Positions 1-64,000 of a stretch of 64,000 nucleotides of DNA are shown in pieces. Position 1 is the first letter of the stretch; each line of letters opens with the position of its first letter. The notes under the pieces were generated by a model. It was not told the DNA's origin, searched no databases, and was given only the letters and a program-made list of their open reading frames with translations. The translations under genes were made by a program, and so were the position numbers. The DNA is from Watersipora subatra (Eukaryota > Bryozoa > Gymnolaemata > Cheilostomatida > Watersiporidae), in NCBI RefSeq assembly GCF_963576615.1, contig NC_088711.1:62715248-62779247 (forward strand), read 5' to 3'.

Positions 1-2
1 AC

Positions 3-266
3 AGTACCCTAACAAGGCAATCTACTTTTAAACTACTTGGCTTTGTCATCAACCAGACCACATCTCATTCATGTCAAATAACCTCATCTAACCTACGTTT
101 ATTTTATAACATTCGTCATCTTATGAACTTTGATATTGCCAGACTATATTACTATAATTTTATCCATTCTTATCTTATATATGGCCTACATGTGTTCTAC
201 CCTACAACACCTGTAAAATCTTTTAAAACCAAACTCAAACTACACCTACTATTCTCTGACCAATAA
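3..266 (+). pseudogene. Non-LTR retrotransposon reverse transcriptase, C-terminal fragment
   Basis: The frame starting at base 3 is open for 87 codons and ends with TAA at 264-266. It reads like the thumb/C-terminal part of a LINE reverse transcriptase: an FKLLGFVIN block (family pattern LGv.iD), then a run ending IHSYLIYGLHVF (family pattern Yy.li.pyl.YGi.vW). The catalytic palm would lie left of the window. I see the motif order and the stop; assignment to a CR1/jockey/RTE-like clade is not possible from this piece. It lies upstream of, and possibly inside, the 5' intron of the Harbinger transposase. Confidence 0.6.
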
Positions 267-610
267 TACCATTAACCATCTAGTCTTACCTATTTTAACA
301 TTATACGTTGGTTGTTTTCATAACTAGAAATTTGTTGTCATAGATATGCATAACTATTTTCACGGAGTTTTTGTTTGTCCAATTTTTGTTTAAACAATAC
401 TTTTTGTTGTACATTGCTTTTTAGTTAGTTTACTAGCTGTGGTACCTTGTGGAAAACATATTGTAAAATATGACTATTGATTATCACAATAAAGGTTGCT
501 CATATATATATATATATTGCCTATTAATTTTCGGGAAAATCTTTCCTCGGTTTGTGACCCAAACCGACTTTTCACATGATTGTACTACTGCATGTTCTGT
601 ATATTTGTAG
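267..610 (+). other. LINE 3' tail and putative intron before the Harbinger exon
   Basis: No open frame is supported here. The first part is T-rich and ends with CAATAAAGG at about 489 followed by a short (TA)n tract, as expected for the 3' end of a LINE copy. The last bases, ending TATATTTGTAG at 610, form a plausible splice acceptor for the transposase exon. Confidence 0.4.
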
Positions 611-1795
611 GAAGATTTGAGAAAGGGTAAACCATGGGTCGGTCCAATTACTGGATCACGTACCATACATGGTGCTTTTTATTCAACTGTGCCCAAGCTA
701 ATCGATGCTACTGGCGATGACAAGCTACCGTCCAACCGGGTTGGCACGTTCCAAAATTACTTCCGATTGTCTAAAGAAGAGTTTTGCTTAGTTTTATCGA
801 AAGTGGAGCTAGAAATAAAGAAGCTAGATACCCACTATAGAGAAGCTATTACTGCCGAAGAAAGATTGATGGTAACACTGAGATATTTAGCTACCGGCTC
901 TAGTTTAACTCAACTGCATTATGAATGGTATATCTCAGTTGCTAGCTTATCACAAATAATTTCCGAGACTTCAAGAGCAATATACAATTGTTTAAAAGAC
1001 GACTTTATTAAAACTCCGTCTAGTGTGCAAGAATGGCTCAACATCTCGACTGATTTGGAAGAGAAATGGAATTTCCCAAATGCCATTGGTGCCCTTGACG
1101 GCAAACATGTGATGATGAACAAGCCTTGGCGTGCTGGGTCTGAGTACCATAACTACAAGGGACAGGAATCAATTATCTTGCTGGCTATGTGTGACGCCAA
1201 TTACTCTTTTACGTATGTTGATGTTGGGGCACAAGGTCGAGCTTCAGATGGAGGTGTTTTTGAAGTCAGTACGCTGCAGGCATCATTGACCAGCAATAAT
1301 ATTAACGTACCGCCTGCCCGCTTGCTGCCAGGGTGTAAAGAACCTTTACCTTATGTAATACTAGCCGATGAGGCCTTTCCTTTAAAATCTCACTTGATGC
1401 GACCATACCCGAAAAGGGTTTTGACAGATGAGAGAAGAATTTTTAATTACCGGTTGTCACGGGTTAGAAGACTAATTGAAAACTCATTTGGAATTCTTTC
1501 TTCGACATGGCGAATTTTACTTCGTCGCATTGACCTTCAGCCAGATAAAACTAGATCCATTGTATTGGCTTGCTGCGCTCTGCACAATCTGATTCGTAGT
1601 TCTTGCCATCCTCCTGAAGGAACAGTGCCACCATTACCTCGAGAACCGTCTAATCTAGCAGACACTATACCTAGTGTTGAAGCTCGACCCGTTAGACCAA
1701 CTGAAGCTGCTAAGATGGTTCGGGAACAGTATTGTGATTATCTCAACAAAGATGGAGCAGTCTGGTGGCAGAGAGGGTACGCATTGTTACAATGA
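611..1795 (+). CDS. PIF/Harbinger transposase (HARBI1-like nuclease), 3' exon
   Basis: A DDE nuclease of the PIF/Harbinger superfamily, which cuts and joins transposon ends together with a DNA-binding partner in the nucleus. An N-terminal helical region precedes the nuclease fold. Catalytic blocks are visible: GALDGKHV (first Asp, about residue 160), LADEAFPL (second Asp, about 250; the HARBI1 GDxxYP position) and ENSFGIL (Glu, about 290). There is no ATG at the start. The frame is open from a TTTGTAG acceptor at 604-610 and begins Glu-Asp-Leu-Arg, so this is a downstream exon of about 394 codons ending with TGA. No internal stop or frameshift is seen, so the copy may be young or domesticated. 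The MADF protein gene downstream on the opposite strand is the usual second Harbinger ORF. Confidence 0.88.
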   Translation, partial: EDLRKGKPWVGPITGSRTIHGAFYSTVPKLIDATGDDKLPSNRVGTFQNYFRLSKEEFCLVLSKVELEIKKLDTHYREAITAEERLMVTLRYLATGSSLTQLHYEWYISVASLSQIISETSRAIYNCLKDDFIKTPSSVQEWLNISTDLEEKWNFPNAIGALDGKHVMMNKPWRAGSEYHNYKGQESIILLAMCDANYSFTYVDVGAQGRASDGGVFEVSTLQASLTSNNINVPPARLLPGCKEPLPYVILADEAFPLKSHLMRPYPKRVLTDERRIFNYRLSRVRRLIENSFGILSSTWRILLRRIDLQPDKTRSIVLACCALHNLIRSSCHPPEGTVPPLPREPSNLADTIPSVEARPVRPTEAAKMVREQYCDYLNKDGAVWWQRGYALLQ

Positions 1796-2715
1796 TACAG
1801 GTGAGCTTGATTTTAAAGCATTTTATAACTAGGCTGCTTGAAATTCATCTCTTGTGTTCTGACATTTCTCATCAGCAATTTGTGTGCAGGGATACAAATA
1901 ATTGCAATAATTTCAAAATTTTTCACACGGTTCACCTGTAGTTTGGTGAGCATATCTAAGACTGTCTCTTGCAGTAGTGAATGAGAATTACCTATGTTTT
2001 AGATCTGTCAAGCAATGGTAACGCAGTCATGGATTGATGAGTTATTATATTCGATGTACATCAACCAACACTACAAGAGCTCATTTTTTGGAAGCAATTA
2101 CGGTGTTTGCCATCTACCGTACAGCAGTTAACATTTTGCTCAATGGTACAGACAGTTTGTAAAGTGCATGTTTATTGAATATTTGAGTCCTATTGATCTG
2201 TGTAAAAATATTATCACACACTTATGACATATACAGTGGTGTGCAAAATAAACTGGACCACGTTTCTAAAAAACTAAAAATCTCATTTACAAACTGTGTT
2301 ATCCACTGTAAATATAGTCTGTAAACTTAGTCCATGGCCATAAATTATATGTTAAATTACTCTTATTTTTGTCCTTGTTTCACATATATAAACAAAGCAG
2401 CTGTTAGATTATAATTTTTAATAATTATGTAGGCTGAATTCTGATCATTTCAATTTTTTGAAATGTTGCAAATTAAAAAAATGAAATGTTCAGATTTTAG
2501 CCTACATAGTTATTTAAATACATAATTTTATAAACTGTTTGATTTACATATTTAAAATAAGGACAAAAAAGGGATACATTCAATATATAATATATGGTTA
2601 TGGACCAAATGAACAGTAGGTAACCATGTTGTACATGAGAATTTTAGTATTCCCATAAAAAAGGTATATATATGCAGAAAATATAAGTTTATGATTATAT
2701 GAAAACTTGTTAGTA
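1796..2715. other. Spacer between the two Harbinger genes, with a degenerate foldback
   Basis: No gene is supported. From about 2325 to 2610 the sequence is an imperfect inverted repeat: GTCCATGGCCATAAATTATA on the left matches the complement of ATATATGGTTATGGACC on the right. Several inner blocks also pair (ATTTTTGTCCTTG with AAGGACAAAAA; TATGTAGGCTGAA with TTAGCCTACATA). This resembles a palindromic MITE nested in the spacer. Confidence 0.45.
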
Positions 2716-3922
2716 CTATAATATTAAATAGCTCGGATCAGTGTCCGCTTCGGTTGATTGGCCATATATAGGTGCCGGTGGTTGCTCTTGAAACCGAGCT
2801 TCATGAAGAATTTGTTGAATCTTCAACAATGTGGTCGAGGCTACTTGTTTATTTGAGATTTGGCGGAGCTGCTCAGCAATCATCTTGCCAGCATAGTCAT
2901 ACTCATCCAATTTTGGGTTCCTACTTTCCTGCACTGTCATCATAGTGTCTGTTATCGCTTTTAAGGTTTTAGCTCTGGTTTCTTCAGACTCCGCCCTCTT
3001 GCGCTTGAGCGACCGGGATGGCTGAACTGCAGTTTCAGGCGCACTATCACCATTCATTTCCTCGAGACTGGGAGACGAGGCAATTGGTACAGCTAACACT
3101 GCTGAATCGGATTTATTCATGTCAGCTTGACTGGCTGAGTCTGTGGGTGCTGAAAAAGATGACGAATATGAGTTAGTTGTCGATTTGTCATACAGTAGCG
3201 TGGGTATTGTTACATGTACCATGTACAAATAATAAAACTCTCTATATGAACTACGTACCTTCACTAGGCATCTCAATACTAGACTCAGTCTGATTGACAT
3301 GCACCGTCGCTGCAGGAAACATTAGGCTGGTGTAGTATGGCCAAGAAGGTTGATAAGTATCTCCAGCCCCTGCACCTGACCTCTGGGAACTGAGTACTTT
3401 TTTGTATTCTTTAAGCCAGTACGTGCGCAGCCCTTGATACTTGGCTTTGACAATTTGAACTAAAATGAGACAAAAAACTAAATAAATAATTAACACATTG
3501 AATTCTTGTGTAGGTAAACCAACGAGAGTGATCTCTAATAAAACCATCAGCATTGATGAAAATAGGTTGCAGTTTGGCGAGGGTTCAAATAAAAGCGATC
3601 ATTATTAAATTTGTTGTAATAAACAAACTATTAACATAAACATTAATAATTTTTAATTACTACATGTTTACTACCTTTGCTAGATCAGCTGTTTACACAA
3701 TAGATAACACTACACTGCGCACTATTGCTAGACCTACTAACCTGTACTGTTCAGCGACTTGGCTAAATCCACATACTGTCCTTGAGCCCGTGAAAAATGC
3801 TCCGGATGCGTATGGTTCCATATGTAGAACCGTGGCTGTAACTCTGTGATTAACTGCTCAGAGCTCAGTGTTTTCAATGCTAATTTTAACTGATCTTTAG
3901 GAACAACGGAATAAACAGCCAT
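2716..3922 (-). CDS. MADF-domain DNA-binding protein (Harbinger second ORF), three exons
   Basis: A MADF/Myb-SANT-like protein that in Harbinger transposons binds DNA and escorts the transposase. Three exons on the minus strand join in phase: 3922-3742 (ATG; donor AG|GTTAGT), 3459-3259 (acceptor TCATTTTAG; donor AG|GTACGT) and 3149-2716 (acceptor TTTTTCAG; stop at 2716). The sum is 816 nt, 271 residues. The MADF domain spans exons 1 and 2: LITELQPRFYIWNHTHPEHF, then KAKYQGLRTYWLKEYKK and the signature YQPSWPYYTSLMF. Exon 3 has a basic patch (SLKRKRAE) and a C-terminal helix (YDYAGKMIAEQLRQIS) placed like a BESS-type interaction motif. All junctions were chosen because they restore the domain and use consensus sites. 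Confidence 0.82.
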
Positions 3923-4200
3923 GTTTTATGATTGCCACAATTGCTAATGATATTACCCGCGCAATTGCGAAGTTTTGCAAATTTACGAGATCTGATTGGT
4001 CAATTTATTGTTTCACTCCGACAAGGACGGCCGTCAAAATCGGACCAACATAGTATGTAGCATTTCACCGATTTTGTGTCTTTGACGGAGACGATGCAGT
4101 TTTTACAACCGATTTGCCTTTTACACCAGGCCGATTTTGTCGGAGTTGAAACAACTCCGACAAATCGGCCTGGTGTAAACGCACCTTTACTAGCAGAAAT
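3923..4200. repeat. Inverted-repeat cluster at the right end of the Harbinger element
   Basis: The stretch CACCAGGCCGATTTTGTCGG followed by AGTTG is matched almost perfectly, after a few bases, by its own complement (about 4122-4179), so it can fold into a hairpin. A weaker pair, GTCAAAATCGG / CCGATTTTG, lies at 4034-4080. The outer edge reads GTAAAGGTGCGTTTACACC on the minus strand, similar in style to Harbinger termini, so I take this as the right end of the transposon. A matching left end is not visible in the window. Confidence 0.45.
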
Positions 4201-5067
4201 CACCTATGTACTTATGCAATTGTGGTTTGTGCTTAAAGTGACTCATTCTCCTAATGTGGCATGGCTTGCTACCCCTTCTTGCATGCTAGTCAATTGATTA
4301 AATAGATTGTAAGAAACCAGTCAACCTCTCATTCCTACACAACCTAAAGACTCATCACATAAGTTCAACCTTCTAGCGAGATTGTAGCTGCTAAAATCTT
4401 TGCTTTTTTCACGCGTCTAGCCATTTAGGGTTTTGCAGCAGCAGAAGAACAGACTAAGCATGTCACAATTGCTATATTTGTTTGTCACAATTGTTTTATA
4501 TTACTTTTGCCAATTTTGTCACTGAATTAATTGTACCATATTATGGTGAAAAGTCCTCATGAAAAGTGCTTTACTTCGCCTCAATACCAATGCAAAAGGT
4601 TAGACCGGTAGTGGCCTATTTTGATATTTAGGGCGAGCCGTTTTAAATACTATTTCTAAGCAACTTACTCATGTCATCAAATTGCGACGGCAAACAACAA
4701 TGCATAGGTTTTCGCAGCCATTTTCGATTTGGATTTTACTGCCTTAATTGCAGGATCGTAATATTGTCAAGTTAAAAAGGTCAAGAAACCCCAACTTTAT
4801 AATGCTAAAAGAATGAAATTATTACTAATTTTCATAAAATGATAACATTGTAATTATACACGAGGGTAGCTTTGTGAGATTAACCGACACACATTAAAAT
4901 AATTATGGTAACATATAGCATGGTAGCCAGCAATGGATGAATATCTGTGACTGTCGATGCTCCTAACTTTTGTAACTTTTTAAAAAGCAATAAAATAATT
5001 ATGGATGTTTTTTATTCTGATTAGTAGTGTTAGCTGATTGATAGCACCAAACAGGCAGAATTATTAG
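4201..5067. other. No recognisable gene
   Basis: AT-rich sequence without a supported coding exon, RNA gene or repeat on either strand. Confidence 0.5.
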
Positions 5068-6215
5068 TATACTATACTGCCCTGAGCAAGCAAAACGCTG
5101 TATCTTGATATTTGTAAATTGTTCAGCACAAGCACAAACGCGTTTTGGTCGAGCCTGGCATCAGTATTAGCAGTATTTTAGTTGATTTTTATTTATTATG
5201 GTGAGATATCCAACAATCTTTAGCAAAAAACTTTTTTCGTGAAACTTTAAAATCAAAGGAGCTATTTCACTTAGGGCATTTTGTTTGCTTAAATTGACAA
5301 TTTACTAAGCTGGCACTAAGCAATCAAACGCCCTATCACAGCAGATAGGGCCTTTTGATTGCTTAATTGGACTGGTTTCTCATTGTTAGTTTGCCACAAG
5401 ACCATTTGCCATGACTGGATTATCAAAGGATTACAAGTTTAAATTCTGATATTAATCCGCAATTAGTCAACAAAATGATATATTTTGCAATTCCTATTAC
5501 TCATCCAGTCAACACATAGATTAAAGCCCTGTAATAGCCATATTCAGCTCAAAAGTTAAGAGATGATCAAAGATCATGGTATCCTTCAAACCTGATGTTA
5601 TGAAATGAAAGGAATAAGTAAAATAATAGTTTAAAAAAGATCAAACGCTTTTATTGAAAATAATTTAAAACAAACAACTGAGTGCAATAATGTCAGTATT
5701 TTAAAAAAGCAAAACCTTCCAATGGACATGTAATTAAAACAAATTTTTCATCAACTCTCTGAGTTGGATTTTTAAATCGAGACTTTTGTCACTTAGATAT
5801 CGTCCTGTCATAATAAATATATTATGATAAAAAATATAGCAATAAGATTGAGCACTTAGAAGTGCAATAGCTTGTATGAGCTGCCTTAAAACAACCAATT
5901 ATATATGCTTCAGTTTCGCTTCCCTTTGTTTATATACTCTTTGATTACATAATGCTGTTCATAATGTCCAACTTTGTGTATGTTCAGGCCAATCAAAACG
6001 CTGTATCTGCAGATAGAGCGCTTTGATTGCCACTTTATGTGTGGTAAATGTGGATAGAGCGTTTTGCACATTGTGAAAAGTGCTATTTCTGGTGGTCTCA
6101 AATATATGAAATTTCGAGACATGTTAGATCTCAACCTAAATTACATTAAAGCACAAAAAAGTGAATTTTGAAAAACTTGTCAGATAGGGCGTTTTGCTTG
6201 CTTAGGGCAGTATAA
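5068..6215. mobile_element. Non-autonomous TIR transposon with internal palindromes
   Basis: The ends are inverted repeats of about 30 bp: TATACTGCCCTGAGCAAGCA at the left, and its near-complement TTGCTTGCTTAGGGCAGTATA at the right, each continuing into a GCCCTATCT-like block. The interior contains shorter copies of the same AGATAGGGCGTTTTG motif in both orientations, two of them arranged as palindromes at about 5322-5375 and 5995-6035. No transposase is encoded. A TA target duplication is possible but cannot be separated from the TIR. The superfamily is unknown. Confidence 0.65.
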
Positions 6216-6544
6216 AGTTATGATAATGTATTATTTTCATTGTAATTAACAAGTTGATGCATTTTAGTTGTAATTCGATACGGATTTAAACTAGAGGCTG
6301 AGTCATAAGTAAGTGACTGGAGTAAATGAAACCCTTTAAATTGTTGAAGCTTTAAAATCTATGTTTCAATTTTGTAGAAGAATATCGCATGAGATAAATT
6401 ATTACTGTTTCATGGAATTTTAGTAATGGGAGGTATGGACACGGATTTGCTGAAAAACCTAAAAACATCAGGCATCTTTTCCATTAATTTTAATCTGCAT
6501 AACATCTGTTTGGGCTATTCAAATTGTTTTGCTTATTTTGGTAG
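6216..6544. other. No recognisable gene
   Basis: AT-rich; it ends with the pyrimidine-rich acceptor of the candidate exon at 6545. Nothing else is supported. Confidence 0.4.
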
Positions 6545-6625
6545 AAACCTGGTCACCGCATCCAAGCACTATATCCACCAGATGGAAAATGGTACAAAGC
6601 ACAGCTGGACGCTTTCTTGAAGGAG
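6545..6625 (+). CDS. Candidate Tudor-domain exon (partial gene)
   Basis: An 81-nt exon, exactly 27 codons, bounded by TATTTTGGTAG and the donor GAG|GTATGT. It encodes KPGHRIQALYPPDGKWYKAQ followed by LDAFLKE. This fits the first strands of an SMN/SPF30-type Tudor fold (pattern G..c.A.y..DG.wY.A.i), a reader of methylated arginine. The rest of the gene is not recognised. Two further phase-0 candidate exons follow at 9273 and 11328. The exon is supported by splice signals plus motif only, and a chance match is possible. Confidence 0.45.
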
Positions 6626-7334
6626 GTATGTTGCTGATTAACGGTTAATTTACACAAGAGCGCGCCACATTAATAAAAGTTTTATTTCACAAAGTTTATA
6701 AGAAATAAGATTACTGTAAAACCTTTGTTTGAATGCCATGGCACTGCAGTTTTTAACCCTTCTAATTATAGTGGCAAAAATTGTCGATTGCGCTTCATAG
6801 TATATGTTCAACTTTTATTAGCTTCAAATTCTATCTAAAACACTTTTGTTATAGATTTTATTTTTCCAACACGTTTAAAAATAGTACTATTCAAAAAACT
6901 TAATGCATTCCTACTTTGTGCATTGCTAAAGCTATGTGAAGCTACGATCACTTCGAAGCTAAAAAAAACGATGCTTTGCCATGTTACTTACTCTTACGAA
7001 ACTATTACTTTGACCACCATTGGAGTCACTATTGGAGCTGCTACTTTTATTATATGTGTAATCACTAAAACCTGAATCGGTCATCAACAATCATCAATAC
7101 TGTCATCAAAAAAAGTAATTCTCTGTTTTTCAATTCTGGATGTACTTGCGAAAGCTATAATAGCACTAACTAATTTGAGAATCAGAAAGAATCTCAAATT
7201 AGTAAATCAAGAAACCTAAATGTTTCTTTTCAGGTTGAAAAGTCCTAAACAAAAATTTCAAATTGCTTTGTGAGTTTAGAGTAATTTTACAGGGAAATCT
7301 TCGGACAACACTGTCAATACCATAAAAAGTCTTG
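6626..7334. other. No gene; one short perfect hairpin
   Basis: The only structure seen is ACTAATTTGAGA ... TCTCAAATTAGT at about 7168-7202, a short hairpin. No coding support. Confidence 0.4.
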
Positions 7335-8692
7335 TACTACAACATAATATTATTATGCTTTACTATTTATCTTGAGGTGTTGACTGATGTTCTAAAAAAA
7401 GAATCAAGGAGATTGACCAACCAGAAGCTACCAAACCCAAGTCTACCAAAAAACAAGCGTTTTGGTAATCATCATTATATGACGTATGAAATCGACTTGT
7501 GTGCCATTGGTCAATTAAACCAACTAATGTGCTCTCCTATAACAATCACGGCCTTTTAATTGGTTTAATCCCTGGAAGTATAGAACAATCAAATTGGGCC
7601 TCACAATCACTGCTCTGAGAATTCCGAACCAGTCCCTCTGACGTGTAGATTAGTTTTAGCATAAAATGATTACACGCATCTATCATTTTGCAACATTTCG
7701 CTATCTTGCTAGTTCAGCTCAGTTTTGTTGTTCTCCCATTTAGCTTCCTTATTCAGACTCATCTTTAGCGCTGTTCAGATTTTTTTAACTATAGCTAATA
7801 AATGGAATCAATTAAATCAATCATTAATCTCGGTTATCAATTGGACTTTTGTACAAATTATATTAGTTACATCATTTATTCCATACGCAGTTATATTATT
7901 ATTTTGTATAATATACATTATGATTATTATATTAATCATAAAAATAATTACAGATAAGATAATAGATAAATAGAAAAATCAAATTAAAAACTATCGTTTT
8001 CTTTTCATACAGCAAGAGCAGCACGGTCAAGATATTCTTTTTTAAAATTATAGCTATAGTGAACTTACCGTCTGTTAATAGTGACGATAGTCATGATAAT
8101 CTACTGAATGCTGCAATAGGTACACAGTAGAAAAATGATGAATGAACAAAAATCCACAATCCTATTTCTTATTCTAAACAAACTGCAAATCGCGGATGTC
8201 GCATGTAGACTATACACAGGCTGTTCGTTGAACAGAGGTTATCAAATTTTAACTCGATCTCTTCAGATCCGAAGAGATCGAGTTAAAATTTGAAGCACAA
8301 TAGTCAAAATCTGCTCTTCTGTTTTGAAAAATCATGGCGAGGGGTTGTGAGCAAATGCCTTTACCACACAATGTTTGCTTGATTTTTCTGAGAAACCAGA
8401 GCTAGTCTGTAAATTCTTTACTATCGCGAGAAGCGTTTCACATCTCGTAGCCTAAAACAATCATTATATGTAACAGGGGTAAGGGTGCGCAACACCGGCA
8501 CATGACCAATAAGTCGATTTCATATGTCATATATCTCCGGATTTTCGACGGGTTTTCCTCTGATTCGTTATTAGGTAGACCTGTGTTTGGCTGGCTATAT
8601 CTCAGCTCTTAGTGGGTCAGTCTCCTTGATTCTTTTTTTATAACATTAGTCAACGCCTCAAGAAAACTAATAAAACATAATAATATTATGTT
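7335..8692. mobile_element. Foldback element with arms of about 180 bp
   Basis: Positions 7338-7520 and 8510-8690 are inverted copies. The left arm holds AACATAATATTATTATG, CTTGAGGTGTTGACT, AAGAATCAAGGAGA and ATGAAATCGACTTGTG. The right arm holds the complements in reverse order, ending AATAATATTATGTT. The interior includes a perfect hairpin at 8245-8292 (AACTCGATCTCTTC / GAAGAGATCGAGTT). The 82-codon hydrophobic frame at 7725-7973 is AT-rich and has no other support. No transposase is seen. Confidence 0.6.
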
Positions 8693-9272
8693 TTCGCTAT
8701 TCTTTAAGCTATAGAATAATTAGCGGTACAAATATTTGTATTTCTTTTTGAATGATTTGGTGAACTTTGATGATTCAAGACAATGAGTTTGGCGAATGAT
8801 ATATATAAGATGCTGCTGAAGTTGCGCAATGACTTGCTTTTAATAGTTTGTTAGAAATTCAACTCATGGCTTTTCGTTGTTACCTCAAAATGTTGAAACC
8901 ACCTGATAGGAAGGGTCAGAACACTACTAAAACTCATAGTTGCTCAAACCTGAAATACAATAGGTTGCATATAAATTGCAATACAAAGACAAAACTGCAA
9001 GATTATTGGTAAAAACATAAATAGCAATATATATTATTATTTTTGGCCTTCGGTATTGGACAGCATTTATGCGGTTTGTTTGCCGATGTTAACAAAAGTT
9101 TTACTAATAAGCTACATAATTTGCTAAATTACTGGTGTCAACTTTAAAAATTAAAACAAATGTAATGTTAGCACTTATAGAATATTTTACAAACAACGTA
9201 GAGAAATTTTTGTGGCATATGACTTCAATTGAATAGTTCCTTAAAATTGCAATTTGTATTTGCCCATTTTAG
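8693..9272. other. No recognisable gene
   Basis: AT-rich sequence; it ends in the TGCCCATTTTAG acceptor of the next candidate exon. Confidence 0.4.
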
Positions 9273-9389
9273 TACTTTGAAATGTCAAAGGAACTCATAA
9301 TGAAATCCACTTTAATAGAATTTAAAGATGCTCAAAGCGGACGGATGCTATGTGGACCAACAATAAAAGGTCACTCTGTACTATGGCTA
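9273..9389 (+). CDS. Candidate internal exon, unknown gene
   Basis: A 117-nt open stretch, exactly 39 codons, between the acceptor TGCCCATTTTAG and the donor CTA|GTAAGT. It contains MSKELIMKSTLIEFKDAQSG followed by RMLCGPTIKGHSVLWL. Phase 0 at both ends matches the Tudor-like exon at 6545, so the two could belong to one transcript, but I recognise no domain here. Confidence 0.3.
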
Positions 9390-10520
9390 GTAAGTAGTTA
9401 CATGTATTTAGATTTTGCATTGATGCTTTCAATTAGATAGTGTAGGAAATCTATTTACATTAGCTAAATTACCCTCATGGGCAAGACCCGGCTTTGTTTC
9501 CTAGCCATCACAACATTATGCCAATGCATATTATAATTCATTGCTTTGTTCAAAACTGATTTCTGAGCCAAAGGTAGTTTTAGCAGTATAAGAACATGTA
9601 CTTCTTTTCCTATGGGTCTACTCACTGCTTTGTAGCAGCAAAGGCAATTGTTTTTTAAAAGGTCTGTAAGAATTTTATTACTTATTTTGATTTCCATTGG
9701 TGCTCGTAGCAAATATAATTTCAGTACAATTTGCATCAATAAAGTTATTACCACTTTTTTCGTAAAGTATTTGGAGCAAAATAATATTTTAGGTGCAAAA
9801 CAAACATTTTTGCTGCAAGCTTACCAAAACAAAATAAAACATTTTTTATGTTACATTTTAATTAAACGCCATGTTCTATTCAGTTATTGCTGTCAGTACT
9901 CTGGCCTATGTTGGTAAAACTAGTTACCAAACCAAATTTTAGTTTTTCCGCTCGCCGCTCCAGAGTATTTAATCAACTGAGCTAGTTTTTACAACAGACC
10001 TGTATTACAAGACAAAGAATGTTCATATTTATTTTGAATGATCAAAGTAAAACCTAATCCTCAATAATCCCATTGAACTAGTTATGCAAGCAAAATGTTG
10101 AGTAATTATGCCAGGTAATCTGCTGGATTAACTAAAAAAATCAGAAATTCACTACACAATAAGAAATAACTTTTTTTGGGTCATTTTCCAAATTTAAGTG
10201 AATGTGTCTGAGTAGAATGTTTTATCAATTTCTTGACAGTTCAGGGCATTATTATTACTGGTACAATGTGAATAATAGGACTCAGTATTACTATTGATCA
10301 ATAAAACCACCCAAAGTCGAGAGATCTAAAGTTAGAAAAAATTTGGTGCCGTGCTAGGTTCAGCCCGACTGATCATCGCTAACAATAAATTGCAGTCAAA
10401 AAGAAGTTTTTAGCAGCGAAAATGCCCTCAAAATAGAATGTTATTGTATTTTTATTGGCTCTCTATGTGACATTAATTTTTTCTCTGGGTTCTACATAGA
10501 CACAATGGGCTTGTTTGGAA
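9390..10520. other. No gene; possible tRNA-like relic near 9950-10000
   Basis: On the minus strand at about 9960-9990 the words TAGCTCAGTTGATTAAAT resemble a Pol III A box, but no B box follows. Otherwise the stretch is AT-rich and unassigned. Confidence 0.3.
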
Positions 10521-10524
10521 TCTA

Positions 10525-10610
10525 CCCAATTTATGGTGTTGTGGTATTGTGCCGGTTTTGCAACTTGACTCTCCAGGTTCCATCCCCGAGTGGGAAAATG
10601 TTTTTACTTA
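10525..10610 (+). repeat. tRNA-derived SINE relic
   Basis: An A-box-like TGGTGTTGTGGTAT and, about 37 bases later, a good B box, GGTTCCATCCC, inside CCAGGTTCCATCCCCGAGTG. The spacing is that of a tRNA gene, but no cloverleaf or anticodon stem is complete, so a SINE head is more likely than a tRNA gene. Confidence 0.4.
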
Positions 10611-11327
10611 ACATTCTCAGAGTGGCTTAAGATGAATAGAAAGAAATTGCTGTTATTGTATGTTAGATTGAGTAACTAAGTATGTTGTGCAAGTAAATCA
10701 TATTATTACTGTAGATAATATGCACAGCAAGGAAAAATGTGTGAGTTTCATTTTAGCAATCACAGTAACTGAGTTGTGTCCATGCATTGTTTCCAACTAA
10801 TTTTTTTAAGTTTTTGTATGCAGTGCAGCAGCGATATGTGACTGAATAAGAAACTATAACATAGATCATATTTATAAATATTGAGTTACATTATTTGTTT
10901 ATTTTAGTGAGTAGAAAGTTATGCAGCCTAAAAGAAAATGGAGCGTTCAAAAAGCCATGATCGGATGATTTATGCAAACTACCAACAATGTCAGAGCTGT
11001 ATACTGTTAAAAGAAATTGGTGTTTGAAAATTATAATGATGACTTATGCCCGAGCCCACAACTTACTCAAGAAGCTGCAAAATTAAACTGGCAGCAGGGT
11101 CTTCTTGTCGTTGAGGCTTTTGTAATATCGCATTAAACATGACGTCTGAATAAATTTACTCCGTTTGGCGACTAAGCAACAACCATTCTATGGTACTTGA
11201 CTAGTTGAATTTTTTGGTATCAAGCATAGTGGCTGTTGTTGTTTTATATACACATTTATGGAATCCTACCTTAAAGTTTAACATACTATACAATATGTAA
11301 GTTTTAACCACAATTAAATTATTTCAG
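10611..11327. other. No recognisable gene
   Basis: Mixed-composition sequence without a long frame. It ends at the AATTATTTCAG acceptor of the next candidate exon. Confidence 0.35.
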
Positions 11328-11405
11328 AAAAAAATACTTGGAAATGTGCAACAGAGGCCGGTTTGCCCACAACTCATAATTGCACCAATAGGCAAAAAGA
11401 TATAG
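11328..11405 (+). CDS. Candidate terminal exon, unknown gene
   Basis: After the acceptor ATTATTTCAG the phase-0 frame is open for 25 codons and stops with TAG: KKILGNVQQRPVCPQLIIAP followed by IGKKI. Its phase fits the exons at 6545 and 9273. This is splice-signal evidence only. Confidence 0.22.
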   Translation, partial: KKILGNVQQRPVCPQLIIAPIGKKI

Positions 11406-11768
11406 TAGATTCTATAGTAAAATGTTGTGAGTGTTTTTAGATAATTTTGTTACTTTTTTGATATGTCATAAGTCAGAAAAGTCATTATGCGTATAAGTTG
11501 CTAAAAGAGAACGAGGTTTTATGGCCTCTTAGCTAATGTGTGCAAGTTATGTTACCTTCTCAACATAGTACATAATCGATCATAGCCTTTTTGAAGTATG
11601 TACACTGTATACGCCATATGTACCTCTAGAACCTATATTTAAGTTAAATAGCTTTTTACAAATGTGAAAGGTATATCACTATAAGATACAAGTTGTATAG
11701 TTTCATGCAACTTTCTGACTAGTATATAAATTATGTTTGTTAAGTAATAATAACAGATAAATAAGTTA

Positions 11769-13850
11769 TAGCAACCTACTAAATGATATATAAATAGCAG
11801 CAACCTCTTAAATAATATACAACTCATAGCAGCCTCCTAACTGATATATAAATAGTAGCTACCAACTAAATGAAATTCAAATTATAGCAAACTCTTACAT
11901 GATCTATAAGTCATACCAACATCCTAAATTCTATGTAACCCATAGCAACCTCTGCAATGATGTGTAAGTTATAGCAACCTCCTAAATGATATATAACTAG
12001 CAGCAGCCTCCTAATTAATATATAATTCATAGCAGCCTACTAACTGATATATAAATAATTGCTATCAACTATGGAAAATTCTAATTATAGCAAGGTCTTA
12101 GGTGATCTATAAGTCATAGCAACATCCTAAATTCTATGTAACCCATAGCAACCTCTGCAATGATATGTAAGTTATAGCAACCTCCTAAATGATATATAAA
12201 TAGCAGCAGCCTCCTAATTAATATATAATTCGAAGCAGCCTACTAACTGATATATAAATAATAGCTATCAACTATGGAAAATTCAAATTATAGCAAGGTT
12301 TTAGGTGATCTATAAGTGATAGCATCATCCTAAATTATATGAAACTCATAGCAGCCTCTGCAATGATATGTAAGTTATAGCAACCTCCTAAATGATATAT
12401 AAATATCAGCAGCCTCCTAATTAATATATAATCCATAGCAGCCTCCTAACTGATATATAAATAATAGCTATTAACTATGGAAAATTTAAAACATAGCAAG
12501 GTCCTAGGTGATTTATAAGTGATAGCATCATCCTAAATTATATGTAACTCATAGCAGCCTCTGCAATGATATGTAAGTTATAGCAACCTCCTAAATGATA
12601 TATAAATATCAGCAGCCTCCTAATTAATATATAATCCATAGCAGCCTCCTAACTGATATATAAATAATAGCTATCAACTATGGAAAATTCAAATTATAGC
12701 AAGGTTTTAGGTGATCTATAAGTGATAGCAACATCCTAAATTATATGTAACTCATAGCAGCCTCTGCAATGATATGTAAGTTATAGCAACCGCCTAAATG
12801 ATATATAAATATCAGCAGCCTCCTAATTAATATATAATCCATAGCAGCCTCCTAACTGATATATAAATAATAGCTATCAACTATGGAAAATTCAAATTAT
12901 AGCAAGGTCTTAGGTGATCTATAAGTGATAGCAACATCCTAAATTATATGTAACTCATAGCAGCCTCTGCAATGATATGTAAGTTATAGCAACCGCCTAA
13001 ATGATATATAAATATCAGCAGCCTCCTAATTAATATATAATCCATAGCAGCCTCCTAACTGATATATAAATAATAGCTATCAACTATGGAAAATTCAAAT
13101 TATAGCAAGGTCTTAGGTGATCTATAAGTGATAGCAACATCCTAAATTATATGTAACTCATAGCAGCCTCTGCAATGATATGTAAGTTATAGCAACCTCC
13201 TAAATGATATATAAATATCAGCAGCCTCCTAATTAATATATAATCCATAGCAGCCTCCTAACTGATATATAAATAATAGCTATCAACTATGGAAAATTCA
13301 AATTATAGCAAGGTTTTAGGTGATCTATAAGTGATAGCAACATCCTAAATTATATGTAACTCATAGCAGCCTCTGCAATGATATGTAAGTTATAGCAACC
13401 GCCTAAATGATATATAAATATCAGCAGCCTCCTAATTAATATATAATCCATAGCAGCCTCCTAACTGATATATAAATAATAGCTTTCAACTATGGAAAAT
13501 TCAAATTATAGCAAGGTCTTAGGTGATCTATAAGTGATAGCAACATCCTAAATTATATGTAACTCATTGCAGCCTCTGCAATGATATGTAAGTTATAGCA
13601 ACCTCCAAAACAATTTATAAATAGCAGCAGCCTCCTAAATAATATATAACTTATAGCAGCCTCCTCACTGATATATAGATAATTGCTACCAACTATGTGA
13701 AATTCAAATTATAGCAATTTCTCAAGTGATCTATAAGTTATAGCAACATACTTTATTATATGTAAATCAGAGCAGCCTCTAAAAGAAACAAGTTATAGCA
13801 AACTCCTAAATGATATAAGTTATGGCATCTTACTAAAGGGTATGTAAGCT
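11769..13850. repeat. Satellite with higher-order structure: 203-bp unit of seven 29-bp monomers
   Basis: ATGG of the marker ATGGAAAATT recurs at 12071, 12274, 12477, 12680, 12883, 13086, 13289 and 13492, every interval being exactly 203 bp. Each 203-bp unit splits into seven diverged 29-bp monomers, nearly all starting TAGCA or TAGCT (for example TAGCAGCCTCCTAACTGATA, TAGCAACATCCTAAATTATA, TAGCAAGGTCTTAGGTGATC). Monomers outside the regular block (11769-12000 and 13600-13850) are more diverged, as at the edges of an array homogenised by unequal exchange. Confidence 0.93.
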
Positions 13851-14280
13851 ATGCCATGCTATGTAATGTTTCCATTGTAACTATTACATAAGTTACAATG
13901 GTAACATTCTAATTTCTGTGTAATTTGTAGCAATCTGCTGACTGGTAATCATTATTTTTGCTTACTCATTGAGGTATGAATTATTTTACCTTCAAATTGA
14001 TATGTAATTTACAACAACCATCTAGACATTCTCCAAGTTTTGACAGTTTTTCTAGTATGCATATATACAAAGTATGATAAGGCGATGAATATATATTGTA
14101 TGATACCATATTCTTCTAAAATTTCCATAAAAATATATAATAATTAGGAGGTGAATAAATATATATATATCTACAATGTAGATAAATTAGACCATATAGG
14201 AGGCTTACCCATATATATTTGCGTTAACTCCTAATCCCTTATATTCCGAAACCTCCTAACTGGTATATATTTATTCAACT
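13851..14280. other. Decayed satellite edge, AT-rich
   Basis: Degenerate TAGCAA-type words and a small inverted repeat at about 13868-13908 (AATGTTTCCATTGTAACT / AGTTACAATGGTAACATT-like). No gene. Confidence 0.4.
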
Positions 14281-14409
<129 letters not shown>

Positions 14410-14477
14410 TATATACTGATGAAGAAGAAGGTTGCAGTTCACTAGAAGAGAGTGCTCAATATTAAAGTAGAGCATTT

Positions 14478-14662
14478 ATATAAAATATATTAAGAACTGA
14501 AAACTTTTAAAACATTTTACTACTTAAAGTTTCATGGTTACCATTCATCAGGTAAAATTAAAATGATCTTTTAATTTTACCTGATGAATGGTAACAACCA
14601 TGAAATTTTAAGTAGTAAAATGTTTTAAAAGTTTTCAGTTCTTAATATATTTTATATATAGA
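14478..14662. repeat. Near-perfect hairpin of about 90-bp arms
   Basis: The left arm runs TATAAAATATATTAAGAACT ... TACCTGATGAATGGT (as complement) with a loop of about five bases near 14567. The right arm returns through GAAATTTTAAGTAGTAAAAT to TTAATATATTTTATA. Only one or two mismatches or short indels are visible. It is bounded by (TA)n tracts on both sides (14281-14408 and 14655-14752), as for a MITE or foldback inserted into a TA microsatellite. Confidence 0.85.
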
Positions 14663-15029
14663 TATATATAAATATATATATATAAATATATATATACTTG
14701 TATATATATACATATATATATACATATATATATATATACAAGTATATATATATTTCTTCTGGTATGGCTACACACATGACGCTAACTACAGTGTAAATGT
14801 GAAGCCATGAAAGGTTGGCATGTGTAATAAGCATGTGCCTAATTTATTCCTTAGTGAAGCCAATTAAACACAGTATTGTAGTGTATAAATGCCTTCTTGC
14901 AGAACTGGAATGCTACCATTACATCACTCACAAGCCCTAACAGCTCCCTAGATAATTCCCCATATACTGATTACTCATGACGACCACTCACAATGCACAG
15001 TACTGCCGAGCATACTAGCACATATTTAG

Positions 15030-15200
15030 CGTGTGTAATCGTGATAAGGACAGACAAGATGTGCAGAATAATAAAAATGGCTTAACCTAGTGGTTACACG
15101 TGCATGTTTGTAGACTTGCAACTTGCATGTCATTAGTTGAAATCCAGTGTGAAACAATTTTCTATTCCTAATTTTTTGATCGCTGGAACTGGATACATGG
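15030..15200 (+). repeat. tRNA-derived SINE-like module in the left arm
   Basis: TGGCTTAACCTAGTGGTTAC is A-box-like and AGTTGAAATCC about 60 bases later is a degenerate B box. Inverted or direct copies occur at about 16840-16990 (-), 46920-47050 (+) and 58490-58640 (-). The copies differ by several substitutions. Confidence 0.45.
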
Positions 15201-15258
15201 TTGACAGACAAATAAACAAATATACCTATATGTATGTATATACATATACATATGTATA

Positions 15259-16711
15259 CCGTAAAACCTCTAATTTAATGCCATAACGCTCTATTTTTCA
15301 ACCTTTCTTTTATAGAGGCTGTCAATTGGAGGCGGCGTTCAAATAGAGGCTGGCGGTGTATTTTTCAAATGGCTCGTCAGAACTTTGGGAAGATAAATTT
15401 AGTCTATTACGAGCGAAGCAAACGTCGCCTATATTTTGCCTTCGTCTTCAGGTGGAGCCGTGTTAAACCTTTTGGATGCAATAAACTGTTAACTTACCTC
15501 CAACTTGTCAAAGATCTTTTAATAAATATGCGTCGAGAAACTGAGAAATATCTCTACCAGTTGATATCTATTGCTTGCCATTGGCCTGCGATGATATTAT
15601 GGCCTGTGTCCTTCTTTGCACTTTGTTGGCATTTTCAATTTTTATTTCGTTCTAAATTTGAAGACATATTTTTACTTTATATCTATATTTATTAATGTTG
15701 CATACAAGCTCATTGCACTCATTGATATGTTTGCTACAGTTTGCAGCCGAAACTAGCTTTTCATGTGCAATAGAAGTGGAGTTATGAGCATCAATCCATT
15801 GTAAGCCGTGTCAATATAGCCGCCAGGATGCTAGTAAATAACATGTTGTAAATCTGCATATTTATAAGTTACATAATGATAATCTATCAAATGATACAAA
15901 TATATATTCATGAACAAGTGACATAAATGAACCATAATTATATTACATGCAGAAACAAATAATAACATTTTTAAAACAAAAATATTTCCATCGGTTGCTC
16001 GGATAGCTGCTTTCTGATTGTTGCTTTTGATGGAACGAACATCTTTTAGCTGTCCAATACTTTCCACAATATCTTTTGGCTTCAACTCTTCATCTGCACT
16101 GCTGAACTAGTCAATATTAGCGTCCAAACAGTTTTTGGCCAAGCAAAACTTTTATGCGTTGCATTTATTACTAATGCAACGCGTAAAAGTTTTGCTCACA
16201 ATAAACGTAATCTTTGGTCCAAAACTTGCAAACCGGTTTTTATATGCATGTCCTTCGAAGTATTAGGACCGCGTTAAACAATAAACTACTATTAGCCTGA
16301 GACAGTAATTATTTTTATAGCGTTGCTCTGAAAGTTCATCTAGCATCGTGAATTTAAGCTGTTTTTGTATATATGTAGGCTACTTTGAAGTAAAAAGACT
16401 GCGTTAGATAGAAAGCTACCACTAGCCTGAGACCGTTATTGATTATTTCTATGGTGTTGCTTTTAAAGTTTTAACGGAAAATACGAAAAGCTTTGGAATT
16501 ATTCAACGAGAGAATTAATTGTTGTTAATATACACGATTCATTATTAATAAGATTTTGAGAACACTTTTCTACTGATCAGTTGATACTATGGGCTCGTAA
16601 AGATCAAATAATGTCAAAGTGGCGTTCAATTGGAGAGTGGTGCTCTATTTTTCAACTTTTCTCTCATGGTGGTGGTCAATTGGAGATGGCGTTCAATTAG
16701 AGATTTTACTG
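15259..16711. mobile_element. Tc1/mariner-like non-autonomous transposon, uninterrupted copy
   Basis: The left tip is CCGTAAAACCTCTAATTTAA and the right tip is the complement of CAGTAAAATCTCTAATTGAA. TA lies next to both tips. Sub-terminal TCTATTTTTCAAC blocks repeat near each end. No intact transposase is present; the frames at 15369 and 15831 are shadows. This is the empty-site reference for element B, which sits inside the second copy at 47104-58385. Confidence 0.65.
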
Positions 16712-17379
16712 TATATATGAATATATAAATGTATGTATATATGTAGATATATATATTTAAATATGTATACTCAATCATGTATACACATAAATCTCAATGT
16801 ATGTCATTTGTTTATTTGTCTGTCAGCCATGTATCCAGTTCTAGCGATCAAAAATTTATTTATAGAAAATTGTTTCACACCGGATTTGAACTAATGACAT
16901 GCAAATTGCAAATCTACAAACATGCACATGTAACCACTGGGTTAAGCCGTTTTTATCATTCTGCAATCTTGTCTGTCCTTATCACGATTACACATGCTAA
17001 ATATTTGCTAGTATGCTCAGCAGTTCTGTGCACCGTGAGAGATCATCATGAGTAATCAGTATATGGGGAATAGCCTAGGGAACTGTTAGGGCTCTTGAGT
17101 GATGTAATGGTAGCATCCAGTTCTGCAAGAAGGCATTTATACACTACAATACGGTGTTCAATCGGCTATACTATGGAATAAATTGGGCACATGCTTATTA
17201 CACATGCCAACCTTTCATGGCTTCACATTTACACTGTAAATGTGAAGTTTTCAACTTTTGTGGAAAAACTTTTTTATTACCCATGCAATGCTGGAAATTC
17301 ATCTAGTATGTAAATATTTCTATAATGTTTTCCTCAACCTGGTTAACCAAAGTGGCTGGTAATATCTACTCAAGCGGGT

Positions 17380-17745
17380 AGTAATATCTATTCAAGCTCT
17401 ATCTTGGGTCTCTAACCAGAAACCTGGAGTTTAAGCACTCGTCTCAAGATCTTAGCATTCCCAATAGTGTGCTTTTCTCCAACTCACTTGTGTTGACTGT
17501 TGCCGGTATTTGACCAAGCCACATTAGATGTGCAGGTGTTATTGCACCCAATGCTCTAATGACAACTGGGATTACAGGTGCTTTTACATGCCAGCGCTTT
17601 TCAAACTCCTCTCTAATTTGGAGATGCATCTCCACTTTTTTCTTCTCTTTGCTGGCTATGTTGTAGTCATTGGGTACTGCTATATCTATTATAGTAGTTC
17701 TCTTGTTCTATTTCTCCACCACAGGCTGTCTGGTTGGTTTGATTT
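17380..17745 (-). pseudogene. R2-type LINE, 3' fragment
   Basis: The minus-strand frame reads [20 protein letters not shown] and continues for about 60 codons, matching the C-terminus of the long LINE ORF at 44699-46845 (there [20 protein letters not shown]). Only the end of the endonuclease domain and the 3' tail survive. A shorter equivalent lies at about 59951-60060 in U2. Confidence 0.75.
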
Positions 17746-18147
17746 TATATATTAACTTATAGATTACTAGTTTAATGTGCCAAATTATATCACAACTTAC
17801 CTGAGGTTACCGCGACTCCTAAATAGACTTTAATTTATTTAATTATTTGCCTGAGGTCAGATGTTACATCTATAATAAAATTTATTTAATTGTTTGCCAG
17901 AGGTTGGGTGTTACATATATAATTAAACATATTTAATTATTCACCTGATGTCGAGTGTTACATCTATTACCAAACAGATAACGCTACCTAAAAGTGTCAC
18001 TTAGTATTAAGTAGGAAAGATTAACTAACACCAGTTGAACTAGAGAGGGTTGCAGCCACTACTTATATACACCACCCAAAGGTATCTTGCATAGTTATAC
18101 ATTTGACAGGAAAACCCAGAGAACACAAAGAAATCATAGTCTAACAT
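17746..18147. promoter_or_regulatory. 5' flank of the NTase-TPR gene, with short direct repeats and TATA
   Basis: Three degenerate copies of about 60 bp built on GCCTGAGGT...TTACATCTATAAT lie between 17800 and 17995. ACTTATATACACC at 18061-18073 is a plausible TATA box about 90 bases before the chosen ATG. In the second copy the same position reads TTGTGTACACG. Confidence 0.35.
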
Positions 18148-18183
18148 ATGAAAGCAGAATGGCTTGTGAGCTGTACCAACTAG
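18148..18183 (+). promoter_or_regulatory. Overlapping upstream ORF
   Basis: ATG AAA GCA GAA TGG ... TAG is an 11-codon frame that begins 11 bases before the main ATG in another phase. The same-length uORF exists in the second copy (60222-60257) despite substitutions, so it could reduce translation from the main start. Confidence 0.4.
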
Positions 18184-21100
18184 ACAAGCTAGCTAGAGAA
18201 TACAAAGAGAAAGCTGAGGCCTCTGGACTCTGGAGGCATTATTTGCAGGTATTACTCCTGAACATGTTACTATAATTACCCAAGAGTTACTTGGCACTTC
18301 TCTGCTAATCAAAAGGAGGTTGAGTAGATGGCAGAGTTGATGATTAAGACAAGTGATGGCATGAATATTACACTTATTAGCTATTTATGGATATTGCTAG
18401 TGAGGGTTGTGTTGCAGTCTATATGCAATTCATTTGAGTATCAAATAGAGTCAATACATGCTCTATTTCAACATCACTTTTTTTCTATCAAACCCACCAG
18501 CCATTGGTTGTGGTGCTGTATCTGTCTAACTTGTGTATATTTTAGCAGCTTATTGAGGTTTGTTTTTACAAACATTGATTTTGCGCAAAGTTTGCTTTTA
18601 AGTATAAAAATTAAAATTGATATTACTTTTTCCTTTTTATTACAATTGTTAAAGATCAACTTGACAGCATTTCAAATTATATTACAGTTATACCTCAACA
18701 TATATAGGACCGATCTCGTCTTTCAATTCCCTTGTATCTCAAATCAATTTATCCTATATAAAATAACTAAATACAAATTAATCGGTTCACATCGACTGCA
18801 AAACTACTTAAAAACAGGATATTATGACAGAAAACATGTTTTCAATTACTCTAATTCACCACCTACACTCACAAAGTAATAAATACTTATATAGTGGTTA
18901 TGATCTGAAATAGAATGCTGCATTATTGTGTACAGCACTGTGTGGTGTTTTACCTTTGAGACAGACGATAGCGGCTAATGGTTGTGTATGAGATACTTAA
19001 AGGCAACACATTCGGTACGCTACACTTTTGTGAGGCTAGCATAACATAAACTTTAAATTTAGCTTAAATAAACTTAGCTTACTGAGCAAACACTTGAAAA
19101 TAAGCTTTAATCTTACAATAAATCTAGTTATAGTTTTGTCTCCTTTTCCATTTTTTTGGCACTTTATGATTCGCTTTCACCTTCTCTTTTAGTCGGTCTT
19201 TTTAAAAATTTTCAAACTGGTCCAACGAGAAAGACTGAGCAATGCTTTTCTCATAAAGGACCTCTCACTACTCTACTAGATCTGTCTCGTATGCTCACAT
19301 CTCAAATTTGTTTTGTATCTCAAGGCTAAAATTTGCTCGAAATCTTTTTCGTATCTCAAATTTCTCGTATGTTGGAACATTCGTATGTCGAGGTACGATT
19401 GTATAGGAATTCAATCATCTACTCTCATTCTTTAGCATATATTTTTACATATTTTTTCCGTTTATTACTATTAAAGGTTTGTGAAACTCAAACATGTGCT
19501 TAATATACATATATATCATATTTTAAAGCCCACAAAACTATTTATGAAAGTCAATACTACAATCTTTTCTGCCACTAATCGGTAATTTAATTCAACTGTT
19601 TCAAGTAAGTATTACTTTAATAGCCTCTTGTAATTAATTGGCTGTTATTCTATCCACACAATATGGGATTTATATGTCTACCTTTTAGGCTCACGGGCTA
19701 GCCAATTACTGTGTGACACGTGAAACAAATCCTCAAAGACGCAAACTAGTCTTTGATATAGAAAAGAGCTGGTACAAAGGAAACCATCCTCTCAGCTATG
19801 TTCAACATCAGCAGATGATCAGTGACCATAAAGCCCTCTTGAAGAAGTACAGAGATGATGCCAGAAAAAACTTTTGTATCCTCGATAACCTAGTGAATAG
19901 ATTGAATGTTGATGACATCTTTAGTGAAAAAAATCTTAGAAATGCTAAAGCTTTCAGTGAGAAGGTCTTCTCAGCTAGTAAAACTTGCAGTGAGGAACTC
20001 GCTCAAGTATCTAAAATGATTCTCCAATCAAGCATTGATGTGCTGAAGAAGAAAGATGAAGAATCTCCATGTAAGTTTGCCATCATCGGATTGGGTTCCA
20101 TAGCAAAGGGGGATGCAACTCCTTACTCCGATCTAGAATATGCCATCATTGTGGAGAAGGAATCGGATTACTTTAAAAAACTAGCGGTAGACAGCTACTT
20201 CAGAATAGGAAATCTAGGTGAAAGTCCTCTGAAGTCCTTTGATATCGATGAGTTGAAGACATATAGTGAGTTAAGTAAGCTAGCTAAGAGGGCTGTCACT
20301 GGATACAGAATAGATGGAATCACTACAAATTCTGGTAACATCCCAACAGGTAATGGCAAGAAGAGAGGTTTGTGTTTGATACTAACAGTAGAACAGCTCA
20401 TGGAACTCTATAAAACAGAAGCGGAAAAGCCAATTGATGAATTAGCAGATAAATCTGACATGCTCTCCTCTACCATAGTTTTGCTTTCTGATGAAGATGA
20501 ACAAGGCTCCAGCCAGCTTTACACACAGTTTAGTACTGCAAGAGCATCGTATGAAAAGTGTCGAAAGAAAAAGGGAACTGTCGAAAAGAAACGCTTTAAA
20601 ATGTTTGCAAAAGACATGGAAAAACATGTTTTTTTACCCGAGTTTGTTAAGTTTCAACCACCAGATAATCTGAATGTCAAGGTAAAGGAAAAAATATTCA
20701 GATATCCGACTCTCCTCGCTAACAACATGAAGATGTGTCTTGGACTCAGTTGTTGTCATTCATGGGATATCTATTCAGAGCTTCGACAGCAAGGTCTTCT
20801 GTCATCAGACATTCATCAGTACCTGAATATTATCCTCGCTCTCTCTATATACATACGAACTTCAGCTTATCTCAAGATGAAATCACAGACTGATTTTGTA
20901 CAGATTGACCAGTATTATAAAGGTAGTCAGAAGTTATCTTATGCTGTTCCAGCTCACTTGGTAGTACTTATGGGCTGCTTACTCATTCCTATCAAACAAT
21001 CTGTGAAATACAAAATGGCGCTTCTCACAGCTTCCACAGATGGCAAAGAACATTGTAGAGCATCTTCACTACTTGCAAATATCGAAGTTCCCAAAAATGA

Positions 21101-21449
21101 TTTCTGGGTGAAAGCAGAAGTTCTTTATTTTACTGGTCAATATTCTGCTGCCAAAACTGAGATAAACAAATCACTTGGTAAACCACTTGACTCAATCAGC
21201 TGCTCCTCGTGCCGTGTGATACTCAACAGTTCAACATCTACTCAACTAGATGCTCTAAAGGAGACCTTCAAAAAACGTATAGAACTCTGTGCATATCTTC
21301 TCTACTACACACAGAACCACAAATATGCATTAGAGTATTTTCAATATTTCCTCTTAGAACAAAAGCAGCAAAAGTTCTGGAAGCTTCTGGCTGCACACTG
21401 CCACAAAGAAATAGGGGAATACAGAGCTGCAAAGCAATGGATTAGAGAG
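18159..21449 (+). CDS. NTase-TPR protein copy 1, exons 1-2: predicted nucleotidyltransferase
   Basis: Exon 1, 18159-18248, is 30 codons from ATG (MACELYQLDKLAREYKEKAE onward) and ends LQ|gtatta. Exon 2, 19689-21449, is 587 codons, opens with AHGLANYCVTRETN after a CCTTTTAG acceptor and ends at GAG|gtgggt. All junctions are phase 0. Around exon-2 residue 130 is FAIIGLGSIAKGDATPYSDL followed by EYAII, a pol-beta-superfamily nucleotidyltransferase core (G-S, then D-x-E) in the style of GlnD/DUF294 proteins. The region downstream is helical, with LLANNMKMCLGL and HLVVLMGCLLIPIK. The substrate is unknown. The 3' exon adds TPRs, giving about 1080 residues. An out-of-frame upstream ATG (18148) overlaps the start. 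A mariner-like MITE sits in intron 1. Confidence 0.85.
18684..19407. mobile_element. Mariner-like MITE in intron 1 (copy 1)
   Basis: Left end ACAGTTATACCTCAACATAT; right end complement ACAATCGTACCTCGACATAC. These TIRs of about 20 bp match the cAGT.GTACCTCGACATA style of mariner-type MITEs. Sub-terminal TTGTATCTCAAAT words recur in both halves. The same element occupies the same place in copy 2 (about 60757-61475), so it inserted before the duplication. Confidence 0.6.
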
Positions 21450-21972
21450 GTGGGTCTCTTTATAACTCGATGAAATGCAAAAGCTGTAGTAGCATATGAG
21501 ATTAGACTGATGTTTGTAATATAACTGTTTCTGTAGCCTGTTATTTTCTTATCATAGGTGTCATAGCGCTCGAAGTCTCAGAATCAGTTGCTGTTTTGAG
21601 TATTAAAAGTTTAAAAAAGTCATTGAGCGTTAAAAGACCAAGCATGCTTGATCTTTTAACTTTCTTGATGTTGTGGTTGAGCACCATTTAACAATTAGCT
21701 GTTAGGGATCCTAGTCGTGTAAAATATAGTTATAGGCAAGGAAACATATATCTCTACTTGCACACTAATTAACAACATTATCATTCATATCATATGGCTA
21801 AATGGATATTCTTTAGTGGGAATATGTTGCGAAAAACCTTGATAATAGCTTGAAATATTATTTGAAATAAGCTTGGGGAAGGTACTATATGTTTTTTTCA
21901 CAGATTTGAAGGCTTAAACATCTAGCATTCGTATAGGTTGTGCTTTGTCGATGTATTTTTCTAATGCTATAG

Positions 21973-23364
21973 GTCGATGGCCATTTGACATTATCAAGCG
22001 ATGACAACCATGCAGTGGAAACAGAAACTCATCATCGGGATGCATCAGACACATACACCAATTTCGGATCAGTCTACATGGCTTTGAGTGAGTATGAAAA
22101 GGCAAAAGTGTATTTCACTAAAGCTTTGAAAGCTACAACAAGTGTCTACGGTGATATCGATCATCCCAACATAGCTGCCAGTCTTAGTAACATCGGTTCA
22201 GGCCACCGCTTATCAGGTAACTATACACAGGCGCTGGAGTACGCTAACAAGGCACTGGCTGTGAATGAGGCTTTGTATGGCAAAGGCATCGATAATATCG
22301 AAGTTGCTATGAGTTATGCACAAATTGGTAGGACATACAGTGACCTAGGTGATCACAGACTAGCCTTAGAGTATGATATAAAGGCACTAAACATGCTGAA
22401 GACTGTATATGAGCCGGTCCCTAATCATGCATCTATTGCTCATGTCTACCATGACACTGGTCTAACTTACGCTCATTTAGGTAATTATGAATTAGCGTTG
22501 AAATACTTCCAGAAGGCCTTACATTTGAGACAACATATGTATGGAAAAAACACCAACCATGTAGATATTGCTACTAGCTACAATTGCATTGGGATGTTAC
22601 ATCTGCACCAAGGAAAGTTCATGATTGCCTTAGAAAGCTGTACCAAAGCGCTAAATATGAGAAAAACTCTTTTTGGAGAGGATACTAACCATACTGCTGT
22701 TGCTACTAGTTACAATAATCTTGGTTTACTATATCGCCTTTTTGGTGACCACAAGCAATCACTAGAATACCACAATAGAGCTCTTGCTATGAGAAGAGCT
22801 GTGTATGGTGAAGATGCCTGTCATACTGATATTGCTGGAAGCTACAACAACATTGGGTGTGTATGCTCTGATTTGACCAACTACACACAATCTTTAGAAT
22901 ATCACTTCAAGTCATTGGCTATTCTAAAAGAGGTGTATATGAAGGAAATCAACCATGCTGATATTGCTAGAGCTTACAACAATTTGGGTACAACATACTC
23001 TTCTATGGGTGACTATAAGCTAGCAATGGCTTATTTCATGAAATCAATAATTATGTGGAGAGCTGTGTATGGAGAGAATAGCTACCATCCAATTTTCCCA
23101 GTCACGCACTCATCTATTGGTGCAACATATTATGCTCTGGGTGATTACATATCAGCATTAGAGTATCACAAGAAGGCCTTACATGCCTACGAACAGATAA
23201 ATAGTTTGACCAGCTGTACTGGTATTTTTAATGAGTATAAAAACATTGCCTTAGCATATTACTCTTTGGGTGACTATAAGTTGGCACTTGAATATTATAC
23301 CATGTCTTTTGAACATACTATGAATATTATGAAGAAACTAATTAATGACATTCAAAAAAACTAG
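21973..23364 (+). CDS. NTase-TPR protein copy 1, exon 3: TPR array
   Basis: The terminal exon starts after GCTATAG in phase 0 (VDGHLTLSSDDNH) and ends AAC-TAG, 463 residues. It consists of about ten 42-residue TPRs of the kinesin-light-chain/nephrocystin-3 class, with recurring words such as ATSYNNLGLLYRLFGDHKQS, SLEYHNRALAMRRAVYGED and ARAYNNLGTTYSSMGDYKLA. These form a superhelical protein-binding surface. Joining exon 2 gives NTase followed by TPR. AATAAA at 23650-23655 may be the poly(A) signal. The reading frame is intact, and later repeats diverge more from consensus. Confidence 0.88.
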   Translation, partial: VDGHLTLSSDDNHAVETETHHRDASDTYTNFGSVYMALSEYEKAKVYFTKALKATTSVYGDIDHPNIAASLSNIGSGHRLSGNYTQALEYANKALAVNEALYGKGIDNIEVAMSYAQIGRTYSDLGDHRLALEYDIKALNMLKTVYEPVPNHASIAHVYHDTGLTYAHLGNYELALKYFQKALHLRQHMYGKNTNHVDIATSYNCIGMLHLHQGKFMIALESCTKALNMRKTLFGEDTNHTAVATSYNNLGLLYRLFGDHKQSLEYHNRALAMRRAVYGEDACHTDIAGSYNNIGCVCSDLTNYTQSLEYHFKSLAILKEVYMKEINHADIARAYNNLGTTYSSMGDYKLAMAYFMKSIIMWRAVYGENSYHPIFPVTHSSIGATYYALGDYISALEYHKKALHAYEQINSLTSCTGIFNEYKNIALAYYSLGDYKLALEYYTMSFEHTMNIMKKLINDIQKN

Positions 23365-23655
23365 CTCTGAACAGGGTGAGGATAGAGAATTTGGAGTTGT
23401 CTGTTTACTGGTATGAATGGGTATTTTATTACCATCGGTAATAAGTTTGACAGAAACATTATTCTTGAATACAAACATGAATTCAGATTCATTTTTATTA
23501 CTCAGTCTTTCTACATATTTTTAGTACATTTTATCTTGACCTCTTTCGGTATTCATGTCTTATCAGCGAATCAACTAGATAATATTTTGTTGGAGTTGTC
23601 CTCTCCACTCGTATGCTCAGTCCATGATCTGTATATTTTCATCTTGAGAAATAAA

Positions 23656-24874
23656 AGCTTTTTCGTTTGATTAATAATAATTAGGTCTTTCAACTGAGTT
23701 CAACTTGTCAGTACTTTTTGAATAGTAAAATATTTCAACCTATGGAAACCGAGTAGTCTTTAGCTTTATTTATACACACCGCAGAACACCGTGAAACTAC
23801 AAAGATATATGCATTTAGCTAACATAATGTTGCTACATAAAATGATATAAGTAATGAAACATTGCAAGCAAGGTACAAGTATATTTACAGTAATGTTGGG
23901 TTTAAAATAACAACAAAAATAAAGGTGATTATAGTTAAGATGCAATTACAACAAATTCAAAAGACAAAAAATGTATAACCGTACCTTATTGCACCTTTCC
24001 AGAAGAGAGTTAGTTAAGTACTTGTAGAAACTCTGTATACTTGCATATAAAAATACTTACAGAATATATGTATAATATGCTTGAGTAATATGAGTAAGAT
24101 ATAATTGATCGTCACTGTCAGATATAACATCTACCTGAAATACGTAAACCAGAGAACGCACATCTTGACAGTTGAAGCTCTGGTGTAAAAGTGATGAAGA
24201 CAAACACTTGCTGACAAAATACAGTGTTGAAAATTCCAGAAAGATTGTGATTCCCTGAGTAAAAAATAGCCAAAATAACAAGATTGCAGCAGTGATATCA
24301 CAAAGGTAGCAGCGTGTCATAACAGGAACTATGTTTATTGAAATAATATTGCCTGTATTCTGAATCCCTTTTGAATCATCGCACTTCTTTGTGCTGTGGC
24401 TATTTCTAATTTTGGTTCTGGCAGACTGTAGGATAAACAACAAGACCAAATAACAAGGGTGATAGAAATGTTATTAGAAGTTTTTGGGAACATTACACAC
24501 CTGTTCATGTCAAATGAGAGCAACAAATCTAATCACTTGCCTGGTGCGTGCAAATCAAATTCCTAATCACTCAGTAATGGTTTTAAAATATTCGACAAAC
24601 TAATGAGTACAAACTTAAAAAGTTATGCAGTATTTGATGATAGTTAGCCTGTCTTGACCAACTGTTGTTTTGCGGAGTTGACCCTCCGTCGAGCGGGTGA
24701 GCAAAACAACAGTATATAGTATGAAGGAAACTTTGTAGATCTATTTTTGTAATTAATGCATAGAGAACATAAAGCATTGCTATATATATAAATACTAATC
24801 AGTAATTATCTGGCTAGTAAAATATCTAGTAAATCAAATATTTGACAAACTATTGAGTACAAAAACTTCTAAAG
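23656..24874. other. Intergenic, nothing firm
   Basis: A 130-codon minus-strand frame at 24057-24449 has one hydrophobic stretch (AAILLFWLFFTQGITIFLEF) but no recognisable domain or splice context. A short inverted repeat, CTGTTGTTTTGC / GCAAAACAACAG, lies at 24660-24712. Confidence 0.35.
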
Positions 24875-25415
24875 CAGGGATGGCCAAATGATTTTGGTCA
24901 TGATCCGCTACGGCCGAATCTGATGAACTAAAGATCAACAACGAGCTGAAAATGTGCATTTTTTTTGCCATATATAAACACGCAATTATTTGTGTACATC
25001 TCACAACAAAGTGACAAATACGATTTTAAAAAATATTGTTCATATACATAATTTAACTAAAAGTCACTGAATGAATGTGTTGTAATAAATATGTCTGATG
25101 TCAGTGAGAAAAATTATGAGCGAGCTTTGACTTCACAATACTATTAAAGCGCAGTTTTCTGCCACTTACAGCGACTCTTAAAATTCATGAAGAAGAGTAT
25201 TTGTGAGTCGTGTTCTTCGATTGTTTTTTACAAAATTCATTGCGGAAAACTATAAATTTACAAAAATTCCAAGAAAAGTATACAAAAGCATTTTTTAAAC
25301 CAAATTTTTGAAAAAATATTTCAAAAATATATTTTGACAGCCAACTTGAAAGATCCACAAAAAAATTACAGAGATTCACATTCGGATCTATAGATCCGCC
25401 ATTTGGCCATAGCTG
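24875..25415. mobile_element. hAT-type MITE with 8-bp TSD
   Basis: Starts CAGGGATGGCCAAATG and ends CATTTGGCCATAGCTG, the classic hAT terminal pattern. It is flanked by perfect 8-bp direct repeats TTCTAAAG at 24867-24874 and 25416-25423. The 541-bp interior has no transposase. Sub-terminal GATCCGC / GCGGATC also pair. Confidence 0.85.
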
Positions 25416-25423
25416 TTCTAAAG

Positions 25424-26012
25424 AAAAGCAGATGTTCAACAAGATAGGGTAGTTTGCCAGAAGTTTCCTTTTTTGTGAGTTGATTTTTGTGTAAGTTAAT
25501 TGTCATCAGTTTCTCCCTTCTTTCCATCAATTGATTGAACAATAATGTTATATATTGTACTGAATACAAATATGAGTGAAAAGCAGATGACCAACAAATT
25601 TTCCTTGCACTGTATCCAGGCTACTAGGTTTATTTTACATGTATGTGTTTTAACACTACCACAGCGGTAAGAAAAACATAAAGTTGTTAAAATATACAAA
25701 ATAATTGCTGTTGGCATTATTTTTTATATTTTGAAAAAATATTTCAAACACCTATTTTAGTTCTTGCCCGTTACCACTACATTTCAAAAACCAAAAGCAT
25801 AAAATATTTTATTCAGATAGAGATATTCACATGAATCTGCATCTACCAAATAGCGTTGCCTCTGATGAGGTAGAACACTACTTGCCATCACCAGGAGGTC
25901 TAAGTACTGATTGTGTAGTGAGAGTCCCTCATATCTTTAACAGTGTCCTATAATATATTAGGCTCAGGGTTTAGCAATACTGCTGATCAAAGTCAGCTGG
26001 TTGTGTATTTAG
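25424..26012. other. No recognisable gene
   Basis: AT-rich; no supported frame, RNA or repeat. Confidence 0.4.
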
Positions 26013-26600
26013 TCAGCTCTTTATTTCGTGTATGGTCCTTGGTAGACAGCTTTGGTGATAGCATCTGGAGTGAGAGGAAATTGTTGTTGGCTCGTCATAG
26101 CTTGTAGTTGATATCATCATTGTGCTATCATTTACTATCTCGGCATCGGCTGACAAAAGTGCACTGGGAATGTCCTTTGCTTGCAGGATATGGGTCAGCA
26201 AGTTCAACCTAAAATTTTTCTGACGATTTGAAGCGTTTGCAGGCCTAATTCAGTTCATGTGTCACCTACACTTTCCCTTCCCTTAAGACTTGCTATGAAT
26301 TTTATAGCACTGTACCATCTCAACATTATGTATGGTGTTGGTGTATGTATGGAATCATGTATGGTGTCTACATATTCTAGGATTGGTCTGCATAGATTGG
26401 TGTATGTTATGAGGCGACCCTGTTTAAGGGCATCATTTAGCACCTACTTACTTCAGCACACGGTTGACCTTACAGGCCTGTTGGGTTCTGGGGTTACGTG
26501 TTTCCCGAATCGGTGGCTAGTCTGTAGGGTGATATCCAGATATTTCATATCCTCCTGTCATTTCAAGGGTGTATCTCTAAGTCTGTAAGTGGAAAGTAGT
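26013..26600 (-). pseudogene. Non-LTR retrotransposon RT, C-terminal relic
   Basis: Minus-strand peptides in order: a block like SHRFGKHVTP, then LITYTNLCRPILEYVDTIHD (the conserved LINE motif Y..LvRPiLEYa...W), IKFIASLKGRESVGDT, TELGLQTLQIVRK, and finally RLNLLTHILQAKDIPSALLS ending in a stop at 26013. At least one frameshift and earlier stops separate the pieces, so it is dead. The active-site domain is missing. Confidence 0.65.
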
Positions 26601-27829
26601 TCTGTTGCCAAATGCAATTGCATGGCATTAAGAGTTGTTGAAGGGTAGGCTACCTTCTACTTGGAGGATCAGTTATGTACATCATTTATGTTTGGCTGGA
26701 AGTTAGTAGCATCCTTAACAGAGTTTACTCAATGATATACTATACCGTTTGCTATTGGGTCAGAAATTGCAGAGGTAGACTTCCCTTGACAGCAAGTTTA
26801 GATACAGTTTGTTCCAATTTCTTTTGTTATCGTTAAAGATTATACAATATATAACGTAATTAAACCGCCATAAATGTAGTAACCCAATATATTTGGTTAC
26901 CATATAAGATTATATCATATATAGGTAACGTGTGTATGTTGTTATATATGTAGTAACCCTAAAACGCTACATATAATAGTACTAGACTAGCTGTATTCCT
27001 GACATAGTTCAGTAAAATGGCAATGTAGTTTTAATGGCCGCATACATTGTGAATGATACAAACTGTATCATTCACAAATGATGACTGACTTTATCGCTGG
27101 TCTTCTGATGTATTAGGTGTCATGTTCATTGTAATATTGTGTATATCTCCGGTGTTCAGGCGGTTCTCCATTATGGCATCTGCTCCTGCTAATACTTGCT
27201 AATACCACGAATTGGGTAGCTTACATGAGCGATGGCAGATTCACTCAATCTGTTCGTTAGGAAAGATCTATCATATTTATTATTATTATAGCTTAACATT
27301 ATCTTTCTCCAACCATTTCTCATGCCTCACAACGTTCCCTTGGAACTTTCTCTTTTCACTATTTAGAAGTACGTTCTCTTACTCTTCTACCTAACCAGTA
27401 GTGGTTAACAAAAGATTCTAACAGAAGGTGGGGCATATTACTTGCAAACATTTTTGTACACTTTTGCATGGTCTACCAAATGAAGGCTATGCCAGCACCG
27501 CTAAGGAAAGATAACTTCCACAAACCTTTTGTAGATTGTTCAACTATAATTGTTCAAGATTGTTCAATAGCACTAAAAATGGAACTGATGAATGTGGTAC
27601 TTAAAGTTTTGTTTTATATAATAAAACAGTTAGAGTAGCTCAGGCATATAACTTCTACAACTGCTATTGTTCTTTCTCTCTTCTATAGATACATATAATC
27701 TCAATGTTTACTACATTCAAGTTAATATAGTAACTGTATATTCTTGCTACAGCTTGTACAGCAGTTTTAGCCACTTTATATTCTTGTAAGAAGTATATAG
27801 TATATTTTTATATAGAGTGTATTATTACC
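26601..27829. other. Intergenic, one short hairpin
   Basis: GTGAATGATACAAAC / TGTATCATTCAC at about 27050-27078 is a short hairpin. N-terminal exons of the downstream WD40 gene may lie here, but none could be identified. Confidence 0.35.
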
Positions 27830-28495
27830 AGGCATATCCTAAATTCCGAAAATTTGACACCAAATTTTAAGCTTAAAATCCATCATCAACTTATAGGGCG
27901 GTCACATTTTTATGACACTAATTCTAGTGAAATTTGACTTGAAAAAATATAGCAAATCAAAACTACATGATAAAACATATAAGGATTTATTTATAAAATA
28001 GTAAAATATTATTAATCCTACTCAATATGAGATAGATCAAACACAAAGTCCCAATCTTCATCGTTCAAATTATTATCACTAGGATTCTCTCCTGGATGCG
28101 GCAAGGCTTTTCTATTAAAAAAAAACGTACAAGTTATTAAAGGTGGCAGTTTCGTTCTATTGATGAGGCAGGCCAACACGATGGTGAAGTATTGTTTTCA
28201 TGGCTTGTGGTTTTCCCTAGAACTGTCGTATTTTGTTCTTCTGGTAATTGTTGTACCTATTGCCGACGGAACAAAAAACATGAGCATTTTTGCTGATGGC
28301 AGTTTTTATACCATTTTCTCAGGTACGCATCGCCTGCCTCTAATGCTGACCGTACTATTAGCAATCAAATGATTAAAGCCAGAGAAGGGGGTTGACTTAT
28401 AAGGCAGGTTCATGTCAAAACTAGAATTTTTAAACCAAACTTCAGACCTCAACTTATACAATGGGTTGACTTTTATGCTGGAATTTACGGTATAT
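27830..28495 (-). pseudogene. pogo/Tigger-type transposon relic
   Basis: The minus frame contains KQYFTIVLACLINRTKLPPL, the DDE-1 pattern (vlLa..adGtkLPP..IFK) of pogo/Tigger transposases. It continues through NRKALPHPGENPSDNN to an acidic tail, NLNDEDWDFVFDLSHIE, and a stop at about 28028. Upstream the frame is broken. Loosely inverted flanks (CATCAACTTATAGGGCGGTC on the left; GGTTGACTTATAAGGCAGG on the right) suggest an internally deleted copy. Confidence 0.6.
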
Positions 28496-28700
28496 ATTGT
28501 GTGTTTCTGATATACAGATATATACATAATTATGTATAACATACATGGATAAAATGTATTTCAATTGTAGCTTAAATAATAAGTTTCAACACTGCATCTT
28601 ATAATTATAGCTTGCACCAAAAGTATAAGGATTGTATGTTTCGATTATACATCACACCATAAGTATAGAGACTGTATGTTCCTGCCATAGCTTGCACAGT

Positions 28701-30230
28701 ATGTACAAAGACCGAACATCACTCATACCTGAAGCCAAGGCTGACGAAGAGACAAAGACCTCTGAATGGGCAGCTGATGGTGTGATTACTTGCATGCAAT
28801 ACAACCCTGAGCAGTGAGTCTAACCAAACAGACTCTGAGCTTTTAACTAAAAGCTTGTAACATATTTCGTGTAAATGTTCATGTTAAAGTCATCATTCAT
28901 AAATTAGTACTGTTTGGTTGCTCAAGAACATATCTGTATTATTCATTAATTTGAGCCCAATTACATGTATCTTGTGGTTTTATGCTGATATTACGTCACA
29001 CTTGTAAGAGGGTTAATACTGGAAACAACCAGGCCACAAGCTGGTTAGAACCAGCTGAAGTATCAGTCGTAAAAGTATACAATATTTGCTGATAATTTTA
29101 GAAATGAGATCGCATATGGTTCAAGTGACCATATGGTCTATATTAGGACCTTTTCACCAGATGGTTCTCAGATGCCTCTTCTAAACACCTTGCAGCATGA
29201 TGGGGAGATAACTGCGCTCCGATGGAACCATGTTAAGAGGCAGTGGGTTTCAGGTATATATGGTAGCTATATCAAACCAAGTTAAAAGGTAGTGGGTTTC
29301 ATTGAGATACGGTAGCTATATGGAACCAAGTTAAGAGGCAATGGGTTTCGGGTTTATATGGTAGCTATATGGAACCATGTTAAGAGGCAGGGGATTTCAA
29401 GTATATATGGTAGCTATAATACAAAAATAGCTACAGAACCACCAAGGTCGTTGCATTCTCATATATGAACCTTAATTCAATCTAGACTGAGTGTACAATC
29501 AACAAATATTTAGCAAGTCCTATTTATACATGCTGAGTAAAACATATACCAGTATGCATACGTATAAGCTTCAGTTTTCAAGTGAAACCTAGAATTACAT
29601 AGAAAGCACATTCGTCCATTGTATGGGTAATATTATTAATAATCTAGTTTAATCTACTTTAATGTTGTAACAAATATGCAGGTATATATAAAAGTTATAA
29701 CATACAGGTATAAACACTAAAAAGCAGATATAACTGTTGTCAAATAAAATGTTATTGCTTCTCAGACATGTAGACATATGTGGATGTTATTTTGAAGGCT
29801 CTGATGATGGGACAATAAAGGTTTGGTCTGGTCAAGGAATGAATGACCTCCTGCAGACTCTGTCAGAAAAGTCAGCGGTCACCTGTCTATGCATCGACTC
29901 AGCCAATGGCGCAATAATTGCTGGCCTTCAAAACATCATCAAGTATGTAGTTATTGCATTTCATCTGATGCATGCTGGGATACTATATTTATACCATCAT
30001 CACTACTTTACATCGCATTCCCTTGATAGACCTGTTCTAGATCTACAGCTTGGACTTGATCTATTGTCAGGGTTTATGACAGCCAGAAGTTTCGGTTAAT
30101 GCAGACCAATGTTGGGCACACAGACTCGGTGCGGGACGTAGTGCACATTCCCGAGCGTGAACAGTATGTCTCTTGCTCATGGGACAAAACTATCAGAATA
30201 TGGAATGAATGGAAGCAAACTAAGAAACGA
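28701..30230 (+). CDS. WD40-repeat protein, exons up to element A
   Basis: Four exons join with matching phases: 28701-28813 (phase 2 end), 29102-29253, 29798-29942 and 30071-30230, all with AG/GT borders. The translation gives about four beta-propeller blades: ADGVITCMQYNPEQ, NEIAYGSSDHMVYIRTF, HDGEITALRWNHVKRQWVSG, SDDGTIKVWSGQG, GHTDSVRDVVHIPEREQYVS and SCSWDKTIRIWNEWKQTKKR. Blades of this type usually mediate protein-protein contacts. ATG 28701 could be the start, or the first exon could begin at the acceptor CCATAG (28690); a seven-blade propeller would need more upstream exons that I cannot find. The last intron has been enlarged by the 8.3-kb element A. The family member is not identified. 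Confidence 0.75.
29226..29421 (+). repeat. 49-bp tandem duplication of an exon end
   Basis: AACCATGTTAAGAGGCAGTG plus GGTTTCAG and the following GTATATATGGTAGCTATAT recur at 29226, 29275, 29324 and 29373, exactly 49 bp apart. The first copy is the 3' end of the WD40 exon with its splice donor. The later copies lie in the intron with altered donor bases (ATTGAG, GGTTTA, AGTATA). Confidence 0.85.
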
Positions 30231-30432
30231 GTGAGTCGATTGGTCAAAGTGTTCTTCATTTCAGCTAATCAGCTCCCATTATTTTAAGTATAGTTGATAG
30301 CGCTAGTAGTATAGTGAGAGCAGATCTACACATAATAGGCGGAGCTTAGGGAGCAGGAAGTGACATCACATCAGGATCTGTTTGATTGACAGTTGGGGGG
30401 CGGAGCTAGGCGGTGTTGAGTCATGGTGTGAG

Positions 30433-30885
30433 TCATGGCGAGCTGTGTGATTCGTGGTGCGAGTAATGGTGTGAGTTGGTTGGTGACGTCGCGGTGGTGG
30501 TGTCGGTGGCCGAGTGGTGAGTCGGGCCGCGAGACGATTCGCGGTTGTATTTGGGATTATCGGATTTCGTTGGCGTCTGGTAGAGGTCGCTCTTCCGTGC
30601 CGTTTCGGGGATTGACGGAGAGCTCGGTGGCGACGGGTTGACGGACGGTGGCGGATGGATTTCGAGATCGTCGGAGCTTGTATGTATTTTCTTTTTTCCG
30701 ATCCCGAATGAGAATGATGTGTCCGCGAACGAATATTCATTTTGATTGTAAACTTCATAAATTCTGAAATTATCTATCGCCTCTAAGTCTTCATCAGGAT
30801 TAAAACTTTTCAGAATTGACGGAGCATGCAATCTGAAGGAATTCAGAGAGAAATTAAAACAAAGATTATAAACTCTGTATATCAA
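30433..30885 (-). pseudogene. Gene 1 in the deleted arm of A (start codon lost)
   Basis: The frame encodes FRIYEVYNQNEYSFADTSFS and the Pro/Ser/Thr/His-rich tail, as in the intact copies at 38143 and 48657, but the ATG has become ATA and the 5' side is fused to the last codons of gene 2 through a deletion of about 572 bp. The frame nevertheless stays open for 150 codons with no ATG start. Transcription would run outward, toward the element tip. Confidence 0.6.
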
Positions 30886-31049
30886 GACAGTAATGAGTTA
30901 AGGAAATGATATTATGATTAAATTTTATATAGTTTATTTGATGATATATCATAGGGATTTAAACTTACTATCAATGGATATGTTATTGAATAAAAGTTTT
31001 GTATATAAAAATGCTAAAACATAATATAAAAAAGACTATTGAATTTCAT

Positions 31050-31100
31050 TCAATCCCAATTTTCTTCTTCTTCTTTCATTGTCGAATGAGAATGAACTGT
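31050..31100 (-). pseudogene. Orphan terminal exon of the WGYC gene, left arm of A
   Basis: A 51-nt exon copy encoding TVHSHSTMKEEEENWD and a stop, preceded on its strand by GATTGTAG. All upstream exons have been replaced by the 68-bp satellite in this element. Confidence 0.6.
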
Positions 31101-31164
31101 CTACAATCAAAACATACATTATTTTTAGTGAGATATAGTAAAAGTAAGACATACAATCAGATTA

Positions 31165-33655
31165 GATGTACATATACTTATTATCTGTACTTTAATAACA
31201 CTCCTGATGATCTCTTACTACACTTTATAATAATTGTACATATACTTATTCTCTGTACTTTATTAACACTCCTGATGATCTCTGACAGCACTTTATAATA
31301 ATTGTACATATACTTATTCTCTGTACTTTATTAACACTCTTGATGATCTTTTATAGCACTTTATAATAATTGTACATATACTTATTCTCTGTACTTTATT
31401 AATACTCCTGATGATCTCTTACAGCACTTTATAATAATTGTACACATACCTATTCTCAGTACTTTATTAACACTCCTGATGATCTTTTACAGCACTTTAG
31501 AATAATTGTACACATACTTATTCTCTGTACTTTATTAACACTCTTGATGATCTCTTACTACACTTTATAATAATTGTACACATACTTATTCTCTGTATTT
31601 TATTAACACTCTTGATGGACTTTTACTACACTTTATAATAATTGTACACATACTTATTCTCTGTACTTTTTTACCACACCTGATGATCTCTTACAGCACT
31701 TTATAATAATTGTACATATACTTATTCTCAGTACTTTATTAACACTCCTGATGATCTCTTACAGCACTTTATAATAATTGTACATATACTTATTCTCAGT
31801 ACTTTATTAACACTCCTGATGATCTCTTACAGCACTTTATAATAATTGTACACATACTTATTCTCAGTACTTTATTAACACTCCTAATGATCTCTTACAG
31901 TACTTTATAATAATTGTACATATACTTATTCTCTGTACTTTATTAACACTCTTGATGTTCTCTTACAGCACTTTATAATAATTGTACACATACTTATTCT
32001 CAGTACTTTATTAACACTCCTGATGATCTCTTAATACACTTTATAATAATTGTACATATACTTATTCTCTGTACTTTATTAACACTCTTGATGATCTCTT
32101 ACTACACTTTATAATAATTGTACATATACTTATTCTCAGTACTTTATTAACACTCCTGATGATCTCTTAATACACTTTATAATAATTGTACATATACTTA
32201 TTCTCTGTACTTTATTAACACTCTTGATGATCTCTTACTACACTTTATAATAATTGTACATATACTTATTCTCAGTACTTTATTAACACTCCTGATGATC
32301 TCTTACAGCACTTTATAATAATTGTACATATACTTATTCTCAGTACTTTATTAACACTCTTGATGATCTCTTACAGTACTTTATAATAATTGTACATATA
32401 CTTATTCTCTGTACTTTATTAACACTCCTGATGATCTCTTACAGCACTTTATAATAATTGTACATATACTTATTCTCTGTACTTTATTAACACTCTTGAT
32501 GATCTCTTAATACACTTTATAATAATTGTACATATACTTATTCTCTGTACTTTATTAACACTCTTGATGATCTCTTACTACACTTTATAATAATTGTACA
32601 TATACTTATTCTCAGTACTTTATTAACACTCCTGATGATCTCTTACAGCACTTTATAATAATTGTACATATACTTATTCTCAGTACTTTATTAACACTCT
32701 TGATGATCTCTTACAGTACTTTATAATAATTGTACATATACTTAATATCTGTACTTTATTAACACTCTTGATGAACTCTTACAGCACTTTATAATAATTG
32801 TACATATACTTATTATCTGTACTTTGTTAACACACCTGATGATCTTTTACAACACTTTATAATAATTGTACATATACTTATTCTCTGTACTTTATTAACA
32901 CTCTTGATGATCTCTTACAGCACTTTATAATAATTGTACATATACTTAATATCTGTACTTTATTTACACTCTTGATGAACTCTTACAGAACTTTATAATA
33001 ATTGTACATATACTTATTATCTGTACTTTAATAACACTCCTGATGATCTCTTACTACACTTTATAATAACTGTACATATACTTATTCTCTGTACTTTATT
33101 AACAATCCTGATGATCTCTGACAGCACTTTATAATAATTGTACATATACTTATTCTCTGTACTTTATTAACACTCTTGATGATCTCTTACAGCACTTTAT
33201 AATAATTGTACATATACTTATTCTCTGTACTTTATTAATACTCCTGATGTTCTCTTACAACACTTTATAATAATTGTACACATACTTATTCTCAGTACTT
33301 TATTAACACTCCTGATGATCTTTTACAGCACTTTAGAATAATTGTACACATACTTATTCTCTGTACTTTATTAACACTCTTGATGATCTCTTACTACACT
33401 TTATAATAATTGTACACATACTTATTCTCTGTATTTTATTAACACTCTTGATGGTCTTTTACTACACTTTATAATAATTGTACACATACTTATTATCTGT
33501 ACTTTTTTACCACACCTGATGATCTCTTACAGCACTTTATAATAATTGTACATATACTTATTCTCAGTACTTTATTAACACTCTTGATGATCTCTTACAG
33601 CACTTTATAATAATTGTACATATACTTATTCTCTGTACTTTATTAACACTCCTGA
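31165..33655 (+). repeat. 68-bp satellite, left array of A
   Basis: About 36 tandem copies of a unit containing TGTACATATACTTATTCTCT, GTACTTTATTAACACTCCTG and ATGATCTCTTACAGCACTTT. The period is 68 bp (for example TACATA at 31237 and 31305). Copies alternate small variants (CTCCTGAT/CTCTTGAT; TACATA/TACACA), suggesting local block duplications. Confidence 0.95.
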
Positions 33656-34330
33656 TCTTTAATTAAATTAAACTAGTAGACTTGCTAGCATCACATTCTA
33701 ACTGATATCTTCAAAATATGGAAAAGACTGTGAAGTGATATATAATACACAATCTTGCGATAAAATCATGACAAAATACTTTTGGTAAAGAGAACCCTGT
33801 TATCATTCATCAATCTTTGAGAGAATAAATGATACATACTACATTTATTCAAAACAATACATATATTCATTTTCTTTATATTCTCTTCAAAACGAATACT
33901 TACCTATACCTACCTTAGTACAATTCCTCCATCTGTCCATTGGGCCTTCTTTTTTTTTGCTCATTCCTCTATTTACTGGGCAAGAGACTGTTATGGAATG
34001 GTTAAGCCAAACCAAACAGGAGAATTCCATAGGCAAGCCTAGGAAAACACTCAGGTCGATTGCCAAGGCGCTTGTCCACACGACAGCCTGAACACAGCGA
34101 CACTCAACGAACTTAATCGCGAGTAGCCGGCTAACAGAATTCTAGCTGAAGCATACAAGCCTTATGGTATCAACGCTCGATTGCCCCAAAATCTCAATCT
34201 GTATATAAGTAGGCATCAGGAGCAGGACTAAGTGATGAAAAGGAAAATTACACTGAGCAAGCTTCTTATACAGAGTATTGAAGAATAGTGGCATATCCAA
34301 CAAAATCAATGAAGCGAAAATAGTAAACAG
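33656..34330. other. Conserved inner block of A, left arm
   Basis: Inverted copy of 35040-35705. It contains the frame LFTGQETVMEWLSQTKQENS ... ALVHTTA (+, about 33968-34090). It ends with a TATA box in the minus direction (CTGTATAAGAAGC, about 34260-34273) beside the TTTCGCGAAA array. The opposite strand is also open here (VFLGLPMEFSCLVWLNHSIT), so the coding strand is not certain. Confidence 0.45.
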
Positions 34331-35036
34331 ATTTTCGCGAAATTGAATTTCGCGAAAGTGAATTTCGCGAAATTACACATTATATATATTATATAGTCAA
34401 CTTTCGCGAAATTGGATTTCGCGAAATTACACATTATATATATTATATAGTCAACTTTCGCGAAATTGAATTTCGCGAAAGTGAATTTCGCGAAATCCAA
34501 TTTCGCGAAATTACACATATAATATATATGTGTAATTTCGCGAAATCCAATTTCGCGAAATTCACTTTCGCGAAATTCAATTTCGCGAAAGTTGACTATA
34601 TAATATATATAATGTGTAATTTCGCGAAATCCAATTTCGCGAAATTCACTTTCGCGAAATTCAATTTCGCGAAAGTTGACTATATAATATATATAATGTG
34701 TAATTTCGCGAAATTCACTTTCGCGAAATTCAATTTCGCGAAAGATGACTATATAATATATATAATGTGTAATTTCGCGAAATTCACTTTCGCGAAATTC
34801 AATTTCGCGAAAGTTGACTATATAATATATATAATGTGTAATTTCGCGAAATCCAATTTCGCGAAATTCACTTTCGCGAAATTCAATTTCGCGAAAGTTG
34901 ACTATATAATATATATAATGTGTAATTTCGCGAAATTCACTTTCGCGAAATTCAATTTCGCGAAAGATGACTATATAATATATATAATGTGTAATTTCGC
35001 GAAATTCACTTTCGCGAAATTCAATTTCGCGAAAAT
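34330..35036. repeat. TTTCGCGAAA palindrome arrays at the centre of A
   Basis: More than two dozen copies of the self-complementary 10-mer TTTCGCGAAA in groups of two to four at 15-bp spacing (linkers TTCAC, TTCAA, TCCAA). Groups are separated by GACTATATAATATATATAAT-type spacers. The array inverts at about 34523 within ACACATATAATATATATGTGT. The long FAKFNFAK-type frames on both strands come only from the 15-bp period. Confidence 0.95.
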
Positions 35037-35039
35037 CTG

Positions 35040-35705
35040 TTTACTATTTTCGCTTCATTGATTTTGTTGGATACGCCACTATTCTTCAATACTCTGTATA
35101 AGAAGCTTGCTCAGTGTAATTTTCCTTTTCATCACTTAGTCCTGCTCCTGATGCCTACTTATATACAGATTGAGATTTTGGGGCAATCGAGCGTTGATAC
35201 CATAAGGCTTGTATGCTTCAGCTAGAATTCTGTTAGCCGGCTACTCGCGATTAAGTTCGTTGAGTGTCGCTGTGTTCAGGCTGTCGTGTGGACAAGCGCC
35301 TTGGCAATCGACCTGAGTGTTTTCCTAGGCTTGCCTATGGAATTCTCCTGTTTGGTTTGGCTTAACCATTCCATAACAGTCTCTTGCCCAGTAAATAGAG
35401 GAATGAGCAAAAAAAAAAAGAAGGCCCAATGGACAGATGGAGGAATTGTACTAAGGTGGGTATAGGTAAGTATTCGTTTTGAAGAGAATATAAAGAAAAT
35501 GAATATATGTATTGTTTTGAATAAATGTAGTATGTATCATTTATTCTCTCAAAGATTGATGAATGATAACAGGGTTCTCTTTACCAAAAGTATTTTGTCA
35601 TGATTTTATCGAAAGATTGTGTATTATATATCACTTCACAGTCTTTTCCATATTTTGAAGATATCAGTTAGAATGTGATGCTAGCAAGTCTACTAGTTTA
35701 ATTTA
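35040..35705. other. Conserved inner block of A, right arm
   Basis: Mirror of 33656-34330. Beside the array is GTATAAGAAGC (about 35095), the TATA of an outward unit. ATGAGCAAAA at 35404 has an 11-A run (9 in the other arm) and is followed by TATAG|GTAAGTATT, a strong donor (GTAAGT at 35466-35471). The LFTG frame is on the minus strand here. Confidence 0.4.
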
Positions 35706-35710
35706 ATTAA

Positions 35711-37185
35711 AGATCAGGAGTGTTAATAAAGTACAGAGAATAAGTATATGTACAATTATTATAAAGTGCTGTAAGAGATCATCAAGAGTGTTAATAAAGT
35801 ACTGAGAATAAGTATATGTACAATTATTATAAAGTGCTGTAAGAGATCATCAGGTGTGGTAAAAAAGTACAGAGAATAAGTATGTGTACAATTATTATAA
35901 AGTGTAGTAAAAGACCATCAAGAGTGTTAATAAAATACAGAGAATAAGTATGTGTACAATTATTATAAAGTGTAGTAAGAGATCATCAAGAGTGTTAATA
36001 AAGTACAGAGAATAAGTATGTGTACAATTATTCTAAAGTGCTGTAAAAGATCATCAGGAGTGTTAATAAAGTACTGAGAATAAGTATGTGTACAATTATT
36101 ATAAAGTGCTGTAAGAGAACATCAGGAGTATTAATAAAGTACAGAGAATAAGTATATGTACAATTATTATAAAGTGCTGTAAGAGATCATCAAGAGTGTT
36201 AATAAAGTACAGAGAATAAGTATATGTACAATTATTATAAAGTGCTGTCAGAGATCATCAGGATTGTTAATAAAGTACAGAGAATAAGTATATGTACAAT
36301 TATTATAAAGTGTAGTAAGAGATCATCAGGAGTGTTATTAAAGTACAGATAATAAGTATATGTACAATTATTATAAAGTGCTGTAAGAGATCATCAAGAG
36401 TGTTAATAAAGTACTGAGAATAAGTATGTGTACAATTATTATAAAGTGCTGTAAGAGATCATCAGGATTGTTAATAAAGTACAGAGAATAAGTATATGTA
36501 CAATTATTATAAAGTGTAGTAAGAGATCATCAAGAGTGTTAATAAAGTACTGAGAATAAGTATATGTACAATTATTTTAAAGTGCTGTCAGAGATCATCA
36601 AGAGTGTTAATAAAGTACTGAGAATAAGTATATGTACAATTATTATAAAGTGCTGTAAGAGATCATCAGGTGTGGTAAAAAAGTACAGAGAATAAGTATG
36701 TGTACAATTATTATAAAGTGTAGTAAAAGTCCATCAAGAGTGTTAATAAAATACAGAGAATAAGTATGTGTACAATTATTATAAAGTGTAGTAAGAGATC
36801 ATCAAGAGTGTTAATAAAGTACAGAGAATAAGTATGTGTACAATTATTCTAAAGTGCTGTAAAAGATCATCAGGAGTGTTAATAAAGTACAGAGAATAAG
36901 TATATGTACAATTATTATAAAGTGCTGTAAGAGATCATCAGGAGTATTAATAAAGTACAGAGAATAAGTATATGTACAATTATTATAAAGTGCTGTAAAA
37001 GATCATCAAGAGTGTTAATAAAGTACAGAGAATAAGTATATGTACAATTATTATAAAGTGCTGTCAGAGATCATCAGGAGTGTTAATAAAGTACAGAGAA
37101 TAAGTATATGTACAATTATTATAAAGTGTAGTAAGAGATCATCAGGAGTGTTATTAAAGTACAGATAATAAGTATATGTACATCT
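35711..37185 (-). repeat. 68-bp satellite, right array of A
   Basis: About 21 copies of the same unit as 31165-33655, in inverse orientation (for example GAGATCATCAAGAGTGTTAA). Shorter than the left array, so the two arms have changed copy number independently. Confidence 0.95.
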
Positions 37186-37248
37186 AATCTGATTGTATGT
37201 CTTACTTTTACTATATCTCACTAAAAATAATGTATGTTTTGATTGTAG

Positions 37249-37299
37249 ACAGTTCATTCTCATTCGACAATGAAAGAAGAAGAAGAAAATTGGGATTGA
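37249..37299 (+). pseudogene. Orphan terminal exon of the WGYC gene, right arm of A
   Basis: Identical peptide to 31050-31100 (TVHSHSTMKEEEENWD, stop), preceded by TTTTGATTGTAG. Upstream exons are absent. Confidence 0.6.
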
Positions 37300-37455
37300 A
37301 TGAAATTCAATAGTCTTTTTTATATTATGTTTTAGCATTTTTATATACAAAACTTTTATTCAATAACATATCCATTGATAGTAAGTTTAAATCCCTATGA
37401 TATATCATCAAATAAACTATATAAAATTTAATCATAATATCATTTCCTTAACTCA

Positions 37456-38079
37456 TTACTGTCTTGATATACAGAGTTTATAATCTTTGTTTAATTTCTC
37501 TCTGAATTCCTTCAGATTGCATGCTCCGTCAATTCTGAAAAGATTTAATCCTGATGAAGACTTAGAGTTCATGTAAATCTCACTTCGATCCAATATCATG
37601 AGAGCTGGTGTCAACCATTGAAATGATGAGGGAATGTTATACTTTTGAGGATCGATGATCGAACATAATACCACACGCTCTCCCTTACGTTCAACGAAGA
37701 ATTGCAACGCAATCTCACAATTGTCATTTTCTTCAGACTTATTTGCTTGTATTACTTCTAACGAAGCTGGAATATCCAAAACTTTTAGATCAATCCATTT
37801 CCATGGTTCTTGCATTTCCTCGGTTTTAAAAACTGTTGCAATAGGTGACGTAATTTTCTCATCTCCTTCCATATAATTTTCCTTGGATTCGAATATCCGC
37901 TTTACTACCGAACTTTTTCTTGATGATCTTCGTAATGACGTAGTTCTGTTCAATCTAGACTTGGTTGGTCTTCTATACTCTCTTTGTTTCATATTCAATT
38001 GGGAAGTTCTTTCAGAAATAATGTCGATATTCATACTATTGGAAGTTGACTCCTCAGAAGCTCCAGTAACAATCAACAC
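37456..38079 (-). CDS. Gene 2 of element A, basic protein of unknown function
   Basis: Open for 207 codons. The first ATG is at 38034, giving 192 residues; the codons before it follow a possible acceptor, TTATTAG. The N-terminal third is rich in Arg, Lys and Ser (KQREYRRPTKSRLNRTTSLR), suggesting nuclear or nucleic-acid contact. The C-terminal two thirds look globular: PWKWIDLKVLDIPASLEVIQ, then CEIALQFFVERKGERVVLCS, SFQWLTPALMILDRSEIYMN and LKEFREKLNKDYKLCI. I recognise no family. It differs from the copy in B by only three residues (I/L, D/E, N/K), and neither has a stop. It faces gene 1 head-to-head. Confidence 0.6.
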   Translation of the reverse strand: MLIVTGASEESTSNSMNIDIISERTSQLNMKQREYRRPTKSRLNRTTSLRRSSRKSSVVKRIFESKENYMEGDEKITSPIATVFKTEEMQEPWKWIDLKVLDIPASLEVIQANKSEENDNCEIALQFFVERKGERVVLCSIIDPQKYNIPSSFQWLTPALMILDRSEIYMNSKSSSGLNLFRIDGACNLKEFREKLNKDYKLCISRQ

Positions 38080-38142
38080 TAACTAATAATACTTCATCAA
38101 TTTATACATTATCTTTAAAAAAGTAGTGGAACCATAACAGCG

Positions 38143-38487
38143 ATGGATAATTTCAGAATTTATGAAGTTTACAATCAAAATGAATATTCGTTCGCGGACA
38201 CATCATTCTCATTCGGGATCGGAAAAAAGAAAATACATACAAGCTCCGACGATCTCGAAATCCATCCGCCACCGTCCGTCAACCCGTCGCCACCGAGCTC
38301 TCCGTCAATCCCCGAAACGGCACGGAAGAGCGACCTCTACCGGACGCCAACGAAATCCGATAATCCCAAATACAACCGCGAATCGTCTCGCGGCCCGACT
38401 CACCACTCGGCCACCGACACCACCACCGCGACGTCACCAACCAACTCACACCATTACTCGCACCACGAATCACACAGCTCGCCATGA
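38143..38487 (+). CDS. Gene 1 of element A, Pro/Ser/His-rich protein
   Basis: 114 codons from ATG: MDNFRIYEVYNQNEYSFADT, then SFSFGIGKKKIHTSSDDLEI, then a low-complexity tail (PPPSVNPSPPSSPS ... NSHHYSHHESHSSP). GC content rises sharply and CpG is frequent, unlike the surrounding AT-rich DNA; this also keeps two other frames open (130 codons at 38162 and 68 on the other strand). It is transcribed toward the element tip from a short divergent promoter shared with gene 2. Function unknown. Confidence 0.5.
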   Translation: MDNFRIYEVYNQNEYSFADTSFSFGIGKKKIHTSSDDLEIHPPPSVNPSPPSSPSIPETARKSDLYRTPTKSDNPKYNRESSRGPTHHSATDTTTATSPTNSHHYSHHESHSSP

Positions 38488-38615
38488 CTCACACCATGAC
38501 TCAACACCGCCTAGCTCCGCCCCCCAACTGTCAATCAAACAGATCCTGATGTGATGTCACTTCCTGCTCCCTAAGCTCCGCCTATTATGGGTAGATCTGC
38601 TCTCACTATACTACT
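38488..38615. repeat. Terminal 130 bp of A (right TIR tip)
   Basis: GC-box-like GGGGGGCGGAGC, a CRE-like TGACATCACATCA and CTAGGCGGAG words lie within the last 130 bp and recur in all four arm tips. The terminal 40 bp of left and right arms differ at one position. Confidence 0.7.
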
Positions 38616-39060
38616 AGCGCTAATCTTTCAAATAGCTAATCAGGAAACAAATGGGTTCTTTCTAAATCTAATTATAATTAATCATTAGACACGCCCTCAA
38701 ACTTCAATTGTTACTCTGACCACTAGTATTGTTATAATTGAGCTTGTTATCGAACAGTTTCAGGTTTTTATAAAAGTTAGGACGTTTTACTTATGGATGA
38801 AACCGCTACTGACATTTTAGTATAATGTCTATCACAAGGATTCAATCAAGATTTATACAATATTTCAATAAACTTTTAACACAGCCATGATGACCTGGGC
38901 TACTTGTCACAATAGCGTTTAAGGATGATTTGTCTATTGATACACTCATATTGTCTGTGAGTGGAACTTGGTCTAGCTGTAAGCATTTACTATATGTCCA
39001 TCAGCTGTATGTAATATATGAGAGCACCTGCACACCTTAGTCACACTTTGTTGTAAACAG

Positions 39061-39120
39061 GAGCCCAAAGGAGAGGCAGAAACTGATAGGAGACGCAGGC
39101 GTTCTGAAGGCTATGAATGA
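39061..39120 (+). CDS. WD40-repeat protein, terminal exon
   Basis: After the acceptor TTTGTTGTAAACAG the phase-0 frame reads EPKGEAETDRRRRRSEGYE and stops with TGA, joining directly to ...QTKKR of the exon ending at 30230. The result is a short charged tail after the propeller. AATAAA at 39506-39511 may be the poly(A) signal. Splicing across element A would therefore keep the protein intact. Confidence 0.55.
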   Translation, partial: EPKGEAETDRRRRRSEGYE

Positions 39121-41665
39121 TAGCGGTTGAGGAGTCAGGCAGTGGTGACACAAAAAACTGTTTAACATTTAATTGCAGAGTGCAACTCTCTCTGAAACAG
39201 TTGTTATTGTCCCCCTCCTCTATTTTACTCCAGTAGAGTTGTATGTCCACCCCAAATAGTCTGGAGTGAAAATACTGATGTATCTTACAGGAAATTCATT
39301 AACAAGTTGTAGCTGACCTAATTTTGTTATAAAGTGTTGCTCAGTTTATCTTTTTTAGTTATATATATTTATTTTATTTAAATATTACTTTTCTTTTGTT
39401 GATTGCGAGATTCTGTGATAAAGACACACCAACACTTGATGCAGTTAGTACTCATAGTATGCTATATTATTTGTTTTGTTTAATCTTATATACTATCATC
39501 AATTAAATAAATAAGTTCACTGTCACTTTATAACTTTATGATTCTTTATGACTCCTTGAGGAAAAACAACAGGGCTAGTAACACAGGGCATTAGTGTTTT
39601 TCTTGTAGTGCAGATGCTGAAGACATCTAGCGACTTTTTAAAAAAGCTAAAGAATGCGCGACATCTTGTCGTACATTACTTTGTAATCACCAGGGGTTTT
39701 ATTGGTGCTGCTCGAGGACCGGGTTTAGTATTCCTTCTCTATATTTCTGTATCAAATGGAGCCTTCATTAACTTGCTGCAAGCCACAATTACATCGTTTA
39801 ACAGTGTACAAATCAGTGGGTGGTTTCAAATAAGTGTTCAAGCTAGGGTCTTGGAATGTTAGAAGCTGCCCGCTCTAAAAACACAGACTCTGTGCTGTCT
39901 ATGAAGTTATGAAAGGGGGTTTATCTATGACTCAGGTGACTACTAACAAGCCATAAAATACTGTACAAAAGTGTTTGTTTTTGTTCAAGCACTACAGCAA
40001 TCACCAGAATATCTATCTTTGCGACAGTGCATTCAGCCTAACAATTCTGTTTCTTTATAGAACTGCTTAGAGAGGTCTGCACCATAATCACAGGCTGAAT
40101 AAGACCAAATTAGCATATTTATTTTCACTATCAGTGAGAATACATCAAAATCTTTATTAACCCAGTTTTTGTGAACAAGAGCAACTGTAACTGAATTCAG
40201 GTGATCAAAATCTGTGTTTATATGTCAGTTTGACTAGTGCAGACAGAAAAGGCAACTCTCAATAACCAGCTCTTCCTATGCTATTGGGAAAAGGCCCATT
40301 TGATGGCCCTTGGAATTCTGCAAGCAATTGTGTGCATTTATTTTATTGCATCGAAATTATATGGCTCATTCTGTCTTGATTGAATGGGATGTTGAACAGC
40401 TTTTAGTATTAGGCTATTAGCTTTGAGGTTAAAGCATTCAAAGTATGGCATAGAGCAGCTGAGCAGCATGAAATCGCTTTGTTTGTTTAGTGTAAGCCGA
40501 GATTAAAATTCTAAATAGGCTCCATTGTCAATGCATTCTAAAATTGGCTAATTCTATGTGTGCTTATGACACGGTCTAGTGATTCATATGTTCAATCTGT
40601 TCATACCTAACAAAGCTTGGGCGAAGATGATAACAGGTGCAAGCTATAGAGTTGTCGCGGTGGCCTATACGGATAGCAAGTACCTGGAGCGGGGTAGCTT
40701 GATCAAGTCCTAAATGTTATATAGTCGTGGATTTTTGCATGTGGTTCTCACTAGCATAGCGGATTACTGCTATTGCAAACACTACTATGTGGGATATATT
40801 ACAAGTCGGTTGATCTTACCAAGTTTGATTATTTACATATGGCTATATTCGTGTACTACGTATTTTAGTCAATGGCTTAGTAACACTTGTGATTAATTGT
40901 TGTAAATACAAGAATAGCTTAGTAGGGATTGTGCGAGACGGAGCGTCTTTGGAAGCTCTCTTATAACTCTTAGATATCTTTCTATGCATATCATATCTTG
41001 TTCTTACTGCATTGTTTCATACTAACATAACATACGTACTGACCTGATTTATCGGCGCTAAGGAACTCGGCTGCCCCAGGCGTTGCTGGCATACCTACCA
41101 ACTCTCACTCCTTTTCCCACTCCAGGGTTGGCAGGTCTGGTTGCTGGGTATGTTTTTATAGATACCGAGTGGTAGATTTTATGGAAGTTTTTTGTTTAAA
41201 GTCCCTGCAGTTTCTTACTTTAGTTTTAAAATGAATAGTCGGCGCTAAGGACCTCGGCCGCCTCAAGCGTTGCTGGGTATGTTTTGGTTTCATATATTTA
41301 ATAGGTCAGATGTCAGGTATTTATTAGGATTTATTGGCAAGGTACAAGATACAATAAACAAGATGCACATACGCTATTGAGCTTGTGCTAACACGTGACC
41401 GGAAAACGGAAACTGCTTATATACTGCAATCTATAACATCTTCCTTCTAAACCTTACTGTTTAAACCATAAACGGTAGATCAAAACTTGTAACATGTGAT
41501 TGTCTTGACCGCTCGAAAAACAAAAAATAAAAAACTACAACAAACTTACACGCACTACTACTGAAAAACTACAATATCTAAGTAAGACACGGGATTCCAC
41601 CCAAGGCCCTGGACAAACCGCCCAAGAGCATGAGGTGTCAACCCCACCACAACCTTAGGAGCTGC
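39121..41665. other. 3' UTR and unassigned sequence; possible LTR remnant at its right end
   Basis: No further exon is supported. From about 41050 to 41275 the phrase CGGCGCTAAGGACCTCGG occurs twice, each followed by GCGTTGCTGGGTATG-like words. The sequence up to 41600 may be the LTR/3' end of the Gypsy element that follows, but no paired LTR is visible. Confidence 0.35.
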
Positions 41666-44400
41666 TCATGAGCACTCATATTGATCGAAATACGCAGGCC
41701 TCTTTAGTTCTCTGTCAAATCTAGACCGCGTTACCAACGGACTCAAAGCGGGGACAGTTGGCGGTGCGCTCGCGACGCTAGCCGGCGGTTCATCAGAACC
41801 CCCTGGTACGCTCGCGCGAACTCTGTTTTGATCCCCAGCATTGGCATTTTTTACAATCTCAGACCCATTGTTGCCCATAGGAAAATCTCTAGGATGAATT
41901 GGCTTGTTGACTTGACTACTTCGTATATCTACACCGTTTCGTCTAAAGAGCTTGTTATCGTCTGTCTTTACTAAATAAGATCTATCACTATGTGTACCCT
42001 CAATCTCACCTTGTATCCATTTATCTTTGGCAGTTCTGAAATGCATTTTTCCTTTGATCTAAACCCTTCTTTCTAAGGGCCAGCCATCCTATCATGGTAA
42101 TACTTATCCTTTGATTTACGTTCGCCCAGTGCTAATCCGACATCACTTAACTCGTAGGTCTGAACTTGGTACCTAACTTCCGGGAGCGGCAGGCTGTCAC
42201 GTAAAGAGCGCCCTTGCAACAATTGGGCAAGGGAAGGCAAGCCCTCTCCAATAGGGGTGTTGCGAAGCGTAGACAACCAAGCCCACCAGTCCGCACATCG
42301 GCCCATCATAAACTTTACTGTCCCAATAGTGCGCTCCACTTGGCCGTTTCCTGATGGGTGAAGCGAGGAACTAGTTACATGTTTGGTACTTTTTGAATTA
42401 CATTATTCTCTGAAATACAAAGACGAGAACTGAGGACCGTTATCCGATACTAGTACCTGTGGAGTTCCAAAATCAGAAAACACTTGTGATAGTGCTTGTG
42501 CCACAGTTTTAGCAGTGGTAGTTTTTAATTCTTTCACCGCAGGCCATTTAGAAAGAGAATCTACTAACATAAGCTACTCCTTACTTTTGAAACTAAATAA
42601 ATCGACACCCACTTTCTGAAATGGGAAGTCTGGGATTGGTACTGGAAGCAGTGGTTCCTTCCTACCTTTTCTTTTCACTGTACGACAAGGCTCACAAGCC
42701 AGGCATTTATCTTCTATACGTCGTTTTAGGCCAGGCCAAAAAACAGCTGTCTGAACGTGTTGCATTGTTTTAGTTATACCCTGATGAACCGAATGAAATG
42801 CTTCTAAAACCTCATTTCTCAAAGTCACTGGAATTACGAGTCTACTGCCATAAAATACAATACCACCTACCTCAACTAGGTTATTTCTCAGACTCCAAAA
42901 GGGTAAAGCTCGACTTGGGCATGCTCGTCTAGGTGTTGGCCACCCTTCCATGATGAACTGTAACACAACCGCCATCTCTTCATCATTACTCATAGCCTGG
43001 GCATACTTACCCATGGTTTCTTCCAATCTAATTACAACCTTGCATACCTGCATCAGCGGATCTGGTCCCAGATCTTCTACCAGTCCCGTACTTGCAGGGC
43101 ACGTTCTGAATAGAATATCAGATATCACCATATCCTTACCAGGAACATAAGTCAGCGTGATTGAATAACTTAGCAGCTCTAGTCGCATTGCTGCCAGCCT
43201 AGGTGAAAGTGTAGCTATCTCTTTTTCCATGATACCCAACAGCGGTTTGTGGTCCGTGGCAATTGTGACATGTCTGCTCAAACAGTAATATCTGAATCGT
43301 TTGCATGCAAAAACTGTAGCCAACAGCTCTTTCTCGATTTGCGAGTACCTCTGTTGGGTTTCTGTAAAAGACTTGGCCACAAACTCAATGGGCCTACCAC
43401 CCTGTATAAGTACTGCCCCCAAAGAATGAGAGCTAGCATCAACTGAAAGGGTTACTGGAGCTTTAAGATCAAAATAAGAAAGAGTAGGAGCATCCAGCAT
43501 ACTCTTTTTTAAGGCATCAAAAGCCTGTGCTTGCTGGATCTCCCATATAAATTCCTTCGACTTTTTGCACACCTCTCTCAAAGGGTAAGTCAATTCAGAC
43601 AGTCCTGCAATGAATTTGGACAAGTAGTTTATAAACCCGAGTACCCTCTCAACTGCTTTGCTATCGTTGGGTACGACCATGTTCTTCACCGCACTTACCT
43701 TGTCGGCTCCAGGCCGGACGCCGTGCTCAGACAAATCATGACCTAAAAAAGTCACCACTTGCTGTCCAAAAACACTTTTCTCCTTGTTCAGTGTGAGACT
43801 AGCGCCTTTACATCACGCTAAAACCTGGTGTAACCTATTATTGTGTTCTTCTAACGTCTTAGCATGAATCAAAATATCGTCTATATAGACTTCTATTCCC
43901 TCTATGCCTTGTAGCATATCTACCATTTTGGCATAAAATAGCTTAGGTGCATTACAGATACCCATAGGGCATCTGAGATATCTAAACTTACCGTATGGTG
44001 TGACGAAACAGGTGAGTCTCGAAGACTCATAAGTCAATGGCAACTGGTGGAAGCCTTGTTTCCCATCTAAACAACTGAAATACTCAGCTCCATGTAGGCG
44101 AGCAAATATCTCTGTGCTAGCACTAATGAGACATTGTATTCTTATCAACTGAGTGTTCAAGTACTGTGGATCTAAACATATTCTGATTTTATCATTTGGT
44201 TTTCTCACAGTTACTGTTGGGCTTAGCCACTCTGAGGGCTCCTCATCCCTACATATGATACCCTCATTTTCCAGTTTATACAACTTTTCTTTGAATTTCT
44301 GTCTTATATCCTGTGGTATTGTTCTAAGCACCACAGCTTTGAGCACTGCTGTGGGTTTCAACTGTTTCAAGCTGACCCAAACCTTGGAAAACACTCTCAT
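41666..44400 (-). pseudogene. Ty3/Gypsy retrotransposon pol, decayed
   Basis: Reading on the minus strand: reverse transcriptase (GIICRDEEPSEWLSPTVTV; CLDGKQGFHQLPL; VYIDDILIHA), then RNase H (LSVDASSHSLGAVLIQGG; ATDHKPLLGI), an integrase H2C2 finger (FHSVHQG ... CLACEPCRTVKRKG) and integrase core pieces (VGVDLFSF; LVSDNGPQFSS; GNGQVERTIG), ending in a C-terminal region at 41666-42046. Premature stops interrupt it near 43811 (TGA), 42572 (TAG) and 42404 (TAA), with frameshifts near 44350 and 42060. Gag and protease are missing on the upstream side, where a microsatellite and a LINE lie. It cannot encode a working polyprotein. Confidence 0.88.
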
Positions 44401-44462
44401 AGCTTTTCACTATGTCTTCACACAGTTTTGACCAAAATTGCTATTTGACAGCTCTCTGCTCT

Positions 44463-44529
44463 CTATCTATCTATATATATTTGTATATATATATATATAC
44501 ATATTTGTATATATATATATATACATATT

Positions 44530-44576
<47 letters not shown>

Positions 44577-44640
44577 ATATATGTATATATATATACATAT
44601 ATATATATAAACATACATATATGTATATATATATATAAAT
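44463..44640. repeat. (TA)n-rich microsatellite
   Basis: Alternating TA tract with ACATATTTGTATAT interruptions at the 3' end of the LINE; the frames it opens on both strands are artefacts. Confidence 0.9.
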
Positions 44641-44698
44641 TGTTTCCTCACCCCGGATACCCCGTATGGGTGGTAAATTCTGCTGTAACTCAGGTCTC

Positions 44699-46845
44699 CT
44701 ACCGGAGACCTGGGAGTTTGAGCACTCGCCTCAAGATCTTAGCTGTTCCCAATAGCGCACTTTTCTGCAACTCACCTGAGTTGATTGTTGTTGGTATTTG
44801 GGCAAGCCACATTTTATGCGCCGGTGTTATTGCGCCCAGTGCCCCAATGACTACTGGGATTACAGTTGTTCTTACATTCCAGCAATTTTCAATTTCTTCT
44901 CCAAGAGGGAGATATTTCTCTACCTTTTCTTTTTCTTTGCTGGCTATATTGTAGTCATTGGGTACTGCTATATCTATTATAGTAGCCCTCTTGTTCTCCT
45001 TGTCTACCACCACTATATCTGGTTGGTTTGCTAGGACATGCTTGTCAGTTTGGATGTAGAAGTCCCAGAGGATCTTAGCGCGGTCATTTTCATTCACCTT
45101 ACCAGGAGCTTCCCACCAGTGTTGTGGTTTATTAAGGTCATACTCATCACATAGACTTCTATACACAATACCTGCAACATGATTATGCCGCTCAGTGTAT
45201 GCGTTCCCTGCTAGCTGCCTGCATCCACTGATGATGTGTTGGATGGTCTCAGGTGCATCTTTGCACAGTCTGCATCTAGGATCGTCTCTAGTGTGATAGA
45301 TTTTCGTTTGGAGTTGCCTTGTTGGGAGCACTTGCTCCTGGGCTGCCATGATTAGCGACTCTGTATTGGCCGTTAGGTTTCCTTTATTCAGCCACATATA
45401 TGTCTGGTGAAGATCGCCAACCTTAGATATTTGTTGGTGGTAAGCACCATGAAGAGGTTTCGTGTGCCAGTCAATTTCCTCATCATCAGGGCGTAGGTCC
45501 GTTGTAAGAGCAGCCGATTGAAATTCAGCTACCAACTTATCTGAGATGGCCATGGAGGCTGCATATGATTTGATGCTTTGCTCCTCCTCTTTCACTGTCT
45601 GCTGTACACTTTTGAGTCCCCTACCGCCATCTTTCCTATCAAGATACAATCTAGTAGTATCAGATTTTTGGTGGGATGCTCCATGCATGGTCAGCAGTTT
45701 ACGAGTTGCTATATCTGTTTCTTTGATGGCTTCCTCAGTCCACTTTTTTATGCCTGCTGGATATCTTATTACTGGCAGTGCGTAGGTATTTATTGCCATG
45801 ATTTGGTTCTTGGCATTGAGCTGGCTCCGTAGGACCTGCCGAAGGCGTTTCTTGTATTCGGTAATGGCTTTGTGACGTACCTCGGCTTCGTGGTTGATGT
45901 TGCTTTGCATAATCCCCAAGTACTTGTACCCTTCTTCTATATATTTGATGGTACCATTTGGCATTCTTAGGCCATCTGTGAGCATAGAATGGCCTTTCTT
46001 AAGAATTAGCCTTCCATATTTCTCAATACCGAAGGTCATTCCGATGTCCTTGCTGTATACCTGAGTGAGGTGTATTAGCGAATCAATGTCCCTTTCTTTG
46101 TTAGTGTACAGCTTGATGTCATCCATGTAGAAGAGGTGGTTTATCTTGGTGCCACTCTTAAACTGGTACCCATATTGAGTCTCCTCCAGCATATTGCTTA
46201 GAGCGTTTAGGCATATGCAGAAGAGCAGCGGTGATAAGGAGTCACCTTGATAGATGCCTCGCTTAATTTGTACACTCGCCAGCTTCTTGCCATTAGCCTC
46301 CAGTTCCGTCTTCCATTTGGCCATTGACATCTTGATGAATGCCACAAGAGCAGGGCGAACATTGTACATACTGAGGCACTCAAGTATCCAACTATGGGGA
46401 ATTGAGTCATAGGCCTTTTTGTAGTCAATCCAAGCCATGGCAAGATTGGTTTGCCATCTCCCGCTGTCTTGACAGACCGTCCGATCCACCAGTAACTGAT
46501 GTTTAGCTCCTCGGGTGTTGCGCCCAATTCCTTTCTGAGCACTGGTCATATAGTGACTCATGTGCTCTTCCAGTTTGTCTGCAACTATTCCTGAGAGCAG
46601 TTTCCAAGTGGTGGGCAAGCACATTATTGGTCGATAGTTTTTGGGAATCGGCCCCTGCTTTGGATCTTTTATCAGAAGTACAGTTCGTCCTTTGGTCAGC
46701 CGTTCTGGATGGTCACCTTGTTCTATTAGGCATTCCATCTGCTTAGCCATTCTAGTGTGAAGTGATGTCAATTTCTTTAACCAGAAGGCTTGAATCATGT
46801 CATGGCCAGGTGCTGCCCAGTTCTTCAACATGAGATCCCTCATGG
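44699..46845 (-). CDS. R2-type non-LTR retrotransposon: RT plus restriction-like endonuclease
   Basis: About 715 codons without a stop. Order: [20 protein letters not shown] (RT fingers), [14 protein letters not shown] (motif A), [20 protein letters not shown] (motif B), [13 protein letters not shown] (catalytic motif C), YKYLGIMQ, then a zinc knuckle [18 protein letters not shown] and the R2-class restriction-like endonuclease ([31 protein letters not shown]). Target-primed reverse transcription is the family mechanism. The N-terminal DNA-binding fingers are missing. The frame continues to 47134, but its first roughly 97 codons belong to the adjacent foldback arm, so I place the 5' truncation at about 46845. 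The intact frame suggests a recent insertion. Confidence 0.88.
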
Positions 46846-48312
46846 TGCACAGGGCTGCTGAACATACTAGCAAATATTTAGCATGTTTAATTGTGATGAG
46901 GACAGACAAGATTGCAGAATGATAAAAATGGCTTAACCTAGTGGTTACACATGCATGTTTGTAGACTTGCAATTTGCATGTCATTAGCTGAAATCCAGTG
47001 TGAAACAATTTTCTATTAATAATTTTTTGATCGCTGGAACTGGACACATGGTTGACAGACAAATAAACAAATATACATATATATATGTATATACAAATGT
47101 ATACCGTAAAACCTCTAATTGAATGCCATGGCACTCTATTTTTTAACCTTTCTTTTATAGAGGCTGTCCATTGGAGGCGGCGTTCAAATAGAGGCTGGCG
47201 GTGTATTTTTCAAATGGCTCGTCAGAATTTTGGGAAGATAAATCTAGCCTTATTACGAGCGAAGCGAACGTCGCCTATATTTTGCCTTCATTTTTCGGTG
47301 GAGCTGTATTAAACCTTTTGGATGCAATAAACTGCTAACTTACCTCCAACTTGTCAAAGATCTCTTAATAAATATGCGTCGAGAAACTGAGAAATCTCTT
47401 TACCAGCTTATATCTATTGCTTGCCATTGGCCTGCGATGATATTATAGCCTGTGACCTTCTTTGCACTTTGTTGGCATTTTCAATTTTTAATTTATTCTA
47501 AATTTGAAGACATATTTTTATTTTATATCTCTATTTATTGTTTATTTATTGTTGCATAAAAGCTCATTGCACTCATTGATATGTTTGCTACAGTTCGCAG
47601 CCAAAACTAGCTTTTCATGTGCAATAGAAGTGGAGTTATGAGCATCGGTCCATTGTAAGCCGTGATAAGATAGCCACCAGGCTGCTAGAAAATAACATGC
47701 TGTAAATCTGCATATTTATAAGTTACATCATGATAATCCATCAAATGATACAAATATATATTCATGAACACGTGACTTAAACGAACCATAATTATATTAC
47801 ATGCAGAAACAAATAATAACATTTTTAAAACAAAAATATTTCCACCCATTGCTCGGATAGCTGCTTTCTGATTGATTGTTGCTTTTGATGGAACGAACAT
47901 CTTTTAGCTGTCCAATACTTTCCACAATATCTTTTGGCTTCAACTCTTCATCTGCACTGCTGAACTAGTCGATATTGACGTCCAAACATTTTTTTGGCCA
48001 AGCAAAACTTTCATGTGCTGCATTTATCACTAATGCAACGCGTAAAGGTTTTGCTCACAATGAACGTAATCTTTGGTCCAAAACTTGCAAACCGGTTTTT
48101 ATATGCATGTCCTTCGAAGTATTAGGACCGCGTTAAACAAAAAACTACTATTAGCCTGAGACAGTTAGTAGTTATTTCTATGGCAGTAGTATAGTGAGAG
48201 CAGATCTACACACACTAGGCGGAGCTTAGGGAGCAGGAAGTGACATCACATCAGGATCTGTTTGATTGACAGTTGGGGGGCGGAGCTAGGCGGTGTTGAG
48301 TCATGGTGTGAG

Positions 48313-48657
48313 TCATGGCGATCTGTGTGATTCGTGGTGCGAGTAATGGTGTGAGTTGGTTGGTGACGTCGCGGTGGTGGTGTCGGTGGCCGAGTGGTGA
48401 GTCGGGCCGCGAGACGATTCGCGGTTGTATTTGGTATTATCGGATTTCGTTGGCGTCCGGTAGAGGTCGCTCTTCCGTGCCGTTTCGGGGATTGACGGAG
48501 AGCTCGGTGGCGACGGGTTGACGGACGGTGGCGGATGGATTTCGAGATCGTCGGAGCTTGTATGTATTTTCTTTTTTCCGATCCCGAATGAGAATGATGT
48601 GTCCGCGAACGAATATTCATTTTGATTGTAAACTTCATAAATTCTGAAATTATCCAT
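48313..48657 (-). CDS. Gene 1 of element B (intact arm)
   Basis: 114 codons, same protein as 38143-38487 with a few substitutions (DNTKYN for DNPKYN, HRSP for HSSP near the end). ATG at 48657 lies 64 bases from the open frame of gene 2. Outward transcription toward the tip. Low-complexity, CpG-rich tail. Confidence 0.5.
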   Translation of the reverse strand: MDNFRIYEVYNQNEYSFADTSFSFGIGKKKIHTSSDDLEIHPPPSVNPSPPSSPSIPETARKSDLYRTPTKSDNTKYNRESSRGPTHHSATDTTTATSPTNSHHYSHHESHRSP

Positions 48658-48765
48658 CGCTGTTATGGTTCCACTACTTTTTTAAAGATAATGTATAAAT
48701 TGATGAAGTATTATTAGTTAGTGTTGATTGTTACTGGAGCTTCTGAGGAGTCAACTTCCAATAGT
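48658..48765. promoter_or_regulatory. Divergent promoter between genes 1 and 2
   Basis: Only about 108 bp separate the two ATGs. TATAAAT at 48694-48700 faces gene 2, about 66 bases before its ATG (48766). The same spacer is present in A (38035-38142). Confidence 0.45.
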
Positions 48766-49344
48766 ATGAATATCGACATTATTTCTGAAAGAACTTCCCA
48801 ATTGAATATGAAACAAAGAGAGTATAGAAGACCAACCAAGTCTAGATTGAACAGAACTACGTCATTACGAAGATCATCAAGAAAAAGTTCGGTAGTAAAG
48901 CGGTTATTCGAATCCAAGGAAAATTATATGGAAGGAGATGAGAAAATTACGTCACCTATTGCAACAGTTTTTAAAACCGAGGAAATGCAAGAACCATGGA
49001 AATGGATTGATCTAAAAGTTTTGGATATTCCAGCTTCGTTAGAAGTAATACAAGCAAATAAGTCTGAAGAAAATGACAATTGTGAGATTGCGTTGCAATT
49101 CTTCGTTGAACGTAAGGGAGAGCGTGTGGTATTATGTTCGATCATCGAACCTCAAAAGTATAACATTCCCTCATCATTTCAATGGTTGACACCAGCTCTC
49201 ATGATATTGGATCGAAGTGAGATTTACATGAACTCTAAGTCGTCATCAGGATTAAAACTTTTCAGAATTGACGGAGCATGCAATCTGAAGGAATTCAGAG
49301 AGAAATTAAACAAAGATTATAAACTCTGTATATCAAGACAGTAA
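48721..49344 (+). CDS. Gene 2 of element B, basic protein of unknown function
   Basis: Same protein as 37456-38079 in A (207 open codons; ATG at 48766, 192 residues) with three residue differences. Arg/Lys-rich N-terminus, then a globular part with SFQWLTPALMILDRSEIYMN and a C-terminal LKEFREKLNKDYKLCISRQ. Runs inward, toward the element centre. Its last codons survive in the deleted arms as LFRIDGACNLKEF, followed by a one-base frameshift. Confidence 0.6.
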   Translation: MLIVTGASEESTSNSMNIDIISERTSQLNMKQREYRRPTKSRLNRTTSLRRSSRKSSVVKRLFESKENYMEGDEKITSPIATVFKTEEMQEPWKWIDLKVLDIPASLEVIQANKSEENDNCEIALQFFVERKGERVVLCSIIEPQKYNIPSSFQWLTPALMILDRSEIYMNSKSSSGLKLFRIDGACNLKEFREKLNKDYKLCISRQ

Positions 49345-49500
49345 TGAGTTAAGGAAATGATATTATGATTAAATTTTATATAGTTTATTTGATGATATAT
49401 CATAGGGATTGAAACTTACTATCAATGGATATGTTTTTGAATAAAAGTTTTGTATATAAAAATGCTAAAACATAATATAAAAAAGACTATTGAATTTCAT

Positions 49501-50716
49501 TCAATCCCAATTTTCTTCTTCTTCTTTCATTGTCGAATGAGAATGAACTGTCTACAATCAAAACATACATTATTTTCAGTGAGATATAGTAAAAGTAAGA
49601 CATACAATCAGATTAGATCATTCATTCAAACTAAAAATCAAATATAATGTAATACTTACTGAAGAAGAAGAAGATCCATCCTTTTTCTGAATGGAATCTT
49701 CCTGTTGAGATACGGGAGCCTGCAATTGCAATGATTACAGTCAGGATGGATTACTATAACCTTGCTGAGATAGTAGACTCCACATTCACAATGGACTCCA
49801 ACTTAAATTGTAAATTTCAATTGCATTAGTCATCGAATCATAGAATGATATGCAAGATGTAATACAGACAGAATAGGATATGCAATCAGCTAGAGTAGGA
49901 CATACAGACAATAAGAAAAACAAATATGTTACATCACATAGTCAGACTAGGACACACAGACAGAGGAGGATATTCAGTTAAAATAAAGAAATAAATATAA
50001 TGTACTACTTACTGAAGATTCAAATTCATAAAGCCTTCTCCGAAAAGGACTATATTTAGTTCGGTGATGCCCAGGATCCTACAATTGCATTGATTATAGT
50101 CAGAGTAGAACATGCAGACAAATTAAAACACAGTCAGGTCTTACTTTGAATTTCAATTCCAACTCCTTTTGTTTTAAAGTGGAGTTATACAAAATATTAA
50201 TTACTGTTTTCACAGATTGATACTCATTTTAACATTCCTACATACCAATTGGAGTGAATTTTGTTGAATGTATTTGATCTTTAGTTACATGTTTTATCAT
50301 TATACAACGATATTAGACGAAATAAATATAATGTAATACTTACTTTTAAAGTCAATGTAACATCGAAGTTACGAAAGAACTCCTCTCTTTGCTGCTGCAT
50401 GACCAATGATTTCTACAATAATTTCCAAAATTACTTTGTATAATTTAATAGTTTCATTTAAGCAAACCCTATAATTCGAAATATATTTAATATGTAGTTT
50501 ATATTCTCAAGTTTCCTTTAATCAAAAATATAATTTAGTAAAATATTATAATGTAGTACTTACTTTCTTTTGAAGCTTGATCTTGAATCGAAAAGCCTTC
50601 TGTTTTTCAGGATCTACCTCTCTACCCCAAGGGCAGTAGCCCCATATCTCAACACACGTGTCGATGCATTTTGTCTGAGTTAGGAGTCTATCCACGTTTT
50701 TGTCTCAAGCACACAT
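49501..50716 (-). pseudogene. WGYC gene, left arm of B: five phase-0 exons, nonsense at codon 4
   Basis: Exons on the minus strand: 50716-50564 (51 codons), 50412-50344 (23), 50078-50013 (22), 49719-49660 (20) and 49551-49501 (17 with stop). Each has consensus borders (usually TTGTAG or TTGCAG, and GTAAGTA), every length is a multiple of three and every junction is phase 0. The peptide contains TKCIDTCVEIWGYCPWGREV, SLVMQQQREEFFRNFDVTLT, GHHRTKYSPFRRRLYEFESS, PVSQQEDSIQKKDG and TVHSHSTMKEEEENWD. The C-x3-C-x6-C core suggests metal or disulfide binding. Codon 4 is TGA, where the right-arm copy has AGA. TATATAAG lies about 50 bases upstream of the ATG. Family unknown. Confidence 0.6.
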
Positions 50717-50847
50717 TGTAAACTATTATAAATAAAATGAGATGAAAAACTTATTCTTTCTCGTTGCTTATATAGTAAGCAGAATCAATATTATGGTTGA
50801 TTAAACTTGTGTAATTTATGATCACGAAATTGTAAAATCAGCTAAAC

Positions 50848-51165
50848 AGATTTCGCGAAATTCAATTTCGCGAAAGTTGACTATATAATATATATGATGT
50901 GAAATTTCGCGAAATCCAATTTCGCGAAAGTTGACTATATAATATATGATGTGAAATTTCGCGAAATCCAATTTCGCGAAATTCACTTTCGCGAAATTCA
51001 ATTTCGCGAAAGTTGACTATATAATATATATGATGTGAAATTTTGCGAAATCCAATTTCGCGAAATTCACTTTTCGAGAAATTGAATTTCGCGAAAGTTG
51101 ACTATATAATATATATGATGTGAAATTTCGCGAAATCCAATTTCGCGAAGTTCACTTTCGCGTTG
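50848..51165. repeat. TTTCGCGAAA array, left half of B
   Basis: At least a dozen TTTCGCGAAA copies (a few mutated, such as TTTTGCGAAA and TTTTCGAGAAA) with the same 15-bp spacing and GACTATATAATATATATGAT spacers. It lies immediately upstream of the minus-strand WGYC promoter. Confidence 0.92.
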
Positions 51166-51169
51166 ATGT

Positions 51170-54100
51170 ACAAGTGAGCCGTGATTTATAAATGTATATA
51201 TAATAATAAAATGTGAGTAAGATAAAAGCTACTGAAGATACAATAAACAACGCTAGGATTGTGCTAGTCTATGTTAATATACAAGTGAGCAGTGATTATA
51301 ATTGTATATAATAATAAAATGTGAGTAAGATAAAAGCTAGGGTTGTGCTAGTCCATGTTAATGTACAAGTGAGCAGTGATTATAAATGTATATATAATAA
51401 TAAAATGTGAGTAAGATAAAAAGCTACTGAAGATAGAATAAACAAAGCTAGGATTGTGCTAGTCCATGTTAATATACAAGTGAGCAGTGATTATAAATGT
51501 ATATATAATAATAAAATGTGAGTAAGATAAAAGCTAGGGTTGTGCTAGTCCATGTTAATGTACAAGTGAGCAGTGATTATAAATGTATATATAATATTAA
51601 AATGTGAGTAAGATAAAATCTACTAAAGATACAATAAGCAAAACTAGGATTGTGCTAGGCCATGTTGATATACAAGTGAGCAATGATTATAAATGTATAT
51701 ATAATAATAAAATGTGAGTAAGATAAAAGCTAGGGTTGTGCTAGTCCATGTTAATGTACAAGTGAGCAGTGATTATAAATGTATATATAATAATAAAATG
51801 TGAGTAAGATAAAAGCTACTCAAGATAGAATAAACAAAGCTAGGATTGTGCTAGTCCGTGTTAATATACAAGTGAGCAGTGATTATAAATGTATATATAA
51901 TAATAAAATGTGAGTAAGATAAAAGTTACTGAAGATACAATAAACAGAGCTAGGATTGTGCTAGTCTATGTTAATATACAAGTGAGCAGCGAATATAAAT
52001 GAATATATAATAATAAAACGTGAGTAAGATAAAAGATACTGAAGATACAATAAACAAAGCTAGGATTGTGCTAGGCCATGTTGATATACAAGGGAGCAGT
52101 GATTATAATTGTATATATAATAATAAAACGTGAGTAAGATAAAAGATACTGAAGATACAATAAACAAAGCTAGAATTGTGCTAGACCCTGTTGATGTACA
52201 AGTGAGCAATGATTATAAATGTATATATAATAAAATGTGAGTAAGATAAAAGCTACTGAAGATACAATAAACAAAGTTAGGATTGTGCTAGGCCATGTTA
52301 ATATACAAGTGAGCAGGGATTATAAATGTATATATAATAATAAAATGTGAGTAAGATAAAATCTACTAAAGATACAATAAGCAAAACTAGGATTGTGCTA
52401 GGCCATGCTGATATACAAGTGAGCAATGATTATAAATGTATATATAATAATAAAATGTGAGTAAGATAAAAGTTACTGAAGATACAATAAACAGAGCTAG
52501 GATTGAGCTAGTCTATGTTAATATACAAGTGAGCAGCGAATATAAATGAATATATAATAATAAAACGTGAGTAAGATAAAAGCTACTGAAGATACAATAA
52601 ACAAAGCTAGGATTGTGCTAGACCATGTTGATGTACAAGTGATCAATGATTATAAATGTATATATAATAATAAAATGTGAGTAAGATAAAATCTACTAAA
52701 GATACAATAAGCAAAACTAGGATTGTGCTAGGCCATGCTGATATACAAGTGAGCAATGATTATAAATGTATATATAATAATAAAATGTGAGTAAGATAAA
52801 AGTTACTGAAGATACAATAAACAGAGCTAGGATTGAGCTAGTCTATGTTAATATACAAGTGAGCAGCGAATATAAATGAATATATAATAATAAAACGTGA
52901 GTAAGATAAAAGCTACTGAAGATACAATAAACAAAGCTAGGATTGTGCTAGACCATGTTGATGTACAAGTGATCAATGATTATAAATGTATATATAATAA
53001 TAAAATGTGAGTGAGATAAAAGCTACTGAAGATACAATAAACAAAGCTAGGATTGTGCTAGTCCATGTTGATATACAAGTGAGCAGTGATTATAAATGTA
53101 TATATAATATTAAAATGTGAGTAAGATAAAAACTACTAAAAATACAATAAGCAAAACTAGGATTGTGCTAGGCCATGTTGATATACAAGTGAGCAATGAT
53201 TATAAATGTATATATTATAATAAAATGTGAGTAAGATAAAAGCTAGGGTTGTGCTAGTCCATGTTAATGTACAAGTGAGCAGTGATTATAAATGTATATA
53301 TAATAATAAAATGTGAGTAAGATAAAAGCTACTCAAGATAGAATAAACAAAGCTAGGATTGTGCTAGTCCGTGTTAATATACAAGTGAGCAGTGATTATA
53401 AATGTATATATAATAATAAAATGTGAGTAAGATAAAAGTTACTGAAGATACAATAAACAGAGCTAGGATTGTGCTAGTCTATGTTAATATACAAGTGAGC
53501 AGCGAATATAAATGAATATATAATAATAAAACGTGAGTAAGATAAAAGATACTGAAGATACAATAAACAAAGCTAGGATTGTGCTACACCCTGTTGATGT
53601 ACAAGTGAGCAATGATTATAAATGTATATATAATAAAATGTGAGTAAGATAAAAGCTACTGAAGATACAATAAACAAAGTTAGGATTGTGCTAGGCCATG
53701 TTAATATACAAGTGAGCAGTGATTATAAATGTATATATAATAATAAAATGTGAGTAAGATAAAATCTACTAAAGATACAATAAGCAAAACTAGGATTGTG
53801 CTAGGCCATGCTGATATACAAGTGAGCAATGATTATAAATGTATATATAATAATAAAATGTGAGTAAGATAAAAGCTACTGAAGATACAATCAAAGCTAG
53901 GATTGTACTAGTCCATGATGATATACAAGGGAGCAGTGATTATAAATATATATAATAATAAAATGTGAGTAAGATAAAAGCTACTGAAGATACAATAAAC
54001 AAAAACTAGGATTGTACTAGTCTATGTTGGTGTACAAGTGAGCAATGATTATAAATGTATATATAATAATAAAATGTGAGTGAGATAAAAGCTACTGAAG

Positions 54101-54185
54101 ATACAATAAACAAAGCTAGGACTGTGCTAGTCCATGTTAATATACAAGTGAGCAGTGATTATAAATATATATAATAATAAAATGT
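51170..54185 (+). repeat. 110-bp satellite in B
   Basis: About 28 copies of a unit with GCTAGGATTGTGCTAGTCCA, TGTTAATATACAAGTGAGCA, TATATAATAATAAAATGTGA and AGCTACTGAAGATACAATAA. A shorter variant lacks the last 27 or so bases. Blocks of several units are themselves repeated (for example 52319-52659 resembles 52672-53012). Confidence 0.93.
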
Positions 54186-54690
<505 letters not shown>

Positions 54691-55019
54691 ACCACGTTAA
54701 TTGTTGACCAAAACGATTATTCTGCCCAAGTTAATTCAAACGGATTTTCTAAAAAATCCGATATACCGTTAGTATTTAAGCAATATCTCAAAAAATGAAA
54801 ACATATATCGTTTTACTTTTAAATGTATCTTATTCAGAACAAAATTCTCCACAAGATAGGTGTAAAATTGTTTAGCAACTCTTACTCTCACAAAATTTCT
54901 GACGCTTTTCTTTGCGTTGAACAAACTCGGTGTGTTTCTTATTGTCATGACGATAACGGTCTGGTTTTACCGTTTTTGAAAAAATAATTAGAAATGGAAT
55001 TGTTGAACCAAAAATTTAG
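54691..55019. other. Upstream flank of the protease relic
   Basis: Short broken frames only; any catalytic-His part of the protease would have been here but is not readable. Confidence 0.35.
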
Positions 55020-55217
55020 TTGCACATCATTGGTAACAAGGTTGTTTCATTGGAAACAATTCTTTCAACAACATGTGGAGATTACTGTCTTCTCTTTGCA
55101 ATATTTTGGAGCAGAGGATGTTCAATAGAAGATTTTCTAACAGTTATGCTAAAAATTTCTGAAACAGATACACGAGATCATGTAGTTCGAAAAACTATAC
55201 TAGATAGATATGATTGA
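55020..55217 (+). pseudogene. Adenain-like cysteine protease relic (Polinton PRO)
   Basis: 65 codons, no ATG (TTG at the left edge). The core STTCGDYCLLFAIFWSRG followed by CSIEDFL fits the C-terminal catalytic-Cys region of adenovirus/Polinton C5 proteases, where Cys sits in (S/T)xCGxYC and is followed by an aromatic helix and RG-S---FL. The tail RDHVVRKTILDRY also fits. The His and Asp/Glu parts of the triad are not in frame upstream, so this is a decayed 3' part. In Polintons this enzyme is linked to virion-type maturation. It is the strongest single hint of the element's class. Confidence 0.55.
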
Positions 55218-55867
55218 AATGAAAAAAAATTAGTAAAAGTCTTAATAACGAAGAAAATGAAGGTGTTGACAATGTACATATTCAAGGAACTTCCCAAATT
55301 GTTAAATTACTAGAAGATCTGACATAAATTTTTTTTTTCTATATTTTACAATTGAATATACATATATACTTTATATCGAAATAAAGTTGGTAACAAATAC
55401 AACCGAATATTATTTACTTTTTGATATAAGTTTTATATATTGATATACTCACACTGAGTTGGAGCTATCCTCAAAATAATCCACATATTAATCCATGTAT
55501 GCCCCTTTACTAGTTCATCATCTTCATCTATTTACTGGTCGAGAAACTGTTATGGAATGGTTAAGCCAAACCAAACAGGAGAATTCCATAGGTAAACCTA
55601 GGAAAACAATCAGGTCGAATGCCAAGGCGCTTGTCCACACAACAGCCCCTGAAAACAGCGACACTCAACGAACTTAATCGCGAGTAGCCGGCTAACAGAA
55701 TTCTAGCTGAAGCATACAAGCCTTATGGTATCAACACTCGATCGACCCAAATTCTCAAATATAAGTAGGTATCAAGAGATGGTTAATGAGGCAGAATATT
55801 CCATCAGATTATGCAACGCTTATATAGTGAATTGAAGAATGATGGGTGTGTCCAAAGGAATTAATGA
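55218..55867 (+). other. LFTG block of B
   Basis: Homologue of 33656-34330 in A. The frame 55531-55677 reads LFTGRETVMEWLSQTKQENS, continues to ALVHTTAPENSDTQRT and stops. Five of the eight base differences from A are synonymous in this frame, which hints at real coding. A short frame ending KLLEDLT precedes it at about 55325. On the minus strand CACTATATAAGC (about 55818-55829) is a TATA box beside the array. Confidence 0.4.
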
Positions 55868-56190
55868 AGCGAAAATAGTAAACAGATTTTCGCGAAATTG
55901 AATTTCGCGAAAGTGAATTTCGCGAAATTGAATTTCGCGAAATTACACATTATATATATTATATAGTCAACTTTCGCGAAAGTGAATTTCGCGAAAGTGA
56001 ATTTCGCGAAATTGGATTTCGCGAAATTGGATTTCGCGAAATTACACATATATATTATATAGTCAACTTTCGCGAAATTGAATTTCGCGAAAGTGAATTT
56101 CGCGAAATTGGATTTCGCGAAATTACACATATATATTATATAGTCAACTTTCGCGAAATTGAATTTCGCGAAAGTGAATTTCGCGAAAAC
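55868..56190. repeat. TTTCGCGAAA array, right half of B
   Basis: Thirteen or so palindromic 10-mers in the usual 15-bp groups with TATATTATATAGTCAAC spacers. It is bracketed by a minus-strand TATATAAG (about 55820) and a plus-strand TATAAAA (56249-56255). Confidence 0.93.
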
Positions 56191-56299
56191 TGTTTATATA
56201 TATCATTAGATCACAAAATTATTGAACCGCGACAACACTTCTACTTGTTATAAAACCTTCGAGCGAATATGCCTTTTCAATTCAGTTCATAACTTCACA

Positions 56300-57124
56300 A
56301 TGAGTACCAGAGACAACAGAAAAAGGAAATTTCAAGAATGATTACAATGTGTAGATAAATGTGTGAAGCGATGGGGTTACTGCTCTCATGGAATGGAAAT
56401 AAGCGATCGGAAGCGAAAAGCTTGTCAATTTCTCTTACGTGAAAAGTTCTATCAAGATCTCAACGAAAGATTACGGTTTACAGTAAGTACTACAAATTCA
56501 ATCTAGATGTTATGTAGGAATGATACAATGAATCTTCTCTTCTGAGTAGTAACTATGTGTTCTAGGCTGATTGTATTCATTGCAATTGCAAACTCCAATA
56601 TCTTAGCAAAGTGTATGTTATATCCCTACTCAGATTAAAACAGATTATTTTAACTGAATATCCTCCTCTGTCTGTGTGTCCTAGTCTGACTATGTGATGT
56701 AACATATTTGTTTTTCTTATTGTCTGTATGTCCTACTCTAGCTGATTGCATATCCTATTCTGTCTGCATTACATCTTGCATATCATTCTATGATTCGATG
56801 ACTAATGCAATTGAAATTTACAATTTAAGTTGGAGTCCATTGTGAATGTAGAGTCTACTATCTCAGCAAGGATATAGTAAACCATCCTGACTGTAATCAT
56901 TGCAATTGCAGGCTCCCGTATCTCAACAGGAAGATTCCATTCAGAAAAAGGATGGATCTTCTTCAGTAAGTATTACATTATATTTGATTTTTAGTTTGAA
57001 TGAATGATCTAATCTGATTGTATGTCTTACTTTTACTATATCTCACTGAAAATAATGTATGTTTTGATTGTAGACAGTTCATTCTCATTCGACAATGAAA
57101 GAAGAAGAAGAAAATTGGGATTGA
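56300..57124 (+). pseudogene. WGYC gene, right arm of B: nonsense at codon 14
   Basis: Exons 56300-56482 (61 codons from ATG), 56912-56965 (18) and 57074-57124 (17 with stop), all phase 0 with GTAAGT donors. The first exon encodes MSTRDNRKRKFQE, then TGA at codon 14, then LQCVDKCVKRWGYCSHGMEI and a longer basic stretch. It aligns without gaps to the left-arm copy over the first 28 codons (Cys at 17, 21 and 28). The two middle exons of the left copy are absent or unrecognisable here. TATAAAA is about 45 bases upstream of the ATG. Confidence 0.58.
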
Positions 57125-57288
57125 ATGAAATTCAATAGTCTTTTTTATATTATGTTTTAGCATTTTTATATACAAAACTTTTATTCAATAACATATCCAT
57201 TGATAGTAAGTTTAAATCCCTATGATATATCATCAAATAAACTATATAAAATTTAATCATAATATCATTTCCTTAACTCATTACTGTC

Positions 57289-57741
57289 TTGATATACAGA
57301 GTTTATAATCTTTGTTTTAATTTCTCTCTGAATTCCTTCAGATTGCATGCTCCGTCAATTCTGAAAAGTTTTAATCCTGATGAAGACTTAGAGGCGATAG
57401 ATAATTTCAGAATTTATGAAGTTTACAATCAAAATGAATATTCGTTCGCGGACACATCATTCTCATTCGGGATCGGAAAAAAGAAAATACATACAAGCTC
57501 CGACGATCTCGAAATCCATCCGCCACCGTCCGTCAACCCGTCGCCACCGAGCTCTCCGTCAATCCCCGAAACGGCACGGAAGAGCGACCTCTACCGGACG
57601 CCAACGAAATCCGATAATCCCAAATACAACCGCGAATCGTCTCGCGGCCCGACTCACCACTCGGCCACCGACACCACCACCGCGACGTCACCAACCAACT
57701 CACACCATTACTCGCACCACGAATCACACAGCTCGCCATGA
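57289..57741 (+). pseudogene. Gene 1 in the deleted arm of B (start codon lost)
   Basis: Same configuration as 30433-30885: ATG changed to ATA and fused in frame to the inverted end of gene 2 (SFRLHAPSILKSFNPDEDLE). The shared breakpoint shows that the deleted arm is an ancestral trait of both elements. Confidence 0.6.
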
Positions 57742-58925
57742 CTCACACCATGACTCAACACCGCCTAGCTCCGCCCCCCAACTGTCAATCAAACAGATCC
57801 TGATGTGATGTCACTTCCTGCTCCCTAAGCTCCGCCTAGTGTGTGTAGATCTGCTCTCACTATACTACTTATGGCGTTGCTTTCAAATTTCCATCTACCA
57901 TCACACATTTAAACCGGTTTTTATACTTTTTATACTGTTACTTGGTAGTATTATGACCTCGTTAAACAAGGAACCACTATTAGCCTGAGACAGTAATTAT
58001 TTCTATAGCGTTGCTCTGAAAGTCCATCTAGCATTGTGAATTTAAGCTGTTTTTTATATATGTAGGCTACTTCAAAGTAAAAAGACTGCGTTAGGTAAAG
58101 AGCTACCACTAGCCTGAGACCGTTATTGATTATTTCTATGGTGTTGCTTTTAAAGTTTTAACGGAAAATACGAAAAGCTTTGGAATTATTCAACAAGAGA
58201 ATTAATTGTTGTTGATATACACGATTCATTATTAATAAGATTTTGTGGACTGTCAATTTTACTGATCAGCTGATATTATAGGCTCATAAAGATCAAATAA
58301 TGTCAAAGTGGCAGTCAAATGGAGGTGGCGTTCAACTGCAGGGTGGTGGTCAATTGGAGATGGCGTTCAATTAGAGATTTTACTGTATATATGTATATAT
58401 AAATGTATGTATATATGTAGATATATATTTTTTTTAAATATGTATACTGTATCACGTATACACATAAATCTCAATGTTTGTCATTTGTTTACTTGTCTGT
58501 CAGCCATGTATCCAGTTCTAGCGATCAGAAAATTAAGAATAGAAAATTGTTTCACACTGGATTTCAGCTAATGACATGCAAATTGTAAGTCTGCAAACAT
58601 GCATGTGTAACCATTAGGTTAAGCCATTTTTATTATTCTGCACATCTTGTCTGTCCTTATCACAATTACACACGCTAAATATTTGCTAGTATGTTCAGCA
58701 GTCCTGTGCACCATGAGAGATCATCATGAGTGATCAGTTTATGGGGAATTATCTATGTTATGGTTTTGAGTGATGCAATGGTAGCATTTCAATTCTGCAG
58801 GAAAGCATTTATACACTACAATACAGTGTTCAATTGGCTTTACTAAAGAATAAACTGGGCACATGCTTATTACACATGCCAACCTTTTATGGCTTCCTTT
58901 TATTAGCGTCATGTGTGTAGCCATA

Positions 58926-59950
58926 CCAGAAGAAAATTGCATGCCCATATATAAAGAAAATGCTTGAACTATTGGAAGGCTATTGCAATTGGTAGTAGGC
59001 ACAGTAGGAGCTGTAGTAGGCACTGCAGTCGGCACAGTACTCAGAAATAAACGCAGTACACAGAAATAAACACAGCACACAAACATAAACGCAGTACTCA
59101 GAGATAAACGCAGTACTGTGTTTTGATGAACTGGTGGGTGACCGTCCTATCCGGATGTTCTTTTTGTTGATGTCACAGCACAAATGCTGTCAGCACAAAG
59201 AAATGTATGATGTCACGAGTTGCATTAGCTGAAAATTGTTGATTTTCAAGTATTTTAAGTAACAAAAGATGAATCAACTTTCCTGTTGCTTACCAATTGC
59301 AGTATTTAGGTGCTACAATTTCTAATTTTATACCTGTTTACAAGATGCCATAGTATACACATGTAAGCAGGCAGACTTTCACAAGTGGACAGTAACGCTT
59401 TGAGAATTCTCTCTCACCTACATATTATTTTTCTGAAGTATTACAGTCATATCACATGTATTAGGAATTATTCTGAAGATCAAACTAACCACAGTATTAA
59501 ACCAGTCAGATCTGTTATGGAGAGAGCACAAGGTATGTTGTGTTTTTTATTGCTACATTTAGTTTTGTATTTACTGCTACCATTGTATTTAATCAAGGCT
59601 TTGAATTCCACAAGGTTGGCAACCTATTACTGCTTATTTTTGGCTGTATTAGCAATCATCTGAAGTGTCACATAGGATGAACAATATGCTGATATTGAAG
59701 AATTAGTAGTGTTGAACTGCTGCCTGGCTTATTTTATCATGCTTGTATTTTTACATATATTCACTTGTAGTTTTACTTGCTTGCTCTTATGTTTTAAAGA
59801 AATCGACTGATGTGAAACTCAATGCATATATATTATTGTATAAACTGCATTTTACCATTTTGTAGTTTTTACGGTGTGAACTACGTCAATAAAGTTCATA
59901 TCAGTCATAAACCACTCTTCCTTATAACGGATCGTGACTACAATACCTCT
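58926..59950. other. Unassigned insert in U2, with a short tandem repeat
   Basis: About 59030-59120 has five degenerate copies of a 20-mer built on CAGTACTCAGAAATAAACG. Otherwise no gene or repeat is recognised. The stretch has no counterpart in U1. Confidence 0.4.
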
Positions 59951-60232
59951 CCACTTTTTCCTTCTCTTTGCTGGCTATGTTGTAGTCATTGGTTACTGCT
60001 ATATCTATTATAGTAGTTCTCTTGTTCTATATCTCCACCACAGGTTGTCTGGCTGGCGTGGCTAAACGTGTCACTCAGTATTAAGTAGGAAAGATCAACT
60101 AACACCTGTTGAACTAGTGAGGGTTGCAGCGACTACTTGTGTACACGATTCAAAGGTATCTTGCACAGTTATACTTTTGATAGGAAAATCCAGAGAACAC
60201 AAAGAAATAATAGTTTAACATATGAATTCAGA
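59951..60232. other. U2 flank: LINE tail remnant and 5' leader
   Basis: About 110 bp matches the R2-type LINE tail at 17624-17735; the rest matches the 5' leader of the NTase-TPR gene in U1. The TATA of copy 1 (TTATATACA) reads TTGTGTACA here. Confidence 0.55.
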
Positions 60233-63200
60233 ATGGCTTGTGAGCTGCACCAACTAGACAAGCTAGCTAGAGAATACAAAGAGAAAGCTGAGGTTTCTGG
60301 ATTTTGGAGGCATTATCTGCAGGTATTACCCCTCAACATTTTACTATAATTACTCAAGAATTACTTGGGACCCGCTGCTAATCAAAAGAGAGTTGAGTAG
60401 ATGGCAGAGTTGATGATTAAGACAAGTGATGGCATGAATATTACACTTATTAGCTATTATGGATATTGCTAGTGAGGGTAGTGTTGCAGTCTATATGCGC
60501 TTCACTTGAGTATCAAATAGAGTCGATACATGCTCTATTTCAACATCACCTTCTCTCTATCAAACTTACCAGCCATTGGTTGTGGTGCTGTATCGGTCTA
60601 ACTTGTCTATATTTTAGCAGCTAATTGAGTTTTGTTTTTACAAACATTGATTTTGCGCAAAATTTGCTCCTAATCATTAAAATTAAAATAGATGTCATTT
60701 CATCCTTTTTAGTACAATTGTTGAAAATCAACTTAACAGCATTTCAAAATATATTACAGCTATACCTCAACATATATAGGACCGATCTCGTATTTCAATT
60801 CCCTTGTATCTCAAATCAATTTATCCTATATAAAATAACTAAATACAAATCAATCGGTTCACATCGACTGCAAAACTACTTAAAAACAGGATATTATGAC
60901 AGACAAACGTGTTTTCAATTACTCTTATTCACCACCTACACTCACAAAGTAATAAATATCTATATAGTGGTTATGATCTGAAATAGAATGCTGCATTATT
61001 GTGTACAGCACTGTGTGGTGTTCTTACCTTCGAGACAGACGATAGTGACTAATGGTTGTGTATGAGATACTTGAAGGCAACACATTCAGTACTCTACACT
61101 TTTGTGACGCTAACATAGCATAAACTTTAAATTTAGCTCAAATGAATTTAGCTTACTGAGCAAACACTTGAAAATAAGCTTTAATCTTACAATAAACCTA
61201 ATTATAGTTTTGTCTTTGTTTCTATTTTTTGGCACTTTTTGACTCGCTTTCACCTTCTCTTTTAGCCGGTCTTTTTAAAAAAAATTCAAGCTGGTCCAAC
61301 AAGAAAGACCGAGCAATGCTGTTCTCATAAATGACCTCTCACATACTCTACTAGATCTGTCTCATGCTCATATCTCAAAATTGTTTTGTATCTCAAGGCA
61401 AAATTTTGCTCGAAATCTTTTTTGTATCTCAAATTTCTCGTATGTTGGGACATTCGTATGTCGAGGTATGATTTTATAGGAATTCAATCATCTACTTTAA
61501 TTCTTTAGCATAGATTTTTACATATTTTTTCTTGTTTTGCTCTTTTTTAGTTTTTCTTGTTTAGTACTACTAAAGGTTTGTGAAACTCGAACAAGTGCTT
61601 AATATACATATATCATATTTTAAAGCCTATAAAATTATTTATGAGGGTCAATACTACAATATTTTCTGCCACTAATGGGTAATTTAATTCAACTGTTTCA
61701 AGTAAGTATTACTTTAATAGCCTCTTGTAATCAATTGGCTGTCATCCTATCCACACAATATTGGATTTATATGTCTAACTTTTAGGCATATGGGCTAGCC
61801 AATCACGGTGTGACACGTGAAACAAATCCTCAAAGGCTCAAACTAGTCTTTATATAAAATAAAATTCTTTTCTATATTTAATCTTTTCTTAACTCGCACG
61901 AGCTATTATTTCTAAACTTATAAAATTATAGCCTTTAAAATACTGCTTTACAGGCACACGGGCTAGCTAACTACAGTGTGACTCTTAATCCAACTGATGA
62001 CAGACGCAGACTAGTCTATGACATAGAAGAAAGTTGGTACAAAGGAAGCCATCCTCTCACCTATGATCAACATCAACAGATGATCAGTAAACATAAGGCT
62101 CTTCTAAGGAAGTATCGAAAAGATACCAGCAAATACTTTAGTACTCTTTATGACCCAATGAGTGCCTTGAACAATAACAACATACTTGGTAAAAAAAATC
62201 TTAGGAAGGCAAAGGATTTTAGTGATAAAGTATTCTCAGCTAGTAAAATCTGCCGCAACGGGCTTATTCGTGTATCTAAAAAGATTCTCCAAGCAAGCAT
62301 TGATGTGCTGAAGAAGAAGGATGAAGAAGCTCCATGTAAGTTTGCTATCATTGGATTGGGTTCCATAGCAAAAGGGGATGCAACTCCTTACTCTGATCTA
62401 GAATATGCTATTATCATGGAGAAGGAATCAGATTACTTTGAGAAACTAGCAGTAGACAGCTATTTCAGAATAGGAAATTTAGGTGAGAGTCCGCTGAAGT
62501 CCTTTGATATTGATGAGTTGAAGACAAACAGTGAATTAAGTAATCTAGCTAAGAGGGCTGTCACTGGATATAGAATAGATGGAATCACTACAAACTCTGG
62601 TAACATCCCAACAGGTAATGGTAAGGAGGGTGTTTTGAGTCTGATACTAACAGTAGAACAGTTCGTGGAACTCTACAAAACAGAAGCAGAAAAGCCAATT
62701 GATGACTTAGCAGATAAATCTGACATGCTCTCCTCTACCATTGTTTTACTTTCCAATGATGAAAAACAAGGCTTCAGCCAACTCTACACACAGTTTACTA
62801 CTGCAAGAGCATCGTATGAAAAGTGTGTGGAAAAAAAGGAAACTGTTGAAAAGAAACGCTTTGAAATGTTTGCAAACGACATGGAGAAATATGTTTTTTT
62901 ACCCGAATTTGTAAAGTTTCAACCACCGGATAATCTAAATGTCAAGGTGAAGGAAGAGATATTCAGATATCCGACTCTCCTCGCTAACAACATGAAGATG
63001 TGTCTCGGACTCCATTGTTGTCACTCCTGGGATATATATTCAGAGCTTAAACAGCAAGGCCTTCTATCACCAGACATTCATCAGTACCTAAATATTATCC
63101 TCGCTCTCTCTATATACATACGAACTTCGGCTTATCTCAAGATGCAATCACAGACTGATTTTGTACAGATTGACAAGTGTTATCAGGTTGGTCAGAACTT

Positions 63201-63714
63201 ATCTTACGCTGTTCCAGCACACTTGGTAGTACTTATGGGCTGCTTACTCATTCCTATCAAACAATCTGTGAAATACAAAATGGCGCTTCTCACAGGTTCC
63301 ACAGATGACAAAGAACATTGTAGAGCATCTTCACTACTTGAAAATATCAAAGTTCCCAAAAATAATTTTTGGGTGAAAGCAGAAGTTCTCTATTTCACTA
63401 GTCAATATTTTTCTGCTAAAACAGAGATAAGCAAAGCACTTGGTAAACCAGTTGACTCCATCAGCTGCTCCTCGTGCTGTGAGATACTCACCAGTTCAAC
63501 ATCAACTCACCTAGATTCACCAGAGGAAACTCTCAAAAAACGTATAGAACTGTGTGCATATCTGCTCTACTACACACAGAACCATGAGTATGCATTAGAG
63601 TATTTTCAATATTTGCTCTCGGAACAAAAACAGCAAGGGCTCTGGAAGCTTCTGGCTGCACACTGCCACAAAGAAATAGGGGAATACAGAGCTGCAAAGC
63701 AGTTGATCAGAGAG
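60233..63714 (+). CDS. NTase-TPR protein copy 2, exons 1-2 (gene cut by window end)
   Basis: Exon 1, 60233-60322 (30 codons, MACELHQLDKLAREYKEKAE onward), and exon 2, 61954-63714 (587 codons, the same length as copy 1, starting AHGLANYSVTLNPTDDRRR after TTTACAG). Both junctions are phase 0. The nucleotidyltransferase core FAIIGLGSIAKGDATPYSDL is identical to copy 1. The first 100 or so residues of exon 2 differ clearly from copy 1 while the rest is very similar, suggesting gene conversion or a mosaic origin. The TPR exon would lie beyond the right edge. No stop or frameshift is seen. Confidence 0.82.
60757..61475. mobile_element. Mariner-like MITE in intron 1 (copy 2)
   Basis: Orthologue of 18684-19407, with ACAGCTATACCTCAACATAT at the left and TATGTCGAGGTATGATTTTAT at the right. 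Confidence 0.55.
61786..61852 (+). pseudogene. Relic 5' piece of an extra NTase exon 2
   Basis: After CTTTTAG the sequence reads AYGLANHGVTRETNPQRLKL and then stops (TTT ATA TAA). It matches the first 20 or so codons of copy-1 exon 2 more closely than the working exon at 61954, which lies about 100 bases downstream. Confidence 0.7.
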
Positions 63715-64000
63715 GTGGGTCTCTTTATAATTCGGTAAAATGCCAAAGCTGTAATAGCATATGAGATTAGACTGATGTTTGTATTAGAAATGTATCTGTA
63801 GCCTGTTACTTTCTTATCATAGGTGCTGTAGCGCTCGAAGTCTCAGAATCATTTGCTGTTTTGAGTCTTGAAAGTTTAAAAAATTTGTTGAGATTAAAAG
63901 ATCAAGCATGCTTGGTCTTTTAACTTTCTTAATGTTGTGGTTGAGCACCATTTAACAATTAGCTGGTATAGATCTTAGTTGTGTAAAATATAGTTATAAG

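What the first reader, a model, noticed from the sequence alone, without database searches (positions are those of the whole stretch)
30305..57869. Two giant palindromic Polinton-like elements in inverse orientation
A (30305-38615) and B (48185-57869) share AGTAGTATAG tips, have different perfect 6-bp target duplications (agcgct, tatggc) and arms that hold whole genes. A is palindromic over almost its full 8.3 kb. The 6-bp TSD, AG-initial termini and an adenain-like protease relic in B fit Polinton/Maverick, but no PolB, integrase or capsid gene remains. I know of no described family of satellite-filled, gene-bearing foldback Polinton derivatives like this.
Basis: partly seen in the sequence, partly recalled or inferred. 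Interest (0 to 1): 0.88.

Follow-up and report, generated by a model that had tools for sequence, protein, structure and literature searches.

The report
Polinton-dependent elements, some palindromic
Two large, partly mirror-image mobile DNA elements belong to a young, high-copy family without recognisable replication or integration genes, which appears to borrow the machinery of virus-like Polinton transposons living in the same genome.

Summary
Confirmed and extended. A (30305-38615) and B (48185-57869) are real insertions with identical tips and perfect 6-bp target duplications. The host genome (783.7 Mb) holds 308 exact copies of a 22-base tip. I took 13 more full copies: with A and B, 15 of 15 have 6-bp duplications and one short plus one long arm. 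Three architectures occur; 3 of 15 have A's palindromic core. In A its 68-bp arrays are unit-for-unit mirror copies.
The same genome holds Polintons of about 14-16 kb. Their ends, found independently, read AGTAGTATG, with 6-bp duplications in 10 of 10 tested; 7 of the 10 enclose a PolB match, and a piece of one encodes an rve integrase. The family shares only the first 8 bases with them. The copies show no PolB or integrase.
Of 9 variants found in exactly two of 30 arms, 8 lie in both arms of one element (3.4% expected), as if ends were copied across one linear molecule.
Best reading: a non-autonomous, Polinton-dependent family. The palindromic core probably arose by fold-back or head-to-head joining at a self-complementary TTTCGCGAAA array. 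The protease relic remains only a resemblance. New variant of a known kind.

The parts
30299..30304 (.). target duplication agcgct, left of A (right copy 38616-38621)
30305..38615 (-). element A (palindromic-core class; long arm at the right end)
48179..48184 (.). target duplication tatggc, left of B (right copy 57870-57875)
48185..57869 (+). element B (110-bp satellite class; long arm at the left end)
30305..30780 (+). 476-bp tip module; also 38140-38615 (-), 48185-48660 (+), 57394-57869 (-)
30781..31167 (+). 387-bp second arm module, short arm of A; also 37182-37567, 49233-49618, 57007-57393
37568..38139 (-). 572-bp segment present only in the long arm (B: 48661-49232)
37456..38082 (-). 208-aa open frame of the long arm of A; unknown function
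48718..49344 (+). 208-aa open frame of the long arm of B
38143..38487 (+). 114-aa Pro/Ser-rich frame from ATG in the long-arm tip, divergent from the 208-aa frame (B: 48313-48657, -)
31167..33656 (+). 68-bp satellite, 36.6 units
35713..37182 (-). 68-bp satellite, 21.6 units, mirror copy of the left array with 11 + 4 units missing
33657..34330 (+). unique core segment, mirrored at 35037-35712
34333..35034 (.). TTTCGCGAAA array (33 sites) holding the dyad centre of A near 34523
49501..50674 (-). five exon-like pieces, lengths all divisible by 3, four with GTAAGT donors; no start codon found
50851..51162 (.). TTTCGCGAAA array of B, left
51162..54690 (+). 110-bp satellite with an inverted junction near 54200
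54693..55440 (+). segment with the protease-like open piece (about 55020-55216); present whole or in part in 12 of 15 copies
55888..56188 (.). TTTCGCGAAA array of B, right
56300..57124 (+). right-arm counterpart of the five-exon gene (three exon-like pieces, a stop in the first)

Best explanation
A and B are members of a young non-autonomous family (308 exact tips in the genome) that is copied and integrated in trans by the PolB + rve-integrase Polintons of the same genome. SHOWN: the tips, 6-bp duplications in 15 of 15 copies, Polintons beginning with the same 8 bases and making duplications of the same length, sharing of variants by the two ends of one element, and a palindromic core whose satellite had expanded before it was mirrored. 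INFERRED: the elements pass through a linear DNA form started at both ends by a protein-primed polymerase that uses the AGTAGT repeat to jump back; the integrase joins it to the chromosome. The palindromic core arose once, when a strand ending in the self-complementary TTTCGCGAAA array folded back on itself, or two molecules joined head to head there. It then spread, with tips exchanged between family members.
For: 308 exact 22-base tips, reversed-pattern control 0; 42 +/- pairs of 7.9-15.1 kb among the 100 tips listed. 15 of 15 copies with 6-bp and not 7-bp duplications (E8 read by eye). PolB: 35 matches over cut-off, controls 0 of 14. Similarity between the stretches upstream of three PolB frames starts at, or up to 21 bases inside, AGTAGTATG/ATTAGTATG/AGTAGTATG. 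TIR pairs: ten tested, 6-bp duplications in 10 of 10, seven enclosing a PolB match by coordinates; rve domain E 3.1e-11 in a piece of one. Sharing between arms: 8 of 9 two-arm variants lie in one element; within-element distance below all 10000 re-pairings. Mirror register of A's satellite: 21 mismatches of 1428 against at least 64 in 2000 shuffles. Core in A, E2, E12: 5-10 differences in 676 columns. TTTCGCGAAA: 60 sites in the window, 33 in A and 27 in B.
Against: Beyond 8 bases the family's TIR is unlike that of the Polintons. No PolB locus was found with the family's tip: of 11 PolB loci on contigs C1-C5 the nearest listed tip is 150 kb away, one of the 11 lying beyond the listed stretch (100 of 308 tips listed). 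Three of the ten TIR pairs tested enclose no listed PolB match. Short arms of different elements are on average as close (3.99 differences) as the two arms of one element (4.13), and the inner part of the arm shows no clear sharing (P 0.07); one gap at 767-769 is shared by five arms of five elements. The short/long arm difference is not what a simple single-molecule fold-back gives. The five-exon gene is unlike vertebrate Mavericks, whose intact copies are reported intronless (PMC8097293 passages). No linear intermediate was observed.
Confidence: 0.8

Rival explanations
1. A cut-and-paste TIR transposon family of another, unrecognised superfamily that makes 6-bp duplications; the likeness to Polinton ends is chance.
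For: Only 8 bases are shared with the Polintons; no PolB or integrase was found inside the copies.
Against: (AGT)2 is reported as the commonest vertebrate Maverick end motif (passages); the same 8 bases and the same duplication length occur in 10 of 10 Polinton-type TIR pairs tested in this genome; variants are shared by the two ends of one element.
Confidence: 0.1
2. The palindromic core was made in the chromosome (inverted duplication, or gene conversion between inverted insertions) and not during replication of a free molecule.
For: Inverted neighbours of this family exist (A and B themselves); one core column (311) differs in both arms of A only.
Against: The same core is in three insertions at different places (A on C4, E2 on C7, E12 on C5), each with its own 6-bp duplication, so it is propagated as part of a mobile unit. 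This does not show where it first arose.
Confidence: 0.25
3. An autonomous lineage in its own right: the 208-aa, 114-aa and five-exon genes supply an unknown mobilisation function.
For: A full-length relative of the 208-aa frame (P0002, 70% identity, source named only 'ena') exists in another record; the 572-bp long-arm segment that holds most of that frame is present in 15 of 15 copies, interrupted in E10. Whether the frame is open in the 13 further copies was not tested.
Against: None of these proteins matches a polymerase, integrase or, at a curated cut-off, any family.
Confidence: 0.1
4. Assembly or read artefact (a read joined to its own reverse complement).
For: Such artefacts make palindromes (recalled, not tested).
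Against: The palindrome ends exactly at tips with target duplications, the flanks differ, the arms differ by substitutions and whole satellite units, and two further copies have the core.
Confidence: 0.02

Closest known systems
Polinton/Maverick transposons
   Same: (AGT)2//(ACT)2 ends, 6-bp duplications, long TIRs; Polintons with the same first 8 bases in the same genome
   Different: 7.9-11.8 kb in 38 of 42 listed pairs, no PolB or integrase found in the copies examined, exon-intron gene structure, satellite-filled interior, fixed short/long arm polarity
Foldback elements: Tetris of Drosophila virilis (PMC4079207, passages read); Galileo (named in the same passages), FB (recalled)
   Same: very long TIRs containing tandem repeats; variable middle
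   Different: Tetris has 8-10 bp duplications and its authors suggest Mutator; Galileo is placed in the P superfamily; the ends here are Polinton-like
Symmetric recombinant / left-end-duplication adenovirus genomes (recalled; one search found no paper on them)
   Same: a palindromic molecule with the same replication end on both sides
   Different: laboratory virus stocks, not a germline family; homology not claimed

Membership tests
Polinton/Maverick (autonomous) | TIRs ending (AGT)2 or (AG)3 | tested here: met
   all four tips of A and B; 308 exact 22-base tips in the genome
Polinton/Maverick (autonomous) | 6-bp target duplication | tested here: met
   15 of 15 copies examined
Polinton/Maverick (autonomous) | encodes protein-primed PolB and rve integrase | tested here: not met
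   tblastn with two PolB pieces and one integrase of this genome against the window and L009-L026: no match at E 0.01. Hence filed as a non-autonomous derivative or dependant, not as a Polinton
Polinton/Maverick (autonomous) | adenovirus-like protease | tested here: inconclusive
   resemblance by eye only; Pfam, NCBIfam, PDB, protein and viral-contig searches of the open piece found nothing
Polinton/Maverick (autonomous) | capsid proteins and packaging ATPase | not tested
   none searched for specifically
Partner elements of the same genome as Polintons | PolB, rve integrase, TIR and 6-bp duplication in one unit | tested here: met
   shown for one, the C6 copy: PolB, TIR pair 14.9 kb apart, duplication GATGGA, rve. 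Six more of the ten enclose a PolB match by coordinates but were not read for an integrase; three enclose no listed PolB match. Capsid, ATPase and protease not tested
Foldback elements of Mutator/P type | target duplication of 8-10 bp (Tetris) or 7 bp (Galileo, recalled) | tested here: not met
   6 bp in 15 of 15
Foldback elements of Mutator/P type | long TIRs with internal tandem repeats | tested here: met
   A's mirrored 68-bp arrays; E2 and E12 also have them on both sides

The most novel reading that the evidence does not exclude
A germline lineage of Polinton satellites, comparable to defective-interfering or satellite viruses: it keeps genes of its own of unknown function, outnumbers the PolB Polintons whose machinery it uses (308 tips against 35 PolB matches), and has spun off a self-palindromic form by fold-back replication.
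Probability: 0.3. Interest if true: 0.8.

Novelty: new variant of a known kind. Interest (0 to 1): 0.66.

Why it matters
Polintons are thought to copy themselves by protein-primed replication of a linear form, by analogy with adenoviruses. A large, young family of short dependants with traceable satellite units and variants shared by both ends gives a record in chromosomes of how such molecules are copied and recombined. If true, it also shows that Polintons can support high-copy dependants, and offers a source of satellite DNA that travels inside virus-like elements.

Tried and rejected
Relatives of the 208-aa frame in viral contigs and prokaryote contigs: none. The 25-base tip in viral and genome contigs: 0. 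Structure of the 208-aa protein: mean pLDDT 42, fold searches without a match at E 0.001; not used. Protein search for the relic piece: no candidate (full-length proteases lay outside its length limits). The 114-aa frame found one protein, P0003, identical over 93% of the query, on a 997-base contig. Papers on SYREC-type adenovirus: none found. A first reading that the short-arm tract moved as a patch between A and B was dropped after one search showed two short/long differences fixed in 15 of 15. The script gave E8 as a mismatch because that tip carries a change; the sequence printed shows TTTAGA on both sides. Counting all palindromic copies with the core segment failed because the genome search did not complete. 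One PolB locus of the other clade (L057) showed no AGTAGT or ACTACT in 2.5 kb.

Full report
Observation. Both elements are as described: tips AGTAGTATAG at all four ends, duplications agcgct and tatggc, each exactly 6 bp. The 46-base extended tip is found 4 times against none in 100 shuffles. A's halves align over 3205 bp at 99.1%, rather evenly from tip to centre (98.1-99.8% in the outer six blocks, 94.7% in the innermost 131 bp). A's two 68-bp arrays are mirror copies unit by unit: after allowing for 15 units lost from the right one there are 21 mismatches of 1428, while 2000 shuffles of unit order gave no fewer than 64. So the array had expanded before it was mirrored. The dyad lies in an array of TTTCGCGAAA, itself a perfect palindrome; the 60 sites of the window all lie in A or B, and the array folds far better as a single strand than its 20 shuffles. 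B is mirrored only in its outer 1.2/1.8 kb and its TTTCGCGAAA arrays.

The family. The window lies in a 783.7-Mb genome of 239 contigs, unnamed. A 22-base tip occurs 308 times exactly, 160 forward and 148 reverse, and the reversed control 0 times. Only 100 places were listed; among these, 42 adjacent +/- pairs span 7.9-15.1 kb, median 9978, and 16 tips stayed unpaired by this rule. I fetched 13 pairs, those whose two tips were both among the 40 scored; this favours well-kept copies. 12 of 13 gave equal 6-bp duplications in the script; the thirteenth, E8, has TTTAGA on both sides but a changed tip (by eye). With A and B this is 15 of 15; a 7-bp match is excluded by the script for twelve and by eye for A, B and E8.

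Architecture. Three classes: four copies like B (B, E1, E3, E4); eight with the same short-arm side followed by 110-bp and 68-bp arrays running to the long arm (E5-E11 and E13); three with the palindromic core (A, E2, E12). All 15 have one short and one long arm. Two positions beside the 572-bp segment are fixed for arm type, 15 against 15. One copy (E10) has about 4.5 kb inserted in the long arm. The protease-like segment is in 12 of 15, its pieces 96-99% identical to B's (partial in E5, in two pieces in E1 and E4). The segment shared by A's core and B is about 84% alike, while tips are about 99% alike: termini and interiors have different histories.

Ends share variants. Among 30 arms, 9 variant states occur in exactly two arms; 8 of these are the two arms of one element, where 15 of 435 pairs (3.4%) would be so by chance. 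Three of the eight are neighbouring bases of one element and may be one event. The ninth is shared by long arms of B and E3; one state is in both arms of A and one of B; a gap at 767-769 is in five arms of five elements; 56 states are in one arm only. Within-element distance (4.13) is lower than in all of 10000 re-pairings of short with long arms; the outer 480 bp carry the signal (P 0.004 and 0.0002), the rest gives P 0.07. Yet short arms of different elements are on average as close (3.99), so the sharing is an added, local effect on a recently amplified background. It is expected if the element exists as a linear molecule whose ends anneal or recombine; gene conversion in the chromosome would do it too.

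Partners. PolB of the protein-primed type (PF03175) has 35 matches over the cut-off in this genome, with none in 14 control genomes. Of 30 loci given, 24 form one clade and 6 another. In stretches upstream of three PolB frames of the large clade, similarity starts at AGTAGTATG for L058/L060, 2 bases inside for L059 (ATTAGTATG)/L060 and about 21 bases inside for L058/L059. A search with that TIR gave many pairs about 14-16 kb apart (40 of 143 candidates scored). For ten pairs I read 60 bases at each end: AGTAGTATG at 20 of 20 ends and 6-bp duplications in 10 of 10. Seven of the ten (on C6, C9, C5, C7:7.3 Mb, C2:75.6 Mb, C10, C8) enclose a PolB match by coordinates; three (C11, C2:68.6 Mb, C7:11.5 Mb) enclose none that was listed. 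A 1.4-kb piece near the far end of the C6 copy holds a 272-aa frame with an rve integrase core (E 3.1e-11), similar to PFV integrase and other chains named integrase in the PDB. Vertebrate Mavericks most often end in (AGT)2//(ACT)2, and the repeat is explained as serving the jumping-back step of protein-primed replication (PMC8097293, passages seen).

Limits. The family and these Polintons agree in 8 bases only. Of the 11 PolB loci on contigs C1-C5, the nearest listed family tip is 150 kb away; one of the 11 lies beyond the listed stretch, and the other contigs were not listed. Two PolB pieces and one integrase of this genome found nothing in the window or in the 13 further copies. Thus dependence on Polintons is a strong inference from end structure, not a demonstration.

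Genes. The 208-aa frame found two proteins: P0001 (98%, the window's own or a near copy) and P0002 (70%, full length, source 'ena'); no family above cut-off, PDB or fold match. B's left arm carries five exon-like pieces, all of length divisible by 3, the four inner donors GTAAGT and all acceptors AG; no start was found, and the right-arm counterpart has a stop. The relic frame shows residues of the kind seen in adenovirus-like proteases (recalled), but every search of the open piece was negative.

Origin of the palindrome. The core is nearly the same in A, E2 and E12, with 5-10 differences in 676 columns between any two of six half-cores: most simply it formed once and was then multiplied. In E12 the two arrays are less alike in register (95.8%) than in A (99.05%) or E2 (97.2%), so register has been partly lost there. 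Fold-back of one strand or head-to-head joining of two molecules at the self-complementary array both fit; joining explains better why A's halves end in different arm types. Order and place of the event are inferred.

Literature. Searches for foldback + Polinton + palindrom (3 papers), nonautonomous + Polinton (16 papers), non-autonomous + Polinton + Maverick + TIR (26 papers, 20 listed), Maverick + satellite + foldback terms (22 papers, 15 listed) and six direct phrases (0 papers) showed, in titles and starts of abstracts, no described palindromic or satellite-bearing Polinton family. Passages, not whole texts, were read of PMC8097293, PMC2836005, PMC6431247, PMC2871265, PMC9004415, PMC4079207, PMC13035915 and PMC1864894. 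The library holds open-licence papers only, and Repbase/Dfam could not be searched, so a library entry may exist.

Noticed in passing
L057 (G000:C5:27998000-28000500) and loci L027, L028, L031, L053, L054, L056: a second clade of PF03175 PolB loci with long frames; no AGTAGT tip was found in 2.5 kb upstream of one of them
   Followed up: partly
L019:697-5215: an insertion of about 4.5 kb inside the long arm of copy E10
   Followed up: no
G000:C11:29967802-29982848, C2:68616420-68631822, C7:11472554-11487717: three Polinton-type TIR pairs with 6-bp duplications that enclose no listed PolB match: degraded or replaced interiors, or another dependent family
   Followed up: no
window 11762-13817: a 203-bp satellite of about 10 copies with shorter sub-periods (29, 58, 87), outside the elements
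   Followed up: no
window 19689-21473 and 61939-63738: two copies of a gene with a weak DUF294 nucleotidyltransferase match, the first followed by a long TPR frame (21973-23364)
   Followed up: no
window 611-1795: open frame with a DDE_Tnp_4 transposase domain (Harbinger-like, label recalled)
   Followed up: no
window 42073-47209: frames of a retrotransposon with RNase H and H2C2 integrase domains (Gypsy-like, label recalled) and an 836-aa RVT_1 frame between A and B
   Followed up: no
all 15 copies examined: never two short or two long arms in one element, although arm exchange seems frequent: the polarity is unexplained
   Followed up: partly
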